From Microbotryum silenes-acaulis (lineage: Eukaryota > Basidiomycota > Microbotryomycetes > Microbotryales > Microbotryaceae): a stretch of DNA of 64,000 bases. Made by a program: the position numbers and the translations under genes. Position 1 is the stretch's first letter, and every line of letters begins with the position of its first letter. The stretch is taken from assembly GCA_003665825.1 (NCBI GenBank), contig QPFY01000007.1, positions 1,178,001-1,242,000 on the forward strand. The letters are read 5' to 3'. The notes beneath the pieces were generated by a model. It had not been told where the DNA came from. It saw only the letters and a list, made by a program, of their open reading frames with translations, and searched no databases. This document shows, in pieces, positions 1 to 64,000 of this stretch.

Positions 1-1455
1 AAGTTCGTGGTGCGCTGCGCTAGCGCAGCGGCGCTGGACCAAGTCCACGACGCGGCGACCAAGATCGAGTGGAAACGCTCCTTTGCCCAAGTCCGCAAGC
101 GCTTGGCGTTCGTCAAAAACGTCGTCGAACTGCGTTTCATTATCAGTCCTGAGGCCGAATACACGAACGACGACCTCTGGAACAAACTGCAAGGCGTCGT
201 CGCCAAGCTTACCGGGGACGGCCACAAGTGCGACTTGCTCCAACTCCAGCAGCCTCTAACGGTCGTTCAAGGCTCGTACCTCGTCGCTCGAGGAAACTAC
301 GCGGCCATCGTCCAGTTCGACGACGACGACCTGTTCAAGAACAACGGTGCTCAACTTAGGCAGGTTCTACCGACGAGGATCGACCTTCGGGGACGACTCG
401 CAACACTCACGCCCCTTCGCCACGACTACGAGGCCGAAGCCTCGTGCCGCCGATGCGGCTTTGTAGGCCACTCCGACAACTGCGTTCAAAAGCCGGTCCA
501 GCGTCAGCAGGCCTCCCAGAAAAACAACAACAACCAAAGGCCCCAGGCCGAGCCCCAAAGCAACATCGAGCAAACCTCGACCCCCCAAAAACAACGCAGA
601 GGTGATGTAGCCTCTCCCTCTCCCCCAATGTCTCCTGTCGCGTCCAAGCGTTCAAAGAAGAACGCATCTCCCACAAGGGACACTAACAACTCACCACGAG
701 TCTACCCTACTCGTTCACAAAGCTCTACACCCACAGCATCCGCCCCTCGCGGTTTCATCGTCGCCGCAAACCCATTCGCAAGTCTGGCCGGCGACGTAGC
801 CGAGGAGGCGCAGGAGGAGCCCGCTCAGGCCCTCGAGGACGACGAGGACGCGATGAGCGTAGTCGAGGCACAGCTGGAACAACAGCAGGAGGTGCCGCCG
901 CTGGAGCCTTCGGATCTGTCGGATCTGCAGGACCGCGGAGCGGAGGGGAACCAGGGGGAACACACGGAGACGAGTGACGCGGAAGAAGGGGAATCGCAGT
1001 CGGCCGAGACGGGGTCTGTGCCTGAGATTGTTTCGACGACTCCTGAGCATACCCCTGAGCTGACGCGCTCCCGATCGGCCAGTCACCATCAGCTTGATAT
1101 GGACGGCCTTCCCGACGACTGGATGAATCGTGTGTCGGATCGCGAGCGCAAACAGGATGCTGGTCTATACGATGAGATCACCGAGTTGGACCGCACCCCG
1201 TCTGTGACCGGTTGGATGCCTTCGCCGTCTCCAGGTCCAGTGTTTGATCCCGAGCCCGAGCCCAAGCCCAAGCAGGAGGTGGACGATGGAAGTTCCCAGG
1301 GTCTTCGCCGGTCCGAGCGTATCCAGCGTCTCACCAGCGTCGCGCGCACATCGGACTGGAACGAATCGACTGCTGCGGACCCGCTCCCCTCACCCACATT
1401 CGGACCTATGTTGTCCATCAAGGGAGCTGCTGCTGCAACGAAGGCGCGATCGTAA
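1..1455 (+). CDS. L1-A ORF1, Gag-like CCHC protein (N-terminus missing)
   Basis: This is the C-terminal 484 residues of the L1 nucleic-acid-binding protein, open from the first base of the window. By comparison with copy C about 180 N-terminal residues are missing. The first part is a compact region that may be RRM-like. It is followed by one zinc knuckle, CRRCGFVGHSDNC (spacing C-X2-C-X4-H-X3-C, one residue shorter than the usual last gap). The rest is a long low-complexity tail rich in Pro, Ser, Gln and Glu, with basic patches. Such proteins coat the LINE RNA and act as chaperones in the RNP. The stop codon overlaps the ORF2 start by one base (TAATGA). Confidence 0.88.
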   Translation, partial: KFVVRCASAAALDQVHDAATKIEWKRSFAQVRKRLAFVKNVVELRFIISPEAEYTNDDLWNKLQGVVAKLTGDGHKCDLLQLQQPLTVVQGSYLVARGNYAAIVQFDDDDLFKNNGAQLRQVLPTRIDLRGRLATLTPLRHDYEAEASCRRCGFVGHSDNCVQKPVQRQQASQKNNNNQRPQAEPQSNIEQTSTPQKQRRGDVASPSPPMSPVASKRSKKNASPTRDTNNSPRVYPTRSQSSTPTASAPRGFIVAANPFASLAGDVAEEAQEEPAQALEDDEDAMSVVEAQLEQQQEVPPLEPSDLSDLQDRGAEGNQGEHTETSDAEEGESQSAETGSVPEIVSTTPEHTPELTRSRSASHHQLDMDGLPDDWMNRVSDRERKQDAGLYDEITELDRTPSVTGWMPSPSPGPVFDPEPEPKPKQEVDDGSSQGLRRSERIQRLTSVARTSDWNESTAADPLPSPTFGPMLSIKGAAAATKARS

Positions 1456-1458
1456 TGA
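1453..1458 (+). promoter_or_regulatory. ORF1 stop / ORF2 start overlap (TAATGA), copy A
   Basis: The TAA that ends ORF1 shares its last A with the ATG of ORF2, and the next bases make a TGA in a third frame. The same hexamer is at 9593-9598 and 18706-18711. In the silkworm LINE SART1 a UAAUGA junction drives translation of ORF2 by termination and reinitiation, so coupled translation is the likely mechanism here. That function is inferred from the sequence match. Confidence 0.75.
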
Positions 1459-4400
1459 TTGACTTCATCATCATGACCTGGAACGTCAACAGGGGCTTCA
1501 ATACCCCTGAACGACGTCGTCTGCTTCTTTCGTATTTCACTTCGCTCACACCTCCCCCTTCTGCTATCCTTCTCCAGGAACACAATGTTCCTAAATCACG
1601 ACAATCTCACATACGCCACGAGTACGCCCAGTCCCACCAGGGCGAGGCCTACTTTTCTCAACACTGCCTCACTTTGATTCCAAGCTCTTCTCCTCTTCTC
1701 GGTGGTCATCGTCGCACGCGTCAGTCTCTTGGCGGGCGCTTACTCGTGACCACCTTCGATGTGCGGGGTTCGACGGACGTCGTCGAACTCAACAATATCT
1801 ACGCTCCGGTTCAACCCGCCGAGCGCCTCCTCTTCTTCACCTCCCTTCACTTTCGGGCGACCGTCTCCTCTCACATTCGGTTCATCGCGGGCGATCTCAA
1901 CGACTGCCCTATCCCCGCGGTGGATCGAGCGCAACAGGTGGACCGCCCGAACACCCACCACTGGCCCGCGCTTATGTCGCGGCTCGACGGGGCGTACACG
2001 GATGCCATTCGGCTCATGCACCCACTGTCGCCGGCGACCACGCGCCCGCATCTCAGCAAGGACGGCCGGCTCATTTCGCGCGCGCGCATCGACTTTGTTC
2101 TGGTGCAGCGGCGACACGAGCGACGGATCGTTTCTGCTTCCACTCTGTACAATATCTCTCGATCCATGTCGGATCATCGACCGGTTACGGTCACATTTAG
2201 GCTGCGCGCAAGTGGTGCCGAGGTCGAAGAGGAGCTCTGCCTTCCCCAGGCGGCTCATTTTCTGACCCGCATCAACTCGTCAACCTTCAAACACGCCGAG
2301 TTTAAGGAGTTCGTCACTCCTCTCCTTGAGCAGGCACCGTCTGGGGATCCGGTCGCCGACCTTCAGCGCGTACTCTCGGAGTCTCGGGTCCAAGCTCTCG
2401 AGCTGTCTCGGCGTCTGTTTCGGGAGCGCAACGCCCTCGAGATGATGCTGGTATCTCGACTGCAGGACATTGAGTCTCGTCGGGTGCTGAGTCCCTTTGA
2501 CATCATCGACTGGACGAACACCCACGACGCTCTCACCAAACTTGTGAACGAGCGAGCAAGGCAGTCCCGGATCAGGGCGCACGTTCCCGAGATTGCATCC
2601 GAGGAACGTCTCAGTCGTCCGGTACATGCCAAACTGGCTGCTCGGTCCCGGGATGTGAAGTTTCAGAGTATCCGGCTCGCTGATGGCGAGCTCACCACTG
2701 ACATTGAGCGCGCGCTCGAGCACACCCATTCTCATTTCCAGCAGCACTACCTTGTCGAAGCGAAGGATCCGGAACAGGTCGTGACGATGCGGGATGAGCT
2801 CTTGGGACCCATCAGATCAGCAAGACCTTGTGACGACCCGCTTTCCGACGCTCGCTTCCTTCGGCGCTTCTCGAATTCGCACGTCGACATTCTTGCCGAG
2901 CCCATCAGCGAGGCCGAGGTGCTCGCAGCGATTCGAACCACGCACGAAGGTCGATCTCCGGGTCCTTCAGGGGTCCCCTATGAGATGTATCGAGCCTGCC
3001 CCTTGCTTTGGGCCCCTCTCTTGACTCGAGCCTACAACGAGCTGATTACTCGAGGCTCCCTTACTCCACAACAGAGCCAGGCGAATGTGCGCCTCTTGTT
3101 CAAACACAACAAACCTGGTGCAGCGCGGTGCGACCTCAAATCGTATCGTCCGATCACCTTGCGGGAATGCGACTACAAGATCTTCACCAAGGTCTACGTG
3201 GCTCGTCTGAACCGGATCCTCCCCGATGTTCTTCCGGCCGGACAGCATGGGTTCGTCAAAGGGCGAAGACCAGCGGACGCGGCTTTGCATCTGAGGCTCC
3301 TGATCGATGAGATTAGGGGTCGTGGGGCAGAGTTCCCGACAGCAGCGCTCCTCTCCCTGGATCAGAGCTCGGCTTACGACATGGTCGAGCACGACTGGGT
3401 CTTTGCGGTGTTTGAGGCTCTCGGCGCGCCGGAATCTTTCCAGCGCGTCTTGCGGATGCTCTACAACGGCGAGACGTCCACAGCGCGGTACATTGTCAAC
3501 GGTTTCCTTACCGAGACGGTGCGACTCCTGTGCGGTCTTGGCCAGGGCGATCCTCTCTCTTCTTCTGTCTGGGATGTGGTATTCCAACCCTTCCTTGATT
3601 CTCTCAGTCGACGCAACATTGCGCTGACTATCACTCTTCCGGAGCTGGCTCCTCGTCCACAGACTCGATGCATCACCAATTTGGCGTTCGCGGATGACGC
3701 CGTCGTCGCTGTCGCTGGACCGGAAGCTATTGCTTCGCTCGAGGCGTTAGCTCGGGATTGGCGACTCGCGACGAACGGCCGTCTAAACACCGACAAAACC
3801 GTGGTGATGCCATTGGGCGCGACGTTGTGGGATCGCGCGGACTTGTCCAAACTGTCGTTCGTGGCACCGGACGAGTCTCTTCCCTGGATCGGTCTCCAGT
3901 TTGCGCCTGACGGCAACAACAGGCTGGGATTCCATGATCTTGAGCGAAGGGTCGATCGAGTGATTCTCTCGGTGCGCGACCGATGGATGACGCATCATAC
4001 CCGGGCTTTCTATCTCAACCGCTACGGCATCTCCAAGGTGCTGCACTCTCTCTCCGCCGACGTACCGCCATCCGACGTGATCAAGGCGATCGAGCGCAAG
4101 CTTGCCGACTTTGTGAAGGGAGGACCGCGGCGCAGTGACTACAAGCAATCGGTCGTCTTCACGACACGGGCGCGAGGTGGTCTCAGCGTCGTGAGCATCC
4201 AAGATGTGGTGGATTCAGTCTCGGTACGGATTTGGGACGTGCTGGCCGGCGGGTCAACTGCGATTTGGAGCGATCTGGCTCGGAGTTCCATCCGGCGAGC
4301 GCTTCCGACCTTTGACTTTGCTACGGATCTGTGGACGTGGAGGAACGCCGACGCACCCCGGGAGCTACATCCCCGCTGGCGAGCGGTGCTCTCGGTCGCT

Positions 4401-5495
4401 GAACGCTACCCTGCCGTCGTCGATCCTGCCAAACTTTCGGTCTCCAATTTTCTTTCTCTTTCTCCCCTCCAACCTGGTCTGCATGACTCGCGGGCGTTCT
4501 CGGAGCAGGATAAGCGTTTGGCGAAGCTTTTCAGTTTCGAACGCACCATCGCTGACATCTATGCGCGAGCCCAATACCCCGCAGCTCCAACGGTGCCCTG
4601 GACCCCTGAGAAGCATCCCCAAGGCGACGGCTCGGAGCTGTCCAACCTTTGGCAATGGAAGCGCGATCAAGTCCAGGCGTGGATCCAGGTCGCAGGCGAT
4701 CGCCTCATCCCGCCGCTTCCGCCTCCTGTTCCCGTCCTCGCACGTCGACCACCCGTCATTCGTGTTGTTGGAGCACCTGGAGTCCGGCCCGGCGGTCCCC
4801 TCGAGCACATCTTGCCCAGAGCGACTCCGGTCGGCGTGCCTGATCAAAAACTTCCCCTCCCCTCCGGCCCCTTGTGTGCTGATCAGTGGAGAATGTTGAA
4901 CTTGGACAGACCTTACACCATTGCGCGACTTCGACGCGTCATCAACCATCGACGTTTCGACCACACACAACGCCCTGGATCACTCGTCACACCCAAAGAA
5001 AGGCGACTCTTCTGGGTGTGGTTCCACACCGGGCCCGCCACGGCCCGCGAGCGCGAGGTGCACTTCAAGCTGGCGTACCACTTCACGCCAACGCGGAAGC
5101 GCCAGTTTGTGCAGCGGCATGGCGACTCAGCCTGCTGCCTCGTGCAGGCATGCAGCCTGGCAGGGGTGGAGGATGACTTTACTCACTTTTGGCATGATTG
5201 CCCTGACTCTTCTCAGTTTTGGCAAGCAGCTAGGTCCATTCTCTGCGACGCGCTGGGGGTCGTGTCGATCCTCGACCTCGACTACACGGCACTTCAGATC
5301 GAGCACGGCCTCCCTCGACTGCGCGCTCGCCTTCCGACGTCGAAAAAGCGCCCAATCCGCGCCTTCATTGCGCTGGCGCTCGACACTCTCAGCAACCGAC
5401 GCTGGGATCTCCATCGCCACGCCAAAGCGATGTCGAGCATGGACAAGGAGATGGCGGGACTGAAGGAGAGGTTGGAGCTCAGATTGGCACGATGA
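1455..5495 (+). CDS. L1-A ORF2, endonuclease-reverse transcriptase
   Basis: This 1346-residue protein would nick the target and reverse-transcribe the LINE RNA at the nick (target-primed reverse transcription). The N-terminal APE-like endonuclease (about residues 1-240) shows TWNVNR near residue 8, LLQEHN, AGDLND, RARIDFV and SDHRPV, so the expected Asn, Glu, Asp and His residues are present. The reverse transcriptase covers about residues 480-800, with LDQSSAYD (motif A, near 634), [10 protein letters not shown] (motif B) and LAFADDAV (motif C, near 745). Near residues 1224-1243 a Cys/His cluster (CCLVQAC, then HFWHDC) matches the C-terminal zinc motif of such LINEs. No RNase H domain was recognised. 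The ORF is intact and identical to the copy at 9595-13635. Confidence 0.95.
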   Translation: MIDFIIMTWNVNRGFNTPERRRLLLSYFTSLTPPPSAILLQEHNVPKSRQSHIRHEYAQSHQGEAYFSQHCLTLIPSSSPLLGGHRRTRQSLGGRLLVTTFDVRGSTDVVELNNIYAPVQPAERLLFFTSLHFRATVSSHIRFIAGDLNDCPIPAVDRAQQVDRPNTHHWPALMSRLDGAYTDAIRLMHPLSPATTRPHLSKDGRLISRARIDFVLVQRRHERRIVSASTLYNISRSMSDHRPVTVTFRLRASGAEVEEELCLPQAAHFLTRINSSTFKHAEFKEFVTPLLEQAPSGDPVADLQRVLSESRVQALELSRRLFRERNALEMMLVSRLQDIESRRVLSPFDIIDWTNTHDALTKLVNERARQSRIRAHVPEIASEERLSRPVHAKLAARSRDVKFQSIRLADGELTTDIERALEHTHSHFQQHYLVEAKDPEQVVTMRDELLGPIRSARPCDDPLSDARFLRRFSNSHVDILAEPISEAEVLAAIRTTHEGRSPGPSGVPYEMYRACPLLWAPLLTRAYNELITRGSLTPQQSQANVRLLFKHNKPGAARCDLKSYRPITLRECDYKIFTKVYVARLNRILPDVLPAGQHGFVKGRRPADAALHLRLLIDEIRGRGAEFPTAALLSLDQSSAYDMVEHDWVFAVFEALGAPESFQRVLRMLYNGETSTARYIVNGFLTETVRLLCGLGQGDPLSSSVWDVVFQPFLDSLSRRNIALTITLPELAPRPQTRCITNLAFADDAVVAVAGPEAIASLEALARDWRLATNGRLNTDKTVVMPLGATLWDRADLSKLSFVAPDESLPWIGLQFAPDGNNRLGFHDLERRVDRVILSVRDRWMTHHTRAFYLNRYGISKVLHSLSADVPPSDVIKAIERKLADFVKGGPRRSDYKQSVVFTTRARGGLSVVSIQDVVDSVSVRIWDVLAGGSTAIWSDLARSSIRRALPTFDFATDLWTWRNADAPRELHPRWRAVLSVAERYPAVVDPAKLSVSNFLSLSPLQPGLHDSRAFSEQDKRLAKLFSFERTIADIYARAQYPAAPTVPWTPEKHPQGDGSELSNLWQWKRDQVQAWIQVAGDRLIPPLPPPVPVLARRPPVIRVVGAPGVRPGGPLEHILPRATPVGVPDQKLPLPSGPLCADQWRMLNLDRPYTIARLRRVINHRRFDHTQRPGSLVTPKERRLFWVWFHTGPATAREREVHFKLAYHFTPTRKRQFVQRHGDSACCLVQACSLAGVEDDFTHFWHDCPDSSQFWQAARSILCDALGVVSILDLDYTALQIEHGLPRLRARLPTSKKRPIRAFIALALDTLSNRRWDLHRHAKAMSSMDKEMAGLKERLELRLAR

Positions 5496-6894
5496 AGTAG
5501 ACGGCGCTCCTCCCTACCCAGCCAAGAACCACAAACCAAAAACCAAATAAAAATCACAAGTCCCCTTTCCCTCTTTCTCAATCTCCAAAATGTCTCCCAA
5601 ACACGCCAGAATACTGAACCTGTTTTCTCTCGCTCTTTTTGCCATTCCTCCTCATAGGCTTCCGTACTCCCCAGGAGCCTCGGGTTCTTTGCGCCGGCGG
5701 GCATTGTCGCCCTTGGTTCGAGCTTCTGCCACATCACGATGACACACAGCGAAAGCGGATCCCCTTGGCCCTCTCCTGGACTACGCCGTGAGTTTTCCAC
5801 TCCTCTCAAGGGCCGGGTCTGTCTTCTCTTTCGGTCGAGCGACTCCGTGATCTCCTGTTCAAGGCCGGCACAAACTGCCTGCGTGGCTCGCCTCTCCTTG
5901 CTTTGCTGCTCGCTCGGAGTCGCGGCCGCGCGGCGGGTGACTCGGGTACCGAACCGCCATACACATCCACACTCGAGCGAGGTCCCACACAATGACATCA
6001 CCGTCGTGGGCCTCATGCTCCTTCTTTCCCCAGTATCTGCGGTGATTGGGAACCACCTGCACGTACAACGGGACTCGAGTGTGCGTTCCGAGATTGGGAG
6101 TACGCCGCAGGGAAGCGAGGCCCCTGCGGAAGGTATACCCCGCCTCTGGTCTCCAGCCGCGCGCCGGTGTTGTCGGCCACCCGCCCGCGCTGCAGACCGA
6201 GGCGTGTCCAATGGACTGTCACATGCTCCGTGACTTTCCCCGGAAATCTCTGGATTGTGTGTTTTTGTGCGAAGTAGGCCTGTTTCGCAGTTGCAGTCAT
6301 TGAAATGGGGGTGATCTGGGGTCGTGCGGTCGCGAGGGGGGGCCGACTTTGGTAACCGAAAAGGGGTTTGGAATCCGCGGTGCAGATCCAGCGCAGTTGG
6401 GTACAAGGGGTAGGTGATTGCTGCGGTCGCAGGGGGTTACATCCCCCCTTTGGACCACGTGAATCATTCGGATTGAGCGGGATGTTTGTGCCATCGGAGG
6501 CCTTGTTCGACGCGTGTCAAAGAATTAAGGGGCTTCAAGGAGTAGGGCGGTCTCAGGGTGGGTCTGAAGTCAAAAGATCGAAGAAGGTTCAACTGTACAA
6601 CTATAATCGGATTCGCCTGTACAACACATGTACCACCACCAACAATTCCTCCATCGTTTCCCGATTCCTTGTGTATTATCTTCAATCTTCCTTTCATTCG
6701 TCTCTGGGAGGGAGCAACCGTGGGTGGGGGGGACTTGAACTCGGATGTATCGGGTTGGTCTGTTCTGCTAGTTACAACGCATCGAGCGGCGGTTGTGGTC
6801 ATCATCGTGCATACTGGGCAGCATCTCCTTTAGTTCCGTAGGGGGTTTTCTCGTCTTGCAAATTAGCGATGAGTTTCATACAAAAAAAAAAAAA
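5496..6894 (+). other. L1-A 3' UTR and poly(A) tail
   Basis: This stretch lies between the ORF2 stop and the A13 tail. It recurs in copy B (13636-15034) and, split by copia-1, in copy C. Open frames occur on both strands but show no recognisable protein domain and no start context, so I treat it as untranslated. A diverged relative of its last 200 bases is at 62073-62295. Confidence 0.8.
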
Positions 6895-7502
6895 TGGAAC
6901 AAAACCGTTCATTCAGCTGGGTTCCCTCATCCTCATCCTCATCCTCAGCCTTCGCTGGCCCTTAGACCGCTCGGCCATATCTCCCCCAGATGTGTACAGT
7001 GTGTTTTCAGTTGCTCGTACGGATAGCAATCTTTTGGCAGTCGTGTTGGAACAAAACCGTTCATTCAGCTGGGTTCCCTCATCCTCATCCTCATCCTCAT
7101 CCTTCGCTGGCCCTTAGACCGCTCGGCCATATCTCCCCCAGATGTGTACAGTGTGTTTTCAGTTGCTCGTACGGATAGCAATCTTTTGGCAGTCGTGTTG
7201 GAACAAAACCGTTCATTCAGCTGGGTTCCCTCATCCTCATCCTCATCCTCATCCTTCGCTGGCCCTTAGACCGCTCGGCCATATCTCCCCCAGATGTGTA
7301 CAGTGTGTTTTCAGTTGCTCGTACGGATAGCAATCTTTTGGCAGTCGTGTTGGAACAAAACCGTTCATTCAGCTGGGTTCCCTCATCCTCATCCTCATCC
7401 TCATCCTTCGCTGGCCCTTAGACCGCTCGGCCATATCTCCCCCAGATGTGTACAGTGTGTTTTCAGTTGCTCGTACGGATAGCAATCTTTTGGCAGTCGT
7501 GT
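6895..7502. repeat. 152-bp satellite array 1 (4 complete units)
   Basis: Four head-to-tail units of exactly 152 bp begin at 6895, 7047, 7199 and 7351. Each unit starts TGGAACAAAACCG, contains four TCATCC-type hexamers, then GGCCCTTAGACCGCTCGGCC, and ends GGCAGTCGTGT. The first unit differs slightly in its hexamer block. The array starts right after the L1-A poly(A) tail and ends right at the 5' end of L1-B, so both neighbouring LINEs break the repeat at the same phase. Read on the minus strand, the core resembles the first half of a leucine tRNA with an A-box. Confidence 0.95.
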
Positions 7503-7595
7503 AGTATCTTTCATCTTTCATCCCAATCGCACTACCCTACCTCTGCAAACGTCAATACATCGAATACATCAACTGCTACACCAGCTATCGACCCG

Positions 7596-9595
7596 ATGTC
7601 CGACCAGGCACCGCCTAATCCGGGCCGCGGCCCTCCGGAGCCGGCAGCGACGGGACAACCACGTGGTGACGCGGGGGCGGAGGCCGATGCCGCCGAGGGA
7701 CCAGCGAACCCCGGCCTAGCGCTGTACCAGGAAAAGCGTGATGAAGAAAAGAAGAGGAAAGAGGATGTCGCGAGAATCCTGAAGATGATCAGTGTCGAAG
7801 ATGGCACACGCCAGGGCACCCGCATCCTTGTGCTCAAAGACGCACTCGGCTTCGGCAAGGACCGGGCCACCTCCCTGCGCTTCAGCGCACTCAATGCAAC
7901 GAAACCAATTACCGACACGTCTGGTGCCGTTCTGGAAGTCACGTTCGAACACACCGGCGTGGCCACCGAACGCGAGAAGTCCGAGTTGTACTCGAAGGTG
8001 CTCCGTACCCTGTCGCCCGACACGTCGTTGTGTTTTAACCTGCCCGCAGGAGTTGTCCTCCCGCCCGAGCTCCAGAAATACGCTCCAATCATCCATGGAG
8101 TCGCACCGGAATCGATCATCCAAAGCGGCAACACCCGGTTCAAGTTCGTGGTGCGCTGCGCTAGCGCAGCGGCGCTCGACCAAGTCCACGACGCGGCGAC
8201 CAAGATCGAGTGGAAACGCTCCTTTGCCCAAGTCCGCAAGCGCTTGGCGTTCGTCAAAAACGTCGTCGAACTGCGTTTCATATCAGTCCTGAGGCCGAAT
8301 ACACGAACGACGACCTCTGGAACAAACTGCAAGGCGTCGTCGCCAAGCTTACCGGGGACGGCCACAAGTGCGACTTGCTCCAACTCCAGCAGCCTCTAAC
8401 GGTCGTTCAAGGCTCGTACCTCGTCGCTCGAGGAAACTACGCGGCCATCGTCCAGTTCGACGACGACGACCTGTTCAAGAACAACGGTGCTCAACTTAGG
8501 CAGGTTCTACCGACGAGGATCGACCTTCGGGGACGACTCGCAACACTCACGCCCCTTCGCCACGACTACGAGGCCGAAGCCTCGTGCCGCCGATGCGGCT
8601 TTGTAGGCCACTCCGACAACTGCGTTCAAAAGCCGGTCCAGCGTCAGCAGGCCTCCCAGAAAAACAACAACAACCAAAGGCCCCAGGCCGAGCCCCAAAG
8701 CAACATCGAGCAAACCTCGACCCCCCAAAAACAACGCAGAGGTGATGTAGCCTCTCCCTCTCCCCCAATGTCTCCTGTCGCGTCCAAGCGTTCAAAGAAG
8801 AACGCATCTCCCACAAGGGACACTAACAACTCACCACGAGTCTACCCTACTCGTTCACAAAGCTCTACACCCACAGCATCCGCCCCTCGCGGTTTCATCG
8901 TCGCCGCAAACCCATTCGCAAGTCTGGCCGGCGACGTAGCCGAGGAGGCGCAGGAGGAGCCCGCTCAGGCCCTCGAGGACGACGAGGACGCGATGAGCGT
9001 AGTCGAGGCACAGCTGGAACAACAGCAGGAGGTGCCGCCGCTGGAGCCTTCGGATCTGTCGGATCTGCAGGACCGCGGAGCGGAGGGGAACCAGGGGGAA
9101 CACACGGAGACGAGTGACGCGGAAGAAGGGGAATCGCAGTCGGCCGAGACGGGGTCTGTGCCTGAGATTGTTTCGACGACTCCTGAGCATACCCCTGAGC
9201 TGACGCGCTCCCGATCGGCCAGTCACCATCAGCTTGATATGGACGGCCTTCCCGACGACTGGATGAATCGTGTGTCGGATCGCGAGCGCAAACAGGATGC
9301 TGGTCTATACGATGAGATCACCGAGTTGGACCGCACCCCGTCTGTGACCGGTTGGATGCCTTCGCCGTCTCCAGGTCCAGTGTTTGATCCCGAGCCCGAG
9401 CCCAAGCCCAAGCAGGAGGTGGACGATGGAAGTTCCCAGGGTCTTCGCCGGTCCGAGCGTATCCAGCGTCTCACCAGCGTCGCGCGCACATCGGACTGGA
9501 ACGAATCGACTGCTGCGGACCCGCTCCCCTCACCCACATTCGGACCTATGTTGTCCATCAAGGGAGCTGCTGCTGCAACGAAGGCGCGATCGTAA
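7596..9595 (+). pseudogene. L1-B ORF1, broken by a 1-bp deletion
   Basis: The frame starts at the ATG at 7596 (protein MSDQAPPNPG...), chosen because copy C has the same start after a leader without other ATGs. An acidic-basic helical stretch (LYQEKRDEEKKRKEDV) follows. One T is missing near 8281 compared with copies A and C, so the frame shifts about 230 residues in and the CCHC knuckle is lost from the product. The downstream part (8281-9595) is otherwise open and equals copy A. Total length is 2000 nt against 2001 in copy C. Copy B could supply only ORF2 in cis, unless ORF1 comes from another copy. Confidence 0.9.
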
Positions 9596-9598
9596 TGA
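9593..9598 (+). promoter_or_regulatory. ORF1 stop / ORF2 start overlap (TAATGA), copy B
   Basis: The overlap is the same as in copies A and C. Because ORF1 is frameshifted here, ribosomes would not reach this stop in the right frame, so coupled ORF2 translation from this copy should fail if the mechanism depends on termination here. Confidence 0.65.
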
Positions 9599-12500
9599 TT
9601 GACTTCATCATCATGACCTGGAACGTCAACAGGGGCTTCAATACCCCTGAACGACGTCGTCTGCTTCTTTCGTATTTCACTTCGCTCACACCTCCCCCTT
9701 CTGCTATCCTTCTCCAGGAACACAATGTTCCTAAATCACGACAATCTCACATACGCCACGAGTACGCCCAGTCCCACCAGGGCGAGGCCTACTTTTCTCA
9801 ACACTGCCTCACTTTGATTCCAAGCTCTTCTCCTCTTCTCGGTGGTCATCGTCGCACGCGTCAGTCTCTTGGCGGGCGCTTACTCGTGACCACCTTCGAT
9901 GTGCGGGGTTCGACGGACGTCGTCGAACTCAACAATATCTACGCTCCGGTTCAACCCGCCGAGCGCCTCCTCTTCTTCACCTCCCTTCACTTTCGGGCGA
10001 CCGTCTCCTCTCACATTCGGTTCATCGCGGGCGATCTCAACGACTGCCCTATCCCCGCGGTGGATCGAGCGCAACAGGTGGACCGCCCGAACACCCACCA
10101 CTGGCCCGCGCTTATGTCGCGGCTCGACGGGGCGTACACGGATGCCATTCGGCTCATGCACCCACTGTCGCCGGCGACCACGCGCCCGCATCTCAGCAAG
10201 GACGGCCGGCTCATTTCGCGCGCGCGCATCGACTTTGTTCTGGTGCAGCGGCGACACGAGCGACGGATCGTTTCTGCTTCCACTCTGTACAATATCTCTC
10301 GATCCATGTCGGATCATCGACCGGTTACGGTCACATTTAGGCTGCGCGCAAGTGGTGCCGAGGTCGAAGAGGAGCTCTGCCTTCCCCAGGCGGCTCATTT
10401 TCTGACCCGCATCAACTCGTCAACCTTCAAACACGCCGAGTTTAAGGAGTTCGTCACTCCTCTCCTTGAGCAGGCACCGTCTGGGGATCCGGTCGCCGAC
10501 CTTCAGCGCGTACTCTCGGAGTCTCGGGTCCAAGCTCTCGAGCTGTCTCGGCGTCTGTTTCGGGAGCGCAACGCCCTCGAGATGATGCTGGTATCTCGAC
10601 TGCAGGACATTGAGTCTCGTCGGGTGCTGAGTCCCTTTGACATCATCGACTGGACGAACACCCACGACGCTCTCACCAAACTTGTGAACGAGCGAGCAAG
10701 GCAGTCCCGGATCAGGGCGCACGTTCCCGAGATTGCATCCGAGGAACGTCTCAGTCGTCCGGTACATGCCAAACTGGCTGCTCGGTCCCGGGATGTGAAG
10801 TTTCAGAGTATCCGGCTCGCTGATGGCGAGCTCACCACTGACATTGAGCGCGCGCTCGAGCACACCCATTCTCATTTCCAGCAGCACTACCTTGTCGAAG
10901 CGAAGGATCCGGAACAGGTCGTGACGATGCGGGATGAGCTCTTGGGACCCATCAGATCAGCAAGACCTTGTGACGACCCGCTTTCCGACGCTCGCTTCCT
11001 TCGGCGCTTCTCGAATTCGCACGTCGACATTCTTGCCGAGCCCATCAGCGAGGCCGAGGTGCTCGCAGCGATTCGAACCACGCACGAAGGTCGATCTCCG
11101 GGTCCTTCAGGGGTCCCCTATGAGATGTATCGAGCCTGCCCCTTGCTTTGGGCCCCTCTCTTGACTCGAGCCTACAACGAGCTGATTACTCGAGGCTCCC
11201 TTACTCCACAACAGAGCCAGGCGAATGTGCGCCTCTTGTTCAAACACAACAAACCTGGTGCAGCGCGGTGCGACCTCAAATCGTATCGTCCGATCACCTT
11301 GCGGGAATGCGACTACAAGATCTTCACCAAGGTCTACGTGGCTCGTCTGAACCGGATCCTCCCCGATGTTCTTCCGGCCGGACAGCATGGGTTCGTCAAA
11401 GGGCGAAGACCAGCGGACGCGGCTTTGCATCTGAGGCTCCTGATCGATGAGATTAGGGGTCGTGGGGCAGAGTTCCCGACAGCAGCGCTCCTCTCCCTGG
11501 ATCAGAGCTCGGCTTACGACATGGTCGAGCACGACTGGGTCTTTGCGGTGTTTGAGGCTCTCGGCGCGCCGGAATCTTTCCAGCGCGTCTTGCGGATGCT
11601 CTACAACGGCGAGACGTCCACAGCGCGGTACATTGTCAACGGTTTCCTTACCGAGACGGTGCGACTCCTGTGCGGTCTTGGCCAGGGCGATCCTCTCTCT
11701 TCTTCTGTCTGGGATGTGGTATTCCAACCCTTCCTTGATTCTCTCAGTCGACGCAACATTGCGCTGACTATCACTCTTCCGGAGCTGGCTCCTCGTCCAC
11801 AGACTCGATGCATCACCAATTTGGCGTTCGCGGATGACGCCGTCGTCGCTGTCGCTGGACCGGAAGCTATTGCTTCGCTCGAGGCGTTAGCTCGGGATTG
11901 GCGACTCGCGACGAACGGCCGTCTAAACACCGACAAAACCGTGGTGATGCCATTGGGCGCGACGTTGTGGGATCGCGCGGACTTGTCCAAACTGTCGTTC
12001 GTGGCACCGGACGAGTCTCTTCCCTGGATCGGTCTCCAGTTTGCGCCTGACGGCAACAACAGGCTGGGATTCCATGATCTTGAGCGAAGGGTCGATCGAG
12101 TGATTCTCTCGGTGCGCGACCGATGGATGACGCATCATACCCGGGCTTTCTATCTCAACCGCTACGGCATCTCCAAGGTGCTGCACTCTCTCTCCGCCGA
12201 CGTACCGCCATCCGACGTGATCAAGGCGATCGAGCGCAAGCTTGCCGACTTTGTGAAGGGAGGACCGCGGCGCAGTGACTACAAGCAATCGGTCGTCTTC
12301 ACGACACGGGCGCGAGGTGGTCTCAGCGTCGTGAGCATCCAAGATGTGGTGGATTCAGTCTCGGTACGGATTTGGGACGTGCTGGCCGGCGGGTCAACTG
12401 CGATTTGGAGCGATCTGGCTCGGAGTTCCATCCGGCGAGCGCTTCCGACCTTTGACTTTGCTACGGATCTGTGGACGTGGAGGAACGCCGACGCACCCCG

Positions 12501-13635
12501 GGAGCTACATCCCCGCTGGCGAGCGGTGCTCTCGGTCGCTGAACGCTACCCTGCCGTCGTCGATCCTGCCAAACTTTCGGTCTCCAATTTTCTTTCTCTT
12601 TCTCCCCTCCAACCTGGTCTGCATGACTCGCGGGCGTTCTCGGAGCAGGATAAGCGTTTGGCGAAGCTTTTCAGTTTCGAACGCACCATCGCTGACATCT
12701 ATGCGCGAGCCCAATACCCCGCAGCTCCAACGGTGCCCTGGACCCCTGAGAAGCATCCCCAAGGCGACGGCTCGGAGCTGTCCAACCTTTGGCAATGGAA
12801 GCGCGATCAAGTCCAGGCGTGGATCCAGGTCGCAGGCGATCGCCTCATCCCGCCGCTTCCGCCTCCTGTTCCCGTCCTCGCACGTCGACCACCCGTCATT
12901 CGTGTTGTTGGAGCACCTGGAGTCCGGCCCGGCGGTCCCCTCGAGCACATCTTGCCCAGAGCGACTCCGGTCGGCGTGCCTGATCAAAAACTTCCCCTCC
13001 CCTCCGGCCCCTTGTGTGCTGATCAGTGGAGAATGTTGAACTTGGACAGACCTTACACCATTGCGCGACTTCGACGCGTCATCAACCATCGACGTTTCGA
13101 CCACACACAACGCCCTGGATCACTCGTCACACCCAAAGAAAGGCGACTCTTCTGGGTGTGGTTCCACACCGGGCCCGCCACGGCCCGCGAGCGCGAGGTG
13201 CACTTCAAGCTGGCGTACCACTTCACGCCAACGCGGAAGCGCCAGTTTGTGCAGCGGCATGGCGACTCAGCCTGCTGCCTCGTGCAGGCATGCAGCCTGG
13301 CAGGGGTGGAGGATGACTTTACTCACTTTTGGCATGATTGCCCTGACTCTTCTCAGTTTTGGCAAGCAGCTAGGTCCATTCTCTGCGACGCGCTGGGGGT
13401 CGTGTCGATCCTCGACCTCGACTACACGGCACTTCAGATCGAGCACGGCCTCCCTCGACTGCGCGCTCGCCTTCCGACGTCGAAAAAGCGCCCAATCCGC
13501 GCCTTCATTGCGCTGGCGCTCGACACTCTCAGCAACCGACGCTGGGATCTCCATCGCCACGCCAAAGCGATGTCGAGCATGGACAAGGAGATGGCGGGAC
13601 TGAAGGAGAGGTTGGAGCTCAGATTGGCACGATGA
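9595..13635 (+). CDS. L1-B ORF2, endonuclease-reverse transcriptase
   Basis: This is the intact 1346-residue ORF2, identical in translation to the copy at 1455-5495. It has a complete APE-like endonuclease, RT motifs [18 protein letters not shown] and LAFADD, and the C-terminal Cys/His cluster. It overlaps the ORF1 stop by one base. Its intactness beside a broken ORF1 suggests the ORF1 deletion is recent, or arose in an amplification that did not need transposition. Confidence 0.95.
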   Translation: MIDFIIMTWNVNRGFNTPERRRLLLSYFTSLTPPPSAILLQEHNVPKSRQSHIRHEYAQSHQGEAYFSQHCLTLIPSSSPLLGGHRRTRQSLGGRLLVTTFDVRGSTDVVELNNIYAPVQPAERLLFFTSLHFRATVSSHIRFIAGDLNDCPIPAVDRAQQVDRPNTHHWPALMSRLDGAYTDAIRLMHPLSPATTRPHLSKDGRLISRARIDFVLVQRRHERRIVSASTLYNISRSMSDHRPVTVTFRLRASGAEVEEELCLPQAAHFLTRINSSTFKHAEFKEFVTPLLEQAPSGDPVADLQRVLSESRVQALELSRRLFRERNALEMMLVSRLQDIESRRVLSPFDIIDWTNTHDALTKLVNERARQSRIRAHVPEIASEERLSRPVHAKLAARSRDVKFQSIRLADGELTTDIERALEHTHSHFQQHYLVEAKDPEQVVTMRDELLGPIRSARPCDDPLSDARFLRRFSNSHVDILAEPISEAEVLAAIRTTHEGRSPGPSGVPYEMYRACPLLWAPLLTRAYNELITRGSLTPQQSQANVRLLFKHNKPGAARCDLKSYRPITLRECDYKIFTKVYVARLNRILPDVLPAGQHGFVKGRRPADAALHLRLLIDEIRGRGAEFPTAALLSLDQSSAYDMVEHDWVFAVFEALGAPESFQRVLRMLYNGETSTARYIVNGFLTETVRLLCGLGQGDPLSSSVWDVVFQPFLDSLSRRNIALTITLPELAPRPQTRCITNLAFADDAVVAVAGPEAIASLEALARDWRLATNGRLNTDKTVVMPLGATLWDRADLSKLSFVAPDESLPWIGLQFAPDGNNRLGFHDLERRVDRVILSVRDRWMTHHTRAFYLNRYGISKVLHSLSADVPPSDVIKAIERKLADFVKGGPRRSDYKQSVVFTTRARGGLSVVSIQDVVDSVSVRIWDVLAGGSTAIWSDLARSSIRRALPTFDFATDLWTWRNADAPRELHPRWRAVLSVAERYPAVVDPAKLSVSNFLSLSPLQPGLHDSRAFSEQDKRLAKLFSFERTIADIYARAQYPAAPTVPWTPEKHPQGDGSELSNLWQWKRDQVQAWIQVAGDRLIPPLPPPVPVLARRPPVIRVVGAPGVRPGGPLEHILPRATPVGVPDQKLPLPSGPLCADQWRMLNLDRPYTIARLRRVINHRRFDHTQRPGSLVTPKERRLFWVWFHTGPATAREREVHFKLAYHFTPTRKRQFVQRHGDSACCLVQACSLAGVEDDFTHFWHDCPDSSQFWQAARSILCDALGVVSILDLDYTALQIEHGLPRLRARLPTSKKRPIRAFIALALDTLSNRRWDLHRHAKAMSSMDKEMAGLKERLELRLAR

Positions 13636-15034
13636 AGTAGACGGCGCTCCTCCCTACCCAGCCAAGAACCACAAACCAAAAACCAAATAAAAATCACAAG
13701 TCCCCTTTCCCTCTTTCTCAATCTCCAAAATGTCTCCCAAACACGCCAGAATACTGAACCTGTTTTCTCTCGCTCTTTTTGCCATTCCTCCTCATAGGCT
13801 TCCGTACTCCCCAGGAGCCTCGGGTTCTTTGCGCCGGCGGGCATTGTCGCCCTTGGTTCGAGCTTCTGCCACATCACGATGACACACAGCGAAAGCGGAT
13901 CCCCTTGGCCCTCTCCTGGACTACGCCGTGAGTTTTCCACTCCTCTCAAGGGCCGGGTCTGTCTTCTCTTTCGGTCGAGCGACTCCGTGATCTCCTGTTC
14001 AAGGCCGGCACAAACTGCCTGCGTGGCTCGCCTCTCCTTGCTTTGCTGCTCGCTCGGAGTCGCGGCCGCGCGGCGGGTGACTCGGGTACCGAACCGCCAT
14101 ACACATCCACACTCGAGCGAGGTCCCACACAATGACATCACCGTCGTGGGCCTCATGCTCCTTCTTTCCCCAGTATCTGCGGTGATTGGGAACCACCTGC
14201 ACGTACAACGGGACTCGAGTGTGCGTTCCGAGATTGGGAGTACGCCGCAGGGAAGCGAGGCCCCTGCGGAAGGTATACCCCGCCTCTGGTCTCCAGCCGC
14301 GCGCCGGTGTTGTCGGCCACCCGCCCGCGCTGCAGACCGAGGCGTGTCCAATGGACTGTCACATGCTCCGTGACTTTCCCCGGAAATCTCTGGATTGTGT
14401 GTTTTTGTGCGAAGTAGGCCTGTTTCGCAGTTGCAGTCATTGAAATGGGGGTGATCTGGGGTCGTGCGGTCGCGAGGGGGGGGCCGACTTTGGTAACCGA
14501 AAAGGGGTTTGGAATCCGCGGTGCAGATCCAGCGCAGTTGGGTACAAGGGGTAGGTGATTGCTGCGGTCGCAGGGGGTTACATCCCCCTTTGGACCACGT
14601 GAATCATTCGGATTGAGCGGGATGTTTGTGCCATCGGAGGCCTTGTTCGACGCGTGTCAAAGAATTAAGGGGCTTCAAGGAGTAGGGCGGTCTCAGGGTG
14701 GGTCTGAAGTCAAAAGATCGAAGAAGGTTCAACTGTACAACTATAATCGGATTCGCCTGTACAACACATGTACCACCACCAACAATTCCTCCATCGTTTC
14801 CCGATTCCTTGTGTATTATCTTCAATCTTCCTTTCATTCGTCTCTGGGAGGGAGCAACCGTGGGTGGGGGGGACTTGAACTCGGATGTATCGGGTTGGTC
14901 TGTTCTGCTAGTTACAACGCATCGAGCGGCGGTTGTGGTCATCATCGTGCATACTGGGCAGCATCTCCTTTAGTTCCGTAGGGGGTTTTCTCGTCTTGCA
15001 AATTAGCGATGAGTTTCATACAAAAAAAAAAAAA

Positions 15035-16232
15035 TGGAACAAAACCGTTCATTCAGCTGGGTTCCCTCATCCTCATCCTCATCCTCAGCCTTCGCTGGCC
15101 CTTAGACCGCTCGGCCATATCTCCCCCAGATGTGTACAGTGTGTTTTCAGTTGCTCGTACGGATAGCAATCTTTTGGCAGTCGTGTTGGAACAAAACCGT
15201 TCATTCAGCTGGGTTCCCTCATCCTCATCCTCATCCTCATCCTTCGCTGGCCCTTAGACCGCTCGGCCATATCTCCCCCAGATGTGTACAGTGTGTTTTC
15301 AGTTGCTCGTACGGATAGCAATCTTTTGGCAGTCGTGTTGGAACAAAACCGTTCATTCAGCTGGGTTCCCTCATCCTCATCCTCATCCTCATCCTTCGCT
15401 GGCCCTTAGACCGCTCGGCCATATCTCCCCCAGATGTGTACAGTGTGTTTTCAGTTGCTCGTACGGATAGCAATCTTTTGGCAGTCGTGTTGGAACAAAA
15501 CCGTTCATTCAACTGGGTTCCCTCATCCTCATCCTCATCCTTCGCTGGCCCTTAGACCGCTCGGCCATATCTCCCCCAGATGTGTACAGTGTGTTTTCAG
15601 TTGCTCGTACGGATAGCAATCTTTTGGCAGTCGTGTTGGAACAAAACCGTTCATTCAGCTGGGTTCCCTCATCCTCATCCTCATCCTCATCCTTCGCTGG
15701 CCCTTAGACCGCTCGGCCATATCTCCCCCAGATGTGTACAGTGTGTTTTCAGTTGCTCGTACGGATAGCAATCTTTTGGCAGTCGTGTTGGAACAAAACC
15801 GTTCATTCAACTGGGTTCCCTCATCCTCATCCTCATCCTTCGCTGGCCCTTAGACCGCTCGGCCATATCTCCCCCAGATGTGTACAGTGTGTTTTCAGTT
15901 GCTCGTACGGATAGCAATCTTTTGGCAGTCGTGTTGGAACAAAACCGTTCATTCAGCTGGGTTCCCTCATCCTCATCCTCATCCTCATCCTTCGCTGGCC
16001 CTTAGACCGCTCGGCCATATCTCCCCCAGATGTGTACAGTGTGTTTTCAGTTGCTCGTACGGATAGCAATCTTTTGGCAGTCGTGTTGGAACAAAACCGT
16101 TCATTCAACTGGGTTCCCTCATCCTCATCCTCATCCTTCGCTGGCCCTTAGACCGCTCGGCCATATCTCCCCCAGATGTGTACAGTGTGTTTTCAGTTGC
16201 TCGTACGGATAGCAATCTTTTGGCAGTCGTGT
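15035..16232. repeat. 152/146-bp satellite array 2 (8 units, higher-order pattern)
   Basis: Units start at 15035, 15187, 15339, 15491, 15637, 15789, 15935 and 16087, with lengths 152, 152, 152, 146, 152, 146, 152 and 146. The shorter form lacks one TCATCC hexamer and reads CAACTGG where the long form reads CAGCTGG. The last six units alternate in register as three dimers of 298 bp. The array follows the L1-B tail directly and ends GTCGTGT at 16232, where an L2 fragment begins. Confidence 0.95.
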
Positions 16233-16429
16233 TTGGTACTCACCGCGCGTTGGAGTCCGCGTTAGGTGCTCGGCGGGTTTTGATCTGCGCAGCGCTCTTT
16301 GCGCGCAGGGGTTTGACTTTCACCCAACTGCTTGCCGTCGTTGCTTTATAACCTCTTTTAGCTCTTTTTGTAGCGGTCCCAGCCAACCTGAAGGATTGCA
16401 ATTTATGAGCCCCAGTCCCAAAAAAAAAA
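16233..16429 (+). mobile_element. L2 LINE, severely 5'-truncated copy (3' UTR only)
   Basis: About 197 bp match the last part of the L2 3' UTR seen at 31630-31820, 61135-61320, 61530-61704 and 63070-63250 (start GTACTCACCG, end GAGCCCCAGTC). It closes with A10 at 16420-16429. It begins right after the repeat end GTCGTGT, with a few extra bases (TTG). L1-C starts at the base after its tail. Confidence 0.88.
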
Positions 16430-16635
16430 TCTTTCATCTTTCATCTTTCATCTTTCATCTTTCATCTTTCATCTTTCATCTTTCATCTTTCATCTTTCAT
16501 CTTTCATCTTTCATCTTTCATCTTTCATCTTTCATCTATCATCTTACATCTTTCATCTTTCATCTTTCATCTTTCATCTTTCATCTTTCATCTTTCATCT
16601 TTCATCTTTCATCTTTCATCTTTCATCTTTCATCC
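16430..16635 (+). repeat. TTTCATC heptamer repeat at the 5' end of L1-C
   Basis: Roughly 29 copies of TTTCATC, with two slightly altered units in the middle, run from the L2 poly(A) tail into the L1 leader. Copy B has only two units at the same place. Because seven is not a multiple of three, the run reads in all three frames and has no stop in the ORF1 frame. Confidence 0.92.
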
Positions 16636-16707
16636 CAATCGCACTACCCTACCTCTGCAAACGTCAATACATCGAATACATCAACTGCTACACCAGCTAT
16701 CGACCCG

Positions 16708-18708
16708 ATGTCCGACCAGGCACCGCCTGATCCGGGCCGCGGCCCTCCGGAGCCGGCAGCGACGGGACAACCACGTGGTGACGCGGGGGCGGAAGCCGAT
16801 GCCGCCGAGGGACCAGCGAACCCCGGCCTAGCGCTGTACCAGGAAAAGCGTGATGAAGAAAAGAAGAGGAAAGAGGATGTCGCGAGAATCCTGAAGATGA
16901 TCAGTGTCGAAGATGGCACACGCCAGGGCACCCGCATCCTTGTGCTCAAAGACGCACTCGGCTTCGGCAAGGACCGGGCCACCTCCCTGCGCTTCAGCGC
17001 ACTCAATGCAACGAAACCAATTACCGACACGTCTGGTGCCGTTCTGGAAGTCACGTTCGAACACACCGGCGTGGCCACCGAACGCGAGAAGTCCGAGTTG
17101 TACTCGAAGGTGCTCCGTACCCTGTCGCCCGACACGTCGTTGTGTTTTAACCTGCCCGCAGGAGTTGTCCTCCCGCCCGAGCTCCAGAAATACGCTCCAA
17201 TCATCCATGGAGTCGCACCGGAATCGATCATCCAAAGCGGTAACACCCGGTTCAAGTTCGTGGTGCGCTGCGCTAGCGCAGCGGCGCTGGACCAAGTCCA
17301 CGACGCGGCGACCAAGATCGAGTGGAAACGCTCCTTTGCCCAAGTCCGCAAGCGCTTGGCGTTCGTCAAAAACGTCGTCGAACTGCGTTTCATTATCAGT
17401 CCTGAGGCCGAATACACGAACGACGACCTCTGGAACAAACTGCAAGGCGTCGTCGCCAAGCTTACCGGGGACGGCCACAAGTGCGACTTGCTCCAACTCC
17501 AGCAGCCTCTAACGGTCGTTCAAGGCTCGTACCTCGTCGCTCGAGGAAACTACGCGGCCATCGTCCAGTTCGACGACGACGACCTGTTCAAGAACAACGG
17601 TGCTCAACTTAGGCAGGTTCTACCGACGAGGATCGACCTTCGGGGACGACTCGCAACACTCACGCCCCTTCGCCACGACTACGAGGCCGAAGCCTCGTGC
17701 CGCCGATGCGGCTTTGTAGGCCACTCCGACAACTGCGTTCAAAAGCCGGTCCAGCGTCAGCAGGCCTCCCAGAAAAACAACAACAACCAAAGGCCCCAGG
17801 CCGAGCCCCAAAGCAACATCGAGCAAACCTCGACCCCCCAAAAACAACGCAGAGGTGATGTAGCCTCTCCCTCTCCCCCAATGTCTCCTGTCGCGTCCAA
17901 GCGTTCAAAGAAGAACGCATCTCCCACAAGGGACACTAACAACTCACCACGAGTCTACCCTACTCGTTCACAAAGCTCTACACCCACAGCATCCGCCCCT
18001 CGCGGTTTCATCGTCGCCGCAAACCCATTCGCAAGTCTGGCCGGCGACGTAGCCGAGGAGGCGCAGGAGGAGCCCGCTCAGGCCCTCGAGGACGACGAGG
18101 ACGCGATGAGCGTAGTCGAGGCACAGCTGGAACAACAGCAGGAGGTGCCGCCGCTGGAGCCTTCGGATCTGTCGGATCTGCAGGACCGCGGAGCGGAGGG
18201 GAACCAGGGGGAACACACGGAGACGAGTGACGCGGAAGAAGGGGAATCGCAGTCGGCCGAGACGGGGTCTGTGCCTGAGATTGTTTCGACGACTCCTGAG
18301 CATACCCCTGAGCTGACGCGCTCCCGATCGGCCAGTCACCATCAGCTTGATATGGACGGCCTTCCCGACGACTGGATGAATCGTGTGTCGGATCGCGAGC
18401 GCAAACAGGATGCTGGTCTATACGATGAGATCACCGAGTTGGACCGCACCCCGTCTGTGACCGGTTGGATGCCTTCGCCGTCTCCAGGTCCAGTGTTTGA
18501 TCCCGAGCCCGAGCCCAAGCCCAAGCAGGAGGTGGACGATGGAAGTTCCCAGGGTCTTCGCCGGTCCGAGCGTATCCAGCGTCTCACCAGCGTCGCGCGC
18601 ACATCGGACTGGAACGAATCGACTGCTGCGGACCCGCTCCCCTCACCCACATTCGGACCTATGTTGTCCATCAAGGGAGCTGCTGCTGCAACGAAGGCGC
18701 GATCGTAA
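16708..18708 (+). CDS. L1-C ORF1, Gag-like CCHC protein (complete)
   Basis: This is the only complete ORF1 in the window (666 residues). I chose the ATG at 16708 because the leader before it is conserved with copy B; the frame is also open upstream through the heptamer repeat, but that part is low complexity. The order is a Pro/Ala/Gly-rich N-terminus, a charged helix (LYQEKRDEEKKRKEDV, near residue 40), a conserved globular middle, one zinc knuckle CRRCGFVGHSDNC near residue 330, and a disordered acidic and Ser/Pro-rich tail. It would bind the element RNA. The middle of the L2 ORF1 at 52491 shares a motif (FARPEGVVLDPE against FNLPAGVVLPPE). Confidence 0.9.
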   Translation: MSDQAPPDPGRGPPEPAATGQPRGDAGAEADAAEGPANPGLALYQEKRDEEKKRKEDVARILKMISVEDGTRQGTRILVLKDALGFGKDRATSLRFSALNATKPITDTSGAVLEVTFEHTGVATEREKSELYSKVLRTLSPDTSLCFNLPAGVVLPPELQKYAPIIHGVAPESIIQSGNTRFKFVVRCASAAALDQVHDAATKIEWKRSFAQVRKRLAFVKNVVELRFIISPEAEYTNDDLWNKLQGVVAKLTGDGHKCDLLQLQQPLTVVQGSYLVARGNYAAIVQFDDDDLFKNNGAQLRQVLPTRIDLRGRLATLTPLRHDYEAEASCRRCGFVGHSDNCVQKPVQRQQASQKNNNNQRPQAEPQSNIEQTSTPQKQRRGDVASPSPPMSPVASKRSKKNASPTRDTNNSPRVYPTRSQSSTPTASAPRGFIVAANPFASLAGDVAEEAQEEPAQALEDDEDAMSVVEAQLEQQQEVPPLEPSDLSDLQDRGAEGNQGEHTETSDAEEGESQSAETGSVPEIVSTTPEHTPELTRSRSASHHQLDMDGLPDDWMNRVSDRERKQDAGLYDEITELDRTPSVTGWMPSPSPGPVFDPEPEPKPKQEVDDGSSQGLRRSERIQRLTSVARTSDWNESTAADPLPSPTFGPMLSIKGAAAATKARS

Positions 18709-18711
18709 TGA
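18706..18711 (+). promoter_or_regulatory. ORF1 stop / ORF2 start overlap (TAATGA), copy C
   Basis: This is the same stop-start overlap as in copies A and B, kept although ORF2 downstream carries a nonsense codon. Confidence 0.7.
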
Positions 18712-21700
18712 TTGACTTCATCATCATGACCTGGAACGTCAACAGGGGCTTCAATACCCCTGAACGACGTCGTCTGCTTCTTTCGTATTTCACTTCGCTC
18801 ACACCTCCCCCTTCTGCTATCCTTCTCCAGGAACACAATGTTCCTAAATCACGACAATCTCACATACGCCACGAGTACGCCCAGTCCCACCAGGGCGAGG
18901 CCTACTTTTCTCAACACTGCCTCACTTTGATTCCAAGCTCTTCTCCTCTTCTCGGTGGTCATCGTCGCACGCGTCAGTCTCTTGGCGGGCGCTTACTCGT
19001 GACCACCTTCGATGTGCGGGGTTCGACGGACGTCGTCGAACTCAACAATATCTACGCTCCGGTTCAACCCGCCGAGCGCCTCCTCTTCTTCACTTCCCTT
19101 CACTTTCGGGCGACCGTCTCCTCTCACATTCGGGTCATCGCGGGCGATCTCAACGACTGCCCTATCCCCGCGGTGGATCGAATGCGACAGGTGGACCGCC
19201 CGAACACCCACCACTGGCCCGCGCTTATGTCTCGGCTCGACGGGGCGTACACGGATGCCATTCGGCTCATGCACCCACCGTCGCCGGCGACCACGCGCCC
19301 GCATCTCAGCAAGGACGGCCGGCTCATTTCGCGCGCGCGCATCGACTTTGTTCTGGTGCAGCGGCGACACGAGCGACGGATCGTTTCTGCTTCCACTCTG
19401 TACAATATCTCTCGATCCATGTCGGATCATCGACCGGTTACGGTCACATTTAGGCTGCGCGCAAGTGGTGCCGAGGTCGAAGCGGAGCTCTGCCTTCCCC
19501 AGGCGGCTCATTTTCTGATCCGCATCAACTCGTCGACCTTCAAACACGCCGAGTTTAAGGAGTTCGTCACTCCTCTCCTTGAGCAAGCACCGTCTGGGGA
19601 TCCGGTCGCGGACCTTCAGCGCGTACTCTCGGAGTCTCGGGTCCAAGCTCTCGAGCTGTCTCGGCGTCTGTTTCGGGAGCGCAACGCCCTCGAGATGATG
19701 CTGGTATCTCGACTGCAGGACATTGAGTCTCGTCGGGTGCTGAGTCCCTTTGACATCATCGACTGGACGAACACCCACGACGCTCTCACCAAACTTGTGA
19801 ACGAGCGAGCAAGGCAGTCCCGGATCAGGGCGCACGTTCCCGAGATTGCATCCGAGGAACGTCTCAGTCGTCCGGTTCATGCCAAACTGGCTGCTCGGTC
19901 CCGGGATGTGAAGTTTCAGAGTATCCGGCTCGCTGATGGCGAGCTCACCACTGACATTGAGCGCGCGCTCGAGCACACCCATTCTCATTTCCAGCAGCAC
20001 TACCTTGTCGAAGCGAAGGATCCGGAACAGGTCGTGACGATGCGGGATGAGCTCTTGGGACCCATCAGATCAGCAAGACCTTGTGACGACCCGCTTTCCG
20101 ACGCTCGCTTCCTTCGGCGCTTCTTGAATTCGCACGTCGACATTCTTGCCGAGCCCATCAGCGAGGCCGAGGTGCTCGCAGCGATTCGAACCACGCACGA
20201 AGGTCGATCTCCGGGTCCTTCAGGGGTCCCCTATGAGATGTATCGAGCCTGCCCCTTGCTTTGGGCCCCTTTCTTGACTCGAGCCTACAACGAGCTGATT
20301 ACTCGAGGCTCCCTTACTCCACAACAGAGCCAGGCGAATGTGCGCCTCTTGTTCAAACACAACAAACCTGGTGCAGCGCGGTGCGACCTCAAATCGTATC
20401 GTCCGATCACCTTGCGGGAATGCGACTACAAGATCTTCACCAAGGTCTACGTGGCTCGTCTGAACCGGATCCTCCCCGATGTTCTTCCGGCCGGACAGCA
20501 TGGGTTCGTCAAGGGGCGAAGACCAGCGGACGCGGCTTTGCATCTGAGGCTCCTGATCGACGAGATTAGGGGTCGTGGGGCAGAGTTCCCGACAGCAGCG
20601 CTCCTCTCCCTGGATCAGAGCTCGGCTTACGACATGGTCGAGCACAATTGGGTCTTTGCGGTGTTTGAGGCTCTCGGCGCGCCGGAATCTTTCCAGCGCG
20701 TCTTGCGGATGCTCTACAACGGCGAGACGTCCACAGCGCGGTACATTGTCAACGGTTTCCTTACCGAGACGGTGCGACTCCTGTGCGGTCTTGGCCAGGG
20801 CGATCCTCTCTCTTCTTCTGTCTGGGATGTGGTATTCCAACCCTTCCTCGATTCTCTCAGTTGACGCAACATTGCGCTGACTATCACTCTTCCGGAGCTG
20901 GCTCCTCGTCCGCAGACTCGATGCATCACCAATTTGGCGTTCGCGGATGACGCCGTCGTCGCTGTCGCTGGACCGGAAGCTATTGCTTCGCTCGAAGCGT
21001 TAGCTCGGGATTGGCGACTCGCGGCGAACGGCCGTCTAAACACCGACAAAACCGTGGTGATGCCATTGGGCGCGACGTTGTGGGATCGCGCGGACTTGTC
21101 CAAACTGTCGTTCGTGGCACCGGACGAATCTCTTCCCTGGATCGGTCTCCAGTTTGCGCCTGACGGCAACAACAGGCTGGGATTCCATGATCTTGAGCGA
21201 AGGGTCGATCGAGTGATTCTCTCGGTGCGCGACCGATGGATGACGCATCATACCCGGGCTTTCTATCTCAACCGCTACGGCATCTCCAAGGTGCTGCACT
21301 CTCTCTCCGCCGACGTACCGCCATCCGACGTGATCAAGGCGATCGAGCGCAAGCTTGCCGACTTTGTGAAGGGAGGACCGCGGCGCAGCGACTACAAGCA
21401 ATCGGTCGTCTTCACGGCACGGGCGCGAGGTGGTCTCAGCGTCGTGAGCATCCAAGATGTGGTGGATTCAGTCTCGGTACGGATTTGGGACGTGCTGGCC
21501 GGCGGGTCAACTGCGATTTGGAGCGATCTGGCTCGAAGTTCCATCCGGCGAGCGCTTCCGACCTTTGACTTTGCTACGGATCTGTGGACGTGGAGGAACG
21601 CCGACGCACCCCGGGAGCTACATCCCCGCTGGCGAGCGGTGCTCTCGGTCGCTGAACGCTACCCTGCCGTCGTCGATCCTGCCAAACTTTCGGTCTCCAA

Positions 21701-22748
21701 TTTTCTTTCTCTTTCTCCCCTCCAACCTGGTCTGCATGACTCGCGGGCGTTCTCGGAGCAGGATGAGCGTTTGGCGAAGCTTTTCAGTTTCGAACGCACC
21801 ATCGATGACATCTATGCGCGAGCCCAATACCCCGCAGCTCCAACGGTGCCCTGGACCCCTGAGAAGCATCCCCAAGGCGACGGCTCGGAGCTGTCCAACC
21901 TTTGGCAATGGAAGCGCAATCAAGTCCAGGCGTGGATCCAGGTCGCAGGCGATCGCCTCATCCCGCCGCTTCCGCCTCCTGTTCCCGTCCTCGCACGTCG
22001 ACCACCCGTCATTCGTGTTGTTGGAGCACCTGGAGTCCGGCCCGGCGGTCCCCTCGAGCACATCTTGCCCAGAGCGACTCCGGTCGGCATGCCTGATCAA
22101 AAACTTCCCCTCCCCTCCGGCCCCTTGTGTGCTGATCAGTGGAGAATGTTGAACTTGGACAGACCTTACACCATTGCGCGACTTCGACGCGTCATCAACC
22201 ATCGACGTTTCGACCACACACAACGCCCTGGATCACTCGCCACACCCAAAGAAAGGCGACTCTTCTGGGTGTGGTTCCACACCGGGCCCGCCACGGCCCG
22301 CGAGCGCGAGGTGCACTTCAAGCTGGCGCACCACTTCACGCCAACGCGGAAGCGCCAGTTTGTGCAGCGGCATGGCGCCTCAGCCTGCTGCCTTGTGCAG
22401 GCATGCAGCCTGGCAGGGGTGGAGGATGACTTTACTCACTTTTGGCATGATTGCCCTGACTCTTCTCAATTTTGGCAAGCAGCTAGGTCCATTCTCTGCG
22501 ACGCGCTGGGGGTCGTGTCGATCCTCGACCTCGACTACACGGCACTTCAGATCGAGCACGGCCTCCCTCGACTGCGCGCTCGCCTTCCGACGTCGAAAAA
22601 GCGCCCAATCCGCGCCTTCATTGCGCTGGCGCTCGACACTCTCAGCAACCGACGCTGGGATCTCCATCGCCACGCCAGAGCGATGTCAAGCATGGACAAG
22701 GAGATGGCGGGACTGAAGGAGAGGTTGGAGCTCAGATTGGCACGATGA
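18708..22748 (+). pseudogene. L1-C ORF2 with an in-frame TGA
   Basis: The length is the same as the intact ORF2 (4041 nt), but TGA at 20862-20864 replaces the CGA found in copies A and B (a C-to-T change at a CpG). The stop falls at codon 719, after RT motifs A and B and before LAFADD, so the product would lack the metal-binding motif C and the C-terminal zinc cluster. A further open stretch (20865-22748) continues in the same frame. About twenty other substitutions separate it from copies A and B. Confidence 0.92.
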
Positions 22749-22960
22749 AGTAGACGGCGCTCCTCCCTACCCAGCCAAGAACCACAAACCAAAAACCAAA
22801 TAAAAATCACAAGTCCCCTTTCCCTCTTTCTCAATCTCCAAAATGTCTCCCAAACACGCCAGAATACTGAACCTGTTTTCTCTCGCTCTTTTTGCCATTC
22901 CTCCTCATAGGCTTCCGTACTCCCCAGGAGCCTCGGGTTCTTTGCGCCGGCGGGCATTGT

Positions 22961-23175
22961 TTTTGGGAACCTGAAGCTGGAGCTGGAGCTGAGGCACGAG
23001 ATACGTCAGTACGAGAGCCGAAGATGATAGTAAAGATAGTTGGAGAAAGAAGAGAGGTGCTAAGGGAGCGCGCGCGAGGCAGGCACGAGCCGCGCGAGGC
23101 GACTAATATCAACAACTAGTAACTATTTATAATCAGGAAGACAAGTGGGATGAAACAGCAATATACACTCTGACA
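22961..23175 (-). repeat. copia-1 3' LTR
   Basis: This 215-bp LTR matches 27176-27390 except for one base. On the minus strand it begins TGTCAGAGTG and ends CCCAAAA, so the left end has the usual TG while the right end is not a plain CA. Confidence 0.93.
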
Positions 23176-23188
23176 CCCCCCCGTGCTG

Positions 23189-26100
23189 TCATACCACTGC
23201 ACCTCGTAAACCCAAATTTGCCCGATGGAAGATGAATGGCTTGGGACCCAAGGCTTTGGTGAAGATATCGGCGAACATGTCACTGGTGGCGATGTAGCGG
23301 ACCTCGATCTCCTTCTCAGCAACCCTCTCGCGGACGTAGTGTTCCGAGATGCGAACGTGACGAGACCCCTGATGGTTGGTCGGGTGCTGCGCAAGAGCCA
23401 GCGCACCTTGGTTGTCACCGTAGAGCACGACTGGGCCAGAGACCGGAGCGCCAAGTTCAGCCAGGAGTTCGCTCAGGTGGATGGCATCACCGCTTGTGTA
23501 CGAAAGAGAGAGGTACTCCGCGTCGGTAGTAGACTTGGCGACCCTGTGCTCGCGTTTGGAGCACCAAGCGATCGCGGCTCCAGACAAGATGAACACATAG
23601 CCCATGGTCGATCGCGAGGTCGTTAGACAGGCTCCCCAGTTCGCGTCCGAGTAGCCATGGAGTGGTTGGCTGGTCTTGCGATAGGTGAGCCCCAAGTCCA
23701 GCGTGCCTTTGATGTAGCGGAGGACCTGCTTGATGGCTGTCCAATGCTCCGGGCCGGGCTGCTGCGAGAAGCGAGCGAGGTAGCTGACCACGAAGGCAAG
23801 GTCCGGACGAGTTCCTACGGCGGCGTACATCAACGAACCGATGGCCTGCAAGTAGCGCGTACGATCCTGAGGAGTGGCCGACAAGTCCTCGAAGTCAAGG
23901 ACGACACCTGGCTGCATTGGAATACTCGCCGGCTTGGCATCGGTGAACTGGAACCTGGCCAGGATGTCCCGAAGGTAGCGCTCTTGCGAGAGCGTGATAG
24001 ATCCGTCTTGTCCACGCTTGACTTGGATGCCTAGGATGTATTCGGCAGGTCCGAGACGTTTGATGCCATACGCGAGTTCCAACGCGTCAAGCACCCGGTC
24101 GATCTCGGCGGTAGAGGGACCAACCAAAAGCAAGTCGTCGACGTACAAGGCAATGTAGTGAGAGTGCCCGTCTTGTTTGCGGCGGTAGATACAGCTGTCG
24201 GACCTGGTGGGGACGTATCCGAGGGACCGCAGAGTCGAGTCGATCTCAGCGTTCCAGATGGTGCCAGCCTGGCGAAGGCCATAGATGGATTTGGACAGCT
24301 TGAGGATCTTGCCGGGCAGGTCAATGCCCTGAGGGACGCGCATGTACAGAGGCTTGTCAAGTTTGCCGTGGAGGTACGCTTTGTTGACGTCGGCCTGATG
24401 GACGTGATAGCCGTTGGCTGCGGCGAGTGCGATGAGGGCTCTAATGGACGTGAATTTGACGACTGGGGCGTAGTTCTTCTCGAAGTCAAGGCCAGGACGT
24501 TGGGCACATCCGTGAGCGACGAGACGCGCCTTGTAATCGGTGATGTCGCCATGCTGGTTGCGTTTAGTCCGGAACACCCAGCCCGATCGCAGGAGGATCT
24601 CACCCGCGGGGAGCTCACCGGATTCGATGATTTCGAAGACCTCGTAATCGTTAAGAAGCGAATCGAATTCATCCTGTGCCGGTGCGCCCCAAATGTCCTC
24701 TTGTCCCGATCGGATGACGTCGCCCTAATTGGCCGGATCGCGAACAACTGTCAAGTCGTGATCTGCGAAGCCGGCTTTGGTGGATGCGAAGGCGAGGAGC
24801 AGGCTCTTGAAGGAGGCGGTGGGTCCGTCGGGGCCGTCGACGAGCTGTTCCCGCGTGATCATGGTGGGAACGAGCTGGCGGCGTGTCCGGGGGCCAACTA
24901 TGATGTTTCGAGTGTCGACTTCACCGTACTTCCCCGGATCGGGACCAACCTTGGCGACGTCGCCGTACTCCCAAGTTGGCTTGACTTTGGCGAGTGGAGC
25001 TGGATCCGGAGGTGGCTGCGGCAAGTTCACAGCTGGCTCCGTCGTAGCGCTCGTGGTCGACGAGGTGTCGTCTTTGTCGGCCGAGTTGGTCGAAACCGGC
25101 GACGCGGGTGTTTCGTCAGGCGTTGGGGAAGGTGGCCGCGGGGGAGGGTCGACAAGCGTTGGAGCCGACGACGGTGCTGGAGCTTCGACAGGTGGCGGCT
25201 GGGGGCAGTAACCCGGGATGCGTGGCTGCGTCACGCGGGTTGGTGCGGTCGTGAAGGGGAACTCGGTTTCAACGAACGTCACATTTCGGCTCAGACTCAC
25301 ACGCATCGAGGAGGGGTCAAGAAGACGCCAGGCTTTCGCGTGTCGATCGTAACCCACGAAGACCAGAGCGATCCCTTTTGGGTCAAGTTTGTCCCGTCGG
25401 TGAGCCGGCACGGTGGCCCAGGCGCGACAACCGAATGCCCGAAGACCCTCCACGCCTGGTGTGGCGCCCGACCAACGACTGTTTGGGATGCCTCCACCGA
25501 GAGCCGCGTGAGGCGATAGGTTCTTGACGTGGATGTAACACATGGCAGCCTCATCCCAGCATGATCGTGGGAGTCCCGAGTGAGACAGAAGAGCCAGGGT
25601 GCCCTCCACGATCGACCGGTTGACTCGCTCGGCTCGACCGTTTTGCTCGGGCGTGTACGGTGTGGTCAATTCGCGACGAATTCCACGAGCTACGCAGTAG
25701 CCGTTGAAGGCGGTAGAGACATACTCGCCCCCGTTGTCCGAGCGAAGCGTTTTGACCTTGCGACCCGTGGCGTTTTCGATCTCCAGAAGCCAATCCTTGA
25801 ATGTCGGAAGGACCTCGCTTTTGTGCCCGATGGGGTAAACCCAAGTCTTCCTCGAGAAGTCGTCGATGAACGTGACGAGGTACCGCTTATGGCCGAAGGA
25901 CTCCTCGGGGAAAGATAAGACATCCGAGTGCACCAATGCAAGCGGTTCCGCGGCATGCGACGACGAAGAGGGGAAAGGCAAACGATGCGCTTTGGAGGCA
26001 AGGCACGCGTTGCAGGTGAAGTCTTCACACTCGAAGTCACTATAGGGCCAATCCAAACCCTCCACCTGGCCAGAGGCCGCCAGTTTTTTAAGTGTCTGGA

Positions 26101-26869
26101 CAGAGGCGTGGCCGTAGCGCCGGTGAAGGGTAAGTAGAGGTAGCCTATTGGACTTGGTGGCGACGAGCGTGTGTAGCGCACCTTTGCTGGCAGCTTGGAC
26201 CGAAGCGTTGAGTTTGTAAACGCTGGACGCGATGGCTGATGCTGTGGCGATGCACCCTTGCGGCGTGCGGAGCTCGACTTCTCCGTGTTCGAAGGTGATG
26301 CGAACGCCTTTGCGGTCGAAGGCCCGGACCGAGATGAGGTTGGCAGGGCTCTCGGGGGCGTAGATCACGTCGTTGAGGGTGAACTTGGTACCATTATCGG
26401 AGACGAGCTTGACCGAGCCGATTCCCGAGGCCTTCACCGTTCCCCCTAGACCTTGGAGGACTTGCGGGGTAGGCGAAAGGGGGCCGTCAAAGAAGGACGC
26501 ATCGTTGACGACGTGGCACGCCGACGCCGAGTCTAGCAGAAGGATTTCCGCCGGTGGCCCGATGTTGGTAAACGTAGCAGAAGAAAAGACGAACAGATGT
26601 TGATCCTTGGATGCTTCCTCGGTGGCCACGAACGTGGACGCAGGCGATGATGAGCCTTGGAGTTCCTTCATGGCGTTCTTGACCTCGAGGTACTTGGCTC
26701 GTCCGGACACTTGTCGAGCCAGTGTTTGCCTTGACCACAAGCTGGGCAGTTGCTCGGGGCAGGACCAGAACGATCCCATTTTGAGCGTTTGGTCGGTACG
26801 ACCGCCTTCGCAACGAGGACCGTCGCTCGATTCGTCCGAGCGTTGAATCCAGCCCAAGAGGGCGGGCAT
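23189..26869 (-). pseudogene. copia-1 Pol (protease, integrase, RT, RNase H), one stop codon
   Basis: One frame runs through all Pol domains. The protease active site reads [10 protein letters not shown]. The integrase has the zinc region LHRRYGHAS...CNACLASK and catalytic residues in [17 protein letters not shown] and [12 protein letters not shown]. The RT has [11 protein letters not shown] and [10 protein letters not shown]. The RNase H has [20 protein letters not shown] and LYGDNQGA. A single TAG at 24725-24727, between integrase and RT, splits it; the flanking frame is the same, so one base change explains the break (for example from Trp TGG). Pol lies in a different frame from Gag, overlapping it at 26668-26869, so either a programmed shift or an indel joins them. 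Confidence 0.9.
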
Positions 26870-27171
26870 GGCGGCATCGTGAGGACCCAGTCAACGTAAT
26901 TGTCCTCCGTAAGCTTCGAGTCGTGTGGGAAGACCGGGGGGTTGACTGGGGGGAGTAGCTGACGCATGGAGAGTGCGTCGTCGTCCTGTGCGGGTGCGGG
27001 GCGCTGGTTCCTAATCAGCTCGTCGAATTGCTCTTTGGTGAGCGTGACGGAGGTAGCGGAGGCGACGTCGATGGTGTGGATCGACGTTGATGACGGTGGT
27101 AGAGGAGGCGTAGATGCCATGTCACCGTGATCGTCGGGGTCGCCCGCCGCTGGTAGGTTCGGTGGGCTCAT
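26668..27171 (-). CDS. copia-1 Gag, internally shortened
   Basis: The frame of 167 residues opens at the ATG at 27171, which lies inside the primer-binding site. It keeps an N-terminal part ([10 protein letters not shown], typical of the start of copia Gag) and a zinc knuckle [14 protein letters not shown] (C-X2-C-X4-H-X4-C). Only about 50 residues separate them, where copia Gag normally has a core of more than 150 residues. I infer an internal deletion of the capsid core. Such a product could bind RNA but probably not assemble particles. Confidence 0.7.
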
Positions 27172-27175
27172 AACC
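27164..27175 (-). promoter_or_regulatory. copia-1 primer-binding site (half-tRNA initiator Met type)
   Basis: Directly inside the 5' LTR the minus strand reads GGTTATGAGCCC. This is the complement of the anticodon arm of fungal initiator tRNA-Met (GGGCTCATAACC). Drosophila copia primes from a cleaved initiator tRNA-Met in the same way. The Gag start codon (27169-27171) lies inside this site. Confidence 0.8.
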
Positions 27176-27390
27176 TTTTGGGAACCTGAAGCTGGAGCTG
27201 GAGCTGAGGCACGAGATACGTCAGTACGAGAGCCGAAGATGATAGTAAAGATAGTTGGAGAAAGAAGAGAGGCGCTAAGGGAGCGCGCGCGAGGCAGGCA
27301 CGAGCCGCGCGAGGCGACTAATATCAACAACTAGTAACTATTTATAATCAGGAAGACAAGTGGGATGAAACAGCAATATACACTCTGACA
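27176..27390 (-). repeat. copia-1 5' LTR
   Basis: This is the 215-bp LTR at the start of the element as read on the minus strand. It is followed at once by the half-tRNA primer-binding site and on the outer side by the ATTGT target duplication. Confidence 0.93.
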
Positions 27391-28582
27391 ATTGTCGCCC
27401 TTGGTTCGAGCTTCTGCCACATCACGATGACACACAGCGAAAGCGGATCCCCTTGGCCCTCTCCTGGACTACGCCGTGAGTTTTCCACTCCTCTCAAGGG
27501 CCGGGTCTGTCTTCTCTTTCGGTCGAGCGACTCCGTGATCTCCTGTTCAAGGCCGGCACAAACTGCCTGCGTGGCTCGCCTCTCCTTGCTTTGCTGCTCG
27601 CTCGGAGTCGCGGCCGCGCGGCGGGTGACTCGGGTACCGAACCGCCATACACATCCACACTCGAGCGAGGTTCCACCCAAAGACATCACCGTCGTGGGCC
27701 TCATGCTCCTTCTTTCCCCAGTATCTGCGGTGATTGGGAACCACCTGCACGTACAACGGGACTCGAGTGTGCGTTCCGAGATTGGGAGTACGCCGCAGGG
27801 AAGCGAGGCCCCTGCGGAAGGTAGACCCCGCCTCCTGTCTCCAGCTGCGCGCCGGTGTTGTCGGCCACCCGCCCGCGCTGCAGACCGAGGCGTGTCCAAT
27901 GGACTGTCACATGCTCCGTGACTTTCCCCGGAAATCTCTGGATTGTGTGTTTTTGTGCGAAGTAGGCCTGTTTCGCAGTTGCAGTCATTGAAATGGGGGT
28001 GATCTGGGGTCGTGCGGTCGCGAGGGGGGGGCGACTTTGGTAACCGAAAAGGGGTTTGGAATCCGCGGTGCAGATCCAGCGCAGTTGGGTACAAAGGGTA
28101 TGTGATTGCTGCGGTCGCAGGGGGTTACATCCCCCCTTTGGACCACGTGAATCATTCGGATTGAGCGGGATGTTTGTGCCATCGGAGGCCTTGTTCGACG
28201 CGTGTCAAAGAATTAAGGGGCTTCAAGGAGTAGGGCGGTCTCAGGGGGGGTCTGAAGTCAAAAGATCGAAGAAGGTTCAACTGTACAACTATAATCGGAT
28301 TCGCCTGTACAACACATGTACCACCACCAACAATTCCTCCATCGTTTCCCGATTCCTTGTGTATTATCTTCAATCTTCCTTTCATTCGTCTCTGGGAGGG
28401 AGCAACCGTGGGTGGGGGGGACTTGAACTCGGATGTATCGGGTTGGTCTGTTCTGCTAGTTACAACGCATCGAGCGGCGGTTGTGGTCATCATCGTGCAT
28501 ACTGGGCAGCATCTCCTTTAGTTCCGTAGGGGGTTTTCTCGTCTTGCAAATTAGCGATGAGTTTCATACAAAAAAAAAAAAA

Positions 28583-29129
28583 TCGCGACTCGTCTATCGG
28601 CGTTCCTTCATCCTTCCCTGGCCCTTAGACCGCTCGGCCATATCTCCTCCAGATGTGTACAGTGTGTTTTCAGTTGCTCGTACGGATAGCAATCTTTTGG
28701 CAGTCGTGTTGGAACAAAACCGTTCATTCAACTGGGTTCCCTCATGCTCATGCTCATCCTCATCCTTCGCGGGCCCTTAGACCGCTCGGCCATATCTCCC
28801 GTTGTGTATGTCGTATACTTTTGGTTTCCCGTACGAATCGTCAGGTTTTTCGCAGGTCCAAATCGCGACTCGTCTATCGGCGTTCCTTCATCCTTTGCGG
28901 GCCCTTAGACCGCTCGGCCATATCTCCCCCAGATGTCTACAGTGTGTTTTCAGTTGCTCGTACGGATAGCAATCTTTTGGCAGTCGTGTTGGAACAAAAC
29001 CGTTCATTCAACTGGGTTCCCTCATCCTCATCCTTCGCTAGCCCTTAGACCGCTCGGCCATATCTCCCCCAGATGTGTACAATGTGTTTTCAGTTGCTCG
29101 TACGGATAGCAATCTTTTGGCAGTCGTGT
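28583..29129. repeat. Satellite array 3 (mixed subtypes)
   Basis: About four diverged units. Two follow the standard form. Others carry a different flank (TCGCGACTCGTCTATCGGCG and GTTGTGTATGTCGTATAC). All share the core GGCCCTTAGACCGCTCGGCC followed by ATATCTCC, so this tRNA-like core is the most conserved part. The array follows the L1-C tail and ends GTCGTGT at 29129, where an L2 copy begins. Confidence 0.9.
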
Positions 29130-30836
29130 AGACGACCTACAAGGTCCTCAGCAAGGTCTTGGTGGCGCGACTCAATGGGGTGCTCGGCGAGCTTTTGCCG
29201 CCGGCGCAACACGGTTTCATGCCATCAAGACGTTCAGCGGACGCGGGAAGTCATCTCACTCTCCTTCTCGAAAAACTCAAGTCGCTAGGCACTGAAGTTT
29301 TCCCCGAGGGCGCCCTCTTGTCTTTGGATCAGCAGAGCGCGTACGATCGGGTCGATCACGCCTGGATCTTCGAGGTCTTTGAGGCCTTTGGGTTCGGCGA
29401 GCGTTTCATCTCGCTGCTGCGCGCTCTCTACGATCCCGAGACTCTGGGGGTGCGCTACCTTGTCAATGGGTTCCCCACGGACTTGGTGCGGTTGCTGTGT
29501 GGTCTTGGTCAAGGAGATCCTCTCTCGTGCCCGGTTTGGAACATCACGTTCCAGCCCTTCCTCGACGCCCTCGTTCGGCGCGGGATCGCGCTCGACCTGC
29601 AGAAGGTGTGGCCAGGGGGGCCGCGTGCGCAGCTTACGCATCTGGCGTTTGCCGACGATGCTGTGGTGGTGGTGGAGTCACCGGCGGCATTGTCGAAGCT
29701 GCAAACGCTGTCGCAGACGTGGTACGAGGCAACCAACGGGAAGACCAACACGGACAAGACGCTGGTGCTACCACTCGGACCGAACTGGCTTCGGGACGAG
29801 ACTGCGCAGGCGCTGCCAACGGTGCAGGAGGGGGAGAGCTTCAAGTGGTGCGGCTATGCCTTCTTTCGCCACGGTGACTCGAAACTGTTTTAGACCCATG
29901 TTCTTGACAGGATCAAGGCCAAGGCGCGCGCCGCTGGAGACCGGACACTTTCGCCGCGTGGGAAGGTCTTCTATGCCAACGCTCACATCATCTCGACGGT
30001 CCTCCACGTGCTGTCCTTCGACATTGTTGTTGTAGGAGCGTCTCTAGTTACGTGGCGTCGATGGATGACCTAATGTGAGATAGTGGATCGCTAAAGGTCA
30101 ATCGACTGTAACAGAGCGAATGGGCGAGATGTGATATCGAGTGCGTGGTGGAGAAGAGAGAAAAAACAGCTAGGCCAAAAGACGCAATCTCATGTAAACA
30201 ACCAGCCGCCTCTGCCGCCTCTACCGGACCCCGCACAACACCCGCGCGCCCCGCGCCACTGCTAAGACCATAAGTCCCTCTGGACCGCCGACCCCACTAA
30301 TTTCCCACAACAGGCTTCATGACCGGTTCGCGTCTGCTGTGGAGCAGGACACCCACTGGCGGCTCATGTACGACGTGACGCTGACGCGCAAGAGGCAGCA
30401 TACTCAGGGTCATGCCTCTTCGCCGACGTGTCTGTTCTGTGGCAACGATGCAGCGGTCATCGAGACGGTGTCGCACTACTTTTTCGAGTGCGCGTACTCG
30501 ACCAGCTTCTGGGGCGGGGTGCTGCGCATTCTGTTCGACAAGCTCGGCATCGAGGATACCGACGTCGATCCGTCGACGTTCACTCCGGAGCAGCTGACTA
30601 TGGGGCTCCCCCTTTTACGGGGTCGTGGGAGAACGACCTCGAAATGGATGTGGGTTCGGCTGGCTTGCGCGATCGGCTTCCAGCGGCTGCACCTGCTCCG
30701 CTGGCGCGTTCATCAGCGGTTCGAGCTGGACAAGGTCGTGGCCCCTCCCTCGCTGCCCAGTGCACTCAGAGCGTTCGAGCGAGATTTTCTCTCTCGAGCG
30801 GGCTTTGTGCCTGGGGCTCGAGATTGGGAGGTGTGA
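29130..30836 (+). pseudogene. L2-D ORF2 remnant (RT and C-terminal zinc region)
   Basis: The first part encodes RT with SLDQQSAYD (motif A), [10 protein letters not shown] (motif B) and LAFADDAV (motif C). TAG at 29891-29893 replaces a TGG seen in copy E (58880 region). Homology continues to 30024, then an LTR-like segment (30025-30312) follows. The C-terminal part (30313-30836) carries the zinc motif CLFCGNDAAV...HYFFEC and ends at TGA 30834-30836. The L2 RT resembles L1 RT in motif layout but is clearly a different family. Confidence 0.88.
30025..30312. mobile_element. Solo-LTR-like insert in L2-D, ends TGTTGT...ACAACA
   Basis: This 288-bp segment is absent from L2-E. It has 6-bp inverted ends TGTTGT and ACAACA, as in an LTR. 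The flanks (GACAT left, GGCTT right) are not a duplication, and the L2 sequence on either side is 842 bp apart in copy E (59017 and 59860). Orientation is unknown. No matching LTR was seen elsewhere in the window. Confidence 0.65.
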
Positions 30837-30954
30837 TGACCGAGTTAAGTCCTTCCTTCCTATTTTCCTCCCCTCCTTTCCTCCCTTCTTTTTCGGAGGT
30901 CGACTTTTCTTTCAGAACCTGACTGTCTTGAAACTTGTTGCGCAGTGGAAGGCT

Positions 30955-30997
<43 letters not shown>

Positions 30998-31832
30998 GCG
31001 CAGTAGCGGTTTTCGTTCTTGGATGGATCGGCAAGCCGGGTCGATCGTCTTTGCGTTGGAGGCTTTGTGAAGTTTCCCCTCTCCTGTCCCCCCTTTTTCC
31101 CTTCCCTTCCTCTTCTCGTTCCTGTTGCTCAGTTGTTGACTACGCTTCAGCCACTTCTCTCCTTTTACTCCTAAGCCGTGTGTTGGATTCCGTCGAATGG
31201 TTCGTTCGTTCGCGTTGGTCAAGATCTACAGCATGGATCGGGAAGAAAGGTCGCTCGTTTTTGGTCGACATCCTCGCGTCAAGGCGAGGCTCGTTTCGTT
31301 GTATTGGATCGTTTTTCGCTCGGCCCCGACGGCTCAACAGCCAGCACTCGAGACTCAGCCAAGGGAGGACATCAGGCGCTGTCGGGGTGACGAGTAGCTG
31401 GGGCTTGGCTGCGGCCTGTTAGTCCCTGGGGACCTCTATCTCTGGCTTCGACCCCCTCCCTTGGCCCCTCGGGTGTGTTCCCCCCCTCCTCCCCTCCTCT
31501 CTGTCTTAGTATTCCTCGTTCTCCGTGTTTCCAGTCGTGACTTTTTTGTATATTCTCCCCCTCTCTTTCTCTAGGCGCTCTTGCCTGGTTTTCGAGTATC
31601 TTCGCTCCCACTCTTGGGACGTGAAGCGGCAGCAGTACTCACCGCCCGTTGGAGTCCGCGTTAGGTGCTCGGCGGGTTTTGATCTGCGCAGCGCTCTTTG
31701 CGCGCAGGGGTTTGACTTTCACCCAACTGCTTGCCGTCGTTGCTTTATAACCTCTTTTAGCTCTTTTTGTAGCGGTCCCAGCCAACCCGAAGGATTGCAA
31801 TTTATGAGCCCCAGTCCAAATAAAATAAAAAA
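30837..31832 (+). other. L2-D 3' UTR
   Basis: This 3' UTR is shared with 60384-61345 and, in part, with 16233-16429, 61356-61723 and 62488-63268. It contains a (CT)n run at about 30961-30992 that is much longer than in copy E, and closes with GAGCCCCAGTC plus an A-rich tail. Confidence 0.8.
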
Positions 31833-31910
31833 TGTAACAAAACCGTTCATTCAGCTGGGTTCCCTCATCCTCATCCTTCGTTGGCCCTTAGACCGCCCGG
31901 CCATATCTCC
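31833..31910. repeat. Partial satellite unit at the right end of the array
   Basis: This is half a unit, from TGTAACAAAACCG to CCATATCTCC, with two TCATCC hexamers. It stops exactly where the tRNA-like core would begin on the minus strand, and non-repeat sequence follows. It marks the right border of the LINE and satellite composite. Confidence 0.88.
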
Positions 31911-32360
31911 GGAGATCGTGATTAATTATTGCATCCATACACATGCGCGCGAAAATTATGGAGGGCATAAGGAAGCTTTCGCCCTATGAGGCCCTTACGG
32001 CAAGTTTCGGGATTCCATAAGGTATTTTGTAATGCCTCGATAAGAATAAAATCCTTAAGGCCTCCGTAGGGCTTCCCTAGCGCCTCCCTACGGCGGGGCC
32101 ATAAGGATTTCCCCCTAGCGCGCGCATACGGTCACCGTAGTGCTTTCATACGGCGGCCATCGGGAAAATCCTTCCGGCATCGGGGTTGAGGAGCCCTACG
32201 GCGGCCGGCGTGCAGCCATATGGGAGCGATAGGGATCGTTTTATGGCTCTATAACGACGAGCCATATGGCACACGCAGGGATGCCGTACGGGCTCGATGA
32301 GGTCGCACTACAGTAGAATAAATTCTGCCATACGGAAGCCATGGTTGTCAGCCCAAGAGT
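31911..32360. other. Segment rich in TACGG/CCGTA and ATAAGG motifs
   Basis: There is no coding signal. Short motifs recur in both orientations at irregular spacing: CCTTACGGC, CCGTAGGG, CCCTACGGCGG (twice), CATACGGTCACCGTA, CATACGGCGG, GCCGTACGGG, CATACGGAAG, plus ATAAGG/CCTTA. Clusters like this can be subterminal repeats bound by a transposase. It lies just upstream of the Ulp1-like gene. Nothing proves a link. Confidence 0.45.
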
Positions 32361-32819
32361 CGCGTTCGGTCGCAGATAGTACTCCGGTCTACAGGGCTGA
32401 TCATTGCACAGTGGGCACGCCCTCTTCCTTCCAGAAGGCAATTGCTCGCCCTATCCCCCGGGCACTGGCTCCAAGTCCGACAGCGAGGTCGAGATCGATG
32501 GCGAGGCGGAGGAAAGAGAGTCGGATGACTGGGTGCAGACTTGGGCCACTGCGGGCTCCACCAGTGAGTGGGGACGAGCAATGAGGCAATGCCCCTCGTG
32601 AATTTCCCTTAATTCAAGTATTGCCCAACTTGTTGTCTGTATCTGTGGTGACAGGCACCCCCGCGATGCGCACACGGCTCGGCGTGCGCAACTAGTACAC
32701 AAGCGTGCCCGATTCGTCGCATCCCTGGTATCCCTTCCCCAGTCAAAACGTGCGCCGGTCTACTCTCGTTGCTCCGGAATCACGCGATCGGCCAGGAGCT
32801 GACCCTCTTACGAAAATAG
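32361..32819. other. Stretch without a recognised gene
   Basis: Short open frames only. A possible splice acceptor (TTTCCCAG at about 32840) just downstream suggests that the following gene may have an upstream exon here, but none could be fixed. Confidence 0.4.
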
Positions 32820-34037
32820 ATGATGATCATCGTCGTGTTTCCCAGATCCCACAAACGCCGGGTCGGCGTGCAAGAGCTGGACGACATGCTTGCATTCGCC
32901 AAGGCCTTCGGCGTGCAGGGTCTTCCTGCGGCGTCTTCCGTCAAAAAGTTTCTGGCCAACTTGGAAAAAGAGCTTCCGCTCTTCAAGCCCCGCCAGTATA
33001 CGGAGGAGGACTCACGGACGCTCCCTTCACGTGGTGTCGCCTCGCGATTACTACATCGCTGCGGTAGGTCCCTGCGATTCCGTGTCAATGGTCGAATGCC
33101 GTTGACTGAACCGTTTCCGGGAACGAACAATTCTGCACAGCATTTTGCAACGCCTTCATTGGCCCCTCTCATGCGAAGCGCGGAGGAGAATCAAAGACGC
33201 GCTCGAGTGGATGAAAAGAAGTGCGTCGTCGACGGATTTTACATCAGCAAGGCTAAGGAAGCACTTTTAACCCTGCCGTGGCACGAGTTACCGGGCGTGG
33301 GCAACGAGTTGGGGCATAAGCGACTTGTGAACTTGCTCAGTAAGTTCACCCTTCTCACGCCCACTCTTGCCACTCTCCTTGTCCCTGTTCTCGCCATGAT
33401 CTGATGAGCAATGGTCTGATCGCATGCTCTCCTTTTCCGTTCATCAGGCAATGAATGGGTTGGCGAGACACTCATCGATTTTTTCATCGGGGGCATTATT
33501 CACACCCAGCAGCTCGAACACACGACGACAATATATGGACTTATTCCTTCTGATTGCATCTCATACGCAATCTATTGCATACGGCATGCAGACGACTCAT
33601 CTGATGTTCAACGTTTGCTTGGACAATATCATTTCGAATGGTGGCTAGCCGACTGGGCAAGGCACGACTGCGTCGGGATCGCGAGCACCGCCCAGTTCAT
33701 CAGGGCACACCCCGACTCGGTCTGGCTTTTGCCAATCTGTGATGAGAATCACTGGTTCCTGGGAAGGCTTGATGTGAAACATGGAGCCTGGTCCATACAC
33801 AATTCACTTTCCTCAAGGAAGCTCACGGTCGCCGCTCTAACTTACGCTCTGGACGCACTTTTCAAAGTACTTAATCTCAACATCGATGTGAATCACGGTA
33901 TGACGACAAGGGCACCTCAACAACAAGATACCTTCTCGTGCGGTCCTGCCATTGTGAATGTCGTCGAACAAAAACTCGTACACGAGAAGGCGTTTGATCC
34001 AACGCACGCGGCTCTATCGCGAATCCGTCAATTTTGA
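32820..34037 (+). CDS. Ulp1-type cysteine protease (C48-like), two exons
   Basis: Exons are 32820-33339 and 33448-34037, joined over a 108-bp intron (GTAAGT...TCATCAG), giving 369 residues if the first ATG is right. Across the junction it reads NEWVGETLIDFF, like the conserved start of the Ulp1 fold. The catalytic His is in DENHW (33750) and the Cys in DTFSCGPA (33939), preceded by a Gln-rich turn. At the usual Asp position the sequence reads IHNSL (Asn at 33801), so an Asp-to-Asn change is likely. Ulp1 proteases remove SUMO-like tags; in fungi such domains also occur in large DNA transposons (for example KDZ elements). The N-terminus is uncertain and a second intron near 33063-33140 cannot be excluded. 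Confidence 0.65.
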
Positions 34038-34967
34038 CGCGCTATCGACATGATCGAGGCCCAGGAGGTCACGGGGAAAGAGCCCCCCCCCCCCCCGCGT
34101 CTTTATAAAGATGCCCAAAGAGCACACGCAAACCACTCTTGACGATCGTGATCCATTGAACCCGTCGTACGTTCCACAGTTCCACAGTTCCACTAGGCGT
34201 CAGTCAGACGGGTTGCAGCGCCCGAGGCCTTCGCTCGGGCAGTAGTAGAGCCTGCTGCGGCCTGCGGGATGACGTCAGGCCTTGCGCTAATTTTTGCCCG
34301 GGTCGCACACGCGGCTGCGAGCGTGACCTCTGCTGATTCGCCTTTGACGTCGTACCACCCACTTCCGATCACCCACAGGCGTCTTCGCGCTCGAGGCGCT
34401 GCCTCCGACATCATGGTAGGTCCTTTTCACCCCCGTGCTTCAAGATCATACCCCACGTGCTCGATTCGACCTTTTCTGGCGACCTCCACTCGACTTGGGT
34501 CGACACCGGCTGACCGACACGTCCACTCCAGCGTGCGCCTGCTCAACGACCCCAAACGAAGCAATAGAAGGTGGCAGCTCCCAAGACCACGGGTAATTCA
34601 CTACAAGACGTGATCAACGAAGACTCAGCCAAGAAGTCCCAAGATGAGCCTGCGGACGACACTACCACTACGTCGACCCCACCATCATCACGCCGCCACT
34701 TGGCGTCCCCTCCCCTCACACGAAGACCTTGACGGTTGGCACCACTACCGCGAAAACCAGTGCCTCACTTCTGTTTGAGCCGATTTCTGATGGAAAGAGC
34801 CATGTCGCCGATGTCGGCCCATCCGCTCGCCACGCGGCCTCCACGCACCTCGATCCCGAAGCATCGCATGGCCGCAACCTCGAGGACTCGGTGGTATGTC
34901 GCGCAATCTGAGAATGCGACTCTGTGATCTGGTTTAGTCTCGGCTGACGTCCTGTCGTTTGTTCAAG
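34038..34967. other. Region between the Ulp1-like gene and the nine-exon gene
   Basis: It holds a C-tract at 34083-34096 and possible upstream coding pieces. Positions 34564-34734 read SLQDVINEDSAKKSQDEP in one frame. Positions 34732-34888 read SLLFEPISDGKSHVADVG in another and end at a GTATGT donor that could splice in phase to the ATG at 34968. The two frames do not join by a clear intron, so I do not include them in the gene. Confidence 0.4.
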
Positions 34968-36533
34968 ATGCAGCGCAAACAGGCTCCCTCAGAGAACGGA
35001 ACCAAGCGCAAACGTGCCTGGGGAGTTGCCGACGAGGTCGATGAGGTCAATACAGAATCAGAGGTAAGGTCGATCACAGATACTCGTCTAAAACTAAATT
35101 TCCCAAGCTAAACCTCCCGCCAATCGGGAACGCCTGAACGTGCAGAAGGTCGATACCAAGCCCGACTCATCTTCCTCTCGCTTGAATCTAAGCTCGGAAT
35201 CCGACGTACGTCCGAGCCCGGCCTGGCTTTCCTCTAGTCTAGCAGTAAGACGACACTGACGAAGTGTAAACCCGCACAGAGCTCTGATGCTTCTGGTGAC
35301 GGGGACGGCAGTGATAAGGATGGCAACGTACCATCCGAGACGGCCTTAGGTGAAGATTGGTCCAAACTAGCCAAGACGAAGGTCGTCTGCTCGGACGTAG
35401 ACGATGAACCCGACGACACGTTCGAGGTGCGCTCTTGTGTGCCTTGAGAGGAATCCGCATCCTGCTGACTGCCATTGCGTCTCATGCAGGTCTGTACTCG
35501 CCAGTTGAAAGGCGCACAAGCGCATATCGATAACCCTTGCAAGGTGAGCTGTGACCGATGCGATCATCCGCGACGCTTCGCGCCACTGACAAGAGTCATG
35601 ACCCACTGTTCTCTGGCATCGACTGTCGTTGGCCTGCCAATCTTACAGTCCTCGACCGAAGAACCCGATGACAAGAGCCTTGAAGATCAGCTTGGCCAGA
35701 TACGGCGCGACCTCCAGGCATTACATGCCATGCTCGAGCCAGTGATCACGTTCATCAACACGCCAAGCATCGACCATCTCAAGGTACGTGTGATCTCCAC
35801 GCGTGAGGACGCGAAGCATAGATTCAACTGACGAGACGTATTCCACAACCATTGGCAGAGCCGACTCCCCCCCGTGGTAAAGATCTTTGTGGCTACCCCC
35901 TTCTTTTACAAGCAATTGGCCTCGGCTGAGTCTTTTGCAGTACGTGACCTTCACTTCGGTACCAGCGCACGCTTGTCTCATACAGGCTTCATCACCCGCA
36001 GTTGGTCTTGACGAAAAGCGGCCTCGTCCCTACCGAAGCGTATAACAAGAATCTCACGTTCCGCCAGAACCTGCTTTCAAACATTCCGGCTCTGTTGGTG
36101 CAGGGTCGTAGTGATCTCCTCCGACACGTGAGCAGACGCCTCGCGTCTTGTGGTCTCCGAGCGGTCCTGACAAAATTATAGCTCTTCCCAGATCAACAAA
36201 GCTCAAAAAGACAAAATTACTCTCGGCCGTACCATACAGCAATGGTACAAAGGCCAACAGGTTGCCGTCACGGAGGAACACATCACCTGGTGGAGTATAC
36301 TGGTGCGTATATATAAAGAGCCCGCCTCGACCCTCGATCCTGACCTGCGCTTGTAATCACCATACCAGTGGCAGGCGATGAAGGCGCCAAACATCCTCAA
36401 CCCCAGGGACTCCAAGGCGAACAGCTTCGCGAACAAGCTCAAACGCTATGGTGACAGCCTCGCCACAGACGCCGCGACAGCACACCTCGCGGGCGGCTAC
36501 AAGAGGAATGGGGGATCTGATCATCAAGCGTGA
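34968..36533 (+). CDS. Nine-exon gene, unknown function
   Basis: Exons: 34968-35063, 35146-35205, 35280-35426, 35490-35543, 35649-35783, 35859-35939, 36002-36127, 36192-36302, 36369-36533. All eight introns are GT-AG, 62-105 bp, and phase 0, so each exon is a whole number of codons; the total is 324 residues. The N-terminal half is polar and acidic with a basic patch (KRKRAWG). The middle has an amphipathic, possibly coiled-coil helix (LEDQLGQIRRDLQALHAML). The end (LGRTIQQWYKGQQ, ITWWSIL) is compact and Trp-rich. I do not recognise a family. It sits 0.9 kb downstream of the Ulp1-like gene on the same strand and may belong to the same unit. The start is the first ATG after an acceptor-like TTCAAG, so the true N-terminus may be upstream. 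Confidence 0.7.
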
Positions 36534-36690
36534 GCTTCATGCTTCATGGTGAGATACATGGCATAATCGAATATGCTGACACTTGGTGACTTTCTTGGCG
36601 CGTACAAGGTTTCTCTTCGACATGGTCACATCCAGGATGAAGCGACATTCCGACATCCGCACGGCTGGCCAGAACACCCTCAGCGACCAG

Positions 36691-38903
36691 TAACCCCGGG
36701 CCGCCGCCAACGCGATGAGAGTACGAATCGAGACAAACTTCGCTGTCGGTGCGAACGTCTCTTTGAAGTCAATTCCCGGCCGTTGCGTGAAGCCTCGTGC
36801 AACAAGTCGAGCTTTGTACGAAGTCGGCCGACCATCCTTGTCCCGTTTCGTTCGGAAAACGAATTTGGACCCGAGCACCTTGGCACCGGCGGGAAGCTCG
36901 TCTCGTTTCATAATCGTAAAGACTGAGTAATCATCACGCAATGACTCGAACTCATCGATTGCACCTTGCGCCCATTCGTGAGACTTGTGGTGCGCCATGG
37001 CTGCCTTCCAAGTCGTGGGATCACTAGTCGGCAAAACAAACGGACCGTCCTCCTCGTCGGAATCGGCGACGGCTACGAAGGCCTCCGGTTCGAAACGCTC
37101 AGGTGCCCTACGATCCCGCTTTCCGACCGGTGCTGCCCAAGCAGGTCCGGGGGCTTCAAAACGGGCTTCAAAACGCAACTCCTTTGGTACATCTTCCACA
37201 ACTGGTTCGCGTTGCTCGGCGGGGTCAACGTCGTCAACCGGATTTTCCTCCCGGGCTTGTACCTCGACCTCCGGGGCCTGGTTCGCCGCAATCGGCTGTT
37301 GCGCAGCTTCATGTCGATTTGTGGCGACTGGTCGAGGTACAACTACTTCGATCGCCTCAATCCTCGGTGCTGGCGCGCCTTCACGGGCCGGGAACTTGTC
37401 CTCGAAGAACGTCACGCTTCGCGATAACGTTAACCGCCCCCTCACCGGGTCCCGTAGGCGGTAGGCTTTGGATTCTAGGTCGTATCCGAGGAAGATCATT
37501 GGAAAGCCCCGTGGCTGTAGTTTCTTACGTTGTTCGGTATTCGCCGTGTGCCAAGCTCGACATCCGAAGACCCGCAAGTGATGAACGTGCGCAGGTTTCC
37601 CGGTCCATTCCCGAAATGGCACCTTGCCACCAAGAGCAGAGTGTGCGGAACGATTCTTCACATACACGTATGTAGCCACGGCTTCGGCCCAAAACACCGT
37701 GGGCAGACCGGATTCATACAGCATCGTTCGAGCTGCTTCCGAAATCGAGCGGTTGGCACTTTCGGCGACACCGTTTTGCTCGGGCGTGCTGGGGATCGTG
37801 AGTTGTCGCGACAAACCCGTGTCGTCCAACCATCGCTTGAACTCCGTCGAAAGGAACTCGCCACCGCGGTCCGAACGGACAACTTTCAAAGTGTGCCCTG
37901 ACGACAGCTCGACCCGTAGTTTCCACGTTTTGAACCTTTCAAAGGAGTCCGACTTCCGCGGCATCGTCAACACCCACATGTACCGCGTACAATCGTCGAC
38001 GATAACTAGCGCGTAGCGATGATTTGCAAGTGACAGCTCGCCGTCGAAGGACAAGAGATCGATGTGGACGAGATCAAGGGGTTTCTCGGCTAGCGATTCG
38101 GAGTTTGGGAACGGCTTGTGCGTAGCTTTGCCGGCCAGACACGATTCGCATTTCAAGTCACTGCGAGACTTCATGTTCAAACCTATCACAGCGTCAGACT
38201 TGGACAGCTGGTGAAGGGAACGGCAGTGTAGATGAGCGAAACGTCCGTGCCAGATGTGGAGAGGCACTGCTGTCAGAGCTGTGGCTGACGCACATTCATG
38301 GGGTGAACTCCGAGCTTGAACCAACTTGAGGTCCAGCCGGTACAACCCCGAATTGAGCTTCTGTCCCGTGAGTAGGATGTCGTCATTTCCCGCCACCGTG
38401 AATCGCCCGTTTTGAATGGTGATCTTGCGACTATCACGATCGGCTCGATGCCCGGCGAAGAGATTGGCGGGGGCGCTAGGGACGAAGATGCTGTTGACGA
38501 AGTTGTACCTCTTGCCGTTCTTGTCTTCGACGCAGGCCGTGCCTACTCCCATAATGGTCTTTCCGTCACCATTGATGCCCTTTAACGAAGACGGAGCTGT
38601 CGCCTTCAGATCGGCGAACGCGGCAGGATCATTGATGACGTGATGAGTCGCTGCCGTGTCGTAGAGGATCATTTCTCGAGTGTCCTTTTGGTAATTGCGT
38701 GAAAAACGCGCCAACGGGATCGGTCCCCAGAATGTCTTCAACCGAAGGGAACGCCAAATTTGCCTGTCGGGATTTTCAATGCTTGTTTGGGAAGACGACT
38801 TGTCAATTGTCGTGAAACGCCACGACGGTCGGCCAGTCCAGTTCGTTGCCCACGCAGCTGAGCGAGTTGGGTGTCCGAACCCTGTTGCAAGGACTAAAGT
38901 CAC
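36691..38903 (-). pseudogene. copia-2: truncated Ty1/copia Pol
   Basis: On the minus strand one open frame holds a protease (YDTAATHHV), an integrase with zinc residues IWHGRFAHLH and CESCLAGK, and catalytic residues in VHIDLLSF, VRSDRGGEF and EQNGVAESANRS, then the first part of RT ([25 protein letters not shown]). Homology stops at about 36691, before RT motif A. No LTR, YVDD motif or RNase H follows. Integrase residues are kept and the frame is open for 2.2 kb, so the truncation is not very old. It differs from copia-1 and copia-3. The break lies about 160 bp past the stop of the nine-exon gene. Confidence 0.85.
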
Positions 38904-41229
38904 CTTGCCCCTTAAATTGCTCCCCTATGATTCCAATGCATCGTTTAAAATTTCCAGGCTTTTTTTGGGGGCTGTATAGTCCAGTTGTGAAGTGGCTGGC
39001 CTCACCCGGGTGACACGATGTTACTGCGGATGGATGGACGGCTTTGTCACAATTCACTTGCCGTGACGGATGGCCCATGACGCCACATTATTCCCCTTTC
39101 ATCTCCTCGAGCCGATCCACAGGATTGCTCAGTTGGAGCGGCACGTTGCGCACAATGTGGCCACGTGAGCACGTACACTCCGATCTTTCCCACGCTGGCA
39201 AGCAACTTCACCCCGACTCATAGGGAAGACATTAGTGGGAACACTGCTTCTACAGATTCAAGACACAGGATCATTGGAGGCTCGGCGACTTCTAGGTGAT
39301 CCCCGGGATGGCCGCCTTGATGGATCAGCTAGCTACACAGCCGCTGTTCCTGCAGTAGGGGAACTGCGGGGAGCACGAACCACTCACAACTCGGACCGGC
39401 CATGCGTCTCCTGATTTCGGTTGGCGAAGAAGCTGTGTTGCAACTTTGCATTGAATTACACTGTCATCCAAAGTCTAGTTGAACCCTTGGGGTCTCAATG
39501 GAGGGTTGGAGGGTCGCTCTATGTCAGGTCCCCTCATTCATTTGAAACACAGAGTGTCCGGCGTAGAATTCCTGTCTTCGCTAACCAGGGCAAGGAGTGC
39601 ACGCTGAAAACTTCGAATCAGCGACCATCAATTGTGCCAACGGTGCGGTGCTGTTAGCGTTTGACATTGTGGATGGCGCACTGTGTGGGTCAGGTAGTAC
39701 GTGGTTCGAAAATCAAGTGTCGGATTTGAAATAAGCACCTCCTACAACCGCTTTGTACCTTGGTGTTGGTTTGAATCCACCGTTGCTCCTCCGATTATGT
39801 TTTGCCTGACCCACGCAGTGCCGCATCTACAAGAAGACGGGTCAGAATCGCCTCGCCCGCTGGCACGATCAGTGGTCGCGGTGTGTTGGCTCAGGGTGAG
39901 GCGGACTTGGTCCGGACTCTTGTAGAATCACCCTGCAAAGGTCAGGTACAGAAGCGATCGAGTGAATGTTGTTCGCTCAGCGACGATCAAAAGTCCCATC
40001 GGCTACCACACCGAAGCCTGGCTGCGGCGGACAATGGATTTCCAACATTTTCCGTGGGAAGCTCACCGTTTCATGTGATGAGGTTTCCAGTGGAGAGCGC
40101 ACCATTTCAATGTGATAGGCGGATTGGGGATCGTGTTGGGTGCCATGGGGGAGCTGGATGCGATGGAATCTATCACGGTCGCTTGGGGCGGCGCGCTCGG
40201 TCACAAGAAGAACAACGGGTACGACGTCGCAGAGAGTTTCGAGAGGCAGCATGAGCTTTGCAGTTCCCAATACTACGTGTGACAACGCCCAGACACAACT
40301 CACATCAACCCTTTAAGAGTATCCGATACAGACCACAAAGCAAATACTGCGCGGGACTGGACTAAACGCGAAACCGCGAAAGGAGGTAAACCGGAGCCAT
40401 ATCCGACGGTTGACAAAAGCCTCCCAGAAGTGAGCGGAGAGCAGAGGGCAGGATTGGGTCCTGCAACGTGAAGGAAACCAGCAAAGGAGTGGGTCAGCAA
40501 TGATACGGTGGACATATGGGACCACAGCAGCCGGGAATAGGCGGAGATACCCGATCGATGACCATGCTCGGCACTTGCGAGAGCGCACGGAGAAGTCACA
40601 GCAGCGCATCACTGGTCAGCGAGTAGTGCGTGATCAGTCGCTGAGATCCAGCATGCCTATGTGGATACCATGCTTCTTCGGATATACGAGAGGTGCCATG
40701 GTAAAGCGGGAGGAGAGGGTGTGGTACGAGTAAGAGCCGGGACCGGATGCAAGCTTGAGCTCGAACTCAGGAGGCACCCCTCCAACGCACTAGCGCAACA
40801 GTCGCTCGGCCGTCGGCTGAACAGCGCAGCCGCTAACGTCGATGACCTCGGTTTGAGATGGGCGACAGACCAAGTAGTATTATGAGCAATGGAGCATACC
40901 GCCCGAGAGGCATTGGTATCGTGCAACTTTTTGTGACGGGGTAGCGTTGCCGGCGTAGACTGCGAGAGCGCGCCGAACTGCTCCGTGAGCGGGAGTTGTG
41001 GGTATCGAGGCGGAGGATGTATCCGCTTCAATTCTTGACAATCTGATCCAGCTAAAGGCGTCGCTCGCTACCACTAATGGGACGGAACGAGTTAGTCAAT
41101 CCTTTCCCGTCACGATGGCGTCGTTGGCGTCGGTGACTGTGAGCTACTCGGCGCCAGGAGTGATGTTCTCGGACTGGTTATGCCGACACCGGAAATGGCC
41201 GCGGGCCGTCGGCACTGCGTGATCTACTA
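38904..41229. other. Stretch without a recognised gene
   Basis: Only short open frames without family features. The first 170 bases may hold leftover copia-2 Gag sequence in another frame, too decayed to be sure. No tRNA, LTR or tandem repeat was seen in the rest. Confidence 0.5.
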
Positions 41230-41623
41230 CACGTGCAACCCTCAACCGCACGGAATCCATGTGGCTATAATCCGCAACGGGCCATGTGGCTAACCAGCTG
41301 CAACGCTCGATGTTTTCCTGCTGGATTAATGCAAGATATTTCAACATCAACTTGTCAGAAATTGCCAGGGATGACAGTGTATTGCGCAGAACCGCTAACC
41401 ATGCGCGAAGGGTCGAAGCGCACTCGCGAGTCCATAATTGTACCCTCTTTTCCCCACAGGTCATATTCTGGATACATTGCCATCCCTGGCAATTTTTGGC
41501 AAAGTTGATGTTGAAATATCTTGCATCGCATAGGGAATCCAGCCGGAAAACATCGAGCTTTGCAGATGGTCACCGTTGCGGATTATAGCCACATGGATTC
41601 CGTGCGGTTGAGGGTTGCCCGTG
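41230..41623. mobile_element. MITE with about 150-bp terminal inverted repeats, TA duplication
   Basis: This 394-bp element is flanked by TA (41228-41229 and 41624-41625). The ends are CACGTGCAACCC and, reversed, CACGGGCAACCC. Inverted similarity continues through ACCGCACGGAATCCATGTGG, a GATGTTTTCC block and GATATTTCAACATCAACTT up to GCCAGGGATG, leaving a centre of roughly 90 bp. The arms differ by substitutions and small indels. It has no coding capacity. TA target duplication points to a Tc1/mariner-type transposase acting in trans. Confidence 0.85.
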
Positions 41624-41625
41624 TA

Positions 41626-42477
41626 CGCACTGGCGATGGTGCAAGATTGTGATTGACAGTAAATTTCGACAGGGTGCCGGGCAACCTGTCGTTCACAGTA
41701 GTTCTACGGGGCCCAAGTTAACCTGCGTATGAACCCGCAATGTAGACACTGTCGTCTTCGCCCCATCGGGCAGTTGAGATAAAACTTGCCCGTGAGACGA
41801 TCATGTGGGGCCGAAGATCGACGAGGTCTTGACACCCCGAGCTGTGTTGATCAATCGTCGAGGCCTACTGAACACTGGGAAAAGCATGATCTGAATTAAA
41901 GCTCAAACATAACCCCACCTTGCTCAGATTCTGGCCACTTGATGCTGCCCACACATTGCACACGGCGCATTCGTCGCGCCGTGCCGGCAAAGCGGAACCA
42001 GAACGCCGCGATCGATGGCTTGACGGGGGCAGATCTTGGACGATTTTCTGGCGATAGTCGACATCCGCAAGCCTAGGTATACCCCTCACAGCTCATGTAC
42101 AACAGGCTAGCCCTAATCGGCCTGCCTCCGCCCCGCCGTTGGCTGTTTCGTGCAAATGCTCGGACAAGGGGGAAGATTACAAGCCCACTGAATCCCCGAA
42201 GGGGCATCACTCTCGATGGACACCACGACTGTGACGAACTGATCCTGAAGAAAGAAAGAGAGGTGCTTGTAGACTAGACGACGACGAGAACTACACGCAT
42301 GCATGTATGTACATCCGAAACGAAATCTTCCAAAGCCATGCATCTGTACCTCTAGATCCAGCGGCTATTTCGAAAGCTTCTTCCCCTCTTGAACTCTGGA
42401 CTCTCCTTCTGTAGCAGCAACGGTCCTCGTATCCTTCTTCATCTTGAAACCTGGCAACTTAAACCACTGCGAGAGAA
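41626..42477. other. Stretch without a recognised gene
   Basis: Intergenic sequence downstream of the minus-strand serine protease gene. It holds only short open frames and probably includes that gene's 3' UTR near 42300-42477. Confidence 0.45.
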
Positions 42478-44200
42478 TCAACGGGTTCCGGAACGATGCA
42501 TCAGCATCTCGTGGTTCCTCAACGGTGCTCTTGAGCAACCCACCTCAAAGACTTTCTCCGCCGGTGTCCCCCACCCTCGTTCTTCACGATCCCCGTAGGC
42601 CTTCGTGCTTCCTCTAACCACGCCAACGACGGCACCCGTTTCAATGTCGACGATGGGTCCCCCTGAGCTTCCGGGGTTGGGGAGGCTCGAGAAGCGGAGA
42701 GAAGAGAGCTCGTCGTAGGTGCCCGTCTGGGTGAAGAGAGGGACCATCGAGTTAAGGGTGAAGCAGCACGACTAGAGTTTCACATCCACCAACTGTAACT
42801 TACCTCGGCCGTGCGACCCATTGAATCGCGATACTCGACGACCAACCCATGCTTCCATCCAAAGACTTGTCGCTTCCCTTCCCCCATCAAGGGACTCGAA
42901 TACTCCAGACTCGCGATCCGGGTCCCGACCGTGGCAGGGTAAGGAGAAACGGGGAGCGATCGCAGACGCGGGAAGCTGTCCGTTGGCTTGGGTGGGAGCC
43001 GGTACGACGAGTTGCGCAGGGCTGTAGAGGGGATCGAGAGAAGGACGAGGTCTGAGGCGGGGAGAGATGAAAGGAGGGAGAGGACGGGGAAGACGTGGCC
43101 TGAGGACGTGAGGACAAGCGAGACGGAAGGGGCCGAAGGGTCGAGGTTGTGCGAAAACTGCGGTGGGGAAACGCCCAAGCGTCAGTCACGCTCGTCTACA
43201 GATCGAACGGGAAAATACCCACCGATTCCAAGGTATGAGCACACGTGACGATTTTCTCCGAGTTGCTGATCGCAAAGCCCGAACAGACCGAAACCCTTGG
43301 CTGCTTGCCCCCCATGACGTGCGCGACGGTCACGATCCCACTCTGAGTTTGGGCCGTCGACTCCGACTCGTCCGGTCGCTCCTGTCGACGACCACCTAAA
43401 GCGGACTCGGCGAGGGCCCCCGCTGAAGAAGCCGCCGTCGAAACTTTTCGCTCGATCGCAGGTGTTGACTCGTACTGCAGGTCCAGATCCAACACCTTGC
43501 CACTCCGCTCTCGACTCTGCCTGATCAGTTCGTCAAGACTGGCATAGGTCGGCCCTCCCGAGCCGGCTTCAAAAGAGAGTTGACCCAAGGTGCGGAGAAG
43601 AAAGAGATCCAACGCGACGATCGAACCCAAGTCCACGCCTTGCGTCGGTTGCCCTCGGTGTTCGAGCGAGTCGAGTTTGCGAGAGACGGGCGTCGGCGAC
43701 TTGCCCATCAGTGGAGGTGGAGAAACGGTGGTCGCGGACACTTTGTCACCGAGAACCTTGCCCCCGGAAATCCCAGAGCTGCTGCTGTTGCTGCTGCCTC
43801 CGCTCGGGTTCGCCACGCCCTCCGCGCCGGCGCCGGGGATCTGACCTACAGCTGGTCGGCCGACTTGACCTTGAGCCGGGGCACCACCGCTGGCGTCACC
43901 GCGGCGGGCACGCGTCGATCGGATTGCCGACGGAGTGCCGAAATCGACGGGGATGGGTACCGTAGGGGGCAGTTGCATCGTTGCCCCTGGAGTGATGGAG
44001 ATGTGCCCTTGCACCAGTCGAGCGTCCGCGGGCGAGGTCGTGTGCATTGGTCGTGTGACGGAACGGCTCGCACCAGTGCCGATGGCGATAAGCCCGCGTC
44101 CTCGGCCGTGGTGGCGTGTGGGGAACCTGGCAGCCGCCGCCATGGCCAGCTGACATCGAAACGGGAGGCTTTGCAATCGCTTGGACGTGGATCCGAACAT
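42478..44200 (-). CDS. Trypsin-like serine protease, three exons
   Basis: On the minus strand the exons are 44200-43223, 43157-42804 and 42726-42478, with GT-AG introns of 65 and 77 bp, both phase 0, giving 526 residues. The start has a good context (ACCATGT). The N-terminal 260 residues are basic, then Ser/Gly/Pro-rich, and could hold a targeting signal. The protease part shows the catalytic His in KIVTCAHTLES at the end of exon 1, a likely Asp in ASDLVLLSIP in exon 2, and the nucleophile Ser in NPGSSGGPIVD in exon 3, followed by GAVVGVVRG, which fits the S1/HtrA-like fold (Trypsin_2 group). No PDZ domain was seen. It is the clearest host-type gene in the window. The substrate is unknown. 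Confidence 0.82.
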
Positions 44201-45577
44201 GGTAATGGCAGAGGTGACAGGTACGAGGCCGAACTGGGGTGGGCTAGAATGACGCGCAAGTAGACTTTCGACGCGGCTCCGAGTCTAGTGCCGGCACCGG
44301 GAGCGACGATTGACTGCCGGAGTCGATTGACTCCTCCCGCTTAACACCACTATCGCTCAGGCAGGCCGAGCTCGCACAGCCGGCGGATGGCAAATTGCTG
44401 AGGAGGCCAGGCGGGTATTTCCCACACCTTCAACCCCAGTCTACAGTGTACTCGAGGGGCTCACCTGAGCTTTAGTCTGACCCCTGAAAACCCGTTGAAA
44501 TGAAATCGTCGGCGAATTTACCGCCTCCGGATTTCCGAGGTGCTGGCATTTTCTCTCATCGTCGGCCAGCCCACGCCCATGCACGGAAGGTCGGCAGGAG
44601 TTTTCGGCCGCGCCAAAATCGTTTCAGGATGAGTAATGGCCACTTTGGGGCGGTCTCACTGATGGCGGCACCTGGCGTGGTACTCGAGTAAGGGATCATT
44701 GAGCTGCAACATCTAATCAACTACATACGTTCGAGCGCATTCGATGGCTACCCACGTTCCACCTGCATCAAGCAAGCATTGACTCTGGCAGCCCCCCCAC
44801 ACACTCGGTGCCAATGAAGGCCTGATCGCGGATCGAGTCACCGTCGCTGCCACCTGTCGCCCCAGCCTACGACTTCCGACGTTTGCATGCATGTGCACAT
44901 CAATGGAGATAGTCATATTAGCTTGCTCGCCTCTCAGTCAAAGCCCTCCGGACGACCTTGCACAGCTATGCACCCTCGTACGCGCTCGGATGAGTCGACT
45001 CGACCTCCTGCAACCTGCATCGTGCCGAGAGGTCTTCCTTCGCCCACCGCCAAATGCACTGCGTCGATTGATGTGGAGAAGAGGGCGAGGACCACGTTCA
45101 TGAGGAGAGATCAGCGGGACAGTATGAAGCGTCGGTGGTAGAGTGAGCATCAGGAGACATGGCAGCCTAGGAACGTGCGAGGGGGGACGTGAATCGATTG
45201 AAGCGCACATGAGGCTCAGGCTCCCCGCGCAACCAAACACCGTTAGAGCAGGCTGAGGTGAAGTCGGATCCACTCTATACTCGTGTAGAACCCTCATCTA
45301 CACTCAGGAATACCAATGCAGACGCGTTCACGTTGACGCACAGCAATGCACTCCTTTGCCCCGGCGTGCAGTCTCGGCGTCTCGCTGCGACCATTCGAAT
45401 CGCCCTGGATCGAGACGCCTCAGCGCACGCACCCTCGTGCTCGACAGTGCATGGTATTGCCCACCCGTGCAAATTGTTAAGATGACCGTGATACGCAAAT
45501 GCACAGTCACGCATGTCCATATACAAGCAGTATGTACCTCGAGCAGCTCTTCTGTGGCCCTCGCCCGCTGAGCGGCT
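44201..45577. other. Stretch without a recognised gene
   Basis: Upstream region of the serine protease gene followed by intergenic sequence. Short open frames only, with no repeat or transposon signature recognised. Confidence 0.45.
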
Positions 45578-46032
45578 ATCACGAAGGGCAAAGATAGGAG
45601 GGGTGAGCCGGACGAAGGGGCTCGAGACGAGGGGCGAAAAACGAGGGACGAACCGAGAGACATTTTAAGGAATTCTCAGGAAAGACGAGAACTAGTTACG
45701 AGAGCAAGGATGCGGCCTTTGACAAGATTCGAGCTGCAGAAAGGACAGAGAGAAGCGAGCTGCGAAACTGGGGAGCTAGATCAGAGGAGGCGGTGGAAAT
45801 AAGGGGACATCTTGAGGACTGAGTATGCGGTGCATGATGATAGAATGTAACAGTAGTACTATGAAAGGCGAGAGCGAGAGTCCGAGAGTCGAGAGTATAG
45901 CGACAGAAGCAGAGGGGGCGCAGCGCAATGCGAGAAGGGCGGTGCCGATTCGGCGGGAAGGCGGAGGAAGGCGGAGACTGCGGAAGAGCGCGGAGGCTAA
46001 AGTTGGGAGTTGCAGAATTCCCATCCGTGACA
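45578..46032 (-). repeat. Gypsy 3' LTR (diverged)
   Basis: Shares blocks with 49009-49524, such as CAAAGATAGGAGGGGT near the left border and GGAAGGCGGA inside. On the minus strand it starts TGTCACGGATG and ends CGTGATA, an imperfect inverted pair. Many substitutions and indels relative to the other copy indicate age. Borders are estimates. Confidence 0.65.
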
Positions 46033-46119
46033 GTAAACCCGGGGTTAAGTGCCGGATGTTGAATACGGTTGGCGCCAGATTCGGGAGGTTTCGAGTGATG
46101 AAAGTGGAGGACGAGAGAG

Positions 46120-46440
46120 TCATCGTCATCGAAGTCGGCGATCAGGATGCCCATAGCCGGTCTAATCGGCGAAGTATTGAAGCGAGCCATAGCGAACGCA
46201 AGAGTCAAAAATCCTTTCGACGACGAAGGCCTCCTGGTTGTCGTTGAGATCGGTGGCGGCAGCACAGGCTGCTGGCGAGACGGTAGAGTGTTAGGCCGAT
46301 AAGGTTCGAGAAGAGAGACATGGAAGACCGGATGGATGCGCATCGTCGAAGGAAGGTCCAATTCGTAGGCCACGGAATTGATGCTGCGCTTGATGTCAAG
46401 AAGGTCCGAGCTTATTGGAATTGAGCTTCGAGGAAGGCCG
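46120..46440 (-). pseudogene. Gypsy integrase C-terminus and chromodomain remnant
   Basis: One frame reads DLLDIKRSINSVAYELDLP then MRIHPVFHVSLLEPYRP, the conserved end of chromovirus integrase. In a second frame VERIFDSCVRYGSLQYFAD is followed by a stop and TGYGHPD, which matches a chromodomain in which the usual Trp codon has become a stop. Chromodomains steer such elements to marked chromatin. The fragment is broken. Confidence 0.8.
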
Positions 46441-46889
46441 ACTCGTGGTGCGGATGTTGCGTCGGTTGAGCATGACTTGTTGACGGAGCACAAGAGGAGG
46501 CATGTGAGCACAAGAGGAGGCGTGCGAGCACGTCAAAGGTTGACGTAGCGAGGGAGAGACTACCGAGAACGACAAATCTGATCTTGGGCGTTGTTGGGCG
46601 TTGTGAAGACCAGCAAGATGTTGTCGAGTGTCGGGAACAAGGTGCTTCACGCCTTGGGGGCCGACCACGAGAGGTGAAGAAAGTAGTCATCCGCATGATC
46701 GATTTAGAAGGGTTGCTGTAGGAGAACTTTTCAGGGGGGGTTCTAATCGCCTTGACGTTGATCGCTGGCGTAGGCAGCGCTCAATGAATTTGGTTCGTTC
46801 GTTCCGTGTGGCGATCGGACTCGGGGTGGATTGTTGTAAAAAGGTTGGGTCAAATGGCGCGCAGCTTGAAGAAGACGGTCAACCAAGAT

Positions 46890-47890
46890 GAAATAAATGT
46901 CTGTCCGCGTTAGTCGGATTGGATTCCATTACGATGCATTCGAGTGACCGTAGCGTGTGCGAAACGCGGTCTTCCACTCGAACGAGGTTGTAGGTGCTGG
47001 AGCGACGGTCGAGCTTGGTGAATAAGTTGGCGGAGCGAAGTCGGTCGAGCGCTTCCGGAAAAGGCAGGGCATCAAACCTTGAGGCTGACGAAGTTGAGTC
47101 CGCTGAAATCGACGCAAAGGTGGAGCGATTCATCCTTCTTGCGAACAATAGCAGGAGCGCCAGCTGGTGAAGTCGACGGACGGATGAACCCCTTGGCGAG
47201 ATTCTCGTCGATTGAAGTCGAGAATGCTTGAAGCTCCTTATCGGTCAGAGGGTAGAGGGTAGAGAGGGCCGAAAGGGTATTGCTTGCCATCTTCCATCTC
47301 GATGGCGAGATTGAAGGGTCGATGAGGCGAGAAAGTGTTGACGTGCGCCTTGGGGAAGCCTGTAGAAGGCAAGGGTACTGCGAAGCAAGCGCAGTTCGCA
47401 AGTCATCGAGGTATTCGGCGGAGTCGGGTGGACCCACATGGAACAATGACGGAGAGGCTCCTCTGAGGTCGAGAACCAGTGCGAGTGCACTGGATCGCGA
47501 TTGAACAGGCCAAAAGTGGGGCACATCGGCTAGCATTTGATCGAAGGCGTCGGAAGAAACGAGGGGGGCGTTCAGAGCGAGGTCGGCCGCCGAGTGTACG
47601 AGTGGGAGGCTCTGACATCGACTAGGGTTGGATGCCCAAGGGTGCATTGCGAGGATGAGAAAGTAAGGTACTGTCTGCCCACCTGGTAGAAGGGTTGAAG
47701 CGCGCTGTCCCATAGGGTGCCGAGCGCCAGAGGGTAGGTACCCAACTGCGTGATATCGGCCTGTATGACTTGAGAGTGTCCTCCGAACATGATCGTGAGG
47801 CAAACAAAGTGGGTGACGTGGCCGATGTGGCGGCCATCGATGATAAATACTGGGATCGGGCGCGAGTGAGGGCGGCGGACGAGGCAATGA
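46890..47890 (-). pseudogene. Gypsy protease-RT remnant
   Basis: Minus-strand pieces read [40 protein letters not shown] and LHLCVDFSGLN, then in another frame PFPEALDRLRSANLFTKLD, the opening motifs of gypsy RT with the catalytic Asp of motif A (TKLD). The YxDD motif was not found. Sequence to about 47890 upstream in the element probably covers the protease but is too shifted to define. Confidence 0.8.
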
Positions 47891-48399
47891 CTAGACACAG
47901 AAGAGTCATGGATGAATAACGAGTCGCACCTGAAGTCGCGCCTGAGACTGAAGGCTCCCTGCAGAAGTCGAGGGGCAGAACGAAATGATGGAAAGTTTGT
48001 GTGTCGAGTGTGCATAATAGAGTGATCTAGAACGGTGAAGGAGACCCAGTGATGCCGTGCGCGTGTGTGATGTCCGAGTCGTGCGGTCATGAGGGCAGAG
48101 GACGCTCTGAGTCGTTCCTCGAGGTGCTAGAGGTCGCAGCGGCATCTGTGATGGAGAAAGTCTAGAATCTCGGCGTCTGGTTCGAGGTGGTTCAATACGT
48201 TAGAACGCTCAAATCAGAAGGAAGCTAAGAGAAAGCCCGCGCGCGCTCGCGCTCATGTAGCCTGCAGAGTGTACTCCTCAAGTGTCAACTCAACAGAAAG
48301 TGGCATTGCCAGCACGACGTCCCTCCTACTTCTTGCGGCCGGGCAAAAGCTCAGCTGGTGGCCACCTCCATCGCGCTAAGTTAGAGGTTGTTCTTGAGG

Positions 48400-48975
48400 C
48401 GTTGTTCACGTTCTTGGAGGGTGAGAGGAGCGTCGTGGCCTCGGCGCACACGGGAGTGAGGCCCTGGATCGTGACGGTCGTGGTAGACGGTTAAGTTGCC
48501 ATGTTGCTGAGAGTGTTGTGAGGGAGGCTTGGGGGTAGCCTCGGCTTCCTGAAGACCTTGGTGGAGGAAATAGTCCTGATAGCTCTGGCGGAGAGGTCGG
48601 CCACCCAGATGGGGTCGTCATGATAGAGGCTGAGCATGCCAGTGCGAGCTTCGGTCTTGAGGGCGGCGTGAATATTACTGGGCCTGAAGAGCGGGATCGT
48701 TCCATAAAGCAGAGAGCGAGAATATTATACTTGTATAGGCAGCCGCGGAGCCTGGGGGGCAAGCAGCCTGTTCGTGATGGTGGGGTCGCGATCGGAGCCG
48801 CCGATGTATAGTTGAGCCTGTTCGAGAAACGCGGGGCGCTTGTCGTCGGGGATCTCGATGTACCGCTCGGAAGCCTTGTAGGCACTGTTACGGAAGACAG
48901 AGATCGTAAAAAACATCTTCGCCTGATCCTTAGTGAAAAGAGGGGGGTTGCCATAGTATAACTTGCACTAAGATA
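48400..48975 (-). pseudogene. Gypsy Gag-like remnant
   Basis: One frame holds [20 protein letters not shown] and [18 protein letters not shown], in the place expected for Gag between the right LTR and the RT. The assignment rests mainly on position. Frames on both sides are broken. Confidence 0.5.
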
Positions 48976-49008
48976 AGAACATACAGTAAGGTCTGCATTT
49001 CGAATGTT

Positions 49009-49524
49009 TTATCACGAAGGACAAAGATAGGAGGGGTTAGCCGGACGAAAGGGTTCGAGATGAGGGGCAAGGGACGAGGGACGAGTCGAGAGATGTCCAA
49101 AGGCCATCTCGAGAGAGACGAGGACGAGGTACAAAAGCGAGCATGTGACCTTTGACGAGATTCGAGCTGCAGCAAGGCAAGAGAGAAGCGAGCTACGAAA
49201 ATGGGGAGCTTGATCAGAAAAGGCGGTGGAAACGTGGGGACATCCTGAGGGTTGAGTAGGCGGTACTCCTTTGGCTATCTTAATACAATACCTTCAGGAG
49301 TCAACCAAACATACTAACATATGTTGGCAAATCTGATGCCCGAATGGAATAATAGTACTTCGTCGGGTTTGAGAGGCTAGAGCAATTGTCGGAGACTCGA
49401 GGGAATAGCGCAAGCGACGAAAAGGGAAAGGGTACGAAGCGAGGAGGGCGGTGCCCATTGCGCGAGGAAGGCGGAAGCGCGCGGAGTACAGAGTTGGGAG
49501 TTGTGGTGAAACTCTCATTCGTGA
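49009..49524 (-). repeat. Gypsy 5' LTR (diverged)
   Basis: Partner of 45578-46032. It shares the CAAAGATAGGAGGGGT block near the border with the internal region, and GGGAGTTGTGGTGAAACTCT near the outer end. Borders are estimated from the shared blocks. Confidence 0.62.
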
Positions 49525-51135
49525 ATTACCTCTATCGCAGAAAAGATGCGAGTGCGGAAGTAAAGCCTTCCGATAGGTGAGGGTGCACGACGCCGAGAAG
49601 TCAGGACCACAATGTAGAGCGAGTGATGAGAAAGCTACCAAGAGTACAGTAAACAGCCGCGCGGGAAGAAAGCCCCGCGCGCTCCCTACTAAAACAGATC
49701 AAACTTCAATACCAAAGTGACTAATGACTAAACACACGCGCACCTTGCGCAGATACCACAGGCACAGACACATATCAAATAACAACCTCCGAGTATGAAA
49801 ACATCTCCTTGATGTTGGCACATTGTCTTGAAGTACACAGGAGTTGCTCTCCATTTTCGCTGGCCTCGATTTGCCGCGTCGGAGCTCTCGTGTGAAGCCG
49901 CTCAGCGACCCAGCTCCGGATCGGATTTCGATCGAGGTGGAAGCAAGGTCGCCCCAGCTCGAACAAAGCTGCTGGAGCAACAACCACTTCATCGATCGCG
50001 GCGATCTCAACTTTTGCTGATCTTCACAGCTGATCTTGCGTCTTGAGACTTGAACGAGCTGGATCGACAAAGTATAGGCTATTTCATAGGTGGGTCGCTA
50101 ACCTCGGTGTGGGGTGCGCGGGCCCCTGTCCGCGATTTCGCTGCAGCTCCGTGCCGCGCTGCCCTCGGCAGAGGTGAAGAAGAACGGAAGGTCCACTCAG
50201 GTGCGCGCGCGTCCTACCCCCAAGTGAGTTACGACCTCCCACACCTCTTTCTCTTCCTTCTTCTTTCATATTCATCGGCTTGGACCGACCTCTTTCGGGC
50301 CATGCAAACGCACCGATCCGTGATTCTTTATGGTCACGTTTCGAGATTCACATGGGGGTTCAACAGGCCCGCATCCTTCCGACCCGTGACTGCTCTACTT
50401 CTCACTCGCCCGGTTGTCCTTGGCCTAGCCCAATCGTCGTCGATTGGGGGGAACGGCCGTCATTGGTCCGCTGGCAGTGGTGCTCGGACTCTGGGGCTGT
50501 CACCGAGTCGCTGGCCGCGCGGGAAGAAACAGGAAAAAGAGAAATATAAAGAGGGGAAACATAGGAAGCATCTCTTCAGACCAAATTCGGTCGGTATATT
50601 GTGTTGTAGCTAATGCACCTATACCTGGTACACGTAGCTATGGAACGTCTATGCTTCAGAAACAGGGGGGCGCTCGGGGGCGCTCCCGCTCGCAGCGGCC
50701 TGATTTGAAAGCCGGTTCATGGACAGCGGTGCTGGGAGCAATGAAAAGCGCAGTAGAAAAGAGCAGTCTTTGAAGATGTGGATTGCAAGAAATACCCTCC
50801 GCATCACAAGCAATGCCTTCGACAGATACTACACGAACTTCTCAGCGTGATTGGATTTCCAATGGCTGTGCTAACGAGTCTCGAGCTTGCCTTCCTGAGT
50901 CCCGTTTCTTTGCGCTCGTATCCGTCAGAGCACATTCCGAATGATGATTACAGTCGAACAATGTAAGATTCGATGAATTGTTGAGATACCGAGGAGGCCC
51001 GGCATAGAAGAAGCGCGGGCGGCCGGGGTAGGATGCCGATCAATGGCGATGCCGATGATGATGATCAAGCCAAGTCCATAAAATCTTTGTTGGAATCAAC
51101 GATGATCCCGAAAGGATCAACAAAAGAAGAAGAAC
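49525..51135. other. Stretch without a recognised gene
   Basis: One plus-strand frame (50050-50613) is open for 187 codons but has low-complexity composition and no known motif, so I do not call it. Nothing else was recognised before the tRNA gene. Confidence 0.45.
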
Positions 51136-51207
51136 GGCTGGACCAGGAGTCGAACCTGGGTCGCTTCCATTCATTGGAAAAGCTTTGACCAACTAAGCTA
51201 TCCGGCC
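51136..51207 (-). tRNA. tRNA gene, anticodon unclear
   Basis: On the minus strand this 72-nt sequence starts GGCCGGATAGCTTAGTTGG and ends with the T-arm CCAGGTTCGACTCCTGG and acceptor TCCAGCC. The acceptor has one mismatch in seven pairs, the D-stem GCTT/AAGC and the T-stem are perfect, and A- and B-boxes match the consensus. A four-T run lies about 10 nt downstream (minus strand, 51122-51125), as for a Pol III terminator. The anticodon stem TTTCC/GGAAG leaves the loop AATGAAT, giving TGA as anticodon but with A rather than T at position 33; a shifted pairing gives T33-GAA. It may be a degenerate tRNA. Confidence 0.72.
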
Positions 51208-51817
51208 CCTGATATCAGTGCAAGGTCTACTAACACCTTCAACACTTCCCCTTAGACCTTTGCACTGCTGCCAGGCTATTGCAATTCGTCGACTCTAAGC
51301 CCCAATTGGATTCTGTGTCAACCTTCTGCGGCAGCTCCCAGTGACGCCGCACAGAGTTACCGGAAGATTTACAAGCAAGGTTCTATAATAGATCCTCACA
51401 ATCTTGACATGCGGTCCACTAAGCACAGTCTCGTGCCAGATCCGGATTTTTCGAGTTTCGATGCAAAGGTCGTTGGTAGCGGGCAGTGATGACGCGCTGG
51501 CTTTTTTGTTGTTTGTAGAACCATGCCTCGCATTGCAGCGCCCAACTGTCAGCCAACATACCAAACCAAGTACTGAAACTAATGAGGGTTGCGCCAGGCT
51601 AATAACAAACTATGCGCATATATTGCGTTGGCTGGCCAAGTCAATCAATTCGAAACTTGGAATTCAAGTTGCTTAGTAGCCCCATAGTTGCCCTTTCCTT
51701 CTTCCCCGATTTGAAGTAAGGGATTTGAAACCGTCTTGAGGCCATGGGGGAATCAAATGGTCCACTCCGAGGGAGTGTAACGAAAATTGAAATTGCGATT
51801 GCGGATCTTGAAGAGTA

Positions 51818-51890
51818 TTGAGGATTGATTGAGGATTGATTGAGGATTGATTGAGGATTGATTGAGGATTGATTGAGGATTTGAGGATTT
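51818..51890. repeat. 11-bp minisatellite (TTGAGGATTGA)n
   Basis: About six tandem copies of TTGAGGATTGA, the last ones imperfect. No coding role is evident. Confidence 0.85.
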
Positions 51891-51941
51891 GCTTGAGGGG
51901 AAATGGGGAATTGTATTGGCGATAGTTGAACCCCTTTCACC

Positions 51942-52421
51942 TTGTCCAGACCGGCCCCCAACCAGCATCGTCGCCCTTGGATCTGGATCTGGTGGCCATA
52001 CTTTTGCCATCCTCCCCCTAAGTGGGACCATGCGGTGAGAAAGACGAGAAAACTTATTCCTGCACGTTGGGTCCGATACTTCGAAGCCTGGACGTCGGTG
52101 ACCACGCTCAATCCCCCGGAACTCTCCAAGAGCCAGAACCTCGAGCAATGGGCGACGCACGTACTCTACTTCCCAGCGGGCCACGGAATACAACTCTCGG
52201 TAAACCCGACGCTTTTTCGAGGGCCCGATGGCGAGGTGATGACGCCGTCTTCGTTCGTGAACGCGTCCAAACGCCACCAAGTCTTCATCTTCCCTCCTAT
52301 CTTCCCCAAGGGACACCAGAAGGTATTCGATCTGCCTGAGCAACGTTGGAACGCTTGGTGGAAGGCTTTGCGCAAGGTTCGCCGGGTTCACACACACACA
52401 CACACACACACACGAAAGTGA
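51942..52421 (+). CDS. Open frame upstream of L2-E, unknown (low confidence)
   Basis: A 159-codon frame with protein-like composition (for example ARWVRYFEAWTSVTTLNPPE and EQRWNAWWKALRKV), ending in a His-Thr run made by the (CA)n repeat. It could be a piece of a host exon interrupted by L2-E or part of an L2 leader. No domain was recognised. Confidence 0.3.
   Translation: MSRPAPNQHRRPWIWIWWPYFCHPPPKWDHAVRKTRKLIPARWVRYFEAWTSVTTLNPPELSKSQNLEQWATHVLYFPAGHGIQLSVNPTLFRGPDGEVMTPSSFVNASKRHQVFIFPPIFPKGHQKVFDLPEQRWNAWWKALRKVRRVHTHTHTHTRK
52390..52413. repeat. (CA)n microsatellite
   Basis: A pure CA run of about 12 units lies about 80 bp before the ATG of the L2 ORF1-like frame. It may sit at or near the 5' end of L2-E, as the TTTCATC run does in L1-C. 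Confidence 0.85.
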
Positions 52422-52490
52422 GTTTTGCGGTGTAGCGTGTGTAGTTGACCCCGTACCCCCTTAAGTGTTACAGGACAACACCAACAACCG

Positions 52491-53045
52491 ATGCCGGATC
52501 CGCCCGGCCCAACCCCGCCCCCGCCCGACGACCCGTTGGCCGGTAGCGGCGCGAGTGACGAATCACTCAACATGCGAACGCATGAAACGGTCGCTGGAGG
52601 AACCGCGAATCCTCCAGCCTGGTCCCCCGAGGCAACTCAGGTCCGGTTGGACTATGAGAAATTGATGCAGAAGACCTTTCAAGCACTCGGGATCGTTCCC
52701 TCCAGCAAGTCGACCCGCCGACTGATGGTCCTGATGCACGACGCCTCGACCCCGCCTTCGCAGGCGCCAGCGCTCGCACGAGCCGCCCAAAGAGCGGTGC
52801 GAAACGACGCAGCCCCGGCCTCCAATGTGATTCGAGTCATTATGGATGGTCCTGGATCACCCAGAGGTCCTGTACAGATCGCGCTGCGCAAGCACTTTGG
52901 ATTGGCCGAGACGCCGTTCATGTTCGCGCGGCCCGAGGGCGTCGTGCTTGACCCCGAGGTCGAGAAGCTTTTTTTCGAAATGCGTGAAGCTGAACCCGAT
53001 TGTGACGAAAGCCACGAAGAGGTTCCCGATCGCTCGTCAGATTGA
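52491..53045 (+). CDS. L2-E ORF1 remnant (Gag-like N-terminal part)
   Basis: This 184-residue frame starts with a Pro-rich segment (MPDPPGPTPPPPDDP), then a helical globular part. The motif FARPEGVVLDPEVEKLF lines up with FNLPAGVVLPPELQKYA in L1 ORF1, which suggests homology. No zinc knuckle is present. About 25 bp after its stop the sequence jumps into RT ([12 protein letters not shown] at 53074), so the ORF1 C-terminus and the ORF2 endonuclease are missing. Confidence 0.6.
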   Translation: MPDPPGPTPPPPDDPLAGSGASDESLNMRTHETVAGGTANPPAWSPEATQVRLDYEKLMQKTFQALGIVPSSKSTRRLMVLMHDASTPPSQAPALARAAQRAVRNDAAPASNVIRVIMDGPGSPRGPVQIALRKHFGLAETPFMFARPEGVVLDPEVEKLFFEMREAEPDCDESHEEVPDRSSD

Positions 53046-53699
53046 GTCCCTCACCGTGTTGATCACTAGGGGCATACCGACCGATCACACTGCGCGAGAC
53101 GACCTACAAGGTCCTCAGCAAGGTCTTGGTGGCGCGACTCAATGGGGTGCTCGGCGAGCTTTTGCCGCCGGCGCAACACGGTTTCATGCCATCAAGACGT
53201 TCAGCGGACGCGGGAAGTCATCTCACTCTCCTTCTCGAAAAACTCAAGTCGCTAGGCACTGAAGTTTTCCCCGAGGGCGCCCTCTTGTCTTTGGATCAGC
53301 AGAGCGCGTACGATCGGGTCGATCACGCCTGGATCTTCGAGGTCTTTGAGGCCTTTGGGTTCGGCGAGCGTTTCATCTCGCTGCTGCGCGCTCTCTACGA
53401 TCCCGAGACTCTGGGGGTGCGCTACCTTGTCAATGGGTTCCCCACGGACTTGGTGCGGTTGCTGTGTGGTCTTGGTCAAGGAGATCCTCTCTCGTGCCCG
53501 GTTTGGAACATCACGTTCCAGCCCTTCCTCGACGCCCTCGTTCGGCGCGGGATCGCGCTCGACCTGCAGAAGGTGTGGCCAGGGGGGCCGCGTGCGCAGC
53601 TTACGCATCTGGCGTTTGCCGATGATGCTGTGGTGGTGGTGGAGTCACCGGCGGCATTCTCGAAGCTGAAAACGCTGTCGCAGACGTGGTACGAGGTAA

Positions 53700-58840
<5,141 letters not shown>

Positions 58841-60383
58841 GTGCGGCTATGCCTTCTTTCGCCACGGTGACTCGAAACTGTTTTGGACCCATGTTCTTGA
58901 CAGGATCAAGGCCAAGGCCCGCGCCGCTGGAGACCGGACACTTTCGCCGAGTGGGAAGGTTTTCTATGTCAACGCTCACATCATCTCGACGGTCCTCCAC
59001 GTGCTGTCCTTCGACATACCGCCTCAATGGTTCATTAAGGCGGCGGAGACGGCACTTACGGATTTTGTCTGGGGAGGAGCAGGGCGAAATACCGTCGCTC
59101 GCGATTTCGTGTTCCAGGCTCGGGAGGACGGTGGCTTGGGCTTGATTTCGATCGGCAACATCGTTCATTCGGTGGCGCTTCGATTTTGGGATGCTGTGGC
59201 GGGCTCGGACGAGGCGATCTGGGCGCCCCTAGCTCGCGAGAGCTGGAAGTCCCTCGTCGCTGCGACCCGCGATTTCAGTCCGTGGGGGTTCTTCAGCAGC
59301 ACGGCTCGGGTCGAGAAGCTGTATCGCGACTCGACGCGTTGGGGGGCAGTCGTTTCAGCGGCCAGGGTCACAGTTCCAACCATCAAGTCCGAACTCCTTA
59401 CGCTCCCCGAATTGCTTTCGCTTCCGCCTCGCCTCCCTTCACTCTATGCTGAAGGTGCCAAGCACGCATATGACGATGCGGACGCAGTGGCGAAGTTTGC
59501 GCAGATCGCGGACCTGTACTGGAGGGACGAGGGGAAGGGATGGGCTCTGGTTGGTCATCGACGCGGGTTCTGGCAGCACTCTAAGGAACCCGCCCTACAG
59601 CACGAGCACGTGTGGTCGCGCGTGGGTCAGTTGCTCAAGGCGAAAGCCTTGCTGCTCAAGACCGCGTTGCGACCTGCTCGGATACCTCTCAAGGAGGCTC
59701 CCCGTCCTCGGTGCTTCAACTTCTTTGGGCTCACCCGACCGTTCACTATTCGCAAGCTTCGTCGGCTTGTGAACAAGGTGCGGTTCCCAGGGAGGGAGGA
59801 TCGTGTCAAGCGTTTCCGTGATGGGACTTCTCAGAGCGATAGGAAGCGCTTCTGGAGATGGCTTCATGACCGGTTCGCGTCTGCTGTGGAGCAGGACACC
59901 CACTGGCGGCTCATGTACGACGTGACGCTGACGCGCAAGAGGCAGCATACTCAGGGTCATGCCTCTTCGCCGACGTGTCTATTCTGCGGCAACGATGCAG
60001 CGGTCATCGAGACGGTGTCGCACTACTTTTTCGAGTGCGCGTACTCGACCAGCTTCTGGGGCGGGGTGCTGCGCATTCTGTTCGACAAGCTCGGCATCGA
60101 GGATACCGACGTCGATCCGTCGACGTTCACTCCGGAGCAGCTGACTATGGGGCTCCCCCTTTTACGGGGTCGTGGGAGAACGACCTCGAAATGGATGTGG
60201 GTTCGGCTGGCTTGCGCGATCGGCTTCCAGCGGCTGCACCTGCTCCGCTGGCGCGTTCATCAGCGGTTCGAGCTGGACAAGGTCGTGGCCCCTCCCTCGC
60301 TGCCCAGTGCACTCAGAGCGTTCGAGCGAGATTTTCTCTCTCGAGCGGGCTTTGTGCCTGGGGCTCGAGATTGGGAGGTGTGA

Positions 60384-61345
60384 TGACCGAGTTAAGTCCT
60401 TCCTTCCTATTTTCCTCCCTTCTTTTTCGGAGGTCGACTTTTCTTTCAGAAGCTGACTGTCTTGAAACTTGTTGCGCAGTGGAAGGCTGCGCACCTCTCT
60501 CTCTCTCTCTACTTTGCGCAGTAGCGGTTTTCGTTCTTGGATGGATCGGCAAGCCGGGTCGATCGTCTTTGCGTTGGAGGCTTTGTGAAGTTTCCCCTCT
60601 CCTGTCCCCCCTTTTTCCCTTCCCTTCCTCTTCTCGTTCCTGTTGCTCAGTTGTTGACTACGCTTCAGCCACTTCTCCTTTTACTCCTAAGCCGTGTGTT
60701 GGATTCCGTCGAATGGTTCGTTCGTTCGCGTTGGTCAAGATCTACGGCATGGCTCGGGAAGAAAGGTCGCTCGTTCTTGGTCAATATCCTCGCGTCAAGG
60801 CGAGGCTCGTTTTGTTGTATTGGATCGCTTTTCGCTCGGCCCCGACGGCTCAACAGCCAGCACTCGAGACTCAGCCAAGGGAGGACATCAGGCGCTGTCG
60901 GGGTGACGAGTAGCTGGGGCTTGGCTGCGGCCTGTTAGTCCCTGGGGACCTCTACCTCCGGCTTCGACCCCCTCCCTTGGCCCCTCGGGTGTGTTCCCCT
61001 CCTCTCTGTCTTAGTATTCCTGGTTCTCCCTATCCCCAGTCGTGACTTTCTGTATACTCTCCCCCTTCTTTCTCTAGGCGCTCTTGCCTGGTTTTCGAGT
61101 ATCTTCGCTCCCGCTCTTGGGACGTGAAGCGGCAGCAGTACTCACCGCCCGTTGGAGTCCGCGTTAGGTGCTCGGCGGGCTTTGATCTGCGCAGCGCTCT
61201 TTGCGCGCAGGGGTTTGACTTTCACCCAACTGCTCGCCGTCGTTGCTTTATAACCACCTTTAGCTCTTTTTGTAGCGGTCCCAGCCAACCCGAAGCATAG
61301 CAATTTATGAGCCCCAGTCAAACAAAAAATAAAAAAATAAAAAAA
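60384..61345 (+). other. L2-E 3' UTR and A-rich tail
   Basis: Aligns with 30837-31832. It has a shorter (CT)n run and ends GAGCCCCAGTC with A-rich sequence broken by single C and T. The following bases TAGGAACATG retain GGAACA, which also occurs at the start of the satellite unit. Confidence 0.8.
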
Positions 61346-61355
61346 TAGGAACATG

Positions 61356-61723
61356 CTCGGGTGTGTTCCCCTCCTCCTCCTCTCCTCTCTGTCTTAGTAT
61401 TCCTGGTTCTTCGCGTTTCCAGTCGTGACTTTTTGTATATTCTCCCCCTTTCCTTCTCTAGGCGCTCTTGCCTGGTTTTCGAGTATCTTCGCTCCCACTC
61501 TTGGGACGTGAAGCGGCAGCAGTACTCACCGCCCGTTGGAGTCCGCGTTAGGTGCTCGGCGGGTTTTGATCTGCGCAGCGCTCTTTGCGCGCAGGGGTTT
61601 GACTTTCACCCAACTGCTTGCCGTCGTTGCTTTATAACCTCTTTTAGCTCTTTTTGTAGCGGTCCCAGCCAACCCAAAGGATTGCAATTTATGAGCCCCA
61701 GTCAAACAAAAAAAAACAAAAAA
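61356..61723 (+). mobile_element. L2 LINE, copy F (3' UTR only)
   Basis: Starts CTCGGGTGTG, repeating sequence at about 60985, and runs to GAGCCCCAGTC plus an A-rich tail (61704-61723). It lies 10 bp after the tail of copy E. Confidence 0.88.
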
Positions 61724-62072
61724 CCCTGTTTTACTCTTCACTCTAACCAGTTACTCTAACTAGTCAAAAAAAAGTGTGAGTTAAGGAATGTACCTATAAT
61801 CGCTGTTTTTAACTAGGTTGCGGCCCGGAGGGCCGCCTGTGGTGGATGCACCAGCACGCTGTTGTGTCTGCCGCACCTGCCTGTGGTGTCCATGTTCCGA
61901 TCAGACTTCCTGTGACCGAGCATAGACTTGGGGCTTCGCGGGTCAGGGTAGCTGCGCAGTCGCTCTCCTGTCTTTGTCTCGACCGAGTTGGGAAGTGGCG
62001 GCGGGGTGGGCCTCTTGTCGTTAGTACGCTAGTTGTTTTCCTTTCTCTCTCTCTCTCTCTCTTTCTCTCTCT
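61724..62072. other. Spacer between LINE fragments
   Basis: No gene. A CT-rich run is at about 62041-62071. Part of it may belong to the L1-like fragment that follows, too diverged to align by eye. Confidence 0.4.
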
Positions 62073-62295
62073 CATTCGTCTCCTGGGGGGGAGCAACCGC
62101 TTGGCTGGGGCACTTGAATCCGAAGTGTCGGATTGGTGGACTTGGCCCGTGTCTCGCATCTTGCGGGCGGTTTGTGTTATCATCGTCGACTTCCTTCTAG
62201 TTTTTCCGTAGGCCAATCAGGGGTAACAGGAATTGGGGGCAATATGATGAACGTTTCTACCAAAAAATAAAAACAGAAATAAAAATAATAAAAAA
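62073..62295 (+). mobile_element. L1-like LINE 3' end, diverged subfamily
   Basis: TCATTCGTCTCCTGGG and GGGAGCAACCG, followed by a GACTTGAA-like block and TTATCATCGT, match the last 200 bases of the L1 3' UTR (6692-6830) with many changes. It ends in an A-rich tail (62261-62295). It is a relative of L1, not a recent copy. Confidence 0.7.
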
Positions 62296-62301
62296 TGAAG
62301 A

Positions 62302-63268
62302 GCGTTGCGACCTACTCGGATACCTCTCAAGGAGGCTCCCCGTCCTCGGTGCTTCAACTTCTTTGGGCTCTCCCGACCTTTTACGATTCGCAAGCTTCGT
62401 CGGCTTGTGAACAAGGTGCGGTTCTCAGGGAGGGAGGATCGTGTCAAGCGTTTCCCTGATGGGACTTCTCAGAGCGATAGGAAGCGGGTTGCGTTGGATC
62501 GGCAAGGAGAACCGCTCTTTGGGTCAAGATTCTCGCGACACGGCGAGCCTCGTTCGGAATGTTTGTTTGGATCGTTCGCTCAGCCCGACGGCTCAATAGC
62601 CAGCGCTCGAGACTCAGTCAGCGGAGGACTTCTGGCGCTGTCGGGGTGACAGCGCGCTGGGGCTTGACTGCGGCCTGTTAGTCCGTGGGGACTTCTCTCT
62701 CTGGCTTCGACCCCGACCCCTCCGTTGGCCCCTCGGGTGTGTCCCCCCCCCCCTTTGTTTCAGTATTCCTGCTTTTGACAGATAAGGACTAAGAGGTACT
62801 CCACGACTCAGCTCCGAGATACACGAGTGAGATGATGAGAATAGCGTGGAGAAGAAGACCAGAAAGAAAAAAGACGCAAAGACAGAGATAGGCGCGCACG
62901 CAGAATAAAGAATTAACAAGGCCAATAGAAAAGAGTTAGGCTCTCAGAACCCACTTCTAACAACTGCTTCTCCGTGTTTCTGGTCGTGGCTTTTGTATAT
63001 GTCCCCCTTCTTTGTGCTCCCCGTTTATCGCGTATCTTCGCTCCCGATCCTGGGATGTGAAGCGGCAGCAGACTCACCGCCCGTTGGAGTCCGAGTTAGG
63101 CGCTCGGCGGGTTTTCATCTGCGCGGCGCCCTTTGCGCGCAGGGGTTTGATTTTCACCCATCTGCTTGTCGTCACTGCTTTATAACCTCTTTTAGCTCTT
63201 TTTGTAGCGGTCCCAGCCAACCCGAAGGATTTCAATTTATGAGCCCCGGTAAAACCAAAAAAAAAAAA
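62302..63268 (+). mobile_element. L2-like LINE, copy H (internally deleted)
   Basis: Starts inside the ORF2 C-terminal region (protein IPLKEAPRPRCFNFFGL, like 59687 onwards), jumps at about 62488 to the 3' UTR, and ends GAGCCCCGGT plus an A tail (to 63268). It is more diverged than copies D and E. A 189-bp LTR-like segment interrupts it. Confidence 0.82.
62775..62963. mobile_element. Solo-LTR-like insert in L2-H
   Basis: A 189-bp segment absent from the matching place in copies D, E and F. It is flanked by CTGCTT on both sides (62769-62774 and 62964-62969). Its ends are TTGACAG and CTAACAA, close to an LTR with TG...CA. Orientation is unknown. Confidence 0.6.
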
Positions 63269-64000
63269 GAGAAACAGGTGCACGTTTACCACGTGCTGGA
63301 TGCAGTCACAAGACGGAAAGTATCCAATGAACATGCCTCGGAGCGAGCGGATTCACCGAGGCGCGATCAGACCGGTTGATCGAGTCGGAGCCCCCCTGGT
63401 CAAGGCTGTTGAGCCAATCCTTGCTCTGTCGCCTGTCCGTACTCGTCGATCACCGTTCAGTTCGCCTTGGAACACAGGCTTGTGGAGAACGCGTGCATGG
63501 CGGGCGTCTAGTGCGCCAGGACCACATCGTTATTTCGGACGATGATACGGCGGTCGGAGCTTTCTGGCAGGTCACGGTGCTAGCCGTCCGAACAACATCG
63601 ATGGACCAGGGACATGGGTTGGTTGCCCGGCGATGGAATAAAAGCGTGGGATGTTGCATGGAACCAAAATCTGCTGCCTGTGAAGACGCGGTGACCCCCA
63701 GAAGCTGCATGGCAAACTACGAGCTCGTTGAAGGGCATCTCGTCGTCGACTCGGGCATTTTCGCGTTTCAGGGCGCGCTGTAAGAAAAGGTGGTAGGGAC
63801 GGGGGACTATCGCTGCGTTTCTCGGAGGGCTAAATCGTAAGTCAGGGTCCTCAGAATCTCTTGGAGAGTTGGGCGAGGCGGAAGACCTTAAAGCAAAGCA
63901 GTCACTGACAGATTCCAAAATATGAAGCTCGCGCTGTATCAGCATCTTAGGAAGCACTTTTGGGGCCCGCTTGCATTCCCGACTCGGACCGGTGAATACG
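63269..64000. other. Stretch without a recognised gene
   Basis: A frame at 63376-63783 is open for 135 codons without known motifs. It may be a fragment of a gene that continues beyond the window, but nothing supports a call. Confidence 0.4.

Follow-up and report, generated by a model that had tools for sequence, protein, structure and literature searches.

Poly(A)-tailed LINEs of a basidiomycete that very probably insert upstream of tRNA genes with a nearly constant spacer

The poly(A)-tailed, APE-endonuclease LINEs found in the window (the whole 64-kb stretch of DNA that was analysed), which comes from a Microbotryum smut fungus, very probably insert upstream of tRNA genes with a nearly constant spacer, most often of 62 bp and mostly of 57–74 bp, and point away from the gene. 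Tethering by TFIIIB or the Pol III machinery would account for this address, and the common breakpoint at which the LINEs interrupt a satellite in the window would then follow from duplication of a tRNA-Leu gene and unequal exchange. The sequences show the position and orientation of the insertions, the lack of a common target sequence, the use of the address by L1, L2, further non-LTR elements and SINE-like repeats, target duplications that are short or absent, and stacking of the elements.

LINEs upstream of tRNA genes across the genome

The main tRNA set comprised 36 genes, that is 46 hits minus eight members of a dispersed tRNA-Ser-like family and two satellite tRNA-Leu loci. A library of LINE-locus sequence was compared with their flanks in a masked search, the first match being scored beyond 40 bp upstream. 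Library sequence begins 55–100 bp upstream of 30 of the 36 genes, and in 24 of these 30 it starts at 58–75 bp (median 64.5, commonest spacer 62 bp), a clustering with a binomial p of 6e-23 against a uniform distribution over 41–300 bp. The start lies at 81–100 bp in five of the 30, partly where a short or simple repeat closer to the tRNA was passed over by the masked search. With no filter, some library match is present upstream of 39 of the 46 tRNAs, although a part of these flanks match only the flanks of paralogous tRNAs. An inverted duplicate tRNA pair (on C14), with the (ACTTC)n 5' end of a LINE about 68 bp upstream, was tallied apart from the 30.

At all 20 tRNAs having L1 or L2 within 300 bp upstream, the element stands on the opposite strand; one of the 20 is a Ser-like repeat, whose L2 is 206 bp away. 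A divergent L1/L2 3' end occurs at most 9 kb upstream of 22 of the 46 tRNAs, versus a mean of 1.1 and a maximum of 5 in 1000 random shuffles. As controls, downstream flanks gave library matches in 6 of 37 cases, scattered and none to LINE proteins, and random places in 2 of 20, one of the two being inside a library locus. Sites upstream of different tRNAs have no common target sequence; short target duplications were seen, for example CCATCG, CGAGGA and CGTGCA, and several junctions have none.

No recognised element was found upstream of four of the 36 tRNAs, and no LINE upstream of the 5S genes (one locus) or of U6 (two near-identical copies). Three of the four element-free tRNAs show the motif GGGGGGCGG 57–77 bp upstream instead. 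A B-box pattern search performed poorly (31 matches, 26 loci fetched, three ARAGORN tRNA calls, one of them, L156, a SINE-like repeat). The two tRNAs it yielded beyond the list of 46 both carry an element, with spacers of about 62–65 and 57 bp; one of them (L164) was already known beside an L1 3' end (L019), and the other (L170) alone is independent.

Not every L1 or L2 copy is at a tRNA gene. When the search started from the LINEs, 6 of 13 testable repeat blocks (5' edge within the fetched locus, not nested, not satellite and not in a counted tower) had a tRNA, with a spacer of 61–68 bp, and no tRNA was detectable at the other seven. No listed tRNA lies within 9 kb of 62 of the 87 L1 and 62 of the 75 L2 3' ends, the list being a lower bound, since Rfam overlooked at least one intron-bearing tRNA called by ARAGORN (L021).

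The satellite and its junctions in the window

In a Pfam search, L1 ORF2 matches RVT_1 and Exo_endo_phos (23.7 bits in L1-B, just below the curated cut-off of 24.5, and 24.7 bits in L1-C), with no match to RNase H. The best PDB match of ORF2 is human LINE-1 ORF2p, across EN and RT (E = 7e-28). L1 and L2 copies end in A tails in the 3' flanks read (60 copies, 30 of 87 L1 and 30 of 75 L2). The predicted domains and the tail of L1 are those of L1-like APE LINEs, which have an AP-type endonuclease, a reverse transcriptase and an A tail, and no RNase H. The ORF1 region contains a motif, CRRCGFVGHSDNC, which we take to be CCHC-like. The features of the window are collected in Table 1.

Table 1. LINEs, satellite blocks and tRNA-Leu cores in the 64-kb window (positions count from its first letter)
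Feature	Position	Strand	Remark
L1-A, 3' part of a LINE, extends left beyond the window	1..6894	+	higher-order-repeat copy
Satellite block, 4 x 152-bp units	6895..7502	.	
tRNA-Leu 5'-half core (reverse complement GGAGATATGGCCGAGCGGTCTAAG) nearest L1-B	7417..7440	-	tRNA position 1 = 7440
Further tRNA-Leu cores	6961, 7113, 7265; 15101-16147 (8 copies); 28624, 28776, 28904, 29044; 31887		
62-bp spacer, tRNA position 1 to L1-B 5' end	7441..7502	.	target distance
L1-B, full-length LINE, 7532 bp including A tail	7503..15034	+	no target duplication
L1-B ORF1 region, two overlapping frames	7596..9595	+	frames 7596-8399 and 8165-9595
L1-B ORF2, 1415 aa, predicted APE-type endonuclease and reverse transcriptase	9388..13635	+	
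Satellite block, 8 units (152/146 bp)	15035..16232	.	
L2 3' fragment with A tail	16233..16428	+	62 bp from tRNA core 16147-16170
L1-C, (ATCTTTC)n 5' end	16429..28582	+	abuts L2 tail
Copia element splitting L1-C	22961-27390		duplication ATTGT
Satellite block, two spacer types	28583..29129	.	
L2-D, second LINE family, 5'-truncated	29130..31832	+	62 bp from tRNA core 29044-29067
Final partial satellite unit (TGTAACAAAACCG...)	31833..31910	.	

Re-reading of the sequence bore out every LINE/satellite junction position given in a preliminary description of this DNA. The L1-A tail is directly followed by TGGAACAAAACCG at 6895, and L1-B is flanked by GTCGTGT on the left (ending at 7502) and TGGAAC on the right (from 15035), with neither duplication nor loss of target, as had been claimed. 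The L2 3' fragment comes after GTCGTGT (16232), a few bases preceding the start of L2 homology at 16236, and the satellite picks up again beyond L2-D with TGTAACAAAACCG. The spacers of L1-B, the L2 fragment and L2-D are each exactly 62 bp to the tRNA 5' end, and the three elements are oriented opposite to the tRNA-Leu core, which is on the minus strand. The final L1-C copy ends in a different, second spacer (TCGCGACTCG, 28583), 60–63 bp from the tRNA-like core, and this second spacer type of the 28583..29129 block is similar to the DNA that precedes the tRNA-Leu gene on C9.

What is this satellite? Its unit combines ~32 nt from the 5' end of a tRNA-Leu(UAA) gene, on the minus strand, with 62 bp of upstream flank, and its core corresponds to tRNA-Leu nt 1-24 in reverse complement. 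The C7 array opens, at its left end, with the intact gene as its first unit (C7:1149363-1149480). From this composition the satellite is evidently a duplicated and amplified tRNA-Leu 5' half with its upstream flank, and the base pair common to the insertions would thus mark the commonest distance of positional targeting, not a recognition sequence of the R1/R2 kind. The half-tRNAs lack the second gene half and hence the B box. Because the units carry the 5' half only, ARAGORN and Rfam, run on the window only, were blind to the tRNA link of the satellite, their sole call being tRNA-Ser-like (51135-51207).

L1-A, L1-B and L1-C are housed in a tandem higher-order repeat of ~17.26 kb, so that several of the window junctions are copies of one event. 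The L2 fragments of this repeat lie at C7:1159866, 1177130 and 1194393, its 3-kb loci are 99.7–99.97% identical among themselves, and L1-A and L1-B share 99.94% identity (aligned 6.9 kb). The sister array, on C9, contains one L1 with its junction at TTCAGCT/GGGTTCCC, again with no duplication and no loss, 86 bp from the tRNA and beyond the main 58–75 bp range. It also contains one L2, which ends at TG/GAAC on its 3' side, at a distance of 64 bp from the tRNA. A C9 satellite stretch of ~17 kb (883542-900306) is free of L1/L2 3' ends. Altogether, satellite is known to contain 13 of the 162 L1/L2 3' ends (six L1 and five L2 on C7, one of each on C9).

A possible mechanism and its alternatives

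Under the tethering model, the LINE ribonucleoprotein would dock on the initiation complex of Pol III, in all likelihood on TFIIIB, which is bound immediately 5' of the tRNA start. Exposed DNA at the outer edge of the complex would then be nicked by the endonuclease, and target-primed reverse transcription would make the new copy. Each newcomer would insert on the tRNA side of the copies already present, so that the tower of elements grows away from the tRNA. At tRNA-Leu(UAA), tandem duplication of the 5' half of the gene and its upstream flank probably gave rise to the satellite, and insertions near -62 were probably then multiplied by unequal exchange, resulting in the common breakpoint of the window. 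Since TRE5-A needs the B box (in passages of PMC5006619) and the half genes lack it, insertion beside them is explained only via later exchange. A further possibility, which we regard as doubtful, is that the B-box-less tRNA-Leu 5'-half arrays, present on two chromosomes, offer additional landing sites, the satellite having arisen as a retrotransposon docking array, and that several non-LTR families and SINE-like passengers share one host-set, nearly saturated address ~62 bp upstream of tRNA genes. The slightly different base pairs of the C9 array's own L1 and L2 would fit such repeated docking on half genes.

Could the pattern arise with no tethering at all? DNA at Pol III genes may be fragile or open (nicks, R-loops, a nucleosome-free edge), with selection removing insertions made elsewhere, and two observations are compatible with such an origin, namely several junctions without target duplications and the lack of LINEs upstream of the small number of 5S and U6 loci found. 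This explanation is unlikely, as 20 of 20 opposite orientations and a narrow distance are hard to obtain by fragility or selection alone, and the downstream side has no fixed-distance matches.

Less probable still is the targeting of the A tails of earlier LINEs, in the manner of Zepp or Zorro3, with closeness to a tRNA being the chance site of the first copy. Zepp of Chlorella is a LINE with a target preference and stacking. Of the 60 tails read (higher-order-repeat copies included), 48 run into library sequence within 25 bp, in most cases that of a further LINE or repeat, and at several sites the duplication falls inside the A tract (L025, L028). Such stacking is also expected, without A-tail targeting, when newcomers always arrive at the same address. 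Against A-tail targeting, the tRNA-side boundary keeps to 58–75 bp in 24 of 30 cases, in one orientation, over many unrelated tRNAs and many 5' truncation points, and the target at these boundaries is mostly not an A tract.

Sequence specificity as in R1, R2 or SART, with GTCGTGT/TGGAAC recognised by the L1 endonuclease as well as by that of L2, has become highly improbable. It agrees with the three 5' junctions of the window and their matching 3' junctions at one base pair, but 149 of the 162 L1/L2 3' ends lie outside known satellite arrays, and among the 60 flanks read five are in satellite and the other 55 are unrelated to it. The C9 array, made of the same unit, has L1 and L2 at other base pairs, L1-C ends in a different spacer, and the insertion sites upstream of other tRNAs have no sequence in common. 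Satellite-specific recognition was rejected on the unrelated flanks and the other base pairs used on C9. Of the earlier proposal that two families share a single base pair of the satellite, what stands is that a single position serves more than one LINE family; the specificity is neither for the satellite sequence nor for one base pair, and the unrelated flanks that the preliminary description named as evidence against its proposal are largely what the copies elsewhere show.

That the repeat is a 5' promoter monomer travelling with the elements, as in mouse L1, is next to impossible, for it does stand before L1-B and the L2 pieces, but it also follows A tails, lies on both sides of the 5'-truncated L2, fills the ~17 kb on C9 without an L1/L2 3' end, and is missing from the 5' edges of tRNA-upstream copies elsewhere, in agreement with the preliminary description, which took it for the target.

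Comparison with known systems

tRNA-gene targeting by TRE elements has been called unique to dictyostelids (in passages of PMC5006619), and in the table of a 2018 review, as far as the portion at hand goes, the non-LTR tRNA-targeting elements are amoebal only (PMC5911963). No report of a tRNA-targeting fungal LINE was found in the literature searched, most subscription journals being outside its coverage. If a fungus has such LINEs, Pol III docking would have evolved anew in this class of elements, far from amoebae, and one could test whether target-primed reverse transcription generally uses TFIIIB as its dock. Targeting upstream of tRNA genes would also explain LINE towers and offer a path from a tRNA gene to a satellite.

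Sequence-specific LINEs (R1, R2, SART, Tx1/Dewa) have the same target at all insertions, which is not the case here. Like the LINEs of the window, zebrafish Dewa inserts in a tRNA-Leu spacer, but it is classed among target-specific elements in passages of PMC3706591, whereas the tRNA-Leu spacer is here one target of many. Candida Zorro3 is likewise a LINE with a target preference and stacking, but it targets poly(A) tracts, and the passages on Zorro3 in PMC7175516 mention no tRNA link. Yeast Ty3 and Ty1, Tca8 and other LTR elements share the safe address upstream of tRNA genes and the Pol III machinery, but they have an integrase, and few-bp distances or a broad window (excerpts of PMC5911963).

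Among non-LTR elements, Polysphondylium NLTR-B lies 39–64 bp upstream of tRNA genes (in excerpts of PMC5911963), a distance similar to that found here, but it has an RNase H domain (in passages of PMC5006619), for which L1 ORF2 gave no Pfam match. The near-fixed distance from different tRNAs (24 of 30 at 58–75 bp) is that of tRNA-gene-targeted non-LTR elements, and the upstream, opposite orientation (20 of 20 divergent; downstream 6 of 37, scattered) is that of TRE5. In Dictyostelium, the insertion point of TRE5 is 44–54 bp upstream of the tRNA gene, the two being oriented oppositely (in the relevant passages of PMC5911963), a TRE is present at 61% of the tRNA genes of D. discoideum (passages of PMC5911963 and PMC5006619), and ORF1 is reported to contact TFIIIB, the tRNA-gene B box being needed (for TRE5-A, in passages of PMC5006619). 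In the same two sources, as far as their passages go, TRE5-A/B/C (DRE) resemble the present LINEs in APE and RT domains, oligo(A) tail, position upstream of tRNA genes and opposite orientation, as well as in recognising position rather than target sequence and in occupying most tRNA genes. They differ in that the commonest spacer is here 62 bp versus 44–54 bp in TRE5 (same passages of PMC5911963), that the host is here a basidiomycete, and that several families are found at one address.

L1 and L2 insertions in the tRNA-Leu satellite

All junctions named in the preliminary description are found at those positions in the window sequence (see table), the DNA between LINE copies consisting of 152/146-bp repeats. 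L1-B, a copy of the L1 family, shows neither target duplication nor target loss at its two junctions, and L1 and L2 are indeed separate families, the alignment of L1-B with the L2 copy L2-D reaching only 65% and extending over no more than 462 bp. The conserved satellite core, CTTAGACCGCTCGGCCATATCTCC, is the reverse complement of GGAGATATGGCCGAGCGGTCTAAG (tRNA nucleotides 1–24), with which two intact tRNA genes begin on contigs C7 (that of the window) and C9 of the same assembly. The C7 gene is called as an intron-bearing tRNA-Leu(UAA) by ARAGORN, the C9 gene is closely similar, and the repeat earlier termed tRNA-like matches in its core the 5' start of these genes. The intact C7 gene forms the first unit of the C7 array and is followed by the identical 62 bp ending in GTCGTGT; the unit thus consists of about 32 nt of tRNA 5' half, the 62-bp upstream flank, and 30–60 bp with (TCATCC)n. 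The core occurs at 265 genomic places at ≤3 mismatches, all on one strand, and the 100 of these that were listed all map to C7 or C9. The C9 locus has five core copies at intervals of 1,585 bp, followed by a long array of 146-bp units from 883.5 kb.

The spacer, counted from tRNA position 1 to the element start, is 62 bp for L1-B, the L2 fragment and L2-D, and the last copy of L1-C joins a second spacer type, there 60–63 bp from the core, that resembles the sequence upstream of tRNA-Leu on C9. No L1 or L2 3' end was found in the C9 satellite stretch at about 883.5–900.3 kb. Further on, an L1 with its (ATCTTTC)n 5' end interrupts the unit between TTCAGCT and GGGTTCCC, at a distance of 86 bp from tRNA position 1 and with no duplication or loss, and farther along an L2 tail is followed by GAACAAAACCG, at 64 bp. 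The two families therefore insert within a zone of the unit, and not at the one satellite base pair that was proposed.

In the 29.85-Mb assembly scanned, where the window occupies C7:1178001–1242000, three C7 L2 fragments lie at intervals of 17,264 and 17,263 bp, embedded in 3-kb stretches that are 99.7–99.97% identical; given this spacing of about 17.26 kb and near-identity, L1-A is a copy within a higher-order repeat. The L2 fragment and L2-D are independent insertions within the window, and L1-B is probably a further one.

The endonuclease match of ORF2 falls slightly below the Pfam cut-off in L1-B and slightly above it in L1-C; the best solved relative of ORF2 is human LINE-1 ORF2p (both domains, E 7e-28), with R2 proteins behind, no RNase H was found in it, and 77 of the 81 relatives listed carry Microbotryum protein names, which marks the genome as one of Microbotryum. 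The ORF1 region, split between frames by either a frameshift or an intron, has no Pfam match and contains a CCHC-like motif.

Coordinates of LINE copies, tRNA-related sequences and other elements
Feature	Location	Remark
TGGAACAAAACCG	window, from 6895	directly after L1-A tail
L1-B	window 7503–15034	flanked by GTCGTGT and TGGAAC
L1-B ORF1 region	window 7596–9595	two overlapping frames
L1-B ORF2	window 9388–13635	AP-type endonuclease and RT
L2 3' fragment	window, from 16233	directly after GTCGTGT
LINE 5'-end microsatellites	window 16429–16634; window 52389; loci L104, L105, L113	
Copia element	window 22961–27390	inside L1-C, 5-bp duplication ATTGT
L2-D	window, from 29130	TGTAACAAAACCG resumes at 31833
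Copia element	window 36537–38924	
tRNA-Ser-like sequence, 73 nt	window 51135–51207 (-)	dispersed; 8 other places
Copia element	window 53700–58652	within an L2 copy
L2 fragments	C7:1159866, 1177130, 1194393	
Intact tRNA-Leu(UAA)	C7:1149363–1149480	minus strand (Rfam)
Intact tRNA-Leu gene	C9:870744–870861	minus strand (Rfam)
Tandem duplication of tRNA-Leu(UAA) loci	C9:870838–877178; C7:1149457 onward	break inside tRNA at about nucleotide 32
L1 and L2 in C9 satellite array	C9:900.4–908.0 kb and 916.8 kb (L205, L206, L207)	86 and 64 bp from core
SINE-like repeat upstream of tRNA	C10:600484; C13:463671	tRNA-like

Elements upstream of tRNA genes

The tRNA set comprises at least 46 hits (63 of 669 candidates were scored), whose upstream flanks of about 300 bp (80 bp at the C7 tRNA-Leu) were compared with a library made of the window and 60 loci around L1/L2 3' ends; the main count covers 36 tRNAs, leaving aside 8 dispersed tRNA-Ser-like copies and the 2 tRNA-Leu loci. 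Library sequence begins 55–100 bp upstream in 30 of the 36, with 24 of these 30 boundaries at 58–75, a median of 64.5, and 63 (a 62-bp spacer) as the commonest value (5/30). The L1/L2 pieces are truncated at varied points, mostly begin at 60–70 bp, and always point away from the tRNA: an L1/L2 match within 300 bp upstream is present at 20 tRNAs and lies on the opposite strand in every case, one of the 20 being a Ser-like copy whose L2 is 206 bp away. Two more tRNAs, an inverted duplicate pair on contig C14, have a LINE 5' end of (ACTTC)n type at about 68, and 4/36 have no recognised element in the upstream flank. An element is also present at both tRNAs found outside the 46 by a B-box pattern search, the spacers being about 62–65 and 57 bp; the first of these tRNAs was already known beside an L1 (L019).

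Downstream, a library match occurs in 6 of 37 flanks (37 of the 46 tRNAs), scattered over 3–295 bp and in one case a paralogous tRNA flank, and no LINE-protein match was found in these 37 flanks; random 346-bp places give 2/20, one of them inside a library locus. A divergent L1/L2 3' end lies within 9 kb upstream of 22/46 tRNAs, against a shuffled mean of 1.1 and maximum of 5.

This address is common to L1, L2, the (ACTTC)n family and a family known by its 3' end GGGGGCAATATGATGAACAAGTTCTAC, and is also used by a GC-rich repeat, GCTGAGGTGGAGGTTTTGAGGGGCC, and a SINE-like repeat. The latter, with a tRNA-like head AGTGCAGTGG...GGTTCGAATCC, is seen in L079, L081, L156 and L172 (its B-box end only in L172), and stands at the upstream address of two tRNA genes. 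The 5' microsatellites are family-specific: (ATCTTTC)n in L1, (CA)n in L2 and (ACTTC)n in the third family. The dispersed 73-nt tRNA-Ser-like copies have a common upstream flank with no LINE at −60, and may be a repeat instead of a working tRNA gene. In L071, L076, L080, L090, L098 and L108, a run of G and then CGG (GGGGGGCGG; L108 has five G) lies 57–92 bp upstream of the tRNA, at the start of a repeat in some flanks and with no recognised element in others.

Stacking, and LINE ends without a tRNA

In 48 of 60 L1/L2 tails, different library sequence starts within 25 bp. It usually belongs to a second LINE or repeat, in many cases entered at an internal position, and the count includes copies of one event (L059–L062, L047–L048) and is not one of independent events. 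Such stacking is the expected outcome of repeated insertion at a fixed address, each newcomer settling next to the tRNA with its tail abutting the truncated start of an older element. Short target duplications occur (CCATCG in L021, CGAGGA in L030, CGTGCA in L052) and none was seen at several other insertions examined; as they are generally short or absent, the duplication-free L1-B is not exceptional. L083 (upstream flank, C8:74258) has a nearly perfect 35-bp duplication, far longer than the others, around a tiny A-tract insertion adjoining a truncated L2.

The assembly holds 87 L1 and 75 L2 3' ends, of which known satellite arrays contain 7 and 6, respectively. The preliminary description took the satellite itself as the target, a view that unrelated flanks at most copies elsewhere would refute: among 60 3' flanks compared (30 L1, 30 L2), all 55 outside the satellite are unlike it. 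Starting from the LINEs, 13 of 60 fetched blocks have the 5' edge inside the locus, after exclusion of L058 (nested in another LINE), L059 (satellite) and L037 (a tower, or LINE stack, already counted). Six have a tRNA at a 61–68-bp spacer (L010, L019, L021, L027, L036, L052) and seven have none (L009, L018, L024, L039, L044, L045, L054), Rfam at E 0.5 finding no tRNA in those seven and also missing the intron-bearing tRNA of L021. Because of these seven, and because 62/87 L1 and 62/75 L2 ends are more than 9 kb from any tRNA of the list, either tRNA targeting is strong without being exclusive, or part of the tRNAs escaped recognition, have been lost or stand at a greater distance behind longer towers.

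Proposed docking at tRNA genes and comparison with TRE5

Distance, side, orientation, the absence of a sequence consensus, and stacking are established by the sequence evidence. TFIIIB sits on the DNA immediately 5' of the tRNA start, and the LINE machinery may be tethered to the Pol III initiation complex; given targeting, TFIIIB is rather likely to be the tether. As the half-tRNA units have no B box, the satellite insertions probably arose beside an intact gene, and would later have spread by unequal exchange. That half-tRNA units themselves also dock LINEs is unlikely, if slightly less so in view of the separate C9 insertions at two distances.

In the literature searched, mostly outside subscription journals, no report of a tRNA-targeted fungal LINE was found, and the main text of a Microbotryum transposon paper has zero occurrences of "tRNA" (PMC10502011). 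A 2016 paper describes tRNA targeting by TRE elements as unique to dictyostelids (PMC5006619); the non-LTR elements noted from a 2018 review are all amoebal, and more Pol III targeting is expected there in fungi (PMC5911963). Dictyostelium TRE5-A, a tRNA-targeted non-LTR element, inserts 44–54 bp upstream of tRNAs in opposite orientation (PMC5911963), and is reported to use ORF1–TFIIIB contacts and to require the B box (PMC5911963; PMC5006619).
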